From positions 8,494,001 to 8,558,000 of the forward strand of contig AP026546.1 of the NCBI GenBank assembly GCA_026075535.2: DNA of 64,000 bases, given 5' to 3'. How positions within the stretch are numbered: the stretch's first letter is position 1; every line of letters begins with the position of its first letter. Shown piece after piece: positions 1 to 64,000 of the stretch. A program made the position numbers and the translations under genes. The notes beneath the pieces are model-generated. The model was given only the letters and a program-made list of their open reading frames with translations, was not told the DNA's origin and did no database searches. Source of the stretch: Tricholoma matsutake (Eukaryota > Basidiomycota > Agaricomycetes > Agaricales > Tricholomataceae).

Positions 1-889
1 TCACGAGGTAAGTGTAATTATTGATTGGCCTGCACTCCAACTACATTACTGCATAATCACCGGGAGAGGCAGAAGCTGAACTCGTGATGTTAAATCAACC
101 TGGGATCATCGATGCTATCATTACTGATGATAGTGATGCATTTGTGTTCAGTGCAAAGTGTGTTATCAGATCCAGGTGCAAGGCCTTTTCTTCAGTACCA
201 GTGATGTCACAGTAGTGATTGTTTAATACCCACTGCTTTTAGTTCTACAAACAAGATCAGTAACAGCCTCGGTGCTGATGAAGTCATGATCTACACCTCG
301 GATGCCATCAAACATGTTGATACAGTTGCACTTACAACTGATGGCAGGTGGTGATTATAGCTTGGGAACTTCTGGCTATGGGGTATCAACAACACATGGC
401 TTGGCAAAATGCAGCTTTGGGGATGCATTGCTCACAGCTGCCAAGACTCTACCTGATGATGACTCCTTTCAGATGTTTCTTGGCACATGGTGAGCTCAGA
501 TGTGTCTTGAATTGTCTACAAATTCACACAGCTTCCTCCCTCATTGCTCCATGGCCCTGACCTTGAAGTTGAGGTCTTTACACTCCCCCCCATATTCCTA
601 TAGGAATCTGATGATTCCGATGATTCTGATCGGAGTCCAATCAGAATCCCACCATATTCCAATGTCATTTTCACCAGCCAAATTGACATGAAATGGCACA
701 TTTAATCCTAGTCCAGTACGATGTAGTCCGATCAGAGTCTGATTGGACTATCAGAATTTCCTAGGAATTTCTGATCATAGAAATCACATAGGACTAGTCC
801 GAAGTTATGCTAAGACATCAGACAATATAGGATTCTGATAGGAATGAAAGCAGCCTTGCTTAGTAATATAGTATGAAAAATTAAACACA

Positions 890-967
890 CACACAAGAAT
901 TGAACACTTGACTACAGAAGATTATGCAAGCGTAAACTGACAACAATACCATTAGGCTAAACAGTCA
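890..967 (-). ncRNA. tRNA-like Pol III unit, left arm of E1 (beta-type variant)
   Basis: On the minus strand an A-box-like TAGCCTAATGG (949-959) is followed about 45 nt later by a B-box-like GTTCAATTC (897-905) and then a TTTTT run at about 877. Direction is outward, toward the left terminus. No closed acceptor stem was found, so this is tRNA-derived or tRNA-like rather than a working tRNA gene. Confidence 0.55.
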
Positions 968-999
968 TTACAGGTAAGTGATCATACTACACTACATAC

Positions 1000-2290
1000 C
1001 ATTCCCATGGGTGTGATGACAAAGCACATAGCTGCATCATCACACCTGCCAGCTCATCAACTCCCACCACCACCACCAACGATGACAAGCATGCCACCTC
1101 CATCCCCCCACCTCAACCACCTCAACCCAGCAACTCCCACCACTCCCACTTCACCCCCATCTCTAGATGAGCCCCCAACACTGGAAATGACTGGTTTCGA
1201 TGCCAAACAATGCCCAAACAACACAATCGTTGTTTGGGCCATAGTAAGTTGTTTTTTTCATTTGTTTTTTACTTTTGTAGACTAACTAATTCATTTGTTT
1301 TGTTTCTAGATTCTAATCTACATGAGTAACGACAGACTGATGCAAGCCAAACCCACACCCAATGATGCCCCTGGCAATCCCCCTCCTCCCCATCAAAACA
1401 GGATGTGAGGGTATCGATCATGGTCAGGAGCATGGGGAGCAACACCAGGAGACCCCAAAAGGGGAATACCCGCCCGGTAAGCACCACCTGACCCCTCCCC
1501 TCGTGCCATGTCACTGATGAACCGACAACGCACCCACCCCATGCCTATGAGCTGCTGCTCATAGGGTGGATCGTGAGTGCATGGACCCCCCACGACACCA
1601 ATGACATCCAGCACCCCCCATCACCACTGTGAGCAACTGCTTGCGGGGTGTATATGGGGTGTGAGAACATGGGAACAGCGTGGAGGGACGATGATGGCAC
1701 CAAATGACACGCCTATGAGCAGCTGCCCATAGGGTGGTTTGTGGGTGCAGACAACAAGGGGGATGAATGACAAGGGTGACAAAATGACAAGGGGAAAGGG
1801 AACAACGACCAGAAGGGGAGACAATGGTGACACCCGCCCCATGCATGCCTACAAGCATCTGCTCGTAGGGTGTTTAAGGGGAGGGGGAGGGAGGGAGGGG
1901 ACAATGGACAAATGCTGCCACCAACATATGATGCACCACCCACCACCAGCCTCACGAGCAACTGCTTGTGGGGTGGACAGTGGGTGGAATGATGAGGGAG
2001 GGGAGACGAGAGGGAGGGGAGGGAAGCCACAGGGGAGGCGAGGTGAGGGAGGCGAGACACGATGGAGACAAGAGGGAGGGGAAACGATGGGACAGGGCTG
2101 ACAAGACAGGCAATGTGACGCACCACCCCCCCCTCCCCCCTGCAAAATGGGGGGGGTGGTTTTTTTTTTGTAGAATTTAAAATAGTATAATTAAATAGTA
2201 TAATTAATTCTCCCCCCCGCGTTTGCATGGGTTTTTTTAAAAAAAAATCTATATTATTTATCTACTCCCTCACGAAGACATGAGGGCTCA
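1000..2290 (+). other. Intron/hairpin cassette of E1
   Basis: Begins with a reading frame that opens MTKHIAASSHLPAHQ at 1016, a start shared with E2, E3 and E5. Next is a perfect 11-bp-arm palindrome GCCCAAACAAC..GTTGTTTGGGC (1212-1239) directly followed by a splice-donor-like AGTAAGTTG and a T-rich segment ending TTTCTAG at about 1309, a likely intron. The following part holds five copies of an imperfect hairpin with core AGCNNNTGCT and tail GGGTGGA (near 1546, 1624, 1711, 1846, 1951). The 3' end has C-rich hairpins each followed by T runs (2126-2290). Long antisense frames (1713-2228, for example) are purine/pyrimidine skew effects. Function unknown. Confidence 0.6.
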
Positions 2291-2346
2291 ATAAGTGAAG
2301 TAATCCTAAGTGCTATAAATGGACTTTATATTGCATGTTTATTAAT

Positions 2347-2433
2347 GCTCCTGTGGCTCAACTGGTTGAGCACTTGTTTTTGTGGTCATGTGGCTTATAT
2401 ATCCCAAGGTCTGGGGTTCAATCCCTGCTCTGC
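2347..2433 (+). ncRNA. tRNA-like Pol III unit, right arm of E1 (alpha type)
   Basis: A box TGGCTCAACTGG (2354-2365) followed by GTTGAGCA as in a tRNA D arm, B box GGTTCAATCCC (2415-2425), then TTTT at about 2441. Direction is outward to the right terminus. Nearly the same unit stands in E2 (left arm) and E5 (right arm). Confidence 0.65.
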
Positions 2434-3443
2434 CCATTTATTTTGTAAGCACTTTCACCAAAGTCAAGTCTTCCGAAATGGTGTGGTATTCTGACTACCT
2501 GTTGGAATTTCTTGGAAATAAGAGTACATGGTCATCAAGATACATTCCAATCGGATTCCTATCAGACTCCTAGGACTAGTATTGGACTAGTAGGACTCCT
2601 ATGGGATTCTGATCAGACTCCTATCGGAAAACTCGGACTCCTAGGACTCCGATAGGAATATGGGGGGGAGTGCAAAGTCTTGTCAAAGTTGACCACTGCC
2701 TTTCTGGATATGGAGGTTCTTGATCTGTATCTAGCAGCAACAACATCTTGGACCATAGGATTAGGCAGCCATGTGATGGATACTGTTGCCCCATTGTGGA
2801 GACCTCGCAAGCCTGTGATTCATGAAATCACCACATTTTGCCAGCAATGCTTGGGATGGTCCGAATCGGCAACACTTCTGAAGAGATTTGAAAAAGTGCT
2901 TTGGGGTGGGGTCATATGTCACATGCTTTGCTCAGTATGCTGGTTTCTCCATCTGATAAAAGCCAATTACTCACGATGTCCAATTGTTTGAGCTGTTTGT
3001 TCTTTATGATGACACTGAACACAAACTTGCCAACACACAAACATGTGTGTTGAAGATCTCTCCCAACCCTTGCACAGTCCAGTCAAGTGGCAGAGGCTCC
3101 CTCACATACCAGAAACTCACAGTTACCATCAAAAATCTCATCAAATCTACAGGTTGTGTTGTACTGCCACGAAATGATGCACTGGTGGTTTCAATCAATG
3201 TATGGGTCCTGCAATCCATGACATATGCTGTAGGACTCTTGACTTTGCAGGAGTGGCTGCATGCAGTAAGCAGATCCTGAGTCCCTTGTCATGACCATCA
3301 AGTACATATCTTCATTCCAGAAACCTCAGAATTCTATGCAAAAACTTGGTACAATTGATTTGACCTTGGATGATGTGACTACTAGTAGCAGAAGTGGTGC
3401 CACTCACAATGAGGTTATTGATTTGACATTGGAGGAGATTTGA

Positions 3444-3721
3444 ATAAATGGCCTGTTGTCTGTTAGTAATAGCAGTCTCTAATTTGTTTGATTCATCATA
3501 TCTCGAAGAAGAGAACAAGTTACAATATAATATGTAGTCACAATCTAATTAATAAGAGAAGGGAAGGGACACAATTTGACAGTTTGATGAGAGAAACAGA
3601 ACAGGTACTACATGTGCCCATAGAATTTGGAGTAGCATAGCATTGTAAGAGATATTCAACTGAAAGCCCCAACATAAATCACCCCAGGTCCTACTTGCAT
3701 CTCACTGACAATTACTACCAG
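3444..3721. other. Intergenic, no feature recognised
   Basis: Follows the stop of the XPG-like gene. No domain-bearing frame, long repeat or terminal repeat was recognised. Confidence 0.5.
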
Positions 3722-4105
3722 GCATCTTGACTATGCGTCAGCAGTTGGAGGTGGTGTTGTAGGGTTGCATTTGCCACTGGGTGTCTTTACTATGCACTGG
3801 CAGCTGGTGTTGTAGGTTGGTGTTTGCATTGGTGGTTGGAGGGCTTGTTGTAGGGTTGTATGTGCCAGTTGTTGTAGGGTTGCATTTGCCACTGGATGTC
3901 TTTACTATGCATCAGCGGTTGGAAGTGGTGTTGTAGGGTTGGTGTTTGGTCAGAGTGCATCAGCAGTTGGAGGTCATGTTGTAGGGTTGTATGTGCCAGT
4001 GGACTATGAGTTGGCAGTTGGAGGTGGTGTTCTAGGGTTGGCGTTTGCTGCGAGGTGTCTTTACTATGCGCTGGCAGTGGGAGGTGGTGGTGTTTGCAGG
4101 GGGTG
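3722..4105 (+). repeat. Degenerate minisatellite, core TTGTAGGGTTG
   Basis: About six to eight irregular units built from GCAGTTGGAGGTGGTGTTG, TAGGGTTGCATTTGCCACTG and GTGTCTTTACTATGCACTGG. Unit order is shuffled. It could be the U3 part of an LTR, because a TATA-like AATAAAAGG and a pyrimidine-rich stretch follow at about 4180-4220 and a gag fragment in the same direction starts near 5200; this is inference, since no second LTR copy was found. Confidence 0.6.
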
Positions 4106-4109
4106 CTGT

Positions 4110-5200
4110 GGAATGGTCTGTATGTCTGTATGAATGGTCAGTTGTAAAAAGAAAGAGGTCTTATGACTCACCCAAGCCAATAAAAGGTCATCAGTTCAGC
4201 CTCTCTCAAGCAGAGCTCTGCGTTCTTAGCAGCGCAGTTCACATTCATGATTCACATAAAACAGAAAAGAGAGACACAGAAGACATAGAACATTGAATAA
4301 CAGAGCCAAGCATGCACAGCCAGCAAAACAGCAAAACAGAAAAGCCGGTGATGAACAGATGAAGGCAAGGACAAGAAAAGGACAAGAAAATAAAGGAGTC
4401 ACCAGAGGTGACTCAAAGGTTGGCAATGTTGGGTGAGCGGGGTGGGAAAGTGGGCATGTGGGGTCACTGCTGATCATGAGAGGTCAATGGGCAGTCACCG
4501 AGACCTGTGATACATTGGCATGTTTATAGATTTCATAAGGGAGCCTAGAATAGATGACTTTGTCAGCAAGATTCAGGAAGCATGAGAGGATCAGAGGCAT
4601 ACCTTAACAAGGACAAGTGCAATCAAAATGAAGTAGGTAATAAAAGAAATCCTCATCATAGTTTGTAAAACCAGTGGCAGGAGGCTCTAGTGTGGATGTT
4701 CACAATATGATTGGGGCGGACAAAAGAAACTACAACACAATCTTCCACATATTTAACTGTATCCTATTTAGGCTGTACAATGTACTAGTGTCTGGAAATA
4801 ACAGGGAACCATCAAAGAGAACCTGCACAGTCTTAGCTAGATAAGTGGGTGTTGCCCTAACAGAAGAACACAACTTTCCATATCAGTGCACCTTCTCTTT
4901 TGTGCACATGTCATTGTTTCACCACACCACATCCAATTACTCATCCTTTCAGCACAAGCCAGAAGTAACTGTGCACATGTAATCGACCTTGTCTTTTGTA
5001 AGCTGACTCCAGGCCTTGTCTTACATTGCAACTGCCAGTGATCAAGAGGCAGAGCTCATCAGCAGGACAGCTGTAACCAGACAACCAATTGGATCTGGTT
5101 TAGTTACAATTTACACTACTCTATTCACACAACTATTTTAGTTACAAGCCAAATTCAGTGATATCTCCAAGATCAGGTACCTTAGCTAAAGAAGTGACTC
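4110..5200. other. Unassigned stretch, possible LTR/leader of the gag fragment downstream
   Basis: Contains a TATA-like AATAAAAGG at about 4180 followed by CTCTCTCAAGCAGAGCTCTG, a layout common in LTR R/U5 regions, and A-rich sequence at 4250-4400. No primer-binding site could be recognised and no partner repeat lies in the window. No coding sequence is supported. Confidence 0.3.
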
Positions 5201-5219
5201 ATCACAGATCTATCTGACA

Positions 5220-5830
5220 TGTCCAAACCATCAACTTCTAATCCCAGTCCAAATCCTGTTCCTACACCAGTGATAGAGACAAAGATTGAGGTGCTCACAG
5301 TGCAAACACTGCTAGTAGTGTCAGTGCTAGCAGCATCCCAGCCCAGGCAAGCAGAAGCACAGCCATGGCGAAGATGATGAGATAGAGGAGATGATGGAGT
5401 GGATTTCACAGGATGATGTGCAGACAGTGGAGAAGTCTCAAAATGGAAAGGCACACTTACCTAAGTATGCACTACCCTAAATCTTTGACAGTACCATGGA
5501 AAATACAAAATCCTTTATCAGTTCTATAATATTGTATATCTATGGGAGTCCAGAATGTTGCACAGCAGAGTCAAAAATTATGTTTGCTCTCTCTTACATC
5601 CAGAGGGAAAGCACAGTTTTGGAGAAATGAGGCTATTAATCAAATTTCTGGGGGAAACAAACCATTTGTGACCTTCAAGGAATTTTTGGAGAGATTGGAG
5701 GCTCAGTTTGGGGATCCTTGGAAGGATGCCAAGTTTGGCAGCCTACACTAGACTTAGGTTCACTAAAAGACAGGATCAAATTATCTTCATTGCATGGAAG
5801 TAGGAACCATAAGTTACTACAAATAAAAGA
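5220..5830 (+). pseudogene. Ty3/gypsy gag fragment
   Basis: The frame at 5542-5751 reads ALWRNE-like KAQFWRNEAINQISGG, then FVTFKEFLERLEAQFGDPWK. This resembles the capsid region of basidiomycete Ty3/gypsy gag (WRNE..I..G....TF.EF...F...FGDP). Upstream frames carry a Pro/Thr-rich lead (PVPTPVIET) typical before gag capsid. Downstream it continues after a TAG as FTKRQDQIIFIAWK until E2 begins at about 5888. No protease or RT of this element was found on the right of E2, so it is a truncated relic. Confidence 0.6.
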
Positions 5831-6049
5831 ATAGGAAGTTACTATACCTTTGTTGCATGGAAGTAGGAATGAAGGTTAAGGCTGAGATTTACACTGCCCC
5901 ACATAGTCCTGGAGGAATCCTGGTAGTCCTACCAGGAATCCAGTGAGATTCAGTACCCTAAAGTCATACCATAATGGAAAGTCAATTTACAAGTTTCAAG
6001 TGCTTTGGACTTCATGAATTTCACAAAGTACCTACAAAATAAACTTGTT

Positions 6050-6133
6050 CAGAGCAGGGATTGAACTCTAGAACTCATGATCAAGAATCACATGACAAAC
6101 CAAACAAGTGCTTAACCAGTTGAGCCACAGGAG
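6050..6133 (-). ncRNA. tRNA-like Pol III unit, left arm of E2 (alpha type)
   Basis: Minus strand: A box TGGCTCAACTGG (6116-6127), B box GTTCAATCCC (6057-6066), TTTT about 25 nt beyond. Outward facing. The stretch between the boxes is longer than in a standard tRNA, as if it held an intron. Confidence 0.65.
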
Positions 6134-6277
6134 AATTATTAGCTGCAATATAAAAGTGTATTTATACCCTCAAACTCAAACTTAGGTATTTCTCTCTTGA
6201 AGCTCACAATTAAGATCAAATAAAATTTATTAACTACATCCCTCACATATACACCATTAATTACATAAAAAAAAAAC

Positions 6278-6482
6278 CTCCCCAACACAAGGTGCGAGGG
6301 GGAGTCCTACAAATATATACATATAAAACTAATCTCCCCTCACATTCAATGCGAGGGGAGCACTACAATTATAAAGAAAAAGAAAGAAAAACCCCTCACC
6401 CATGTTTTATGTGGGTGAGGGGGAAGGTATTACCATAAATAAAAAATGAAAAAAACCACCCCATGCAAAATGCAGGGGCGGC
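6278..6482 (-). repeat. C-rich hairpin array of E2
   Basis: Four stem-loops in a row, read on the minus strand: 6456-6482, 6389-6423 (arms CCCCTCACCCA/TGGGTGAGGGG), 6336-6360 (CCCCTCRCATT type) and 6278-6303. Several are followed on that strand by T runs of 5-9 nt. The same order is found in E5. Confidence 0.65.
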
Positions 6483-6489
6483 CTGGTGA

Positions 6490-7955
6490 GTCATGCCTGT
6501 CATCCGGTCCCCATCATCCTTGGTGCCAGGCCTTTGTTGTTGCTGTCCTCATCATTGCCATCCTGGGCGTCATTTCTGTGCTGCTCCTGGTTGCCATGCC
6601 CTTCCTGGTTGTCGTTGCTGTCCTGGCCATCTCCTGCTGTGTGGTGGTGGCTGTCATCGTCATTCCACCCACAATCCACCCCATGAGCAGTGGCTCATGG
6701 GGCTGGAGGCAGGTGGTGTGTTGTTGGCCCTGTTGTTGTTGTTGGTTGTGGTTGTTGTTGGTTGTGGTTGTTGTTGGTTGTGGTTGTTGTTGGTTGTGGT
6801 TGTTGTTGGTTGTGGTTGTTGTTGGTTGTGGTTGTTGTTGGTTGTGGTTGTTGTTGGTTGTGGTTGTTGTTGGTTGTGGTTGTTGTTGGTCATGGTTGGC
6901 GGCCATGCTTTGCGTTCTTGGGGTTCTGGTGCTGGTAGGGGGTTCTGGTGCTGGTAGGCGGTGGCATTGTCATTGTCGTCGACTGCACACACTCACAATC
7001 CACCCTATGAGCAGAGGCTCACAGGCATGGGGTGGGTGTGTTGGGTTGTCTTGTGTCCGGCCATTGTTGCCAGTAGAGTAGAACCTATAAAACAAAAGAA
7101 ATGGCTTAGTTTATAAAAACAAAAAGCAAACAAAAAGAATTTACATAGGGCCCAAACGATGCCCATGTTGGCTCGTTTGCGGGTGGTGGTGTTGTTACCA
7201 GTAGATTATAATCTATAAAGCTAAAGAAACAGGTTAGTTAGTTTATAAAAACAAAAAGCAGATGAAAAAAAAAAACTTATGTAGGGCCCATCCAGTTGGC
7301 TTGTTTGTCATCATCCGTTGTGGTTGGCGGCCGTGCTTCACATTCTCGGGGTTCTGGTGCTGGTAGGTGGTGGCATCATCGTTGTTGTCGACTGCACACA
7401 CTCATGATCCACCCTACGAGCAGAGGCTTGCAGGTGTGGGGTGGGTGTGTTGGGTTGTCTCGTGTCCGGCCATTGTTACCAGTGGAGTAGAACCTATAAA
7501 ACAAAAGAAATGAGTTAGTTTATAAAAACAAAAAGCAAACAAAAAAAAAATTATGTAGGGCCCAAATAACGTGATCTGCATTGTTTGGGCCCATCTTCCA
7601 TCCAGTTGGCTCGTTTGCAGGTGGTGGCATCATTACCAGTAGATTATAACCTAGAAAACTAAAGAAACAGATTGGTTAGTTTATAAAAACAAAAAGCAAA
7701 TGAAAAAAAAAACTTATGTAGGGCCCAAATGATGCAGCAGGTTGCCTTGTTTGGGCCCACATTCCATCCAGTTGGCTCATTTGAAGGTGGTGGTGATGGT
7801 GGAGTGGGCATGGGAATGGTGGCAGTGGGTGTCCATGCAGTGGTGGTAGTGGTAGAATGGAGAGGCGGCGGCATTGTCAAGAGTGGTGGTGATGGTTGAT
7901 GAGCTGGCAGTGTTGATGATGTGGCTGTGTGCTTTGTCATGCACAGCTGCCCCAA
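6490..7955 (-). other. Intron/hairpin cassette of E2
   Basis: Minus-strand frame opens at about 7940 with MTKHTATSSTLPAHQPSPP, the shared cassette start. Palindromes GGGCCCAAAT..GTTTGGGCCC stand at 7721-7758 and 7558-7592, with a half copy at 7148-7158. On the minus strand these are followed by TACATAAGTTT and T-rich intron-like stretches ending TTTATAG before GTTCTACTCCACTGG or ATTATAATCTACTGG. Hairpins with core AGCNNNGGCT/TGCT lie near 6676, 6999 and 7408. Thus two to three intron-exon modules are tandemly repeated. No protein domain is recognised. Confidence 0.55.
6731..6890 (+). repeat. 16-bp microsatellite GGTTGTGGTTGTTGTT, about 9-10 units
   Basis: Nearly perfect head-to-tail repetition of GGTTGTGGTTGTTGTT inside the E2 cassette. 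It creates long artefactual frames in several phases on both strands (Cys/Leu/Val-rich on plus, Asn/Thr/Gln-rich on minus). Confidence 0.9.
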
Positions 7956-7990
7956 TGGTACCTAGAGCAGTTAGTGGACATACTTTGTAA

Positions 7991-8065
7991 GTCTATGTGG
8001 TGTAGTGGTTATATTGGCCATGCTGAAATGTTGTTGTCTAATGCCTAGGGTTCAATTCTGCCTCA
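7991..8065 (+). ncRNA. tRNA-like Pol III unit, right arm of E2 (beta type)
   Basis: A box TGGTGTAGTGG (7998-8008) followed by TTAT, B box GGTTCAATTC (8049-8058), then TTTT at about 8076. Outward facing. Almost identical to the beta unit in the left arm of E5. Confidence 0.65.
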
Positions 8066-8368
8066 TGTCATTTATTTTATTACTTAGTATTAAGGACTCC
8101 TGGTTCAATCTTCCTGGATTCCTGGTCTGTCCTCCTGAATTCCTCATAGTCCAAGTCCTGGGGAATTCCGGGAATGGTACCAGGAAGAGCCCAATTTACC
8201 AGGATTATACCAGGAATCCACCAGGAATCCTACTGGAAGAGAAACTGCCAGGAATAAACCATTTGGTGGACAATGGCTGAAGCAGGGACTACCAGGAATC
8301 CTGGAGGAATCCTGGTAGTCCTACCAGGAAGACCAGGATTCCTCCAGAAATATGTGGGGCAGTGTAAA

Positions 8369-8718
8369 GAGCTCCAGCCAGCATCAGCTGCAGCAAAAAG
8401 ACAAACTCCTTGTCTAAGTCATTGTTGTCCATTGAGAATGGCATCCACTAGATCGGAAGGAGATCCCCATCAATGCATCATCGATCAACTGTTATTGTCC
8501 TTCTAAATCTACTCTCCCTGCACTGTTAACTTATGGTCTGAAACTCCAGGTCCAAATATTTTCAAACGCCGCTCATTGATGGGTTTGGAACGAAGTCTAG
8601 GTTTTCAAATGCTACGGGAAGTCATCCAATGATCACTCTTATAATCAAACTTCACTAGAATCTGTTAGAGACACATTCAGGATGGCTTTAAATGATTCTC
8701 AATTAGCTGGCCTACTCT
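8369..8718 (+). other. Short host stretch between E2 and E3, unrecognised
   Basis: A plus-strand frame reads MASTRSEGDPHQCIIDQLLL and, in another phase, TSLESVRDTFRMALNDSQL near 8650-8700. These may be decayed coding sequence but no family is recognised. It does not continue either the gag left of E2 or the copia RT right of E3. Confidence 0.3.
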
Positions 8719-8892
8719 CAGTACTTTACAGTCCCCCACCTGTCCTAGTGGACTCCAACCAGACTGACTGGAGTCTGACTGGAGTCCAATTGGAGTCCAA
8801 CTGGAGTCCAATTGAGCTACACTAAGTCATGTAGAGTTCAATCCCCCATTGGAGTCCAGGTGGAGTCCAACTGGAGTCTAACTGGAGTCTGA

Positions 8893-10131
8893 TGATAGGT
8901 TGTCTCCTCGGCTCAAAGGCCAATTCACCATTTTGGCCACATTCTAATCACATTGGATAACTCACACGAGGTCCCAGAAGCAGTGCGACCACTCCCGACC
9001 AAGTCTACCAAGTGCAATATCACGTCGAACGTGGTCGAGCATCGTCAAATGCGATCAAATGCGATCAAACATCGTTGAACGTGATTGAACATCATTGAAC
9101 ATCATCAAACATCATCGCGAGCATCGTCAAATGCAATCAAACATCGTCGAACACGATTGAGCATCATCGAACATGATTGAGCATCATCAAACACGATCAA
9201 ACATTGTCGAGCATTGTCGAGCATCATTGATCGATATCGAGAGACTGCGAGCGACATTGGGTGCCACATTTGTTATCTATATGGTGGAATAACATGTGCC
9301 AGGAAGTATTCCAACTCGTGCTCAAACTTGCTGATAGTAGGTCAGCCTTGTTCCAAGTCCCTATCGTGCACAGAACCCGCTGGATGCATTATTGCGAGAC
9401 TTAGCACAGTTTATACACAAAGGACAGTCCCCTTTTAGTTCTATACCCTTTATTACTCTTTCATCATATGATATATATCTTTCTTGTTCAGATTCCAGTC
9501 TCCTTTTTGGCCTTGTGCCTTAACTCATATCTTTTGCCTCATGTTCTACACATGTTCTCTAGCCTTTTTAGGTACTTTCTTTATTTTATATAAAAAGATG
9601 TACCAGATACAAAGAAAAACAAGAAAGTCGTCATCTTCCTCCCAGATCACAGTGATTTGAGAGTACAGTTTAGTCTTATTCAGTCTGAAGTTTGGTGTTT
9701 TATGCTAAACTTTCTCGAAATTCCTCGAAATTCCTCACATTATGCTATTTTCGCTCTCGCTTCCCTCGATTAGCCTTTTTGTCACTTCTACTACTCGTCT
9801 AGTCCCCCGATCTTGCGTCCGAACATATCTGCGCACTCAAAATTCCTCGAAACCTCTTCGAAAAATATTGCGACATCTCAAAAAGCATTGCGACATCTCA
9901 AAAAGCATTGCGACATCTCGAAAATCATCGCAAAGTCTCGAAAATCATCGCAAAGTCTCGAAACACATTCTTTTAGCCTCGAACTGCTTCAACAAGCAGT
10001 TGTTTTATGACTATTTGACGGTCAGTCTGACAGGTGACATCTAGAGGGCCTCGCATCCTTCCTATGACTCGTGTTATACCATCCGAAGCCTTTTGTGGGT
10101 TTTGTTTGGGTTTCCGGGTTGAGCATCATCA
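8893..10131 (+). mobile_element. Solo gypsy-type LTR inside E3
   Basis: Starts TGATAGGTTG and ends TTGAGCATCATCA, with TG..CA ends. The last 50 nt (TGTGGGTTTTGTTTGGGTTT) match the end of the G1 LTR read from its minus strand (12824-12870). Inside are degenerate repeats of ATCGTCGAACATGATCGAAC (9000-9230), a TATA-like TTTATATAAAAAG (about 9585) and a 22-bp repeat ATTGCGACATCTCRAAAA (9860-9960). Flanking ctga/ccga may be a decayed 4-5 bp duplication. It is related to, but clearly diverged from, the G1 LTR. Confidence 0.6.
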
Positions 10132-10235
10132 CCGAGTGGAATGCATTTCAACCAAATGATAAGTCAATTAGATATGAGCTCAAAGGACTTCAGACTTGGT
10201 GAATTTCATAAGGTACCCACAAAATAAATTTGTGT

Positions 10236-10320
10236 ACTGCAGGAATTGAACTCAAGACCTCACCATAAGGAATCACATGACAAACCAAACAAGTGTGCTC
10301 AACCACTTGAGCCACAGGAG
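10236..10320 (-). ncRNA. tRNA-like Pol III unit, left arm of E3 (alpha type)
   Basis: Minus strand: A box TGGCTCAAGTGG (10303-10314), followed by TTGAGCACAC, B box GTTCAATTCC (10242-10251), TTTT near 10225. Outward facing. Confidence 0.62.
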
Positions 10321-10426
10321 ATCTATTAGGGATCAATATAAGGTTTATTTATGACTCAACTTTTCATATTCTTCAAGGAGGCATTTTTCAAACAATTACA
10401 ATCAGAAAATTTTAATTAACCACATC

Positions 10427-11690
10427 CCTCATGTAGGACACAAGGGAGTTACTATGTACATAAAAATCTAAACCCCTCGCATTCGGTGCAAGGGGGGGGG
10501 CAGAGATAAATTAAACATAATAAAGACCCCTCCCCATGCAAAATGCAGGGGAGGGGGGGTTGGGGGATGCGGTCTGGGGTGGGTGTCATTGCCCACCCCT
10601 CCTTGCATGCATCTATCGCTGTAGCAAGCTGCACCCATCATCCACCCTACTAGCAGAGGCTCATAGGCATGGGGATGGGTGCCATGGTCATCATAACCCT
10701 GGTGTACCCACCATCCACCCGACGAGCAGGTGCTCATCGGTGTGGGGTGGGTGTGTTGTTGGTTTTGTGGGTCTCCTAGTTCAGAGGGGTTGGGGGGAGG
10801 GGTCAGTGATGTGGGATGTGAGGGAGGGGGTAGGTGGGTGCTTACCAGGTGGGTATCCTGCTCCACAGGTCTCCCAGTACTGCTCTGCTGTCTCCTATCC
10901 TTTATTGACACCCTCACATCCTGTTTGGACAGGGAGGAGGGGGCTGGCATGGGTGTCATCAAGTCTGGGTCATTCTGGGTCCTGGTGCTGGTAGGCGGCG
11001 TCATCATCATCATCATCAACTGCACACACTCATGATCCACCCTACAAGCAGGGGCTTGTAGGCGTGGGGTGGGTGTGTTTGGCTCGTTTGTGGGTGGTGG
11101 TGTCATTACTAGTAGATTATAACCTAGAAAACTAAGAAAATGAGTTAGTTAGTTTATAAAAACAAAAACCAAATGAAAAAAACTTATGTAGGGCCCAAAC
11201 GATGCGATCTGCATTGTTTGGGCCCGGGTTGGCTCGTTTGTGGGTGGTGGTGTCATTACTAGTAGATTATAACCTAGAAAACTAAAAAAAAACAAGTTAG
11301 TTTATAAAAACAAAAAGCCAAACAAAAAAACTTATGTAGGGCCCAAACGATGTGATCTGCATCGTTTGGGCCCACATTGGCTCATTTGCAAGTGGTGGCA
11401 TTGTTGCCAGTAGATTATAACCTAGAAAGCTAAAAAAACAGGTTAGTTAGTTTATAAAAAGAAAAAGCAAACAAAAAAAAAACTTATGTAGGGCCTGCGT
11501 TCCATCCATTGGGCTCGTTTGCAGGTGGTGGTGATGGCAGATTGAGCATGGGAGCAGTGGTGGTGGGTCTCCACACAGTGGTGGTGCTAGAGAGAGGAGG
11601 GAGGCAGTGTCGATGGTGGTGGTGGTGGTGGTGAGTGATGAGCTGGCACATTTGATGACACAGCTATATGCTTTGTCATACACAGCTGCA
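10427..11690 (-). other. Intron/hairpin cassette of E3
   Basis: Minus-strand start MTKHIAVSSNVPAHH at about 11680. Palindromes GGGCCCAAAC..GTTTGGGCCC at 11339-11373 and 11191-11225, each followed on minus by TACATAAG, a T-rich run and an acceptor-like CTAG before GTTATAATCTACT. AGC..GCT hairpins with CCACCC flanks at about 10646, 10716 and 11038. The distal end is a C-rich hairpin array (10427-10557). Minus-strand reading frames of about 90-210 aa are Pro/His/Thr-rich low-complexity without a domain. Confidence 0.55.
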
Positions 11691-11727
11691 CCATGGTACC
11701 TAACACAAGTAGATGATACCTTACACA

Positions 11728-11810
11728 AGGTATTGTGGTGTAACAGTTATATTGTGTATTATTATTACATAAGCAACATATGGGGATCTGGGTTCGATTC
11801 CTTTTCTTAC
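11728..11810 (+). ncRNA. tRNA-like Pol III unit, right arm of E3 (beta type)
   Basis: A box TGGTGTAACAG (11736-11746), B box GGTTCGATTCC (11791-11801, the canonical sequence), TTTT directly after at 11802. Outward facing. Confidence 0.65.
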
Positions 11811-12074
11811 ACACTTTTTCAGTGGAATCTGACTGGACTCCCAGTGGACTCCAACCAGACTCCAACCAGAATCCAACCAGAATCCAACTGGACTCCACTG
11901 GACCAGTCCCAGTGGAATCCAGTGTTTCAGTGGATTCCACTTGGAGTCCAGTCAGACTGGACTGGGACTGGACTGGCAACTTTTCAGGCAGTTGGCTGGT
12001 GACCAGTCCCAGTGGACTCCAGTCAGAGTCCAGTCAGAGTCCACTAGGAAAAGGTGGGGGAGTGTAAAGACCTC

Positions 12075-12823
12075 ATGAGAGTCTTGTAAAACCCCAAGAA
12101 ATCATCTGTGCATTCAGTGTTTGATTCCAGATGTGTCCACTCTGTTTCATACCATAAAGTCCTCACTGTAACTCCCATACCCAATCTTCTTTCCCAACTT
12201 CTACAAAACCAGTTGGTTGTTCCATATACTGAATCTCATCAGCTGGTAAGAGTCCATAGAAAAATGCAGTTTTGATATCAATTTGCTGTGCATCCCAGCC
12301 AAGTGAGGCAACAATGTGCAGGAGAATCTGCCAAGATTCCATGCGTGCAGTAGGTGAGGTAGTTTTTGTGTAATCTTTGCCATAAATCTGTTCAAACCCT
12401 TTGAAAACAAGGCATACCTTCCAACACACTGGAGTGCCATCCTCATTTCATTTGATGTGGAAGACTGGGTGACCCTTATGTATGCGGCACCCCTGTGGTA
12501 CGTTGGCTCTTGGAACTAATTTGTAGACTTGCATGTCTTTTAGGGACTTGAGTTCCTTGTGATAGCCTTCCTCCCAGCACTCAGAATCTGCCAGGTTCTG
12601 GGCTTCCTCCCTGGTATGTGGGTCATCTTCAAATTGTAGTGATCTGGCATCTATATCAGACATCTCTGAGATCAATGTGTGTAATTGATGTGCCTGATCA
12701 CCAAGTGTAGGGTCTTCGATCAATTGCTGATCGGCTTGATCATGATTGACAGGTGTAGGCATGATGACATCATGGAGCCCTTCCAAAACTTGCCTCCATT
12801 CCATATGTTGCTCCTTTATACAC
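12075..12823 (-). pseudogene. Copia element C1, reverse transcriptase part
   Basis: Ty1/copia RT on the minus strand: SECWEEGYHKELKSLKDM, KLVPRANVPQG, then FKGFEQIYGKDYTKTTSPTA and LGWDAQQIDIKTAFFYGLL, the usual order of copia RT motifs including the first catalytic-region D (IDIKTAF). It continues, after a TGA at about 12161, as GLYGMKQSGHIWNQTLNAQ and is cut at 12074 by E3 before the YVDD box. The 5' portion of the same element is at 24698-27882, on the other side of G1. Frameshifted and truncated, so inactive. Confidence 0.85.
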
Positions 12824-13930
12824 TGATGATACTCGACGAGGAAACCCAAACAAAACCCACAATAAGGTCTCAAATGGTATAATGCTAGTTAGACAAAGGT
12901 TGCAAGGTGGTATCAAATATCACCGCTGTTACCCAAGGCTATGAAAATGACTCTAGGGGGTGTCCAATGAGGTTTGATGAGGTTTGAGAGTATTTGAAGC
13001 ACTATGAAGGTGCTTGAGAGAAGTTTGATAAAGATCGAGAGTGTACAAAGTGCTGCAATGGCATTTGAGGGAAGTTCAATGAAGTTCAGGAGTGTACAAA
13101 GTGTTGCGATGAAGTTTGAAGAAAGTTTGAAGAGGTGCAATGATGTTCAAAGAAGTTCAAAGGGCTTTATAGAAGATGAGGACAGTTTCGACAATGGCTG
13201 AGAATAGACTATAGGGATGTAGAAAGATCAAGAGGGGATAGACAATATGAAATAGTTTCAAGAAGCTAGTATGAGGAGTTTGAGGAAATCTGGCGTAAAA
13301 CACTGAATTTTGAGACTAAGTCAAGATGCTTGGACTCAAAAGAATGGCTCTTAAATCAGACAATTGGTGTGAGAGGATGATCTATTCTGTCCTTCTAAGT
13401 AGCTAGTACAAGGCTATATATGTTGGGAGAAGTGATACTGAAAAGGAAATAAAACATGAGGAATACATGAGGCAAGATATAAAACAATAGAGAATCTTTG
13501 TGAATCATAGAATAAATGAAAGAAGATGAGAAGGGAAACATATAGAGTCATGATTTATCATGGGTACCAGTCCCCGTTGATCCAATATATCATCATGATG
13601 TCAAAGCGCCACAATCGCATCCTAAAATCCCATCGTTGTGTCTCCTCATGTCCAGTGGTGCTTGATATGTGACGCACTAATTCTTACAAGGTGTGCTGCT
13701 TGTATCTGAAGGGTGGTGCAATAGGTATACAGTGGCCAAAGACATTCAAAATGCTGCTAAGTTGTTTGAACTTGTTTGAGATCATTCGAAGTCATTTCAA
13801 ATCATTTGAAATTGATCAAAGTAGTTTCAGAGCGGTCTCACAGGGTTCATAGTGGTTGGGAGCATGCATGTTGATGTGTGAATACCTCTGGAGACATTCC
13901 CAGAGCTTAGTGAGCATGGTGGACCTATCA
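12824..13930 (-). mobile_element. G1 gypsy 3' LTR (full length)
   Basis: Positions 13231-13930 are repeated with about 90% identity at 23987-24697. Read on plus it starts TGATGATACTCG and ends GGACCTATCA (TG..CA ends). Immediately beyond lies CCTCCCCCTTACT (13933-13945), on minus a purine-rich tract AGTAAGGGGGAGG, as expected 5' of a 3' LTR. Internal short repeats AAAGTTGTTCAAAGTT-like and a TATATATAG. The first 400 bp have no counterpart in the other LTR, which was cut short by internal deletion. Outer flanks ataca (12818) and atgca (24698) may be a decayed 5-bp duplication. Confidence 0.8.
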
Positions 13931-14457
13931 TCCTCCCCCTTACTGAAATCCTGACTGTCCCAGTCAGCCGATTGGAGTCATGTGCAAAATGAGTGATCGT
14001 GTTGAAGCTGTAAACAAAACTTGAAAAACTTCTCATTCTCCTTCATCAACCTACACCCTCGATACTAGCTTTTCATTATGTCTCTCCTCGTCAAACTCAA
14101 TACTGACATCTTTGACTATGCCAAATTGCAGTACTTTACAGTCCCCCACCTGTCCTAGTGGACTCCGACCGGACTGACTGGAGTCTGAGTGGAGTCAAGT
14201 TGAACTACATTAAGTCAAGTAGAGTTCATCCCCCCACTGGAGTCCACTGGGAGTCCAACTGGAGTCTACTGGGAGTCCAACTGGAGTCCAACCAGAGTCC
14301 ACTTGGAGTTCAACTGGAGTCCAACCAGATGAACATGTTCAATGCTACTTAAGCAATTCACAAGTCATTATCCTGTTATGACTCCAGTCCACTCGGATTG
14401 AACAGGGACTCAGAACTTATCACTCAAGCTTGCATCTGAAAATATAAAATACTTGTA

Positions 14458-14535
14458 TTTTCAGGACTTGAACCCTCAACCTCTGCTTAAATAAGCAGAT
14501 TTCGGAGTGCTCTAACCACCTGAGCCATGTGCCTG
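14458..14535 (-). ncRNA. tRNA-like Pol III unit, left arm of E4 (alpha type)
   Basis: Minus strand: TGGCTCAGGTGGTTAGAGCA at 14508-14527, a textbook D-arm sequence with A box; B box GGTTCAAGTCC at 14464-14474; TTTT near 14445. A 12-nt inverted repeat CTGCTTATTTAAGCAG stands where an anticodon arm or intron would be. No matching acceptor stem seen. Confidence 0.68.
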
Positions 14536-14666
14536 ACATATTTTTACCATATTAGGGTCATGAGATACAATTTACAAAGTTTATATTTGCTCTACATAGT
14601 CCAATCGGACTCCAACTGGACTCCAAGTGGAATTCAACCACAAGACCATAATATTACTATCAGAAA

Positions 14667-17600
14667 CTACCTACATGTCATCATCATCACCATCACCATC
14701 GCTATCACCATTATTAGTCAAGTTACTGGCTTTTCTTGTTTGTTTGTTAATAACATGCCCAGTGTGATAAAATAGCATGGTATGCAAGAACCAATTGAAG
14801 TTGCCTGGGGTCATCCTTTTAAGAATTGATTCATATCCCCCTAGCCATGCATTCAATTGCTCACATGCCTGTGATATATTTATTATACTGTATCAATCAT
14901 GACTGAAGTTAGTGAATGCTTACCTGAGTATTAAATGCACGCTTGTAATGCTGTCTCCCTTGTTCATCCTCTTCAACAATAATGAGATTAGGGGCTGAGC
15001 CATTCATAGGAGCAGGATTACACCACTGTCAGCACAAAAAGTCTGATGCATGATGATTGATATAATGGTAGGCATCAACTATGAATTGAGTTGTTTTCTT
15101 CCAAATAGACTCCCAAGACCCATTGGCAATACTAGTATGAAGCACAAGACATGCTTTGTCTATGCAGATATATGCTGGTCAGGATTCTTCTGTAGGATAT
15201 ACCTTTTCCAGAAATGCCAAAATATTTGTTGGTGACTCTGATTTGGCAAACTTTGCCCATGCAATAACCACACCACATGGAGCACATATAGTTTCCACAC
15301 AATAGAATCTTGGGGCAGTGAAATAATTGGTCCTTTGTGGCGTTGGGGCAGGTTCATCATGTGGTTGTACATTCTCAGTAATTGGAGCTGTCCAAGGCAT
15401 ATTTTCATTTGGTCGCCGCAATATTCTCCAGATGCCAGAAAAGGTGTGTCGGTTGTGTTTTTCAGTGTGTTTCTTCCATTGTTCCTGATGCTGTGGGCAT
15501 GCTTGAGTCATAACAACTTTCTGATTGGTACAGCCACAGATTCTGCATTTAGCCCCATATTCAGATTCATGTAATGCACAAAATGCTCCTCCACGAGAAT
15601 TGGCAAGTTGAGATGTGCAATCTTCATATGCACAATGCTAGAAAGCTATTAGCTTTAGTTATATGTAACAGTCAAAATACATACATTAGGCCCCATAACA
15701 ATCCCATCCATCACCACAAGTTTGACAGGTGAATAATCAATATCCATATTGTCACCATCTTGGGGGCTCTCTAGATTGCCTGTAGTATTTTGTTCTTGTC
15801 CTTCATTTTCAAGGGTTCTATCACCTTCATATGCAGGCACAGGTGTATTTTCATCCACTCCAACTATTGCTGCTAGATCACCTCCTGCAATTACATCATA
15901 AGTGCCCTTGTACTGGTGAGTACATTCTGAGCATGAATGTTGATCTGCAGCCCGTATCATTCCACCTTCTCCTAATATTTCAAATGCCTCTTTTGTGACT
16001 TCATCGATTGCAAGACCATCTTGGAGCACAAGATTAATGCCTGATGCAGAGGCAACTGTACGAATTGATTCTTGGACATATGTATGCCAAGTCTGATGCT
16101 GAGACAGGTTCCTGATAGGTTTTCCCTGAAAGCATTATTCCAAAATTCTGTAATGGCTGCAGCTGAAGCATGAAAGCTATACATAGCAGACAGAACAATG
16201 TTGGAAAACAGCCTATCCACCCAGATATTCTGTCCAGCTTTAATGTACTTGGCAGAACTCAGATATAGTCTGTCAAATTGACCTTGTTCACCAGAAACTG
16301 GTGTACATTCATGATCTGCATGATAAGCAGTTTAACAATCTGGACATTTCCCAGTCAATACTGGAACATCTTCATAATATCCAAAGCCTTTGATTAAGGT
16401 CACCAATGGAATATCTCATGATTTAGTGATTTGCAGCAGTGACCGGGGTTGACAGTTCAAAGTTTTGCATTCGTATGAGTTAGGACATATATAACATGGA
16501 TTGGACCAATAGATTTGTGTGAAACTGCCTTGAGCTTCTGCTGAAATTGACCATTGTCATTATAAGGATTTAAATCCAACAGCTTGGCCAGCGCATCAAG
16601 TTTAGTTCCAATATTGTTGATTCTTGTCTTTGTTTCAGTGACATTGTCTGATTTCTTGAGTAACCTGATGTCTTGTTGCTTGTACAATTTATTGTCCATT
16701 GCACGAGCAAGGCATTTCATCCAACTAGAAATGGTGACACATTTTTCTCCTGTGCATTTTGGATTTTGTTGCCTTGAATGTAAATTCAACAAGTCTGTGT
16801 TATCTGTCATAGTGAACAGAATAACAAGAACTGTTGAAAGTGAAATTTTGGAACTGAAATTATCCTGAATAAATTGGCTGAACAGTTTGAAGGGGATTTC
16901 TGGGAATGGGCTTTCCTCAGGTAGAGCAGTGACAGTTGGTAGGATATTGAAGATAATTGATATCCATAATAAAAGTTGCAGCTGGTTCAGATTTAAAACA
17001 ATCTTCCAGATTAAAACTTGAAGGAATTCCAGAGGATGAATTTGCCACATGCTATAAGGCAGCAAGCTCAAAAAACTATTGCAATTGCATGGGCTCTAAC
17101 TATTTACTTACTTTGAACCCTTCTTCTTCTTGTCACCTTTCTTCTTGGACCCACTACCACTACCAGCACTACTTTCATCCTTCGACTTCATCTTTCCTTT
17201 GCTCTTGCCCCCTGATTTACCCACTTCTTTGGCTTTGCCATCCAAAAAAGCAAAAAGATCCTTGAAATTGTATGCAACCTTCTCATAGCCCCAAAGCTCA
17301 ATATTGGAAGGAGCATCTTTCCTCCTCTCCAACCAGCTCACCATCTCAGGATAGTCAGATACTCAGGAGAAAGCTTTGGAATGGTTGGCATGCCACATGG
17401 ATTTAGACTGAAAAATTTCAATCAAATCAGTGACTGAAGGCTTCCTTCCTTCCCATTCTCTGGAGGCACAGAGTGCAGCCAAAGTTGCATTGGCCTCTAA
17501 GAATGCTTTATACTTTTGATAGCCAATGTGAAGACCACCATCAGTATGATCAGCCAAATTTGATGGAATATTGAGACGAGTTATAAGATCATTCTTGAAG

Positions 17601-18271
17601 GGAGTGAGAGTGGTAGTAGCCAAAGTTAAAAGTGAGGTAGTGAGAGTGGTAGTAGCCAAAGTTGAAAGTGAGGCAGGAGTAGAATCACAAGTAAGGGTTG
17701 GCGATATAGATAGAGATTCTGTATGCATAACAGACTGGAAAGCAGGTTCACATTCCTATTGATAGATAGCTGAATTTTTCCAATATTAAATAAAACACAA
17801 CTTACAATTGAAACTGGAAGAACATATTCTCCATTAATGAAGTTCCATGTGACAGGTTCTTCATCTTTGATTGCAGTGGAATAGCGTCCTTTAATATTCC
17901 AAAGGTCATCTTCATATACAAAAATTCTTGAATTTTGACCTGCAGAAACCTTACAAACATATTCCAAAAAATGGTTAGTCAAATGACTTACGGTGAACTG
18001 GAGAATCTTTCTCTGCCAGCTTTGATAGAACCACACCCAATGAAGTTGTAACTTTAAGCTTGAATGCAGACTTTGGCTTGGTAGTGGCAGGATCAACACA
18101 CGAGTCATATAAGTAAACTTTACCCATGACCAAAGCTGCAGCATCAGTTTCCAGGTCATGAGAATCTGCAAGGTTGAACACATTTCCATAGGCACGGCCA
18201 CAGATAACACCACCAGTAGTACGTGAGGCTCCCTGTAATTTTTGTGAAGGGCTGGTTGGTGGACTAGCCAT
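14667..18271 (-). pseudogene. KDZ transposase (CxC5-CxC6-KDZ type)
   Basis: DNA transposase of the Kyakuja-Dileera-Zisupton class. Exons on minus: 18271-17990 (MASPPTSPSQKLQG..), 17960-17812, 17758-17110 (Lys/Gly/Ser-rich tail), 17050 onward. CxC5-like region 16830-16270 (LHSRQQNPKCTGEKCVTISSW; SCSECTHQY at about 15935), CxC6-like cysteines 15700-15480 (TQACPQHQEQWKKH), catalytic part 15330-14830 with FYCVETICAPCGVVIAW, YICIDKAC, FIVDAYHYINH, WCNPAP and CEQLNAWLGGYESILKR, giving plausible D, D and E. Introns such as 14924-14871 have GTAAGC..CACAG. In-frame TGA at 15179, 15029 and 16416, TAA at 16332 and a frameshift near 16125 make it inactive. The gene may start further upstream (Asn-rich exon 18456-19037 or 20041). 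Confidence 0.85.
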
Positions 18272-18455
18272 AGGTACATCTAATATGGGTTGGAAATAGA
18301 AAACAAGATCCAGATAATGTTACCTTGGTCAATTCCTGGGAGTGAAAAGTCCATATCTAATAAGAATGGGCTTTAAAAAAGCAAACCATTCAAAGATAAA
18401 ATTGTTACCTTTGCTTCCAATACTATCCTTGGTTCCTTCATGTACATGAAGATCT

Positions 18456-20041
18456 TCAATTACAAAAATTACAAATATTATGACAGCGAGAAATTTTACC
18501 AAGTCGACAAGCACCCTTGGGGTCACATTGAGGAAAGTCTAATCTAACATTAAGGATAACAAACAATACTATGGTAAAATATTTACCCTCTACCGAAGCA
18601 GGGGCAGGATTAGTAGAACAAGCAGCAGTGGTGGCACAGTTGGTGGCGGCATCGGTGGTTGTGACAAGGTTCATGAGGTTGCCACTGTCAGTCCCATCAT
18701 TGCCACTGTCAGTCCCATCATTGCCACTGTCAGTCCCATCATTGCCACTGTCAGTCCCATCATTGCCACTGTCAGTCCCATTGTTGTTGTTGTCAGTCCT
18801 GTCATTGTCCTCCCCCTCATCTGCATCATTGTTGGTGTTCTCGTTGTCATTGTTCTCATTGTTGTCATTGTTGTTCTCATTGTTCTCGTTGTTAGTCTCA
18901 TTGTTCTCGTTGTCATTGTTGTTGTTGTTGTTGTTGTCATTGTTGTTGTCATTGTTCTCGTTGTCGTTGTCGTTCTTGTTCTCACAGTTCTTCTCACAGT
19001 TCTTCATGTTGTTGTTGTTCTTCTCGCCGTTCTTCATCTTCCTGCTGGTCTTCGTCTTCCCATCGTTCTGCTCATTGTTGTTCTTCTCGCCATGCTTCTC
19101 GCTATCGATGTCATTGTTGTCCTCCTCCTCGTCGTTCCCACTGCTTTTGTTGTTGTTGTTGTCGCTCTCACAGTTGTCCCCCTTGTGCTGGTCATCACCG
19201 TCGCTGTCGTCGTCCTTCCCCTGGTGCTGGCTGTCATCATCGGTGCTTTTGTTGTTGTTATCGCTGGGGTTGTTGTTCTTCCCCTTGTTGCTGTTGTCCT
19301 GCTTGTTGCAGCTGTCACTGGCGTTTTCGGCGGCTTTGGGGGTTATGACATCCGAGTGTCATGGGCGGCCCATTGGGGTGAGAGCTGGGTGGGCTGTTGC
19401 TGCTGGCGAGAGAGCATGTGGTGGGGGGGCTACCGATAGCCCACTCGTTTCAAGAATGAGTTCAGCCCTATATTAGAAATGTCAGTAGAAAGAAATAGAA
19501 ATAGAAATAGAAAAAGAACAAAAACAACTTACCTTGGAAGCTTGGGTGGGGTACCAGCTGCCTCAGCAGCTGCATCCTCTCATGCCTGCGCTAACGAAGT
19601 CTTTCTAAAAGAAAAAAATGCCATCCTGTCAGCACATGATGGCAATGGCGGGGACGGCGTACCTCGTTCCCTTGTTCCTCTTTGCCTTTTTCTCCTTCTC
19701 CTGGTCCTTTGTGTTCCCTTTCTTCTTTTCTTCCTGCTCGTTGTCGGTCTCACTCCCCTTGGTCTCGGTCTCGCTCTCCTTTCGGGCTTTCTTCTGCTTA
19801 GGTTTGTTGTCCAGCGATGATCGAGCACATTTGCATGCTTTTGGCTTTGGGGATCGCTTCCGATCGGTGCTGTAGTGAGTGCCAGAGTTGGCTGATCTGG
19901 TTGCTGGCATGTTTTGATAGCGTTGTTGACGTGGATGGGTGGCGATGGTGTTGTGACAGTTGAGCGGTTGGTGGTAATGGTTGATGTGGCAGTTGTGGCA
20001 GTGCAGCGGTTGGTGAATTTTGCAGCTGTGGCAGCATGCAT
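18456..20041 (-). CDS. Low-complexity N-terminal exons of the E4 gene (tentative)
   Basis: Minus strand from an ATG at 20041 (MHAATAAKFTNRCTATTATS..) a Lys/Arg-rich segment runs to 19580, then probable introns (GTAAGTTGTTTTTGT near 19530), then Thr/Asn-rich repeats and an Asn/Asp-rich stretch (NNDNNNDNNNNNNNDNENN) to about 18600. Five copies of a 21-bp unit give DGTDSGN (18683-18787). It lies where the cassette stands in E1, E2, E3 and E5, next to the beta unit. It may be the 5' part of the transposase gene or a separate gene. The plus-strand Leu/Ser-rich frame of 301 aa over it is treated as an antisense shadow. Confidence 0.4.
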
Positions 20042-20086
20042 AAACTGGGTGATAGTGATAGTGTTATGTATTCAAGCATCAATAAA

Positions 20087-20163
20087 TGCCTAGGTGGTCT
20101 AGTGGTTAATGTGTGACCATTATGTTATGTAAGTAAAATGGTGGGGGTTCAATCCTCGTGTGG
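20087..20163 (+). ncRNA. tRNA-like Pol III unit, right arm of E4 (beta type)
   Basis: TGGTCTAGTGGTTAATG (20095-20111) with a possible 4-bp D stem GGTC/GACC; B box GGTTCAATCC (20146-20155); TTTTT at 20172. Outward facing. Confidence 0.68.
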
Positions 20164-21847
20164 GTCAAAATATTTTTCTGTTATTAATAATAATAATAAT
20201 AATCAGTTGGTGCGGACTCTGGTTGGACTCCCAGTGGACTCCAGTTGGACTCCAGTTGGAGTCCGGCAGGAAAAGTGGGGGAGTGTAAAGACCTCCCAAA
20301 TTGATGCCTGAGCACAATGCCACTGAAAATTTGGACTTCAAAATGTGGGGGAAGGGTTTTTGCAACAGAATGGTATGTTATTGCATTCATTTTGTCATAT
20401 GGATGGCTAAAACATTTGGTCTTAGGCTGAATATGATGAGCTCCCTGACGATTTGGGCAAAGAGTGCAATCCAGCCATTCAAAAGGTCATTGATGATGTT
20501 TTTGAGCTGTATGAACCATTGGTCCATTGTGAATGGCTTTCATGGGGTGCTGAGCTATTATTTTTGGAGTTGCATGAAGAGGTGGAACATGAAGATCAAG
20601 AAGCTGCTGAGGTGAAAGCATGGGCAGAGGCTGAGGATGAGGCAAGGTGCACTCAGGAGGAGGAGGAACTAGCTCGAGAGATGGCAGCTGCTGCTAAGAA
20701 AGCAAAACTGGATGATCGGAGGGCCACTTTTGTTGATGCTCACAAAATGGCACTGGGTGAGTTTTGTGCCAAGACCCTTTCAAAGGCTGAGTTGTTGTAA
20801 CAAAATGAGCAACTAGTGGCCAAAGCTAAATCAATCAAGGAGGCCAAGGCAGGGGTCAAGGACAAGGAGGAGGATGAGGAGGAGCTACCCATGGTGTGGG
20901 TGACAAAACAAAAGGTAGTGGAGATCGAGGGAGGCAAAGATGGGAGGATGAAGTCCAGGACTCTGTGGAGTCAAAGCAAGCAAAGTTCACAATGAGTGGA
21001 CTGCTCGATTTCGAGGGTCTGGTGAGTTTTCATTTTGTTTTCAAAGGTTTTTCAGAGTGCTAATCATGTCGTAGTGCAATTGATGTGCTGGAATGAGATC
21101 TCAGCTGCGCTGTGTGTTTGAAGAAGGGGCCCCAAAGTGCATCAAGTGCACTGATGCTCTGCAGGGCTGTTATTGGGAGGGGGTGTTGAGGAAAGGCTTT
21201 TGAAAAGGCAAGGGGAGGAAATTTGGGGCTGTGAAAGACATTTTGCAGTCGAAGCCAGGTGTGTTTCTGGTTTAGACTTTGCAAATTTTTTCTAACTTTC
21301 TGCTTGGATTATTTTAGCTCTTCGCATTCGAGTTGTTGGGCTGGTCAAGCCAGAGGAGATGGTTGTGGGACCATTGAAACTGTCTACACCAAAATTTAAG
21401 CACAAAAAGCAGTCAAAAGGGAAAGGCAAAGCAAAGGAGGTATCATCAAATGATGATATTGAGGTTGTTATCAATGAATGGGTTGATTGATGGAAGATGC
21501 TTGTGGCCAAATTGGTACAGAAGAAGGTGGAAATGGAAGTTCTGGGTAGGGAGATAGAACTTTCAGAAGTTATGATAGAGGAGTAAAAAAAAGACTTCAT
21601 TGAATTTTTGTACTTTTGTTTTTCTTTTCAATTTAAATCCTGTGAGTCTCGAAAAAGTAGCGAATAAAAGTAGAAGAAAAAGAAAGAAGAATCAAGCAAA
21701 TAAGGGAAAGGCTCAGTAGATCATCATGGCCAAAAAACCCTTTTGGAGTTTGCACAACCATGCTATAATGTGATATCATGACTTGTATTGTACACTAAAA
21801 GAAATCGAGGTCATAGGTAAGTTATCATGAACAAAGAAAGGGGATAA

Positions 21848-23985
21848 TTATTTGTCTTCAAAGTCTGGAAGGTCTGTGGGAATATCTTTGTCGATGTTCA
21901 AAGTGTTTTGAAGTTTTTTGAGATGTTCAGAGTCAATATCGAGGAAGTTTGGCAGCAGGGGAATTGATTTTCGTGCAAAATAGGGCAGGAGTTGGAAGGC
22001 TGCAACTGGTTGATGAAATACTGATCCATTGAGTTTGCAGATGATGTAGGCTCCTCCATAGTTTCGATCCATGATGATGAGGGGACCTAAATATCGAGGT
22101 CACATCTTGTGATTGAGAGATTGCTCGATTTGCATGTTGCAAAGTAGGACCAGGTCGCACTTTTTGAAGTCATAGTCATGCATTGTTCATTTGTGAATGA
22201 GTTCAAAACATTTTGCAGCTTCAAGTCGAGCAGTATAGACTTTTGAATAGAGAATTTTGAGGTTGAATGATTGTTTCTGTAGTGCTATTGCTCTGTGAGC
22301 GATGAGATCGGTTGTCAATAAGATAGAATCGGGAGGGGTTGCAAGTATGTTGCTTCGGAGAGGTTGAGTGGGATTAGGGGATGTGATCCTGTAATTGCAA
22401 AGTAAGGAGAGCAACCCATGCATCTACAAACCATAACTTGTTCTGCCCAAAACACTGAGTGTGCTCCAGCTGACCATTTGCTCTGATCTCCATTGACTGC
22501 TTTGAATAACGATTGTCAAATATCGAAGTGAGCTCATTCGACAATTCTGTTCACACAAGAGTTGTAGCTGCTAATTCAAATGTGGTTAATGTGATATCAT
22601 TTTGAAAGGTACCCCAAAACTGCGATGAATGTGGATCCATTATTACTCACGATTTCATATAGCAAACTCCATCTGCACATGATATCTTTGAAGATCCAGT
22701 AGTCCCTGAGGGTCGTGGCATTTTCTCGTCGAAGGTTTCGCCACTCAGGATAAGTCGTTACTGAACATCGACCTTGTACGATATACTTGAATCTGCTCAA
22801 GGGAGGCATTTGCATGGTATCAATGTAGACTTTGCCAAATAAAGGTGCAGGTGTGGCAACAGTAGGTGGGATAAGGAGATTTCGAGTTTGTCATACTTGG
22901 CACAGGTGTAAGGGGACTAGGGGGGTGCCCTGTGTGTTTTTCCTATTTTTTATGTTCGTCCCATATTTTTCCCCACCTCATTTCCTTCTATTCTTCATTT
23001 TCTATGATTTTTCCGGATTTTATTACTAATTTTCCCTTGCTATCATGTTTGTATATGTTGACACTTTTATATTTAGAGGCGGAGTACCCTTTCCGACACA
23101 TACCCCTTGGTATGATGTCATTCGGCGGCCTTGATCCGCCTATCTCCACCTTTTTCTATTTTTAGGTTATATTTGATTTTTGTCGTCTTCACATATACTG
23201 GGCATCAGCAAGGGGGTCCTTAGAGTTTTCTCTTCGGATTTCCCTTTGCTAGAGGCTTAGGTTGCCCTTATAACAGGTGGCAAGTGCAAATATACCATGC
23301 AATGTCTGCTTTCATGTTAGGCCACCAGAATCATAGGGAAATAATGGCTTTCATTGTGAAGACCATTTTGTGTCCAATATCATTGTGAGCTGCATGAATA
23401 ACTTTGAGATGACATTTGGGAATTGCAACGATTTTGTGAGCTCCATGCAAGTCCTTCCTCCAAAGTTTACTGCAATCTAAGAAGAATTCAGTGCAATATC
23501 AAATGAAGGTGGCATATTCAGAATCTGATAAATCTGGAGGTCATACCAAATCCTCTAACCATTTTCAAACATGAATTATTCTTTTGTCTTCCTTTTTTGC
23601 ATTGTTCATTCATGGGACATCATCATAGGTCAGATCCTCCCCTTTACTGAGATCTGAGGAGAGGGAGAGTGTCGAAACTCAATAGGAAGTGAAGGGTGAA
23701 GTCATAACAGAATTGATTTGGTGTATGTAGCCATGAAGATGGTCAATCCAGTCTCCAAAATTGTTTTCATTATTGAACTGGTCATCTTCATCTTGTGGAG
23801 GACATCTTGAAAGTCCATCTGGACCATGATGTGTACCTGCAACATGAACTAACATGAAGTGAAAAGTGAGGATTGAGACAATCCATTGATTGATGCTAGC
23901 ACTAGGTGCAATATCAGGGTTCGAGAGCATGCCTTTGATCTACCTTGCATCAACTTTGACAATGAGGTTTTGGACCCCCATTAAG
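21848..23985 (-). pseudogene. Gypsy G1 pol remnant: RNase H and integrase
   Basis: Minus strand. RNase H end at 23985-23780: GVQNLIVKVDAR then IKGMLSNPDIAPSASINQWI and HVAGTHHGPDGLSR, with TAG at about 23940. Zinc-binding HHCC region 23560-23280 (KLWRKDLHGAHKIVAI, HAAHNDIGHKM..FWWP..C). After a MITE, integrase core 22905-22597 (LFGKVYIDTMQMPP, YIVQGRCSVTTYPEWRNLRR, EIVSNNGSTF, the D being replaced by N in the usual TDNG). C-terminal part 22160-21848 (RNYGGAYIICKLNGSVFHQP, FARKSIPLLPNFLDIDSEHL). Gag, protease and RT are missing: RNase H starts next to the LTR, a large internal deletion. Confidence 0.85.
22909..23272. mobile_element. 364-bp MITE in G1 integrase
   Basis: Splits the G1 integrase frame between the zinc-binding cysteines (..ICTCH) and the PPTVATPAPLFGK stretch. 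Flanked by acaggtg at 22902-22908 and 23273-23279. Ends TAAGGGGACTAGG and, reversed, TATAAGGGCAACCTA are weakly inverted. It has T-rich sequence and a GC-rich inverted motif CGGCGG..CCGCC (23122-23142). No coding capacity. Confidence 0.6.
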
Positions 23986-23986
23986 T

Positions 23987-24697
23987 AGAGGGGATAGATG
24001 ATATGAAATAGTTTCAAGAAGCTAGTATGAGGAGTTTGAGGAAATTGGGTGTAAAACACTGAATTTTGAGACTAAGTCAAGACGCTTGGACTTAAGAGAA
24101 TGGCTCTTAAATCAGACAACTGGTGTGCAAGGACGATCTATTCTGTCCTTCTAAGTAGCTAGTACAAGGCTATATATGTTTGGGAGAAGTGATACTAAAA
24201 AGGAAATAAAACATGAGGAATACATGAGGCAGGATATAAAACAATAGAGAATCTTTGTGAATCATAGACTAAATGAAAGAAGATGAGAAGGGAAATGTAT
24301 AGAGTCATGATTTATCATGGGTATTGGTCCCCATTGATCCAATATATCATCATGATGTCAAAGCACCACAATCACATCCTAAAATCCCATCATTGTGTCT
24401 CCTCATGTCCGGTGGTGCTCAATATGTGACGCACTAACTTTTACAAGGTGTGCTGTGTGTATCTGAAGGGTGGTGTGATAGGTATATGGTGGCCAAAGAT
24501 GCTCAAAGTGCTGCAAAGTTGTTCAAAGTTGTTCAAAGTTGTTCCAGATCATTCAAAGTTGTTCGAAATTGTTTGAAATCAATCAAAGTAGTTTCAGAGT
24601 GGTCTCGCAGGGTTCACAGGGGTTGGGAGCGTGCGTGTTGATGTGTTGATGCCTCTGGAGACATTCCCAGAGCTTAGTGAGCATGGTGGACCTATCA
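23987..24697 (-). mobile_element. G1 gypsy 5' LTR (truncated)
   Basis: Direct repeat of 13231-13930. It ends GGACCTATCA next to copia C1 sequence and, on the other side, abuts RNase H coding sequence with no leader, primer-binding site, gag or RT between. About 400 bp of its 3' part are gone compared with the other LTR. Confidence 0.82.
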
Positions 24698-27600
24698 ATG
24701 CATTGCAGATTCTTGTGAATCACAGATAGCTCGACATAGTCTGGTAGTGGCTGTGCCTCCATTTGGATGTTTATCAGTAGGAATTGGTACTCTAGTGGAT
24801 CTGCATGGTTCTGAGGGTCCTGGCTCAGGAGTGTCTGTCACAACAGGCTCATCTATGGGTAAGTCATCAACAGGTCCTGTATTGGGTATGGTGATGTCAT
24901 CATCATGGATGTCGACAGGGGTGAAAGTTGATGGAGGAGTCTCTTCTGTTTGACCTGACTCATTGTGCAGTGCAGGCAATGGTACATGGCTGTCATGGCT
25001 CTCGACAAACCTGACATGGTATGAGCTATATACCTGCCAGTTTTCTGATCATAACAATGATATGCTTTTGATTTGAGCTCATAGCCAATGAGTACACATT
25101 CAAATGAACGTTCATAGATTTTTGGGTTGTTTCTGTTCTGGATGAAAATGTATGCTTTACAACCAATCTCCCTCATGTAAGAGTAATCAGCTTGTCATCC
25201 ATGCCATTTCTCCCAAGGGGTAGAGCCTTTTAGTGAATTTGTTGTAGTCTTGGCATGCAGGAGAGAAGCCATTAAGTAAAGTTCATCCCAAAGATAAGAT
25301 GGTAAGTTGGTGTAAATGCACATGGTGTGTGCCTTCCCCATTAGTGTCCTGTGCATACATTCTACACAACCAATGTGAGCTGAAGTATAAGGTGCAGTGA
25401 ATTTATGATCATTCCTCTTGCCTTTAGCCAGGCTTCAACTTCATGTGACCTGAGTTCTCCATTGTCTGTGATGTATGTTCTGACTTGCAGGCCAGTCTCC
25501 TTCTCTCATGCTAGCTCCCATGCCTTGAGTTCAGGAAATGTGTCATCCTTATGTTCAAGTGGTATGGACCATGTGTGTGAGGTACAATCATCCACGATGT
25601 TCATGATATATGAATTCCCAGAACGTGACTTTACATCATGCGGTCCCAAAAGATCTACCCAAACTTTTTCCAATTTTCATGTAGCCCTATGTCATTCCCC
25701 CTCTATGTGCTTCTTAGGAAGAGGTGAGCAGGTCTGTTTTCCAAGGATGCAAGATTCACATTTAGGAGGTTTAAGGAGGATTGTGCAGGCATACTGGTGA
25801 TTGTCCCTTTTTGTGCCATGTCTTGCAAAGCTTGATAGTTTGCATGCCCTAGATGGGGATGCCAGGTGATAATGTTAGGGGTTGAGTGGACAGCGAAGAC
25901 ATGTTCAGCAGAGGCAGAGTGTAGTAAGAGAGAATAAAGTTTCTTGTTGGGTGATAGGACACCTTGGGCTATGTGGGCACCAGTGGACTTATTTGTGATC
26001 CAGCACAATGATTCATCAAAATGCACTACAGCATTCAAATCCTTCATAAGCCGAGCTAACTGAGATCAAGTGCACAGCCACATTTGGAACATAGAGTGCA
26101 TTGCATAAAATGATTGATGTGCCTTAGGCAATGCAGAATTTGGTATCTCCCATGCTGATCATGGAGATAGAAGAACCCCTGACACCTCAAACTGATTGTG
26201 GGGTAATAGCATGAAGTGTGATGAGATCTGATTGATCAGGAGAAATATGGATGGTGGCTCCTGTGTCAACATAAAATGGGTGATCATGGATGGAGATGGG
26301 AGTGCATTGGGGTTGGTTGAGTGGGGCAACTGTAAAAGCATCAATGGTTACTGGTATGGAATTATTGGTCCAATTAACTGAGGTACAGAACTCCTCCTTG
26401 GTCCAAACCAACCTTCATACTCAACCTCCTCAATAGTTGCATGAGGAAGGGGGTCACTAGCCAGGCCAGCAAATTCCCCTGGAATTGTCTCAGCCATGTT
26501 CAAAGCAGCAGAATCAATCATGACAGTGAACACACAACTGGTGTTGTCCTTCATGGTAATGGGGACCTTTGTGGTAGACTTGGGAACTCCAGTATTGGAT
26601 GTCTGTTTGTCATACACCTGTTTCCTCACTGCTTTTGATTCCTCAATTGTACTTCCTTCCATACTGTTGGCTTTTGAGATACAATAATCTTTAGTGTGCT
26701 GGGGGCATCTGCAGTTGCTGCAGATCATGGTCCCAGGAGGCCTGACTGGTTTGGATGGTGCAGATGGCATGGACGCAGCAATGTCATGGAATGTGCATGA
26801 GGGAGATGTGAACTGAGGGAATTTAAAAGTGCAATACAGCATAAGAGGTCAGAGGTAATATCTCCCATAGCAAATGCACACTCAATAAGCATGCAGATCT
26901 GTTCAGCCATTTTGGGGAGAGGTGTATTCGGCGTGCACTGGATAGTGAGTGCTTGCTGTAATAAAGTGACTTGCCTAACTGGTCCTTCCTTCTGGTGATG
27001 GTTCCATAGGATCTCCCAGTTTGTTTTAACAGATTTTGAAGAATCTAAGAAAGAGTGTTCAGATGATGCTACCCCAGAGGCAATGAAAGCATATGCAAGG
27101 TGGGAATTAGCCTTCCATAGGGCACAGCATGGGTATGGATAACACTGTGTGTTTCCGGTCATGGGTATGCATGGATATGGGTATGGGTATGGAATTGCCA
27201 TGCCCAGGCAACACCATACCCTTTTCCACGGTGTTATAGGTATGTGCGGGTATGCTGGTACCTGGATTTTGGTCAGGTGAGTGATCATCTGTGTTGAGAT
27301 TTTGACTTTTTAATGACATATCATGGGAAGAACCCCTGTGATGAGATGCGAACATCTTTTTCAGCACATTTCTATCAAATATCATGAAAAATAACAGTAA
27401 AAAATGCAGGGGTACTTTTTGATGACATATCCATGAGTCAGGGTGACATGACTCATGGGTTTACCCCCCATGAGAAGATGCAAACATTTTTTCCTATCAA
27501 ATATAATGAAAAATATCAATACCCATGAATAACCATGGGTAACCCGCAAAAACCCATGGTAACACTGTACCCCTACCCGTGCAGGCATGGTGTTCATGGG

Positions 27601-27882
27601 TACAGGTAGGGGTATAAGAAAATATACCCATGGGTTACCTGTGCTGTGCCCTAGCCTTCCAATTAGATAGAGCATGGGTTCATCAGAGGTGGGCTCTGGT
27701 ACTTCACCAGTGACCAATTCAAGAAGTCCATTGAGGGACAAGGCAATGCTGATATCCTCCTTCCATTCTTTGTAGTTGGATTTAAGCTTATCAAGCTTAT
27801 CCCTGGAGTATTGAGTGGAAAGTTGTATGAGAGAAATCGATTGGGGGTGAGGTTCAGTGGGTGCAGTCAATCTGGCAAGCAA
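24698..27882 (-). pseudogene. Copia element C1: gag, protease, integrase part
   Basis: Minus strand, order gag to integrase. Gag 27882-26842: KLKSNYKEWKEDISIALSLN; after the hAT MITE, LSNWKANSHLAYAFIASG and QVTLLQQALTIQCTPNTPL; zinc knuckle CSNCRCPQHTKDYC (about 26725). Protease 26300-26187: FYVDTGATIHISPDQSDLI with the DTGA active site. Gag-pre-integrase 26047-25780: WHPHLGHANYQALQDMAQKG. Integrase core is broken in several frames (25700-25200). Integrase C part 25176-24980: MREIGCKAYIFIQNR, FECVLIGYELKSKAYHCYD. It then runs into G1 at 24697; RT follows at 12823. Many frameshifts, inactive. Confidence 0.85.
27118..27653. mobile_element. hAT-type MITE in C1 gag
   Basis: Inverted ends TAGGGCACAGCA and TGCTGTGCCCTA with a perfect 8-bp duplication gccttcca (27110-27117, 27654-27661). 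Removing it rejoins the gag frame (LSNWKANSHLAYAF). Interior is built from ATGGGTATGG/CCATACCCATGG repeats. Ends and duplication length fit the hAT superfamily; the element at 45941-47262 has related ends. Confidence 0.85.
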
Positions 27883-28084
27883 AAAAAAACAAAGATGAGA
27901 TGGTAGATGAGAGGGAGATTTGACTCAAGCAGCAGACAAAGGATCTAACATGTGCACCATGTGCTGATAAGATATTGATTGAACAAGTTGATCAAAGAAG
28001 CATGTGACAAGGCACAGAGCAGTCGAGTGGCTAGGCAAGATATCTATCATCACTACACATGACGGAAGTGGCCCATAACCTATA

Positions 28085-28465
28085 GAAATCCAGCCTAGAT
28101 AATACACAAATAAACTCAGTCTGTGTATAATGGACTATATTTGTATCTAGATAATACACAAATAAGCTATAAATAGTACAGTAAGTGATCTGATCAAAGT
28201 GAGCATTAGCGAATCTACTCACCTCAGTCTGTGTATAATGGACTGAGGTGTCTATGTCTATCTAGTTGAATATATATACCATGAGTATGACAATAGAAAA
28301 TATGATACAGGGACTATTAGAAAGGAATATGGACAAGGAGAAACACCCATCATTTTGTGTGCTATAATTAGCAATGCTGCATCAAAGGGTGCATTCATGG
28401 TGTAGATCTCAACAACTCTGGGTTTCTGGACAGTTGCATTGCTGTGCATTGAGCACCACAAATGA
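28085..28465. repeat. Direct repeat copy 1 (possible C1 5' LTR part)
   Basis: About 380 bp resembling 33138-33505 in the same orientation. Both carry twice AATACACAARTAAACT, a palindrome CCTCAGTCTGTGTATAATGG..CTGAGG, then ATATATAC.ATGAGT and TATAATTAGCA. It lies just upstream of C1 gag (minus strand), so it may be part of the C1 5' LTR; alternatively both copies are solo LTRs flanking K2. Confidence 0.55.
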
Positions 28466-28639
28466 TTATGTGCTTGTAAATATGTAGTAAACTATAATTA
28501 ATTTGATAGCAAAGGAAATGACTAGCAGTGGAAGTGACAAATTTGAGGACCTTTTGAGATTGGAAAATCTGGATGTCTGTCTATCCATCTGTCCATCCAC
28601 TTTAGGTAGTAAGCATAATTAAGTGTAACTAATGGTTGA

Positions 28640-30368
28640 TATCATGGCCATGCATCTTCCTCTTGACGTTCATACACTGCTGTCATGTCCCAAACCCATT
28701 TGACTTGTACTAGCTGCTGCCAACAAGTCCCTGCCCAGATATGTTGGTTGAACATCAATGGCAATGCTGGGTGATCTTTTGTTACCTGCAAGAATGTGCA
28801 AACTGATGGCTCCCAATGCAAGTACTATTGTTAGCTAACCCTGAAGTCAACACCAAATTTGACACCTACCTCATCACTGGTCCTTCCATCTCCAAGTCCC
28901 ACACTTCCTGCTGCTCCCTCCTCATCTACAGTGCTACCCATGTCTTTGACCTTGGTTTCTTTGCCCTTGCCAACAACCTGTGCCAGACCAAACTGTAGTT
29001 CAACCCGAATCAATGTGCAGTGTGTCAATAAACAGTGCTGCAAGCACTGCCATGAGATTGGTGGATGTACTGCTAAGGACCACCATGGCTCCAGTGTTAG
29101 TCAAGGAGCTGTGGCATCTAGTCACTCAAGCTATCAACCTGCCACTACCACCCCTTCCCCACCATCTTCTCCATCTTGACATGATGATTCCATGGCTACC
29201 ATGTCCATACCATCATCCTCAGCTGTTGTTGTGCATCCATCCACAAATCCTGCCCCTCCATCTGCCACAGTCAACCCTTGCCCGAATCCCCACTACATAT
29301 CACATATGCGCCCTATCTTCACCAAACTTTATGCAACACAGCAAGAGATCACCAAGAAGCGACAAAAGGCAGAGGCTGAACGCTTGGGTGCTATTGGAAA
29401 GGCAAAGCATCATATTGTTGTTTATTCCTGGATCCAAAATTCCGAGGAGCCAACCATCTTTACTTTCCAGGATGGCTTCACCTGGCCACACTTTGTTGTC
29501 ACCTTGGAGGTTCTCCATGATCTTGATCTTGTGCCAGAAGAGGTTGATGACACCTCCCAACTTCATATCTTGATCTATGATTTTGTGCTGCAGTCCTGGA
29601 CTAAGTTCAAGCTACCATATGTGGTTACCATGAAGGAGGAACAATGCTGCATGTTCTTCAAGGCAGCGAATGTCATGAACTGTCTTAACTTTGATGCCCA
29701 CCTGAAGAACAGCATCACAAGGAATGAGCCATACAACCTCCATCAAGATCTTCATCGGGAATGTGCACATGTACGCCATGTGCTGAAGTCCACAGCCCCT
29801 GATATTGAGCTGATGTTCTCGGAAGATGAAGACTTGAAGATGAAGACTCAAGAGGAAGGTTCTGCTTTGAAGCCTTGCCCTGTCGTTATCAAGCTGGAAC
29901 CAGGTGCTTACAAGGAGAATGTTCCAATCCCTCATGCACAGACTGTCCCTTCCTCTTCAGCTCTGCCCAAGGGCAAATGCCTGCCTTCTTCCTCAGAGGA
30001 GGACAGTGAATCTCCCTGCTTGCCTACAGGGCACACTGCAAGTGATGCAATCTGCATTGATGATGATGATGGGGATAAGCACTACAGTGGGGAGGACAGC
30101 AGTGAGGAAGACACTGACTACCAGAGAGAATTGGTCTGGCCTGCTGACTTCTTTGTTGTCGACATTGTGGCTGCATTTTCTGCATGTGACAAGGTGTGCT
30201 GTTCTGGTTGTAGTGTTGGTGAGACCTTCATAGGTCTGTTTGGTGTTCCATTCTGGCATACAACCTTCTATGAGAACCATAGATGATGGGATGATGCATG
30301 CCAGTCCCTGCATGATAAATACCTCACAGCTGGTAAGACATCCGAAGGGTGGTGGTCAGTTTTCCTAA
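28640..30368 (+). pseudogene. KDZ-linked gene of unknown function
   Basis: Starts about MAMHLPLDVHTLLSCPKP (28643). Exons include NTKFDTYLITGPSISKSH and, after frameshifts, a Cys/His cluster CVNKQCCKHCHEIGGCTAKD (29023-29080), probably metal binding. The longest intact stretch is 29192-30286, 364 codons, with KKRQKAEAERLG, an acidic tract (IDDDDGDKHYSGEDSSEEDT) and VWPADFFVVDIVAAF..VGETFIGLFGVPFWHTTFY. At 30286 an in-frame TGA interrupts ENHR*WDDACQSL, where the frame plainly goes on to about 30368. Genes of this layout accompany KDZ transposases in agaricomycetes (from memory of the family). Function unknown. Confidence 0.6.
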
Positions 30369-30540
30369 AGGTGAGTCAGGCTTGCACACCCAACACTGCC
30401 AAGAAACACTCTCAATGGTAATTGATGCTATCCTATCATTCTATACTGTTTCTTGTTTTGTCATTACATTGTCGGATTGTCTGTCACATTCAGAATTGTC
30501 TCATTTTGTATATATTGTCTCGTTTTGTACAATTCTATCA

Positions 30541-32634
30541 CTATTCAGCTATTGGCCAATTACTTGGGCAATGTCCCTGTTCAATCAGTCCTGCTTTTGT
30601 TGCCCGATTACAATGCATGATCATCTCATCTAAAAAAAAGTTATACTTGTCAACAAGCATCTCACAACATATTGCATGGTAACTGCTGAGCCAGACATTA
30701 GTTTGTTCAGCAATGGATGAGTGGAAATACCAGGGTTTCCCATTCTCCCCTTCCAGCTCAGTAAATGCAGCTGGGTTGCAGTGGGCCTGACAAAACTCAT
30801 CTGTTACTGAATGCTTTGACTTGAAGTGAAAGACATCAACACTGAGCCTGATATCATCAAAGAATGGGTCCATCACTACCATCTTTGCCAGCGTGCAGTT
30901 GTTATCAAAGAAAATGTGATCTGGCTTGAGGTCTTCTCAGAAAGTGCGCTTGATCATCTCCTGCATCCATTATGTCACCCAGTGCAGAATCAAAATGAAA
31001 ACACAAATATGACATATAACCACACTTGTGACACAATAATTTGTTCATTGTGTGTACATTTCTGGCCAAACTGTGTGCAGATTTTTTTTGCCTGGCAGGG
31101 GACAGCTATCTGCTGTGGGCCCCTGTTGCTCATTCACCTCAAACTCTTCTTTGCTTTCCTCAATATCAACAAGTTCTGATAAGTCACATTCCTCTGGACT
31201 TGCATTCTCAGGATGTGCCATGTGTGCATGTTGTAGATGCTCCTGGGGCTGGAAGTGGGCCTGACCACATTCACAGTGGATACATTCGACCTCCTGGTGT
31301 TCTGCTTGCCCCCAGGTAAGTCGGCCATGCAGTACAGGGTCAGTGCATCCAACAATAGAGCAGATCATGTCATGCAGTGGAGCATCCTCAGGACAGAACC
31401 AATGTTGGTTGTTCCCAAGGGGAACTTGACAATTGTGAATAGTGCAGCACAGATGTCCAACAGTAACACCATCAATAACAATGACAGAGACCATATGTGT
31501 GACCTTGCCATCAGGCCCATGGTAAAAGCACACACATTTGTTGCAATAATGCCATATTTCAGGTTGACTGTAAAGCCAAAAATGGAGATTGTATGCCTTG
31601 ATTGCAGCTGTGAACCAGTCCTTCTGTGCTCCAGTATGAGGGACCTCAAAGGACTCCTGACATCCATGACAGTCTTTGAGCAGGGAGAGAATCATGAAGC
31701 CATCCCAAATGTCATCGGTCTTGAGTTTGAATCCAAATGCCCAATTGGTTGGTGGGACATTGTTTTTTGAGAGTGTATCATTGTACATTTGTGTGCAATT
31801 GGTAGCTGATGTCCTGGAAAATACCAAGATTGAACATCATAAGTGCATGACCTGTTGACTTGGACTGTGACATACCATGACACAAGCATCAAGTCCCTCC
31901 ACAATTGGATGACCCTCTGCTCTACAAACTGATGCTCACCAACCTGGATGACATCAGGAAGCCCATCATAGTATGTACGCACACCATTCTTGATGTGAAA
32001 ATTGTGGTGGTAGTTGGTGTGGCATGCTGCATTAAAAATGTTGGACATGAGCGTGCTTTGAGACTCATTGAGCACATACCATCACAGTACAAGTGAACAG
32101 AGTATGCAGGCAAGACTCCCTTGTGCTGCATATAGAATGTTCCCATGACTCAGCCTTCCTGAGGGGCCAGGGTTGACTTTCAGCATTCTGTGTGCATTGT
32201 ATGTTCTGACAAATGTGTTCAGGTGGGTAAAAGCTGTGCAACGCTGATAGTACAAGATAGTGAGATGTAAAACTAGTGTAGTATGTAGTGATGCATATTC
32301 AGGCTGTGTTTTACACCATGTTCTGCAAAAGCGGCCTCAATGTCACTCTCAGTGTAGGTCCATATTGTCATCTTGAGAATATTCCAACAATATTCAACAG
32401 CTGATGGTGTGAGGTTGCAGCTGCCACCAAGGAACGTGGCAACACTGGGTGGCAGAACATCAGGACCCTCAGTGACAGAGATGCCAGCAGGTTGAGCCAG
32501 CAAGATGGGATCCTTGAGCCTCAAAGCAAAATGACAAAATCAACAATCTGCTTCCACTTCAGGCTTTGGAAAGGAAGTGAGAGTCCATGAAGTTGCTGGA
32601 CAAGCTCCTCAAAGTCTAGTTCACTCTCACTCAT
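30541..32634 (-). pseudogene. KDZ transposase of K2
   Basis: Minus strand from MSESELDFEELVQQLHGLSL (32634). N-terminal part DPILLAQPAGISVTEGPDVL (32510), then EHQFVEQRVIQLWRDLMLVS and SATNCTQMYND (31900-31790). A cysteine-rich CxC-type domain at 31480-31280: TVGHLCCTIHNCQVPLG, CPEDAPLHDMICSIVGCTDP. C-terminal catalytic half 30945-30541: PDHIFFDNNC, DVFHFKSKHSVTDEFCQAHC, AEQTNVWLSSYHAICCEML, NFFLDEM, with a D and an E typical of KDZ. The region between about 31045 and 30960, which should hold the first catalytic Asp, is missing or scrambled. Frameshift near 32524. Related to, but of a different subfamily from, the E4 protein. Confidence 0.8.
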
Positions 32635-32859
32635 CACTGCGCTGAACGATGGTTATGGAAAAGTGACACAACTAGTACAGTGCTTTCTTACAGGTCTATT
32701 TTTAGATGGCATCCAAATTTAGATGGATGGACAGATGAACATCTGGATTCTCCAAAGCTGGAATTTTCTGACAAATTTGATGGTTCTAAGACTAACTCAT
32801 GTTCCAAACAGTCAAATTTAAAAAGACATGCATTTCTAGAATTCCCTAAGAGCATAGAA

Positions 32860-33137
32860 TAGATTTCAGAGGGAAAATTGCAAGTTGTTGTTTCACACCT
32901 TTTTGCCATTTGTGAACCAAATACATGGTAGAAAATAATTTAAAGGCCTGTAAATGAACCATAGGGTGTGTAAAGATGTTCTGGAATAAGTAGTTAAGTG
33001 ATTGGTGTGTTGTGGAAGGGTTGTGGCCAGATATACTGCTAAAATGCATGGATTTGAGCACTTTGATCAACTGGAATGTGCTTCAAATTTGCTTTGGTCA
33101 TGTTTTATCAATCGAATATTGAGTACTGTACATAATG
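32860..33137. other. Intergenic, no feature recognised
   Basis: AT-rich sequence between K2 and the direct repeat copy 2; no domain or terminal repeat recognised. Confidence 0.45.
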
Positions 33138-33505
33138 TAGAGATCCAACCTAAGTGAATACACAAGTAAACTCAGTCAGTGTATAACAGACTAGATTTCA
33201 TTACTACTGTACCTAAGTGAATACACAAGTAAACTATGAATAGTACAGTAAATAATCAAGTGTATGGATCAAACAATATAGTCTGCTCACCTCAGTCTGT
33301 GTATAATGGACTGAGGTGTCCAGTATATGCATGTAGGCATATATACTATGAGTCTCATGATGGGAGTATGATAAAGGATGAGATAGAAAGAAAAAGAGAC
33401 AAGGGGAACTTCACATCACATGATGTTCTATAATTAGCACACCACATCAAAGCATCAAAGTGGGCATGACAGTACCATTCACAGTGCTGATCTCAACACA
33501 TAAAA
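33138..33505. repeat. Direct repeat copy 2 (solo LTR-like)
   Basis: Same landmarks as 28085-28465: two AATACACAAGTAAACT boxes, the palindrome around GTCTGTGTATAATGGACTGAGG, ATATACTATGAGT and CTATAATTAGCA, ending GATCTCAAC. About 70% identity by eye. Confidence 0.55.
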
Positions 33506-33681
33506 ATAAAATTCAAGTTGTAATAGATTAACACCACACTCTCCGACATGTCCCAGAAGTCTTTTGGGAACTTGTAGGAGTGGGGAAAGCCTCAGTGCCA
33601 CTGAAATCGATGAGCTCACTGTGTCAATCACTGTCTGGAAATTGGCAGATACATTTGATTGACACATACACTTATCTGACT
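33506..33681. other. Left flank of K3, unassigned
   Basis: No coding or repeat signal recognised apart from the target duplication atctgact at 33674-33681. Confidence 0.4.
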
Positions 33682-34613
33682 TAGTGTTTAAAGGTTCAGT
33701 CTATAGGATGGAAAAAAGACCGTTCACCAAACTGAACTGGACCAATATTAACTGGACCAGCAGTTATGGTTAAGGGCCGGTCTTTAGTGGTTAAGGTTAA
33801 GGTCTTTTGTTTTTGAAAAATAATGAAAACCACAAAAAGACTGGTTTAAATCAGTTATGACTGGTTAAATGTCACGTGGACTATACCCCCTAACTTCCAC
33901 ACATAATGCCTTCAATTTCACTCACTGGATCATCAAAAATGGTTGAGATCTGAGAAAGCTATGACCAGATACATTTTCATACCACTATTTTGTCATGATT
34001 TGAGTAACTATGATTGCACTGCTTACAACTTGTGCTACAAAGTATTAGGTGCATTTGACATTATCCAAGGCATAAATATAACACATATAAACATCTGTAC
34101 CATCACAATTTGATTCATTTAGCAGCCCTGACAAGTTGTAACTACATACTACAACTGCAAACTACAAGCCACAAACTAATACACTGCACTTCAGTTTTGG
34201 CCGTATCTCAGTCAAATCTTAATGGAATCTCTTAAAAATTGAATCAAACTCTGGGGAGTTACAATATCTATCTGTCAGTATACACAACAGGCAACTTCCG
34301 AGGCAGTTGACTCATGGTTGACTCGTAGTTGACTCACTGTTGACTCATGGTTGACTGGAGTTTGCACCTTATTACATAATCCCACCAAATTGAGCACTTG
34401 GATTGATGCTTCCTTTTATGAACAAATTTCTGTTTAAATCAATAGGTTCATGATAGTGACTATGGTGACAGGCATCAGACTGTTGCATGGGATGGTTAGA
34501 GGATGTACATCAGTTATAATAGCAACCAATTTTGATGTTTCTATTAAAATGGTCCAAAACAGCTGTCATTCTTTCCCCCTCTTTTCCTTCACTGAGGCTT
34601 CACCAAGTTCACC

Positions 34614-36310
34614 ATGCCTCCAGTCATATGTAACTGCACAATCTGTAGCACAAAAACCATCTTCATCAATGGTGTTGAACAGCCAGGACAGTATGTTGAT
34701 GGTTCTACCCATTTGAAGCATGAGAAACAGAATAAATGGCCTGTTTCACAACTGGCAAAGGGGAAGCAGCAATAATCATCCCCAAGCCCATCACCAAAAT
34801 ATTCTAGAGCTTCTAATTCTCCCACAGGTAAGTGCTACATTGTTATTGTTAGATCAAGACTAATAGTAATTATGCAGATATCAACTTTTCTGTAGTACTT
34901 ATCACAAAGATGATCTGCCTCCTTGTCATCTGGCTCCACAATAGAGCTGGTGTGAGTCATTCTATCACCAACAAAATTCTACAAGGACTTCAACTTATTA
35001 TTTCTGTGACTCTCTCTATTGTTGAGGTTGCTCTTTCATCATCCGGACTTCCAAACATCAAACTCCCTCATGATGTCCATACAGCATATCGGCTTCACTG
35101 CTCAGAGCCAGAAGTCATTCAGACAGCATGCTGCCCCAAGTGCTTTTCCCTCTTTTCTAATCCTATTCCTTGGCAATGTCAGTGGAAGGCATCCCCAAGA
35201 TCACAATCCTGTAACACAAAACTCTGGACAACTCAGAATACTCCAAATGGGCCTAAATGGGTCCCATGTCGTCTATACACTACACAATCCTTTGATTCTT
35301 GGCTTTAGTTCTTTTTATCTTCCAAGGTCATTGAAGACAGCCTTCATGAGGCTTTCAACCACAACAGAAACCATATACCAGCTGCCTTTGGTGCCACTAT
35401 GAATGATATCCAGGATAGTCCTGCTTGGGATGACTTGCAGGGTTTTCTACAGTCTCCTTATCATCTAATATATGGAATCTATCTTGATTGGTTCAATCCT
35501 TATACCAATAAGATTGCTGGTAAGTTATTAACAAATTCTGCATAGACTATGACACAGCTTATTGTATATATAGGCAAAAAAGTGTCTTGTGGAGCAATCC
35601 TGCTTTATTGCTTGAATTTACCTTTTCATCTTTGGTATCAATTTGAGAATACATTTATTGTTGGTCTCACACCTCCTCCCCATCTTCCTTACCCCACAAC
35701 CATCTCCCATCTTCTTGAACCTGTTATTAAATCTGTTGCCAAGTATGGTGCTGCACCAGGCCAAAATTTGCCAACATCTAGACATCCTGATGGCATCTCT
35801 GTGAAAGCAAAAATTGCACCTGTGATTGCTGATCTTGAGGGAAGTTGCAAGGCTACTGGCTTTTTGGGACATGGTGCTACAATGTTCTGTTCTCCTCTGC
35901 ACCAGTGATCAGCTAGAGGATCTCAATATTCAATCTTGGGAACTCCATAATGGTGCACAGGTGTGAGCACAGGCAGAGGCATGGTTGCATCAGACAACCA
36001 AAGCTGGTTGAAATGCTCTGCAAAAGACAACTGGTGTGTGATGGACTCCACTGCATAATCTTCCATATCAGGATCCAGTCAAACATGTTGTACTAGGTTT
36101 TATGCATAACTGGCTTGAGGGTGTTTTACAGCATCATCTTCATGCACCCTGGGGAATTGGACGGGATGAGGATGAAAGATCCATATCTCTCACATGTCTT
36201 GGATCACAACAGTTGTCTTTCATCAGATCATAGATTTTCCCCATGTCCATTTTGCCCTATATCTGTCTCTCACGTGTCTCAGATTGTAACAATAGCTTTG
36301 GATAAATAGA
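34614..36310 (+). pseudogene. tnp2-like transposase of K3
   Basis: Start MPPVICNCTICSTKTIFING (Cys cluster CNC..C) at 34614, then GQYVDGSTHLKHEK. An intron GTAAGTGC begins at about 34827. Following exons: IKLPHDVHTAYRLHCSEPEV, CCPKCFSLFSNPIPWQC, GIYLDWFNPYTNKIAG (35470-35519), intron GTAAGT..ATAG (35520-35571), KKVSCGAILLYCLNLPFHLW, HPDGISVKAKIAPVIADLEG, ATGFLGHGATMFCS, then PVKHVVLGFMHNWLEGVL (36072-36125). This order matches basidiomycete proteins carrying the Transposase_21/tnp2 family domain. Everything after GIGRDEDE (36170) is lost. Several frameshifts and TGA stops (WELHNGAQV*AQAEAW near 35968) show decay. Confidence 0.75.
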
Positions 36311-36379
36311 AAAGATGGTATTAACTTGAATGACTTGGCAAGCATGAATATGAAGAGGGAAGTAAATCAATTACCACCA

Positions 36380-37999
36380 TTAACCAGAATATGTATTAAA
36401 CAACACCCATATCTCATTCATCACCTGAGCCCTCATCTCCCTACCCCTCACCTGATATATCTGGCTCATCTTCATCATTCTCATCATCCTGCTGCTCAAG
36501 TCATTCCAATTCATCTGGCATAGGTAGCTTGTATTCTGCCTGCACTTCATCACCATATTTGGACATAAACTCCTTCTCTGGCATATCCATTTCTCACACT
36601 CATCCAAGCTGGCGCAGAGCTCTGCAGGTGGCAGAGCAACATAAGTACCATTCTTGACATATTGGGCATGCTCACAGACAGAAACATTGTTCCAATAGAT
36701 AGGATCAAACCAATCAATGGGGACTTTCTTTGGGAGAGCAGTGAGCTCAGATAACTTTGGCATGGGGGGGTCTTCACAGCATTGCTCCAGTCTACAGATA
36801 AATAGGATCAGTCAAATGTAAAAAGAAAAACAAAGATTGGCCAACTTAAGATGTCTTCTTGTGCTTCTATTCATCTGCTTGCACTCTTGATCAGCCATTC
36901 TAAAGAATGCAGTAACTTTTGTCAAACATCCCTCCTTCTCCTTGATGTGGTACACCGCATCAACTGACTCAGCATTCCCTTCAGCCAACTCATCATCCAA
37001 ATGGGCCTCATTCTCTCTAGCCAAGGCCACAACATGTTTATTGAAACCACGTGCCCTGAACATGTCCATCCTGCCATCAGCAAGCTATCAAGGTTTATTA
37101 GTAAATACAATCTACAAATGGCATATACAGAATTCCTGGAATTACATACCACACTATGTTGTTTCCATACTCCAGTCATCTGCTTTGCTTTTGCAACACT
37201 TCCTGGATTCTTTGCCTCTGACTTTGCAATATCATGCATATACGAGAAAATGAAGCTTCGATAAAGTTTATGCACAAGTGCAAAATCATTGACACATGAC
37301 AGGTTCATTCCCATGTGAGAGTATCCAAATGTGCCTGATACCTGCTCAAATGTCTTGAGGGCAATGTGCTCATGAAGGAGATTACACATAGACTCTGGAT
37401 TGTTACCCAAGACATCAGGTGCCCACTGTTGAAGCCCAAGGCATGCCACTGACCTGAACATGAGCAACAGATGGGATTCTGGAATGTGCTTGATATTGTT
37501 GGCAATAATCCCAACTGAGTCTGAGATAGGGTTAAGGAGCTCACGTACTTTCATTTGGGTGCCCTGAATGCTAGCCGAGTTGTCATCAAGACTGGCTGTG
37601 ACAGAGTTCTGCAACTGTGCTTCAGAAGTAAAGTGGTGGGTGAAGGGTACTTTGTCATCTTCTGTGATCTTGGGGGGGACAGTAGTCTGGTGTGGTAAGC
37701 CCCAAAGGACATGGAGATGAAGCTCAAGTGCAGCCTGAAAGTGATTTAGACTTTAAAGTGCTCAAATACAATGAATGTACACCTTTGTCTTCTCAGCCTC
37801 CTTTGGTACCTCTCCTTTTCTCATGTGCCAATCACTAGGCTTCTTGGGCTTCTTGGGTTGCTTTGCGAAGGCCTTGCAGGCTTTCTTTGCTTGCAAAGCT
37901 CTTGAACCAGGGTTCATGTTGCTCAGAGAATGTTTGCACTTGCCAAGTCCAGCCTGAGATGGGCCAGCCTCCCCTGAACTAGAACTCACATGAGGATCC
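36380..37999 (-). pseudogene. Second gene of K3, unknown function
   Basis: Minus strand from MDPHVSSSSGEAGPSQ (37999), a Lys/Pro-rich N-terminus (KKACKAFAKQPKKPKKPSD), then AALELHLHVLWGLPHQ and a long intact stretch 37614-37150 (QNSVTASLDDNSASIQGTQM, ESHLLLMFRSVACLGLQQW). Introns at about 37147-37085 (GTATGTAATTCC..GATAG) and 36840-36790. The C-terminal exon has LPKKVPIDWFDPIYWNN and an acidic region. Not recognised. In two-gene tnp2/CACTA transposons the partner is often a DNA-binding accessory protein; that role here is inference. Reading frames are better kept than those of the transposase. Confidence 0.55.
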
Positions 38000-38671
38000 A
38001 TTGAAGATGATGGAATAAAGAGTCCAGGTATCCAGTAAAGCCAGAAGACAAGTATGTGCAAACATGTCAAGAACAAAGGAACTCGAAATTGCCGCAAGCA
38101 TGATCACGTGATGCATCGGAACCTGCCAAACTCACCATGTCAAGTCGTCGACACCCTCAACACCTCTGGCAGCAATGTATCATAGTTCTGATCAGAAATA
38201 ATAAAATTGTTTATTGAAGTACAGAATAAAGTTTTCAGCTAAAACTACATATAGCATGAACTTGGCATGAACTGGATGATAAACATTCAGTGTCAACATC
38301 ACTCATGAAATGAATTGTTATTACTAAAGTATATTACATCACTACAAATGACAACTACCAGTCAAACACGAGTCAAACATGAATCAACTATGAATCAACT
38401 GCCTCAAGGCTTGCCCATTGTGATAATGGTTAAGTGTTCTGGATAATATTTGTTGAGATACATATAGGTTTTATAGTACAACAAATTTCACAACAAAAAA
38501 CTGGTCTTAACCAGCCTCTTTTCAGTCTATTAACTGAAAAAGACTGGTTTTAGTCAGTCCAGTTAGGCCCCCCCAATGTCTGGGTCAGTCCTAGACTGGT
38601 TACAGTTATGGTCTACCCATCATAGGGTCAAAAAACCGAACCTAACCTAACCTTAAAACACTAATCTGACT

Positions 38672-39792
38672 GCCACCTCATACTTTCCACCACCTCTTGT
38701 GCCTCCCATCCAGCCTCTATCACCTTTATCTTCTTTCTAGTAAGTCTTTCACTCTTATTTCCTATAGTTTTCTTTCTTCTTTTACAGGTTGTACAGCCAG
38801 AAACTACCAGTGACAATAACAACTTCACCAACACCAATGCCAACATCACCCACAGGTAAGGTTCTTTTCATCATTTCAACTAACTAACTAGTGTTTTCCT
38901 TTGATCTGTAGGTTCTTTATGCTATGACAACCTGGTGCCCTTGATGATGACTCAGGTATGACCTCCCAACAACACCAGTGGGCCAACAAATAATGAGAGA
39001 CAGCACCAAAGCCCATGACAATGATGGATGACACACCACCCAGCCCCAGCCCCCATGAGCAACTGCTTGGGGGTGGAAGATGGGTGGAATAATAACTCCA
39101 ATGCTAATGCCAATACCAGGGCCCACAATGACAACTCCAACACCAAACCTCCCAAGTTGGAGTCCCAACAATGACATGCAGGATGACAAATAACAGAAGA
39201 CAGCACCAGACCCACCACAATGATGGATGTCACATCACCCCAACGCCACCACCACTCCATCAACCAAATGCTGGGGGAAATGCAGAAATGAGGACCATTG
39301 ACAAACAGGGAAATTGATGGGGGATTTGACAAACAGGAGGGCAACAATGAAAGCAGGGAAATCAGGGAATTGATAAACATGGGGGAATTGACTCTGAGTG
39401 CAGGCAACAACAGGGAATGTCAAACACAAGCAATGACATGGTGGGGAATAATGAACATGGGGAACAACAGGGGAAGAATGAGCAATGTCACATCACCTGC
39501 CTCCAGCCTCACGAGCCACTGCTTGTGGGTGGACTGCAAGTGCTTTTTGTCTTTGTTTTTGTTTTACTTTTGGTGGTTTTTTAATTCATTGCATCTTATG
39601 TTATATAATTGTAATTAGCAGTAAGTAGTTGGTCAGGCTCTAAACTGGTCAAGACTGGTTTATGAACTGCTACATAACCATAGTGGACTGGTCTGCTTTT
39701 TTTCACATTTCAAAAATTTAATGACCAGTCCGGTCCTCTGTCCACCCTCAAGGAGGGCAAAAAACCAGACCAGATCAGACCTCAAAGCACTA
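38672..39792 (+). mobile_element. Truncated TAGTG-ended element with hairpin cassette
   Basis: The right end, reversed, reads TAGTGCTTTGAGGTCTGATC then TTTTTTGCCC, clearly related to the K3 end (TAGTGTTTTAAGGTTAGG..TTTTTTGACCC). Subterminal AAACTGGTC/GACTGGTT motifs follow. No left end is found; K3 sits at its left border. The interior has an intron GTAAGG..TGTAG (38856-38911) ending in GTTCTTTATGCTATGACA, like E5 exons, and AGC..GCT hairpins at 39052-39076 and 39509-39534. It interrupts the RNase H of G3 at 39793. Confidence 0.6.
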
Positions 39793-39912
39793 GATCCATC
39801 TGATTCCACTTGTAAGGGATGTTTGAAATCTACTGGGGCTAATATTGGTCCCTCCACACAAACTTTCTCTTAAATTCTTCAAATGCTGTCTGGTATTGCT
39901 CCCCCCATCTCC
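39793..39912 (-). pseudogene. Gypsy G3, RNase H fragment
   Basis: Minus strand reads RWGEQYQTAFEEFKRKF, then (one frameshift) EGPILAPVDFKHPLQVESDG, the start of a gypsy RNase H domain (AFEELK..F...PIL...D...P..VE.D.S). It joins, across G2 and the duplication atact, the RT ending LHNLMQKGVV at 50581. Confidence 0.75.
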
Positions 39913-39917
39913 ATACT

Positions 39918-40090
39918 TGTAGAGGGTCACTACCCAAACAGGTAGGTGAGCTTACATAATATGGGAGACCCCAGATATACATAGCCAACCAGGATCTCCC
40001 ATGTCTTACACAACCACTATATCGAGAATACTACATATTGTTATATTCTCATCAGGTGGCTAAGTAAGCAACTACTACCACACCCTTACA
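39918..40090 (+). repeat. G2 5' LTR
   Basis: 173 bp, TG..CA ends. Compared with the 3' LTR it has small indels (ACACAACCACTATATCG against ATTGGCTAGTACC-type segments), so the two have diverged since insertion. Confidence 0.92.
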
Positions 40091-40183
40091 CTTTTTGAAT
40101 AGACTTTACTATTTTTGATATACTGGGGATACCCAGTGTAATCTACTAGAGGAAATTCTAAAATAGGATTTCCAGTTTAGCAT

Positions 40184-42519
40184 ATGGTGACAACATGTGC
40201 CCAACAACACAAAATGCCAAAAAGGCAAAGAAAGCAAGGAGCCAGGGGCAATGGAGCTAACACTCCCAATAACCCCCAGCAAGCAATGGAGGAAACAGAT
40301 AAAAAGAAGCCTGATGCTGCCAGGTCAGAGCTACTGATGGAGCATGCAAGGGACAGAAAATGCCCCATAGTGCTGTTTCCTGAGGCAAATACCTCGACAC
40401 CAAACTTCTCGACCCTGGAATGGGTGGAATCTCCAGAAATAGGAGGGGGGGCTAAAAGTTCCATACTGTGGGATGATACCATTCTGTCGATTATGACTGA
40501 GGTACTACCAGGTGGTGGACATGTCAATAAGAAACACAGCACAAGGGCTTGGGGACACGGTGGATCATGAGATGGGCACAAGGCATGATACTATGGCACT
40601 CATCCAAGAGAAGGGCCCAGGTCCTGGATTTAGCCAGGATGAATGGAACAAGTGCATTTGCTGGTTAGCCAGGGGTATTACCAACATGAGGACTGCTCAA
40701 CAAGGCTTGGAGAATGCTACCTCCAAAGGGTTTCGAGCCTCACAATTGGAAAGTTTTCCTCACAGTAGTGGAGGTGGACCTGGCTAGAGCAGGCAACATG
40801 TCATTCAGAATGATGAAATGTTCTGAGATAAAAGTGGAATTGTCACCTTCAATGCCAGATATGTTGAAGGTGGAAGTGAGCCTGGAATTGCCATGCCAAC
40901 CAGGTAAATCAATTGAATCAGAGGAACAATGATTGAATGCTGTCAAAAGATTAAGGAATCCACCACAAGTAGCAAATGATGCAGCAACATCATCATCAAG
41001 TGGGAATTCCTACTTCTGAAACAGAAAAGATGAAGTTGGGGAGCGAGTCATCCACCAGAGGATCCATATCTTGCAAATAAAGGAGATGGGACAAACCTTG
41101 GTGCTGGACCAAGGGATCATTTTTGATCACAATAACTGACCCAGGTATACTAGACCTGAGCAACAGCTCAAGAGGGAGAGTATACCACCAGTTTGTGGTA
41201 AGGATTGGAAGGATCAGGCAGGTAAGAGAGGTGAGACCATTAAAATAGAGGGATCCAGAGGAGAACCACCCAAGAGACCACCTGGGAATAGACCAGGAGG
41301 TTGAGGTAGAGGTGGGAACAATGGGGATCCATTGGATAGCAGTGATGACAGAAGTGGACTGCCTACTGACAAAGAAGAAGATGCTGAAGGGAGGCAACCC
41401 CATCCATTTGGATATAGCACAGAGTGAAGGGACACACCTCAGACATTGGCCTATAATACCCTGTATATATGGGTGTCAATCTTGGAACTAGAGGCATATA
41501 AAAAGGTAGAGGAGCACCTCAACCTATGAAACATCTAAGGGCAATACATGATGAGTATCGAAACCTGATAGAAAGACAGGTCTGCCAAAGGGTCGACCAT
41601 AATCAAACAAAACCACCAAAGGTACCAGAGCCTAAGGCATATGAAGGTGAAGAGGACACTAAGGTTTTTAAGAGGTGGCTAGAGCCTCCTCAGGTGGTTT
41701 TGCATAAACCACTTCTGTGGACTGGAAATGGACTTGGAATGCATAGTATGCATGGCCATATTCCTTCAAGGGACTGCCTTGACATGGTATAATGACAATA
41801 TTGATGGCATGGACCTTTGACAAGAAGCATGGTCATTCACAACAGTAATAACTGGGTGTTATGACCAGTTTATCCACAATGCTGCCTTAGGGGTAGTGAT
41901 GGATAACTTCTGGAGTGCAACATACACCACAAACAAAGGAATCATGGCATTCTACCATCGACTGACTAGATATGTGGATTGAATTGTGAGACCATCCAAT
42001 AGGTATATGTTCAAGAAGCACTACATAATGAGGCTTCCAAGGAAAATCTTTGAGCATTTGCTCAGTAGAGACTTGACACCAGAGTATTCAAAGATGGAAT
42101 CCATTCTCCACCATGCAAGAAAGGTGGAAGAAATTCCTGTACAGACATCCCATTATTGGAATGAACAAAGGACGATAAGAGCGATGAAATATGCTGCTAG
42201 AGAGAACACCATGTGAAAACTGTATGGCAATAATGAATATCAAAAGCCTGTTGAATGACAGGACAACCAACAAAGCATGTCAGGAAGTAATAGCCAACAG
42301 AAGGAGACATACCAAAGGGTTTGGAGCAAGCCAGACCAGCCAATGAGGAGGGAACCTTCTACATCAAAAGTGAAAGAACCCAATAAAATGATGGGAACCA
42401 CTAGAAGGAATATTTCTTCAGGAGTGAAGAAATGTTTCAATTGTGGGAAAATTGGCCACATGGCCAAAGACATGAAATGTCCATCCAAGAAGAATGGCCA
42501 ATGTACATCCACACAGATG
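40184..42519 (+). pseudogene. G2 gag and nucleocapsid
   Basis: N-terminal basic/acidic leader (MVTTCAQQHKMPKRQRKQGA). Capsid-like core from about 41526: KVPEPKAYEGEEDTKVFKRW, LTWYNDNIDGM (41783), FYHRLTRYVD*IVRPSNRY (41950-42005), LPRKIFEHLLSRDLTPEYSK, RKVEEIPVQ. Nucleocapsid zinc knuckle CFNCGKIGHMAKDMKC at 42430-42480, with one or two residues too many before the last Cys for CX2CX4HX4C. The frame reaches the Tc1 insertion at 42520 and continues after it. TGA at about 41980 stands where Arg is expected. Confidence 0.8.
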
Positions 42520-42521
42520 TA

Positions 42522-44114
42522 CAGTGGCCAACAAAACCGTTCCCATGTTTTCAAACTTTTAATAAGTGTACTTGAATAAAATGAAATAAATTGTCATAAA
42601 ATCTGAGAAAATTATGGAATATACCTTAACATCCTATCTGATCACCTGCATAGCCACAAGATCATGTGACACTATTTAATAGGTAAGTTTCATCATATAG
42701 TCTAGTCACTCATTGGAACAGTTTTGTTGCACTGATTTTTGAGTATAGAATTTATGCAAATCACATGACTTTGTTGATTATTACAGGCATAAGTAAACAA
42801 TATCATGTGATACAATATATTTAAGGAGACTGGATCTCTTGCAACTTATTCTTACCCCCCAATTCATTATGCAGAAGCTATCATCCACTCAAATACTCCA
42901 CATTCTCAATTTGCTTGATTCTGGTCTTTCTGTCTGACAAATCTCTTATCAAACTGGTCATGGCATTGCTACCATCAGCCGTACTTGCTCTGAGCACTGA
43001 CCTGAGCTTCAGAAATCATTTGGTGGTTGTCCTATGAAGCTTACTACTGCTAATGTTGACTATGCACATTGAATTATTTGCATGGGAAAGGTTGATAATG
43101 CTACTGAAGCTGCACAAACACTTCAGGATATCACCAACACCCCTTTCTCCTCCCAAACCCTTCATCGACATCTTAAATCACATGGCATGAAACCTGTAGT
43201 CAAGAAGAAACATCCACTACTCAAACCTCATCACCGATGCGCACAATTGGAGTTTGCTGAGCAGCATGCAGAGTGGACACTTGAGGATTGGAAAAGGGTC
43301 ATATGGTCAGATAAGACTAAAATTAACCATTTGGGATCAGATGGAAGAAGATATGTGTGGAAAGATAGTGATGAAGGTCTGAGTGATAGGCTTGTTGAGG
43401 GAACAGTGAAGTTTGGAGGAGGGAATTTGATGTTGTGGGGGTGCATGGGATGGGATGGGGTTAAATATGCTACTAGGATTGAAGGAAAGATGGATGCTGA
43501 ACTTTATGTCAGCATTATGGATGATGAGCCTCAGCAAACACTGGAGCTTTGGGGTAAAACTACTGATGATATGGTATTTCAGCAGGACAATGACCCCAAA
43601 CATACCAGCAAAAAGGCCAAAAAGTGGTTTGAAGACAATAATATTACTGTCCTCAAGTGGCCTGCACAGTCTCCTGACCTCAATCCTATAGAACATCTGT
43701 GGCATCATCTCAAAAAGAAGCTTGGAGAGTATGAGGAACCAGCCAACAGTGTTACAGAGCTTTGGGAGAGGGTACAGGTGGAATGGGAGAAGATACCAAA
43801 GGAGGAGTGTCAGAAATTGATTGAAAGCATGCCTAAAAGACTTGCTGCAGTAGTTAAAACAAAAGGTGGCTATACCAAGTACTAATTTATACTCAAAAAA
43901 TCAGTGCAACAAAACTGTTCCAATGAGTCACTAGAGTATATGATGAAGTTTACTTATTAAATAATGTCACATGATTTTGTGGCTATGCAGGTGATCAGAT
44001 AGGATGTTAAGGTATATTCCATAATTTTCTCAGATTTTATGACAATTTATTTCATTTTATTCAAGTACACTTATTAAAAGTTTGAAAACATTGGAACAGT
44101 TTTGTTGGCCACTG
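42522..44114 (+). mobile_element. Tc1/mariner transposon in G2
   Basis: Flanked by TA on both sides (42520-42521, 44115-44116). Long inverted repeats of about 225-230 bp start CAGTGGCCAACAAAACYGTT. Length 1593 bp. Excision would rejoin the G2 frame STQMY-MAREV. Encodes a DD34E transposase. Confidence 0.95.
42869..43888 (+). pseudogene. Tc1-family DD34E transposase, three TGA stops
   Basis: Cut-and-paste transposase. The frame from ATG 42869 to TAA about 43886 gives some 338 codons, the usual size. N-terminal helix-turn-helix region 42890-43075, catalytic VIWSDKTKINHLGSDGRR (first D), MVFQQDNDPKHTSKKAKKWF (second D) and WPAQSPDLNPIEHLWHHLKK (E, 34 residues later). In-frame TGA at 42935, 42998 and 43070, all in the N-terminal DNA-binding part and all where Arg is plausible; from 43082 the frame is open for 267 codons. 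This copy could not make full-length protein without read-through, yet the catalytic half is intact, so it decayed recently. Confidence 0.93.
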
Positions 44115-44115
44115 T

Positions 44116-45180
44116 ACATGGCAAGAGAAGTCATCCAAGAGGATGGGGATGGAGAGGAAGACCTCTCTGAGGAGAAAGAAGAAGAGGAGGACCTTCCTGG
44201 AAAGGGCGAAGACAAAGAAGATGAACCTTATGAGGGTTCACAGTATAGCTCTGAGGGAGAGGAATTCGAATTCAATGACCTTGATCTCCAAGAAGAGAGC
44301 AATGATGATGATAGAAGGGGAGTGCACATGTATGCGCTCCAAATGGAATTAGACAAGGAGAACCTCATCGATAGGGATAGTTGGGAGTTTGAGGAGATGA
44401 ATGACTTTTCATCAGAGGAAGAGGACTTTCCTCTATTGGTAGAAGAATCAGATAGTGACAAAGACATCACATTTGATGATGATATAGATGAAGAAGAAGG
44501 ATGGGGAGATAATTATGAAGAGTCATCAGAGTTTTCTGACTCTGACAAACATGATGAAGTCATCTATGAACCAAAGGTGCTGATTGCAGCCTTAAAAACA
44601 GGGGAGGAATTACCCCCACCAAAGGTAAAGAAGATAGTAGACAAAAGACCATCAACTAAGATAAGGAAGTACTGGACAGACCAGTACAGCTGAAGGATGA
44701 AGCAAAAAGCTTCATCATAATGGTGAACCTGAATGGGCAAGCAGCAGTAATGCTGCTGGACTCGGGGTGTACCATGGATGTGGTATCATCAGAGTTAGTA
44801 CACATTGCAGACCTAAAGGTCTATGAATTGACTGAACAAGTTCCAGTGCAGTTGTGGACAAGGGGAAGTCAAGCAAAAATAAAATTATGGCACAAAAGCA
44901 TGTATAAAATATGGGCACATAGATGTGAAACACTATTTTGATATAGTGAACATTGATAGATATGATGTAATCTTAGGAATGGTGTTTATGAGAAAGCATG
45001 GTATCATGCTAGATTTTGATATGAATGAAATCAGACATAAGAAAGAAGTGCTCCTGGCATTATGGGAGAGCCCAGATGCATACCTATTGGGATGCAGGCA
45101 AGCCATGAGGTTTTGGGAAGATGGACAGGGGATAAAAGAACCTGTCAAGAAGGTGGGGATGCTGAAAGTCACCAACAAAT
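44116..45180 (+). pseudogene. G2 acidic linker and protease
   Basis: Continues the gag frame as MAREVIQEDGDGEEDLSEEK, a strongly acidic 190-residue stretch. After a stop at 44691 the retropepsin begins: MVNLNGQAAVMLLDSGCTMD (active-site DSG at about 44760), then on a frameshift IVNIDRYDVILGMVFMRKHG (44945-45005), the protease flap end common to basidiomycete Ty3 elements. Frameshift near 44925. Confidence 0.82.
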
Positions 45181-45249
45181 GACTGGAATGCACTGAGAAC
45201 ACCACACACAGGATCAAAAAACCACCAGATAAGAAGCATATACTGATCA

Positions 45250-45940
45250 TTGAGGAGGAGATCGATGAGGATGAACATCAATCTGGCAAAGGACTTCCTT
45301 TACTGTTTCCAGTTTTGTTGGGACCAAGAGACGACACTGCAATAGATGATGTCAAAAGGATGGTTGAACAGGCAGCTACCTTTGACAGTAGCACAAAGGA
45401 TCCAAAGCAATTGTTAGATGAGATGAAGGAAGTGAACGAAATTGTCCATGAATTTTTGAGGTGTTTGCCTCAAAAAGAAGGGGAGAAAGGTAGTTCCTCC
45501 AGGAATTACCAGCTGAGAGGCAAGGAAGATGCCAACAGGATGAACAGAGTCCTGATGGCAGTGATGGACAAACAGTCAAACAAAATAAACCAAAGAGGTT
45601 TGTTATGGACATTCCTTGTTTACACAAGGAATGGATGAAGTCCTGTGAAGACATCATGAGAGCACTGGAAAGTCTGCCACCTCTTCGAGATGTCAACCAT
45701 TGAATACCACTGGTTGATGAGGAGAAGAGGTACAAGTACCACAATCCACATTGCCTGGACTCATTGAAGCCCAAGCTTGCAGAAAAAATCATGTGTTATA
45801 TGCATGCAGGATGGTGGGAATAGGCTCAGGCTGAACAAGCAGCACCTATTCTCTGTGTCAGGAAAAAGATGAATAAGCTGAGAACTGTTGTCAACAGGTA
45901 ACAGTGGAATGATAATATGGTGAAGGACATGACACCTTTG
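45250..45940 (+). pseudogene. G2 linker and start of reverse transcriptase
   Basis: A linker with EEIDEDEHQSGKGLPLLFP, then LRDVNH*IPLVDEEKRYKYH, LDSLKPKLAEKIMCYMHAGW, QAEQAAPILCVRKKMNKLRT: the N-terminal part of a Ty3 RT up to KDMTPL. The polymerase core with the YXDD box, RNase H and integrase core are absent. The join to integrase sequence lies at the hAT insertion point. Confidence 0.8.
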
Positions 45941-47262
45941 TAGGGTGTAGCACAGGTATGCATAAACCCACGGTAAGCAGCCCACAGTTTTGACGGGTAT
46001 GGGTACAGTTGCCAAAATGCTGGACCTGGGACATACTGTACCCATTTTGGTGGTGTCATGTGTATCCACAGTTATTTGAGTCACCGGCCATGGAAGATGC
46101 CAGATATCAATCATTGCGAAGAACAATGACAAAATCATCATTTGTAAGTATTTTTACTTTCTTTTTTCACAACTAACAGTTTTTCAGGTCCTACTCCAGT
46201 GACAGGAAGCACATGAAATGGGCCCAAACAACTTTTAGTGTTGTTTGGGCCCCAGGTAAGTTGTTCTTTTGTTTTCCTTTATTCATCTAACTTCATTTTC
46301 ATTGTTTACATTTTAACTCACAATGATGCAACTACCATGACAACAACAATGATGATGGCCACCACCACCCATACCACAGCACCACAACACCCCCAACTGC
46401 CGCTGTGAGCAACTGCTCATGGGGTGGAATTGGGGAGCAATGAGATGGGATAGGAGGACAAGGACAAGGCACGGGCTCCAACAACATGTAGATACATGTT
46501 GTTTGGGGCCACACCATGCCAAATGAACAAACAGCACATGGGGATAGGATAGAATGGGATATGAGGATAAGCCACAGGCCCAAATGAGCCAGCCACCACC
46601 AGCTGCAATGGGAGCAGTGGCAACAGCAGCAGCAAAGAGGAGCTGCCACCACCACCACCACCACCACAGGCTGACGAGGGGAGGACGATGATGGGGAGTG
46701 GGATGACAACATCAAGACAGTGGGACAGGCAGACAAGAATTGGGAGGGCCAGATGACAGGCACAAGGATGAGGACAGAGAGGCACCCACTACAACAGCAG
46801 GAAGGGGAGGGGAACAACAATGACGACAATGTGCCAGTGGGGAGGGTGGGGCCAGCAGGACAGCAGGGAGGATGGGGAGGACATGATGGGACACAATAGG
46901 GTGATGATGCCTACATCACAACCCCCTCCCCCATGTTTCACATGGGGGTGAGGTTTTCTCTTTGTCTCTCATTTCGAGTGGGGGTGTCTTTTTTTTTGCA
47001 TGTGAATAAGTAACATAAGGCTTGGTATCATTCAAATTGCAGCTTAGGTATGTATATAGGGTGTTTGTCTGACTTAGTCAATACAAATACATGATATTTA
47101 ACAACATAGAACATCAAATACAAGGGGAAAATATTGTCAAAACCATGGTGTATATACATGGTATCACACCTGCAGTGTTTCATGACAGACCATGGTAGAA
47201 ACCTGTCACTGTGGTTGCAGTGTGTGAAAGTTTACCAATGGTGTGACCCATGCTACACCCTA
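45941..47262 (+). mobile_element. hAT-type element carrying the hairpin cassette
   Basis: Inverted ends TAGGGTGTAGCA and TGCTACACCCTA, perfect 8-bp duplication cacctttg (45933-45940, 47263-47270). Interior has the palindrome GGGCCCAAACAAC..GTTGTTTGGGCC (46220-46253) joined to CAGGTAAGTTG (donor-like), a T-rich stretch, an AGCAACTGCT hairpin with GGGGTGGA (46409-46433), a second palindrome ACATGTAGATACATGT (46486-46501), and C-rich hairpins with T runs (46922-46990). No transposase. Its core thus matches that of the E elements although its ends are unrelated. Confidence 0.85.
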
Positions 47263-47935
47263 CACCTTTGTACATGCCCACAATGATGAGGGAAGTAACG
47301 TCGAACAACAAGATACCTCCTGGTATCAGAATGTTCACCATGAATGCTCTCAGGAATATGATGCTGGCACATGACGCATTGATCGAGTCACATGTATTTC
47401 AGCAATGTCATGCCAATGGAAGATGGTGTCCAGAGCCAAAAATAAAGGAAGACAATCTCGTCTACCTATGAACAAAAAACATAACCATGCCCACAGGTAG
47501 GACAAGTAAACTGGTCCCAAAGCTCATGGGACCATACAGAGTGTCGAAGGTGATACCTGCGACATCCAATTATGAGTTGGAATTACCAACTGAACTCACC
47601 AAGAGGCAAATCCATCAGAGGTTCCATGTGGGACTGTTGAGGCCACATTACTCCAACGATGATGCCCTCTTCCTAAATAGGATGAAGGCAGAACCATATG
47701 ATTTTGGCACCCCAGAGGATGCCAAATGGGATGTCAAGGACATTGTGGGCCATCAATGGAAGGGATGAACCATTGAGTTCCTCATGAAGTGGAACATGGG
47801 GGATTCCACATGGGAACCCCTCATGCATTGCAACAAACTCACTGCATTGGGTGGGTACTTGATGCTGATGGATGTCAAGAGATGGCAGGATCTGCCAAAG
47901 AGAGTGACAATGACATCATGGAGTAGCACATGCAG
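47263..47935 (+). pseudogene. G2 integrase C-terminus and chromodomain
   Basis: IPPGIRMFTMNALRNMMLAH, KIKEDNLVYL (integrase end), then KLVPKLMGPYRVSKVIPATS, QIHQRFHVGLLRPHYSNDDA, and a chromodomain: WDVKDIVGHQWKG*TIEFLM, WNMGDSTWEPLMHC. TGA at 47766 falls where Arg or Lys is expected. Chromodomains of Ty3 (chromovirus) integrases bind histone marks and steer insertion to heterochromatin, which fits the nested setting. Confidence 0.85.
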
Positions 47936-47949
47936 CAAATTATGTACTA

Positions 47950-50035
47950 ATTAGAAGTGATCAAAGGAATACCAGCAACAACTGAAGCGAGTTGTGTCAT
48001 GGCAGAAGTTGAAATTTTTTTCTCAATGGTAGTATTCAAACCACCACCACCACACACAAGTGACAACCACAACAACCACCATGGACAACCAACCCCCAAA
48101 TTCAGGGGATGGGGACAGTCGAAAAGACCATCCAAAAGACACTGAGAGGAGAAAGGGCAAACCAATAGATTTGTCAAGAAGAGAGGAGTGTTGAGAGCGC
48201 TCAGGGATCAGACAGATGAGAGATAACAGGCAGGTTATGTGCAATGGAGCAGCAAGCTCCATTGTTTGCACCACCCAAGGGGGTGTACAGTATGCAGAGA
48301 GTACTGTCACCACATTTTAGAGGTAGAGCTGGAGGAGGACAATGACTATGTTGCAGCAGAGGAGACTCAACTTGACAATGTCAAGTTTGATGGTGAAGAT
48401 GATGAGGTACATCAATGACCTTGAGGATGCAGAGATCCACATCCATGAACTACAATAACCACTGTGGGGGCAAGAGAGCTCACCACTTGTCACCAGTGGG
48501 TTATGCATCAGGGATGGGCTTGCCCCTCACCCAGTTGATGGAGGAAAAAATGATGCCAGCATCCCAGCCAGTGTCAACATATGCGATGGCAGTGCAAACA
48601 CTGCTCCAGAGACACAACCAAAGGGATGTGGAGATGGAGGATGGAGAAGTGGGGAAGTTTCCCCACTACCAATGGCTGGCCAGCCATATATGCTGGCACC
48701 AGGAGCACCTACAATGCCTTGTGGGGCTAACTGGACAGCCACACACAGGGGATGACCTGGCATGAGCTCGAGAAGAGGGTGTGTGCCGCAACATGTGGCA
48801 CACCATGAACCATTGGTGATTACCAACATGGAAGAGTTGGAATACTTCATGCAATGGGTGGCAACTCCAGGGGATGAAAGAGCACTGGCATGTATGCATG
48901 CCTACATATGAGAGGCGCAACTCATGAGCAAGGATGAGAGATCGCCACTGCAAAGGGCAGTGCTAGGAAAGTGGGAGACACCCAGTTGGGTGCCAGTATC
49001 AAGAACGGGGGATCCCAATGCTCCCATCAGGGTGAACATGCCCTGACTGACCGATTTGCCTGAGGACTGGGTGAATGGTTATGGAGGTATCCTCAGGAGG
49101 TGGATGTTCCCCCCGGCATTCAATGTGCTTGGGATGGCACTCCCTTGTCCTCAGTGTGGGCACCAACATCCAGCATGCAAGGAACACATTCCTGTTGAGA
49201 GCCACCAAGTTGGTGGCCACTCTGGGGCAGTATTATTGTTTGGTGGATGAATTGCATCCTGCCATAGCTTTGTCTCCACAAGTGATGGCGGCACAACTTT
49301 TGGACAACATCACAGTGGAGGACATAGCACAACTGTATGCAGTGGATGGGATTACCATCCTACAAGTGTAGGACACACATGAATGGGGCTTACTGGCACT
49401 TAACCAGTTAGCTGTTGGAGTGGACACATCCAGGAGGACAGAGGCAATGGCAGCACATATCGGTGTGCATCAAAACTTGAGCCAGGATGACCAGGATCAT
49501 CTGGTACCTATTGAGCCCAGGTGGCAGTACCTGCCACCTAGAGGATTTGGCCTGGCTCCTGTGCTAACATTGGTGCAGCCTCAGAGACAACAGCTGCCCC
49601 CAAGGGCTCCTGCCATGGGGAGGCCATCTCATCTGACAGTGGGTGTACCCACAACAGCCGCACCAGCGTCAGTGGTCACAGCATTGACTGCACCTTTGGA
49701 TGCACCAATTGCACCAGCTGCCAGCCCAGCAGCCCAATTTCTTGAAGGGACTTCGAGGTCGCAGCTGGCCCCAGAGGATGGTGAATGGGATGGATGGGTG
49801 TATCCATTGTCTATGTTACAAAGAAACAGAAAAAGAAAAACAGGAAAGGAAGAGCAGCTCGAAGACAAGCTGAGGAAGAAGTGGAGGAATGCAGTAGCAG
49901 CATTTCTCCAGAGTCAGAAATGGGCGATGAGGACATGTCACTACCATATGGACATCCATCATCTTCTGGCAATGAGAAGCAGGTGCCAACAGATGGCGCA
50001 AACAAAGATGTAGATATGGAGTAGAGGTGGATCTC
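47950..50035 (+). pseudogene. G2 extra ORF between pol and 3' LTR
   Basis: Plus-strand frames in shifting phase: MDNQPPNSGDGDSRKDHPKD (48080), VELEEDNDYVAAEETQLDNV (48320), WLASHICWHQEHLQCLVGL (48675), DLPEDWVNGYGGILRRWMFP (49055) followed by a four-Cys motif CPQCGHQHPAC, and a Pro/Ala-rich segment with a basic tail (49420-50013). Some basidiomycete Ty3 elements carry a third ORF here; its role is unknown to me. Frameshifts at several places. Confidence 0.5.
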
Positions 50036-50407
50036 CACCTCGAAGGAGAAGAAAATAATTTTCTTTGTACTTACTTTTTGTTGTGTCAACAAGATGGCAT
50101 GCTGCGTGGAGACTTGCGCAGCTGTTAAAACTGCTGGGGGGCATGGTGCTTGAGTGGCCAACATCATGCCATGCATCAGTGAGCTGCCATTTCTACAAAT
50201 TGCATGGGTGATTTTTTTCAATTCTTGGATCTAATGGTGCACATGGATTAAAGTATAGTGCAATAATATTCATTACATGTGGTATGCCATGCTCATCTTA
50301 AAATAAATTAAGTAAACATAGATATCTAAGATATCTAGATACATTCCTTAGTAAGTAATGTACACATACATAATGGCACACCCATTGGAATGCCAAGAAG
50401 GGGAGAA

Positions 50408-50575
50408 TGTAGAGGGCCACTACCCAAATGAGTAGGTGAGCTTATGTAATATGGGAGACCCCAGATATACATAGCCAACTGGCTAGTACCAGGATCTCCC
50501 AAGTCTTCAAGAATACTACATATTGTTATATTCTCATTGGGTGGCTAAGTAAGCAACTACTACCACACCCTTACA
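50408..50575 (+). repeat. G2 3' LTR
   Basis: 168 bp, TGTAGAGGGCCACTACCC..CACCCTTACA, followed by target duplication atact. Confidence 0.92.
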
Positions 50576-51150
50576 ATACTACTCCCTTTTGCATGAGGTT
50601 ATGTAAGGGTGTGGCAATTTTAGAAAAATTATGCACAAAGTGATGGTAGTGATTTGTAAGCCCCAAGAAGGCTTGCACCCCCTTGACACAGGTGGGTGCA
50701 GGCCAATCAGTGATCACCTGTACCTTGATTGGGTCCATCTTGATTTCATCAGGGCCAATCATTCTGGATACACATCATGTTACCCATTTCATGCCCTACC
50801 CTCCACAAACTTTCACTTTAATTCCTCAAACACTGTTTGCTGATGCTCCCTACCTCCATACTACTCCCTTTCACATAAGGTTATATAAGCATGCAGCAAT
50901 TTTGGAAAAATTATGCACAAAACAATGGTAGTAATTTGCAAGTCCCAAGAAGGCTTGGACCTCCTTGATATGGGTGGGTGCAGGCCAGTCAGTGATCACC
51001 TGTACTTTAATTGGGTCCATCTTAATTCTGTCAGGGCTGATCATTAATCCTAGGAACTCAATTTTGCTTGCACTGAATACACACTTCTCCAATTTCAAAA
51101 ATAGATCATTCTCTGCCAATCTCCATAACATCTCCTGCACTATTGCCTCA
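50576..51150 (-). repeat. Tandem duplication of about 287 bp in G3 RT/RNase H
   Basis: 50578-50760 and 50866-51050 encode the same RT segment (KMDPIKVQVITDWPAPT..VQAFLGL.NYYH.FVHNFSKIA). Both copies end at the same RNase H point CATACTACTCCC; G2 inserted in that point of one copy. By eye they differ at about one base in eight. Confidence 0.8.
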
Positions 51151-53180
51151 TGATTTTCTTCATTCTCCATGAATATCAGAATGTTGTCAATAGATATTAT
51201 TACCATGCCTTTGTCAATCACATCCTTGAAAATATTGTTCATCATATTCTGGAAGGTTGGGGGACTGTTTGTCATCCCAAAAAACATGGCAAGCAGTTTG
51301 AAGGATCCTCAACACATGACAAATGCAACCTTCCACTCATCTCCTTTCCTAATGTATACATTATTATATCCCCATCTTAGATCCAATTTTTTAAAGACTT
51401 TGGCTTTCCCCACTTTATCAATAATTTCAGAGATCAAGAGTAGGGGGTATGCATTCTTCACTGTCCACTCATTTAAATACCTATAATCTGTACACATTCT
51501 CTTTCTGTAGTCCTTCTTTGGTACAAAGAATATTGGTGATGTCTGTAGGGATTTTGAAGGTCTGATGTATCCCTTGTGTAAATGCTCATTTAGGAAAGCA
51601 TAAACTTCTGATTGTTCCTTCAGAGATAATGGATACACTGTTGACTTCTTTGGACAAACTCTGGCTTCATCTCAATCACATGATCCCATGGCTTCTGCAC
51701 AGGCATTCACTCAGACTCTTTCTTCTGAAATACTGACAAATACTTGTGATATTCATTTGGTACCCAATCCTCCACTGGCTTCTCTACATTCATTACATTC
51801 CTGTCCCATGACTGTCGTCCATGAGTTTCCCTGAATGTTTGCTCCTGCTGTTCTTTCTTGGTCATGATTGGAACTTCCCTATTTGGCATATCCTCATCCT
51901 CCACTTCCTCTATCATTACAAAATACTTCCTTGGACATTCTTTCTCCTTCCTTGCCTTCTCACCTTCCTCTCAAACACATTACATTCCTTAGGGCAATGA
52001 GTCATTTGTACTTTCCCAGTCTTCCAATCAATTTCAGGATTATGCTTGCATAACCATGGACATCCTATTATTAGATTAGTCTTCCCAAGGTCACACACTT
52101 CAAGTATGGCTCATTCTTGATGCCCCTGATATCTCAGTACCATAGTCACCTCCTCCTTAATAGTCCCTCCACAATTTACTGTTCCATCAATTTAACACGT
52201 TATGGGCTGCACTAGCTCGCATGTGCAAATACTGTTTCTGGTAATTGAGGATTTATTAATAAATAATGCTGTAGCACTGCTATCAAGCAACACCTCCATG
52301 TCAATCACTGCATGTGTGTCTACTGTTTTCAGTCCCACAGTCAATGTGATTTTTGTGCAGAGCAAGTAAGAAATTTAGGGGTGTTCAGAAATTGCATTCA
52401 CAAATCTTCATCATCATGTGATTGGAGATGGTTGTCCTCAGCATTACTTTCCTTTCTGATTTGCCCTGAATTTCCTCTGATACTAGTACATTATAATGAT
52501 TTTGGGTCACCAATGGGGAAACCTTCATGGGGACTCTTGCACAAAATTCTGCTGTTTGCTTTCTTCATCCTTCACTTCCTCAATTGTGGCTTCCCTAATT
52601 TGTCTCTTCTCCCTGCAATTCCTAGAGATGTGTCCCAATTTCCCACAGTTGAAACACTTGAGTGGGGCATGTCTTCCTGCTTGATCAACTTCCATAGCAT
52701 CTGGTGCTGGTGGTGCTGCAACAATAGGTGTCACTGCCATGACCAGTGGCTGTGCCCTCAGAGTTTGTGCTGCCACTTGTGCCTGAGGCACCTTTCCTTT
52801 CTCAGTCTTCCCCCTGATGCCTTTCCAAATTTCCTACTTCCATACATCAAACTTTGATTTGGCTTGTTCCTGCCAATATTGCTGATCAAGGTGCATAGCC
52901 CAATTATACCACTCATCCAGCTGCTCCAGCATAGAAAGTAGTCAGTAGATAGACTTGAACAGTGAGGGATTTAATCCTGCCTTCAAAAATTCCACTAATG
53001 CTGCCTCTTCCATATGATATATCTGTCTGCAAAGCTTCTGCCTTACACTGCAAAATAAATTCATCTGCTGTTAAGGAACCTTGGTGCATGGTTTTTAATT
53101 TGGCATTAGCTGTTGCCTTTGGATTAGGATTGTAAGTCTGGCCCCACAGACTCATGACATTATGACAAGTTAATTTACCT
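50581..53180 (-). pseudogene. Gypsy G3: gag, protease, reverse transcriptase
   Basis: Minus strand. Gag: VMSLWGQTYNPNPKATANAK, LKTMHQGSLTADEFILQCKA (53150-53020). Zinc knuckle CFNCGKLGHISRNC (52665-52624). Protease: LLDSSATALFINKSS at about 52290, DSS replacing the DSG active site, then LGKTNLIIGCPWLCKHNPEI (52090). [50 protein letters not shown] (51638-51440), FFGMTNSPPTFQNMMNNIF, ISIDNILIF (51200; family LDD changed to IDN), FLGLMISPD, MDPIKVQVITDWPAP. The RT/RNase H junction is tandemly duplicated (50576-50862 and from 50863). Active sites are mutated; inactive. Confidence 0.85.
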
Positions 53181-54900
53181 ATGCCACCATTACACACTTC
53201 CATGGTGCCAGCACACCACACACATCGCCGACACAACCACCCTCGCCACCGACACAGCCACAAGTGATAGCACAGCCACCTACAGTGCATAAACAACTCA
53301 CCAACACCAGACATATAGTGCTGTTCCAGCCTGGCTTGGCCTGGAAGCCACAGCTTTGGCCTGGCCTGGGGTGGCTTTGGCTTCCTCAAACCCCAGGCCA
53401 TGACTTTTGTATGTAAAAATGAATTTTCAGCAGTACTCTCTCAAAAGGACTGTCTTATCATTAACATATGCATTGTAATTATTACTACTGTATAGTACAT
53501 GACATTGACAAAGGTAGCAGACACTAAAATGTCCTTAGCGCTGTCACCATCAGCGGCAGGCACCATTTCCCCCTCATTGTCAGAGTGTCACCCCACCATT
53601 GCTGTAGTGTGGCTGTCCCTGCCCATTTCTGCATGAGGATGTTGTCTTGTGTTGTTGCTGGCCCTTGCATGTATTTAGTTGTTAGTAGTGTACATAAACC
53701 ATGTTTTAAAAAATATTACACACCTCCAACCTGGGAACCTCTGGGTTTGCCTGAGTGTTGTGGTGTGGTGGGCTGTCACCTCATTGGTCATGCAGGGGAG
53801 GGTTGGTTGGGTTCCTAGTGCTCCCCATCGCATGTTAGTGTTAGAGGATGAATCTAGCTAGTTAGCAAAAGGAAAAGATATCTGGGACTCAGAAGGCATT
53901 GTCCTCTTGGGCCCAGTCCCTCCCTGCCCACATCACGCCTTGATCTTTGCTGTTTCACTGTCATTGGCTTCTATGTTGACATTTGCATGTCATCATTTCA
54001 CCATCTGGTGGCACTGGGTTTTGTTGCTGGCGTTGGCATATGTGTTATCTCCCAACTGTATGAAAGTTTGGTCCTGTAAGAAAAGCAAAATTAGTCTCTC
54101 AATGGGTGTGAAAAAAAGCGAGCTGGGCCCAAGCACCATTGCCCCTGTTGCTGCTGTGTCCCTCATTCCTGGCATTGACATGGTTGATGTAGGTAGGGGT
54201 GTTGGGGGCCCTGTCATAGCCTATTGATAATGAAAATGTCAGTAAGAAAAAGAAAGTGAAAGAAAGTAAAACATACCAGAGCTCGAGAGTCTCTTATGTC
54301 CCATTGTCATGTTGCCATCATTGCCATTGCTGTTGCCATTGCAGTCCCATTGCTGCAAGCGTTCTTCATTGTTGTAGCCCCTGCAAAGAACATTGTTGTT
54401 AGTCATGGCTCAGGGACTTACAGAAGCTCAGTGGTGTTGTTATGTGTGTTGAGGATGCTGGTGTTGCTCGACTCAAAGTCACAAAGTCAGACAAATGACA
54501 TGATGGTAATGGGCTTGCTGCTGTCTCTGATATTGTTCTTGAGGAGCTCTGAGTCATCACCAATGTTGATTATGTCAGTGTTTTGCTGTATAGCTTCAGG
54601 TTTAAGGTTTGATGAAGATCATGCCCACAAAAATCCAATCAAAAATGTAGTATTGTTAAACACTTCCACAGTGCTGGCACAGCCACACACATCGCCAACA
54701 CAACCACCCTTGCCGCTGGCACAGCCACCAGCGATAGCATAGCCACCTACGGCGCATAAATGACTCACCAACACCAGATATACCAATGTCTGTGTTACAG
54801 TGAGTTATGGCCACCCTATGCCATCAACACACTCCCATGGCACCGACACAGCCACACACATCACCGACACAATTACCCTCGCTGCCAGCACAGCCACAGG
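53181..54900 (-). repeat. Dispersed 100-130 bp repeats and intron-like low-complexity gene
   Basis: Three direct copies of CACACATCGCCRACACAACC with CTBGCACAGCCAC: 53181-53300, 54660-54770 and 54826-54897. The first replaces the expected N-terminal part of G3 gag, so an insertion lies here. Between copies, on minus, are intron-like blocks: GTATGTTTTACTTTC..AATAG (about 54277-54225), GTAAGTCCC..TGCAG (about 54424-54381), and TTTGCTTTTCTTACAG (about 54076). Exons are Met/Asn/Thr-rich (MPGMRDTAATGAMVLGP). No domain and no terminal inverted repeat recognised. Confidence 0.4.
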
Positions 54901-55128
54901 CAAATACAACAACAACAACCAGTGACATGCATCCTGGCAACAGCACCATACATCCTTATTACCCTTCTATCCACATCCAGCAGTGCCAACATTATCCTAT
55001 TGATGTGGTACCTTCCTATTTTGTGACTACACCCAATGCAGCCTTCCAAAATCACACACTATGTTTGATGCAGCCTTTTACTTACATGGTCGATCTTTTT
55101 CTTACATTTTTATTCCTTAACTGAGCTC
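54901..55128. other. Left flank of E5, unassigned
   Basis: Contains CAACAACAACAACC and Thr/Gln-rich frames; nothing recognised. Confidence 0.35.
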
Positions 55129-55512
55129 TTTACACTGCCCCACATATTCCTGGTTATCCCTGCCACAGCTATTGTTCACCAAATGTTGCATTCCTGGCTG
55201 TTTTTCCTCCAGTGGTATTCCTGGTTCAGTCCTGGTATATTCCTGGTAAATCAGGCTCTTCCTGGTACTATTCCAGGAATTCCCCAGGACTTGGACTCTC
55301 AGGAATCTGGGGGGACTGACCAGGAATCCTGTAGGACTCTATAAGAGTAACCAGGACTCTGTAGGACTCATCAGGACTCACCAGGACTCATCAGGACTCA
55401 TCAGGACTCACAAGGACTCACAAGGACTCACAAGGACTCACAAGGCACAAGGAATCCAGTAGGATTGAACCAGGAGTCCTTACTACTACTACTAAGTACT
55501 AAAATAAATGAC

Positions 55513-55590
55513 ATGAGCTGAAATTGAACCCTAGGCATGAGACAACAACATTTTAGCATAGCCAATATAACCACTACACCACATAGACTT
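55513..55590 (-). ncRNA. tRNA-like Pol III unit, left arm of E5 (beta type)
   Basis: Minus strand: A box TGGTGTAGTGG (55571-55581), B box GGTTCAATTTC (55520-55530), TTTT near 55503. Outward facing. Confidence 0.62.
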
Positions 55591-55634
55591 ATGAGGTATC
55601 TCCACTTACTGCTCTAGGTACCATTGGGGCAGCT

Positions 55635-56790
55635 GTGCATGACAAAGCACACAGCAACATATCAACATTGCCAGCTCATCATCCACCATCATAACCACTC
55701 TCGACAATGATGCCACCTCTCTTCCACTGCCTCCCCTCTGTCAACACCTGTCGCCACTGCTCCTATGGCCACCACCACCTTGTCTAATGCTGCCAATGGC
55801 CGCATTTGAACCACCTCAGGCCCAAACAATGACAGATGTTGTTTGGGGCCCAGGTAATGTTTTTTACTTTTTTTTTATTGAACTAACTAATATTTTCTTT
55901 GCTTCTTTAGGTTCTAACTATATCATGACAACAAGATGACACCAAACGACTAACGAAGAACAACAAATGACAAATGACAAATGATGAATGAAGAAACAGA
56001 GAACGACGATGCAGAGAGGGAAGGCCATAAGGAAATGGGCCCAAACGACATACATCGTCATTTGGGCTCCAGGTAAGTTTTTTTTTGTTTGTTTCATTCT
56101 TTTTTGATTAATATTAGTTCTCTTTTGACTTTTTATAGTTTCTCATTGTATGATGTGACCCATCACTGCCACCGCACCTTCCACCGCCATGAGCAGCTGC
56201 TCGCGGGGTGGAAATGGGGAGTGATGATGAGGACCAAGGAGATGGAGATGAGGAGCTGCAAATGATGAGAGCAGCGGGGTGGCAAGGCCCAAAACGACGA
56301 GAGCAGCAGGGTGGCAAGACAAGGATGGGAGGACAACAGACGACCACAAAAACAATGGGACAGGGAGGACAACGGATGACAAGCACGACCCAGCACCCAG
56401 CACCGCTGCTGCAAGCAACTGCTCACAGGGTGGAAGGAGGGGTGCGAGGACAGAGATGACCATGCAACAATGACAGGACACCAGCACCAGGGAATGCAAC
56501 ACGGCCAGGACAGTGACAGCAAAGCCAGGACAACAAACGGGTGCAAGGATGGAGACAACCATGCAACGACAACAGGACACCAGCACCAGGGAACACAACA
56601 GCGGGAGACAGCCAGGATGGCAATGATGACCAGGAAGGGCATGACCAGGAGCACTATGGAAATGATGCCCCCAGGAAGGGCATGACCAGGAGCAGCATGG
56701 AAATGATGCCCAGGACAGCAACAATGAGGACAGCAACAACGAAGGCCCAGCACCCAGGACAACAGGGACAAGATGACAGGCATGACTCAC
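55635..56790 (+). other. Intron/hairpin cassette of E5
   Basis: Shared start ATGACAAAGCACACAGCAAC at 55640. Two palindrome-plus-donor modules: 55819-55851 then CAGGTAATG, intron to CTTTAG (55909); and 56037-56070 then CAGGTAAGT, intron to TTATAG (56140). AGC..GCT hairpins with GGGTGGA at 56188-56214 and 56414-56438. This is the cleanest copy of the module. Downstream frames are His/Pro/Gln-rich without domain. Confidence 0.6.
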
Positions 56791-56796
56791 CAGGCC

Positions 56797-56984
56797 ACCC
56801 CCACATTTTGCATGGGGCAGTTTTTTTCATTTTTTATTTATGGTAATACCTTCCCCCTCACCCGCGTTTTATGTGGGTGAGGGGTTTTTATGTATATATT
56901 TGTAGGACTCCCCCTCGCACCTTGCATGGGGGAGGTTTTTTTTTTATGTAATTAATGGTGTATCCCTCGTGTTGGATGCGAGGG
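56797..56984 (+). repeat. C-rich hairpin array of E5
   Basis: Four stem-loops: 56797-56817 (then T7), 56853-56884 (CCCCTCACCCGC..GTGGGTGAGGGG, then T5), 56910-56935 (CCCCTCGCACCTTGCATGGGG, then T10), 56963-56984 (CCCTCGTGTTGGATGCGAGGG). Same order as E2. Confidence 0.7.
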
Positions 56985-57089
56985 ATGTAGTTAATAAATT
57001 TTATTTGATCTTAATTGTGAGCTTCAAGAGAGAAATAGCTAAGTTTGAGTTTGAGGGTATAAATACACTTTTACATTGCAGCTAATAAT

Positions 57090-57175
57090 TCTCTTGTGGC
57101 TCAACTTGTTAAGCACTTGTTTGGTTTGTCATGTGATTCTTGATCATGAGTTCTAGAGTTCAATCCCTGCTCTGA
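57090..57175 (+). ncRNA. tRNA-like Pol III unit, right arm of E5 (alpha type)
   Basis: A box TGGCTCAACTTG (57097-57108), B box AGTTCAATCCC (57157-57167), TTTT at about 57184. Outward facing. Confidence 0.6.
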
Positions 57176-57356
57176 ACAAGTTTATTTTGTAGGTACTTTG
57201 TGAAATTCATGAAGTCTGAACTCATAAGATATCTCAAATTGATTTTCCATTATGGTATGACTTTAGGGTACTGAGTCCCACTATATTCCTGGTGAGTCCC
57301 ACTGGATTCCTCCAGGACTCTGTGGGGGAGTGTAAAGTTCAGTCTGCAAGTGGGCT

Positions 57357-58280
57357 TTGAGTGAACTCTGCCACTGTGCCTTGGTGCAGACTGACTTGAA
57401 ACCAAGGGATATTCTGAGCCAAATTGGGCACTACTTTGGAAAACTGAGTCCTAGCAAGAAGTCTTTGTCTTCTTGGGTTGTTGAAGAGTTATCTTTATGC
57501 TCATGTGCTCTCCAATCTCCCTTGCCTATAAATGCTTTAGTACTCCTGGATGAGGCACAGATGCACAAGCTTGTTAGCCAAATCAAGCTTTTATACACAT
57601 TTTTAGATCATCCACACCAGCACATTATCATTCCTCACAACCACATCTGAACCCAAGAGGAATGCAACACAAAGGCCATGGCCAAGTTCCTTGCACATGT
57701 TCAAGAAAACACTGATAAAAAGCTCCCATTCTGTGATTACACACCCTCTTATCTACATATCCTGGAGCTGAGAGGGCCATTTAGCCCAGACATGGTATCC
57801 ACCTTGGAAGGACTTTTCATTGCATTGATTTTCAGAGGCATCACCTTTCACACAGATTTTCTACTCCAGCAAGAACAGATATTTTGACATCCATCTGATT
57901 GGCAGGAGTTATTCAAGAAGTTATTGTCAGTTCATCCCCCTATTTATTTCTGCGACAGAAATGCCTATGGACAGTGCATGGTTGCACAGGACATCTGCCA
58001 CATCCCTGTACTGTGGGAGGCATCAGGCAATTTGGAGTTGGCCAGATGGGTAAAGGATACTATCCTACTCATCAAATTTGAAACATTATACAACACATTT
58101 CTCAAGGGGACCCTCAGGAAGCAAAAGGTATTTCCCAGATTTGGAACCTTGAAGCCATTTCTGCTGGCATCAGACTATGCAATAGCTGGGAAGGCAACAA
58201 TGCCATTGCTGGCTTCAGTAAGTAAGATTTGCTTGCACCAACATCGAGTCAACAATCCAGACCTTTACAATGGTCCATGA
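57357..58280 (+). pseudogene. Unrecognised 308-codon gene with two TGA stops
   Basis: One phase stays open from 57357 to 58280 except for TGA at 57648 and 57882. Pieces: LVQTDLKPRDILSQIGHYFG, LPINALVLLDEAQMHKLVSQ, AKFLAHVQENTDKKLPFCDY, YLHILELRGPFSPDMVSTLE, KDTILLIKFETLYNTFLKGT. Composition looks like a real globular protein. I do not recognise the family. It starts 20 bp right of E5, so the 5' part may have been displaced. The two stops fit the CGA-to-TGA decay seen elsewhere. Confidence 0.5.
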
Positions 58281-58487
58281 TTATCTCATGCACATCATCC
58301 TAGATCATTGTTGTCAACAGATGGACTTTGGGGGAATATTTGTTGAGTATGCTCTCTGCAAATCTAACTGGCTTGACACTAGTATATTCAGAAATGTGTC
58401 AAAAAATGTAACATAAAATCACCTGTACTATCACATACTGACTATGATGAATGACAAGGTGTTTGTCCAATTAGAAACAAGGGGAAT

Positions 58488-60371
58488 CTAAGCTAGAAGG
58501 CCAAGAACAATCACAAATAGAATATTAGGCATAAGAGCTAGGGACCTTCCATTTGCATACGGTCCTATAGTGGGTTCAAAGGAACCTGCAGCAAAACCCA
58601 CTGTGACTACAGAGTTGTTGACAAGGTCTTGTTTACCACCTCCCCATAGAGGCAGATCATTCAGTCTGTCAAAGCTATGCTCATCAAACTTAAATCCATT
58701 CTGCATCACATCAAAGATAGGAACTAAAAAACAAAGTCAGCACCATGGAAGCAATCGAAAGTTAGCAACTCATACCAGGCTGTTCAAAATTGAGAAAGCT
58801 TGGATAGTTATCCATGTTAATTTTGGATGAACTTCTGGCTTTTGAGGGAGAGGAGTACTTAGACAAGTGAGCCCCCAAATATTTTTTTGGAGCTAAGTTA
58901 CGACCAGTATAACTTGAAATGTGCAGCATTTTCAATGAAAAACTCACAGCCTGAACTAGCTCCCTCTTTCCATGTACTGAGCACAAATATGGGCCCAGAA
59001 ACAGGACCTGCAAGGTCACATACCCCAAAGGCATTGCCTAGATATGCCACCACCAGTTGAAATTCTTGACTGAGAGGGACTAAACAAAGATGATATACTC
59101 ATTTATCAGAATCATAGCCTGAGCTGTATGGGGTTCTGAGATAGGTTTCCCCAATGCAGCCAGTGATCAAGAATACTGCATTCTCCCCTGTGTTGGAGGT
59201 CACCAGTCTGGAATCTTTTGCCCTGACAAAGGACAGGCTTGCACAAGCAGGATTTAAGAAACATCCATAACTTTCAGAAGCTAAGGCCACATCCAAGTTC
59301 CTGTTCAGGTGTAAAACAACTACTGAAACATCTCTGATATTTATCAAAAACTTACTCTTTTTGTATCCTGTACAAATCTGGCGCAATTAGTGAATATTTG
59401 ATATAACTATTGGCATTGACAACATCCTTGGAACTATGCAGTGCCATGTAGACATATCTGAAATAGCATAAGGTCTCAAAATTGATGCAAGAAACAGAAC
59501 CCTCCTACGGTAATGGCTTCAAGGACTTGTACACATCCTTGAGAGCCTCGTCTTGAAGGCTTTCATTGAGTACAGTTCTGTCTTTGACCATGGCTTTATC
59601 CTTTCCAATACCTTCTGATGTTTTTTCAGGGGTAGCTTGTCTGTCTTCCTTATGTGCTGTAGGTCTGTCCCCGATGCTAGAAACAATGGAAGTTCTGAAT
59701 TTAATTCAAAGTAATCAGAATAGCAGTATTAATACGTTTTTCCTTTGTGTGCCCTCTTCCTGGCCAGCTTCCACTGTTCAGACCTTACATCCATACAATG
59801 TAAGAAAACTGTTAGACAATAATAAAGCAACACTGACCTCTCATTGGACCCAACATTCACTAATGCAGCATCATCAATAAAGTCCTAATCAACAGAATTC
59901 TCTTCATATACAAATATGGTGGGGCTTTTGGATGTTTTTAAGGCCACACCTCTTGCCTTGGAGCGCTCCACAACAGGACGAGAGGACCATTTGACATCCT
60001 CTAGTTCCAAATCAGATGCTATGGATATAACTGAGGATTCTCATTGACATGAATGATGACTAGTATATTTCCCCTTTTGCCATCTGCCCCTATTAAAAGA
60101 CAGTTGGACCCAAAGGCAAGCAAAAACTCAAATGGCACATACACATATGGCCTAGCTTTCCCAGACTCTCTATCTTGTTTGCTTTCCCCCTCAGAAAATG
60201 GGGATCATTCCCTGGTTTGTCTTAAGAACCAATCAATCCAAAATGGGAGACAATGAATATAAAAAACACCCACTCTTTCTTTTTCTCTTGCCTGCACCCA
60301 CTGAAAATCAGCGAAAAGAAACCAGAACATGTGAATCAAAACATACCCCTTGAACTTTCTAGAATCCATGG
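58488..60371 (-). pseudogene. Unrecognised multi-exon gene
   Basis: Minus strand from MDSRKFK (60371) with an intron GTATGTTTTG..TTTCAG next. Exon pieces: YVYVPFEFLLAFGSN, GADGKRGNILVIIHV, SIASDLELEDVKWSSRPVVE, SKARGVALKTSKSPTIFVYE, LKKHQKVLERIKPWSKTELY, GVCDLAGPVSGPIFVLSTWK, and KFDEHSFDRLNDLPLWGGGK with GFAAGSFEP near the end (58500-58690). Stops and frameshifts (TAG at about 59888, TGA at 60223) break it. No domain recognised; could be a host gene relic or an unrecognised transposon gene. Confidence 0.4.
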
Positions 60372-60789
60372 TGTCGCTGTGGCAGGGTAAGTAATCTATT
60401 GGTGCTCTGTTGACCAGGTGGTCACAATGTGAGAGGAACGGTAAGCAAACTCGGTAAAATGAGAGGATAAATGTTGGTAAATGAGCCAACAACTCAATGA
60501 AAGGGAGAGGGGTGTGCAGTAATGCACTAGAGTGAAGACGGCGTGAGCTGTGTAGTCAGAGGAGTGGTCAACTTCAATTGAAGACTCAAACCATGAGATT
60601 ACATGCCAATATCATCAAAAGTGGATATTCAATGTGTCGAAGAAAAGGTTGCTCATTTGGACTTTAGTATCAGTAACAAAGTGAACCACTTCACTGGAAA
60701 TATTACTTGTAGTAATGGAAAATTGAGAGAACTAAAGAAATTGGGCTGAAAGACTTATAACTTGAATACTTAGCTTAACTTCTACACCT

Positions 60790-61245
60790 TTGTGTGTAGT
60801 AAACTTGGGTAGCCTTTGTGAACTCAGAGGGAAACTTAAGGGGAAATGTGAAATGAGAGTCCAAGGTTATTCATCCCATTCAAGAGGTGTGGAGACACCT
60901 TTATACAAGTCAAGTACCAATAGTGAGAAAACCATGTCACACTCATTCTCTTGTGCTGACAGGACCAATCAACCAGAGAGATAAACTATTAAAGAAGCAG
61001 GGTTGTCAAATTTGGAAAGTGTTGTTGATCTTCAAGATATGGTCAGTGTTTGCATGGCAGATGATGTCACAGTGGTGTCATCAAGTTCTTGTCTCAGGGT
61101 TTCAGCAACCGGGGATGACTCAGGGAGAGGACAGTTGTCAAAGTTCTCTATTGACATCATGTCACCTGTGCCCCCAGCAAGCATGGAGAACACTCAAGAG
61201 GTGTCCCTAAACCTTACCATCCAGTTGATCAATCCATCGTACTAA
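60790..61245 (+). CDS. Unrecognised plus-strand frame, one internal TAA
   Basis: 151 codons in one phase with a single TAA at about 60982: CEMRVQGYSSHSRGVETPLY and NLESVVDLQDMVSVCMADDV..SIDIMSPVPPASMENTQEV. Ser/Thr-rich. May be an exon of a decayed gene. Low support. Confidence 0.25.
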
Positions 61246-61299
61246 GAAGTTGACTAGCCAGTGGAAGGGGAATTGGCTCAAATCCCAGATTGTCATCAA

Positions 61300-62815
61300 G
61301 ATTAGTTATAAATAGAAAAAGGAAGTGTCAGGTGTAAAAACAATTAATGACCAGAACCTTTCCATCTTGCTGACAGTGGAGCTGTCAGTGTGTGAGCTGA
61401 GGAAGCATTGAGACATGAGATGCGTGATTGATGCATCATATGAAGAGATGAGTTGTTCATGCTGAGAAGGGTCAAATAATGTGCTGTAATGGATGAAGAC
61501 AAAGTTAGTAACTGGAAGTACTAAAGAATGTAGGAAAAAGAGAAGGGTATACAGCAGTCCAAGAGTTCTGGTGCATGAAGGTGCATCCATGACAAAATTC
61601 CTGAAGATGGGGAAGTTGGTGAACAGGCCTACTACCCCTTCCACATTGCTCACTTCAGTCGAGATGGAGGGCTCTCTGGCACAACTAATCATAAGTCAAA
61701 CAAAAATTTGAGACAGGGAAAAAAAGTCCAGATACCTTTTCCCTTTTTGTTGGTTATGCCTACTAAAAATAAAATGAGAAAAAAAAAACAGGAAGAGGAG
61801 GATGTTTCATACACTTATCTTTCTGCAAATCTCTGGGATGGTTTCCAGTGTCACAGTCCAATTCTGATCTAGAAGATGCAGTCAAGGGTAAAGGTGCTTG
61901 CATCTTGGGAGGGTTTGTAGCTTTCCTAACAGTTTCATGTTTACTCTATGATGAACATTGAGTATGTCAATATTCTATAGCACAACTTACAGGGTTTCCT
62001 TTTCTGATGCATTATCAAGGGCAACAACATTGACTGGATGAGCACTGTACAAACATGGGAGAAACAAAAGGTTCAAACCACAGAAACAACAGACCTTAAA
62101 GTACTGTTGTAAGCCCCTTTCTCCATAAGTTTCTCCAGCCACTGAGGATGAGAGGGTGTTGCCATGGTATCCATACTATTACTGGCACCAAACAATGTTA
62201 GTGGCAAAAAATGTATAGGAAGGAAGACATACCCTATGTTACCCACTTCCTCTGAAGTTTGGCTGCGAGTACGCTTTTTGCCATGCTGCTCTGTTAAGGC
62301 TGACACTTTTTTTACAGCCATCTTTGGCATGACTCCAGGTTCCAACCTATCTGGGAGAAATAAGGCATCAGAAACAGTATTAATCATTTGACTTGAATGA
62401 CAACATACTTTATGGTTACAGGATCCTGAACAGGACTTTGGCTTTGAATGTGCCTTCCGCCATGCTTGACATCAGACCTCTTTCTTTTCATGTGTGGGGG
62501 CCTGCTTCAAAGGTGATTTTGAGTGGCTGGCCACCCAAAAACTGGGATAAAGCTGGAAGATATTAACATGTACAACCAAAGAAACATACTTGGAGATGTC
62601 AGTGGTACCAAATTTAAGCCAGTTTGAAATGCTACCCAAGGCAGATGCCCTGAACAATTATAAGAAAAAATCAGGGAATGACTGTATTGCAAAAAACATA
62701 TATCTCACCTTTTGGAGGACACTGCTGGCATATCATCATATTCTGGGGTACCTGGTGTGGCAAGGTGGCTCTTCTTGGGCTGCACATAGCCACTTCTGAT
62801 TCTCTGCAACATGAG
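61300..62815 (-). CDS. Unrecognised multi-exon gene, probably nuclear protein
   Basis: Minus strand. Start MLQRIRSGYVQPKKSH (62815), exons joined by well-formed introns: about 62709-62651 (GTGAGATA..TTCAG), 62592-62544, 62412-62355 (GTATGTTG..CCCAG), 62236-62186 (GTATGTCTTCC..GCCAG). Peptides: ASALGSISNWLKFGTTDIS, DRLEPGVMPKMAVKKVSALT, GKKRTRSQTSEEVGNI, MATPSHPQWLEKLMEKGAYN, KATNPPKMQAPLPLTASSRS, SISTEVSNVEGVVGLFTNFP. KKRTR looks like a nuclear localisation signal. TGA near 62493. Regular intron spacing suggests a host gene; no known domain. Confidence 0.4.
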
Positions 62816-62819
62816 ATGT

Positions 62820-64000
62820 TAGCCCATGATTAGCTAGAATACAGGACTCCTACCCTTCACTAGAGGAAATGAGTTTGTCATTTTTCCTTTTGTGCAACTT
62901 GGGCCTATCGGCCCCATATCAGAACAGCCCCATTGTACAACAAAACCTAGTACTAACCATAGGATGTTTTCAACAGGAGGGAGTGAGTCTCTGCAGCCAA
63001 TACATAAAAAGATGAATTGGTCAAATAGAAAGGACATACAATGATGCTCCATTACTGTGCGAGGAAGGTGCTGATCTAATGATGGGTTAGCAATGAAAAG
63101 AAAAAATGTGGACATTGTACCAGGTGATTTTTTTGGTGTGGGCCATGTCGGTGATAGGCAAATGCAAAGTGATAGTAAAATGTAGATGGTTGTAAAGAGA
63201 TAGGATTTGATGGTGGGGAACAAAAGCTGTAAAGACTTTTTATAGTGGATTGGAACAACTGAGCCAAGGAGCAAAAACTGACTTAGTGTTCTGGTATCAA
63301 CAAACTCTGTCGAAGGGCAGGTGTAGCCAAGAGAAGTGGACAGACCAAATGAAACTTACTTACATGTCACAGACTAATGACTAACAACAGACATGTTGGC
63401 TGTTCAACATTCAGCTGTTAAGGAAACATCCGACACAATATACACTGCAATATCATATATTTATGAGAAACATACATTTTGTGCAGGGTTAATGGTCTGA
63501 AAACACACTGACCTTGAGTCCTTGCCAAAGACAAGGCCAGGGCATCATGACATTACCTGCTGTCTAGTCAAGAATTCTAACAGAATGTGGATATTCAGAT
63601 AAACTTTGACAGTGAAATCGGTACTTACATGTTAAGTCAGAAACTCGAACCCATGCAAGACAGAAAAAATTACACAAATATCATGAGCATTTTCATGAAT
63701 ATGAGCAACATAACTCTGACAAGTATGACCTGCTATCCAAGCAGGTACTAGTTTTCAAGTGGCAGGGGACACCAGAAAGGCTGAACAATTGTAGAACTTA
63801 TCAGTAGGAGGGTAATTACACTTGCAGATGTTATCGCAAGACAGCTACTTCCCACCCACCAAACAAACTTTTAGCTGGTGGATCTAACCCAAATATGCGA
63901 GGATTAGCAACCTGAAATACAACAATTGTGGGAAGATCCAGATGATTGTGCAACACCAACGTGCTCCTGAGATGTAACAAACTGTAGCTTGTGGGTGTAA
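62820..64000. other. No feature recognised
   Basis: AT-rich; a minus-strand frame of 146 codons (62834-63274) is hydrophobic and without recognisable family. No repeat ends or RNA genes seen. Confidence 0.4.

Follow-up and report, generated by a model that had tools for sequence, protein, structure and literature searches.

Pol III promoters of mobile elements are usually explained by the production of template RNA. A class II element needs no such template, and conserved outward-facing Pol III units within one would therefore require another function. Among retroelements, Helenus and the TRIMp3 group are miniature LTR retrotransposons with tRNA-like Pol III promoters; they are likewise mobile, occur in fungi among other hosts and, in the sections of PMC10886601 that describe them, keep a tRNA-derived part conserved around boxes A and B with no support for a tRNA function. 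Helenus differs, according to the same sections, in being retrotransposed and in carrying its promoter in the LTRs, probably for template RNA, whereas the elements described here are class II and their predicted transcripts would end before the termini. The MER6 MITE with an inserted V-SINE also places SINE-derived sequence in a DNA transposon, but the relevant part of PMC6887750 presents a single internal SINE relic with no outward promoter in the arms. The tDNA barriers and insulators of yeast likewise consist of A and B boxes and may do more than promote transcription (parts of PMC2040200 and PMC7990762), but they are host tRNA genes rather than transposon parts. Finally, the KDZ (Kyakuja-Dileera-Zisupton) transposons of fungi have 8-bp target duplications in the pertinent passages of PMC12730594 and PMC12810828, the main texts of which contain neither 'tRNA' nor 'Pol III'; for two Cryptococcus KDZ elements, the duplications given there are 4–8 bp.

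The window analysed here, a stretch of 64,000 nucleotides from Tricholoma matsutake (contig AP026546.1), contains five elements, E1–E5, which are class II elements of a large KDZ-type DNA transposon group in this fungus. E1 (571..2682, minus strand) is non-autonomous and has ends of the form GAGGTC-TTTACAC ... GTGCAAA-GTCTTG, its termini and flanking repeats having been set from 19 full-length genomic copies. Its beta unit lies on the left (897..959, minus; A box TAGCCTAATGG, B box TGTTCAATTC, a T5 run 16 nt on) and its alpha unit on the right (2354..2424, plus; A box TGGCTCAACTGG, B box GGTTCAATCC, a T4 run 16 nt on). The preliminary description of the beta A box has to be corrected here to the TAGCCTAATGG type. 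E2 (5882..8374, plus), also non-autonomous, carries alpha on the left (6058..6127, minus; located by scan) and beta on the right (7998..8058, plus; TGGTGTAGTGG and GGTTCAATTC); by eye its termini are similar to those of the L089/L094 autonomous copy, and its beta arm has 40 scored genomic matches. In the non-autonomous E3 (8719..12074, plus), a dispersed abundant repeat of ~1.26 kb, at about 8875–10132, splits the alpha arm; the alpha unit was located by scan at 10243..10314 (minus) and the beta unit is at 11736..11800 (plus; TGGTGTAACAG and GGTTCGATTC). E5 (55123..57342, minus) is non-autonomous and belongs to the same family as E2, with beta on the left (55521..55581, minus; TGGTGTAGTGG and GGTTCAATTT) and alpha on the right (57097..57166, plus; A box TGGCTCAACTTG, B box AGTTCAATCC), the latter being the weakest of the ten units.

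The remaining element, E4 (14129..20295, minus), is coding, with open frames in pieces, and is flanked by the 8-bp target duplication CCAAATTG at 14121–14128 and 20296–20303. Coding stretches with CxC6 (PF18721; 15182..15637, minus, E 7.4e-11) and CxC5 (PF18718; 15975..16331, minus, E 2.5e-13) belong to a minus-strand gene whose start adjoins the beta unit (20095..20155, plus; TGGTCTAGTGG and GGTTCAATCC), for which 21 genomic matches span the unit. The alpha unit (14465..14527, minus; TGGCTCAGGTGG and GGTTCAAGTC) recurs in the relatives L083 and L084. A putative 153-aa open reading frame begins at 20041; the A box of the beta unit, at 20095, lies ~50 nt away.

All ten units were thus located, each directed at its nearer terminus, with an A-to-B spacing of 51–62 nt. 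A run of at least four T residues begins 14–18 nt beyond the B box in 10/10; counting only the first such run, nine of the ten fall at 14–17 nt and that of the E3 beta unit lies directly at the B box. From a random position in the arms, a T4 run at 13–20 nt has a probability of 0.034. A combined A/B/T4 scan allowing one mismatch recovered nine of the units and nothing else in the window, the E5 alpha unit requiring two mismatches. At that threshold no background match was found in 146,091 bases of real DNA (one at two mismatches, five at three) or in 640 kb of first-order Markov-resampled DNA, and a related scan detected a unit at 30/30 RF00005 loci used as a positive control, 25 of which are a single tRNA type. 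The ten units exceed chance, and with A and B boxes at tRNA-like spacing followed by a T4 terminator they have the layout of type-2 Pol III promoters. ARAGORN called no tRNA genes, Rfam gave no match at the gathering score, and an RF00005 search of 5800–20400 (14.6 kb, six units) found none at E<=5; with no tRNA model match, functional tRNA genes were rejected. Most alpha units of non-autonomous elements have a TATA-like motif 37–40 nt upstream of the A box, and beta units lack it; we therefore withhold any general claim about this motif.

The assignment to class II rests on target duplications. From 20 E1 loci, one lacking the right end (L031) was left out; the 19 full-length copies represent 17 distinct insertions, since three loci have one flank in common. 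Perfect 8-bp flanking repeats occur in 14/19 copies and at least seven of eight positions agree in 17/19, against 8/8 in 1/342 permuted pairs; by eye, no clean target duplication was seen at the window copies of E1, E2, E3 and E5. Both ends of the five elements carry terminal inverted repeats with a TTTACA[CG]T[CG]CCCC-like motif. As in KDZ transposons, then, target duplications are 8 bp, and the CxC cysteine clusters associated with KDZ by Pfam are present in the E4 pieces and in the open reading frame of L107 (CxC5/CxC6, E 1.3e-27 and 5.4e-13). The KDZ core PF18758, however, was not detected by Pfam in ten E4 pieces, in the L107 frame (686 aa, continuing past the sequence examined) or, for the 652 protein homologs, in the precomputed domain annotation of the 120 that were listed, and we therefore call the elements KDZ-type, not KDZ proper; they may carry a divergent core. 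Agaricales names appear among those 120 homologs, and a search for relatives in viral contigs found none. From the ends and duplications, movement of the group is likely to have been by cut and paste.

Across the genome, both units are retained at near-constant positions in 19/19 full-length E1 copies. The beta A-box 13-mer is identical in all 19 and the B-box 11-mer in 18; the alpha A-box 14-mer is identical in 19/19, and the alpha B box is variable. The genome contains 1,227 matches to a 26-base pattern of the alpha A box; the control has none. Pairing was counted over C1:1–10.67 Mb, which takes in the first 100 places listed; among these, 29/32 close alpha–beta pairs point outward, as do 28/28 lying no more than 2.1 kb apart. 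The preliminary description had named copies without conserved boxes, random orientation and independent SINE insertions as arguments against itself; all three were looked for and none was borne out. The fixed orientation is, however, largely a matter of common descent and does not amount to many independent pieces of evidence.

The claim that the arms always hold two fixed types did not survive comparison with autonomous relatives, although that of a transposon family with outward tRNA-type units did. An outward unit is present at 6/6 recognised beta termini adjoining CxC6 genes (L093–L098; one B-box change in L097). Outside the E4 lineage, beta units facing outward were seen in three autonomous families. 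These families supplied five recognised alpha termini, none of which (0/5) has an alpha unit, so neither alpha nor pairing is required for spread, and a universal two-unit plan was rejected; the alpha unit is a feature of the E4 lineage and of the non-autonomous families. Beta is the wider and probably the older part of the plan. These counts leave aside four of ten loci lacking a recognisable terminus (L087, L088, L090, L091), eight of ten in a second set (only L097 and L098 being counted) and, in another set, eight of ten without a unit at two or fewer mismatches or a convincing terminus. Also uncounted were L105, with a two-mismatch unit and no terminus in view, L102 and L106, with weak end-like matches and no unit nearby, and L072–L075 and L078, with weak end-like matches. 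Ten KDZ-core loci (L009–L018) showed no unit in the flanks examined, which may stop short of the terminus.

On another explanation, beta would form part of a divergent promoter that serves the transposase-type gene: TFIIIB, bound in the interval separating the unit from the start of the gene, would aid Pol II initiation, and alpha would be secondary and dispensable. Beta does lie on the gene-start side, with the putative E4 frame ~50 nt from its A box, and stands alone in the three other autonomous families; in the E4 family the arm is divergent from the nearest CxC6 match in 20/21 cases (drawn from 25 of 150 CxC6 matches), the remaining one being consistent with a nested copy. We nevertheless consider this explanation unlikely, as beta is retained, together with alpha, in the non-autonomous E1, E2, E3 and E5 and in the L079 element, none of which has a recognised transposase gene.

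The units could instead be inert relics of tRNA genes or SINEs captured once and inherited since; for the capture of a SINE in a DNA transposon, MER6 is a precedent (relevant part of PMC6887750). Descent accounts for orientation and position, and in 7/13 beta arms of one autonomous family the GTTC of the B box no longer has its C. The comparison of boxes with spacers, proposed in the preliminary description, points the other way. Among nine beta families pairwise identity is 0.73 in the A box and 0.84 in the B box and 0.41–0.44 in the surroundings, a contrast biased by the use of A/B scanning to locate extra units in other loci. Within families, variable columns number 21/121 in the boxes and 316/1,164 elsewhere (CMH p 0.001); single-family tests are weak (one-sided p 0.02 for E4 beta, then 0.07, 0.15, 0.20 and 0.26), and the E2 beta arms compared were 20 of the 40 scored, picked for divergence. 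Conservation between families holds for the boxes and not for the spacers. Chance capture was rejected. The boxes have stayed near a degenerate consensus though spacers diverged and the terminator is retained, which together with the pooled within-family result makes inert relics improbable. The tRNA character of the units has been lost, and their position, direction, terminator and boxes are conserved.

Selection might also act on the short Pol III RNAs themselves, for example if the element made a decoy or an RNA acting in trans, a proposal that suits the outward direction and the T4 run at tRNA-gene distance in 10/10 units. The spacers between boxes, however, are barely alignable across families, so that the RNA sequence is not kept, and no tRNA family matches; we regard this as very improbable. 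Separate SINE insertions into several transposons, despite A/B boxes similar to the tRNA heads of SINEs, are scarcely credible and contradicted by the outward pairing and by the fixed position of units in the arms (beta lies at an equal distance from the terminus in 18/19 E1 copies), and the units do not appear to have target duplications, a body or a tail of their own, the T4 run 14–18 nt past the B box leaving no room for a SINE body.

We favour the reading that the units bind TFIIIC and Pol III and are under selection, probably for accessibility of the ends or of the promoter, and give it an even chance of being correct. On this mechanism the A and B boxes would bind TFIIIC/TFIIIB and Pol III, yielding short transcripts of roughly 85–110 nt that would end ahead of the subterminal repeats. 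The selected effect would most likely be the bound complex rather than the RNA, the complex holding the ends and the beta-side gene start nucleosome-free or bounded against silencing. Fission yeast tDNAs act as heterochromatin barriers via TFIIIC and Pol III, and do so independently of orientation (relevant part of PMC2040200), so that barrier activity leaves the fixed direction of the units unexplained.

The candidate functions of the outward units are a chromatin boundary, accessibility of the ends and support of the promoter, and fungal tDNA-barrier biology makes such functions directly testable. More tentatively, and at less than an even chance, the matsutake elements may represent a class II clade that recruits host TFIIIC/Pol III complexes to one or both ends, where they would mark the ends and promoter and keep them open with no RNA intermediate, maybe across the Agaricales genera with CxC5/CxC6 relatives. 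If true, such a clade would be to class II what SINEs and TRIMp3 are to retroelements. In the matsutake genome, 'unclassified' repeats make up 25.4% according to the repeat summary in PMC10211490, and the KDZ-type group may be a source for part of them.

Each of the five transposons in the window (E4, which is coding, and the non-autonomous E1, E2, E3 and E5) has TTTACA[CG]T[CG]CCCC-like ends. The preliminary description had assigned them two outward-facing units apiece, each a tRNA-type Pol III A box and B box followed by a T4 run, with a beta unit on the gene-start side and an alpha unit at the opposite end; all ten were confirmed. A first A/B-box scan placed eight units in the window, every one within E1–E5, whereas Markov-resampled DNA yielded 0.1 per 64 kb. 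The same scan found a unit at 30/30 loci of the Rfam tRNA family RF00005, a positive control narrower than it appears because 25 of the 30 are one tRNA type. When T4 was also required, 9/10 units were recovered at ≤1 mismatch with no other match in the window; real background (146,091 bases) gave none at ≤1 mismatch, one at two and five at three, and 640 kb of resampled DNA none at ≤1. T4 lies 14-18 nt past the B box in 10/10 units (P 0.034 for T4 at such a distance from random positions, 18 arm stretches). In tRNA searches, tRNA structure was not kept.

The T. matsutake genome (161,040,721 bases, 13 contigs) contains 633 + 594 matches to a 26-base alpha leader plus A-box pattern (control 0) and 349 + 347 to a beta A-box pattern (control 18 + 20). 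Over C1:1-10.67 Mb, an alpha match lies within 4 kb of 32/60 beta matches (4.3 expected); 29 of these pairs face outward, one inward and two share a strand, and all 28 pairs ≤2.1 kb apart are outward. The nearest CxC6 match is divergent from 20/21 E4-family beta arms (25 CxC6 matches used), the remaining arm pairing with a gene 12.6 kb off, around a nested copy.

The top 20 other genome matches to E1 were retrieved, and both units are present in all 19 copies having both ends. Flanking 8-bp direct repeats are perfect in 14/19 (permuted pairs, 1/342) and agree at ≥7/8 bases in 17/19; three copies (L023, L024 and L037) have a common flank, leaving 17 distinct insertions. A separate 2.0-kb element elsewhere, L079, has the same two-unit plan and its own target duplication, CAGTAATT, read from the flanks. 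E4 is flanked on each side by CCAAATTG, and its minus strand codes for the KDZ-associated domains CxC5 and CxC6. Both domains also occur in a 686-aa open frame of a related copy, a frame that runs past the retrieved stretch. The Pfam KDZ core, PF18758, was found neither in E4 nor in the 686-aa frame, and of 652 homologs the 120 listed have no precomputed match to it either; we therefore call the group KDZ-type. The named species from which these 120 come are Tricholoma matsutake, Infundibulicybe gibba, Flammula alnicola, Amanita rubescens and Galerina marginata. A second CxC6-type ORF lies at 31045-31827 (1.5e-19); neither a unit (≤1 mismatch) nor an element end was found around it in the window.

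When alpha and beta ends of autonomous relatives were sampled, the proposal that alpha and beta are always paired stood only in part. The alpha unit is present at the alpha termini of E4, L083 and L084 but absent from those of L085 and L092 (64% identity to the E4 piece), L086 and L080 (60-61%) and L089 (57%). An outward beta unit occurs at the beta termini of L093, L094, L095, L096 and L098, and at that of L097 with one B-box substitution. Since L085/L093, L086/L095, L089/L094 and L092/L097 are each two ends of one copy, with a unit at the beta end and none at the alpha end, beta is the wider trait and probably the older. By eye, the ends of E2 and E5 resemble those of L089/L094, which has no alpha unit. 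Core and alpha-arm stretches are common to E1, E2, E3, E5 and L079, while the likeness of E4 is mainly in its termini, to E3 and L079. From these differing affinities, it seems that families have swapped termini outside the units.

The boxes are far better kept than their surroundings between families and modestly so within them. Across five families, alpha units score 0.92 (A box) and 0.83 (B box) against 0.32-0.48 for surroundings; the beta rows of this comparison were set aside because the E1 beta unit is out of register. Beta units of nine families score 0.73 and 0.84 against 0.41-0.44, with 0/100,000 permutations as high, in a between-family test biased by the finding of extra units by scan. 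Within families, 21/121 box columns and 316/1,164 others are variable (CMH p 0.001, five alignments; p 0.0008 with two conserved E1 upstream stretches removed), single alignments giving p 0.02 to 0.26. The B box is decayed in 7/13 copies of the 64%-identity family.

Direct repeats of ~700 bp at 13231-13930 and 23987-24697 (three pieces, 84-93%, 10.76 kb apart) have E4 between them and are probably an LTR element that received the E4 insertion. By eye, the E2 alpha-side flank at 5874-5881 (GGTTAAGG) agrees at 7/8 bases with the complement of the E5 beta-side flank at 55115-55122 (AGTTAAGG), as might follow from a recombination between E2 and E5 that inverted the intervening stretch; there is no match between the other two flanks. 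At 8875-10132 the E3 alpha arm is interrupted by an inserted dispersed repeat that contains 10-bp tandem motifs and is abundant (1,630 first-look candidates, 40 scored). At 42517-44119, 224-bp inverted repeats (96%) enclose a 267-aa ORF, which we take to resemble a Tc1/mariner transposase. A ~230-bp dispersed repeat, TGTTGG...TTTAACA, is present in 21 loci outside the window (L046-L048, L050, L054-L070; match at about 1361-1592), holds a tRNA-like gene (RF00005, 56.3-59.1 bits) and has 5-bp target repeats at several loci; it resembles a solo LTR of the Helenus (TRIMp3) type. Helenus/TRIMp3 elements, fungal ones included, have tRNA-derived Pol III promoters within their LTRs, according to portions of PMC10886601, whose main text does not contain 'Tricholoma'.

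In excerpts of PMC6887750, MER6 is a MITE holding an inserted SINE. The two-unit layout is not mentioned in the portions seen of the T. matsutake and T. bakamatsutake repeat papers (PMC10211490, PMC10627285) or of a transposon-load paper (PMC6980582), where SINE, KDZ, DNA transposon, Zisupton and tRNA do not occur, nor in any title or abstract opening among the open-access papers listed for Pol III promoters in DNA transposons, a scope that leaves its absence unproven.

With the anatomy, direction, terminators and conservation of the units established, their sequence suggests that TFIIIC and Pol III would bind them and that short transcripts would end ahead of the subterminal repeats. Because the spacers are free to change and a class II element needs no RNA intermediate, selection is more likely to have acted on the effect of the bound complex. 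In fission yeast, tDNA barriers require TFIIIC and Pol III but work in either orientation (PMC2040200); descent, the terminators or the start of the neighbouring gene therefore best account for the fixed direction of the units.
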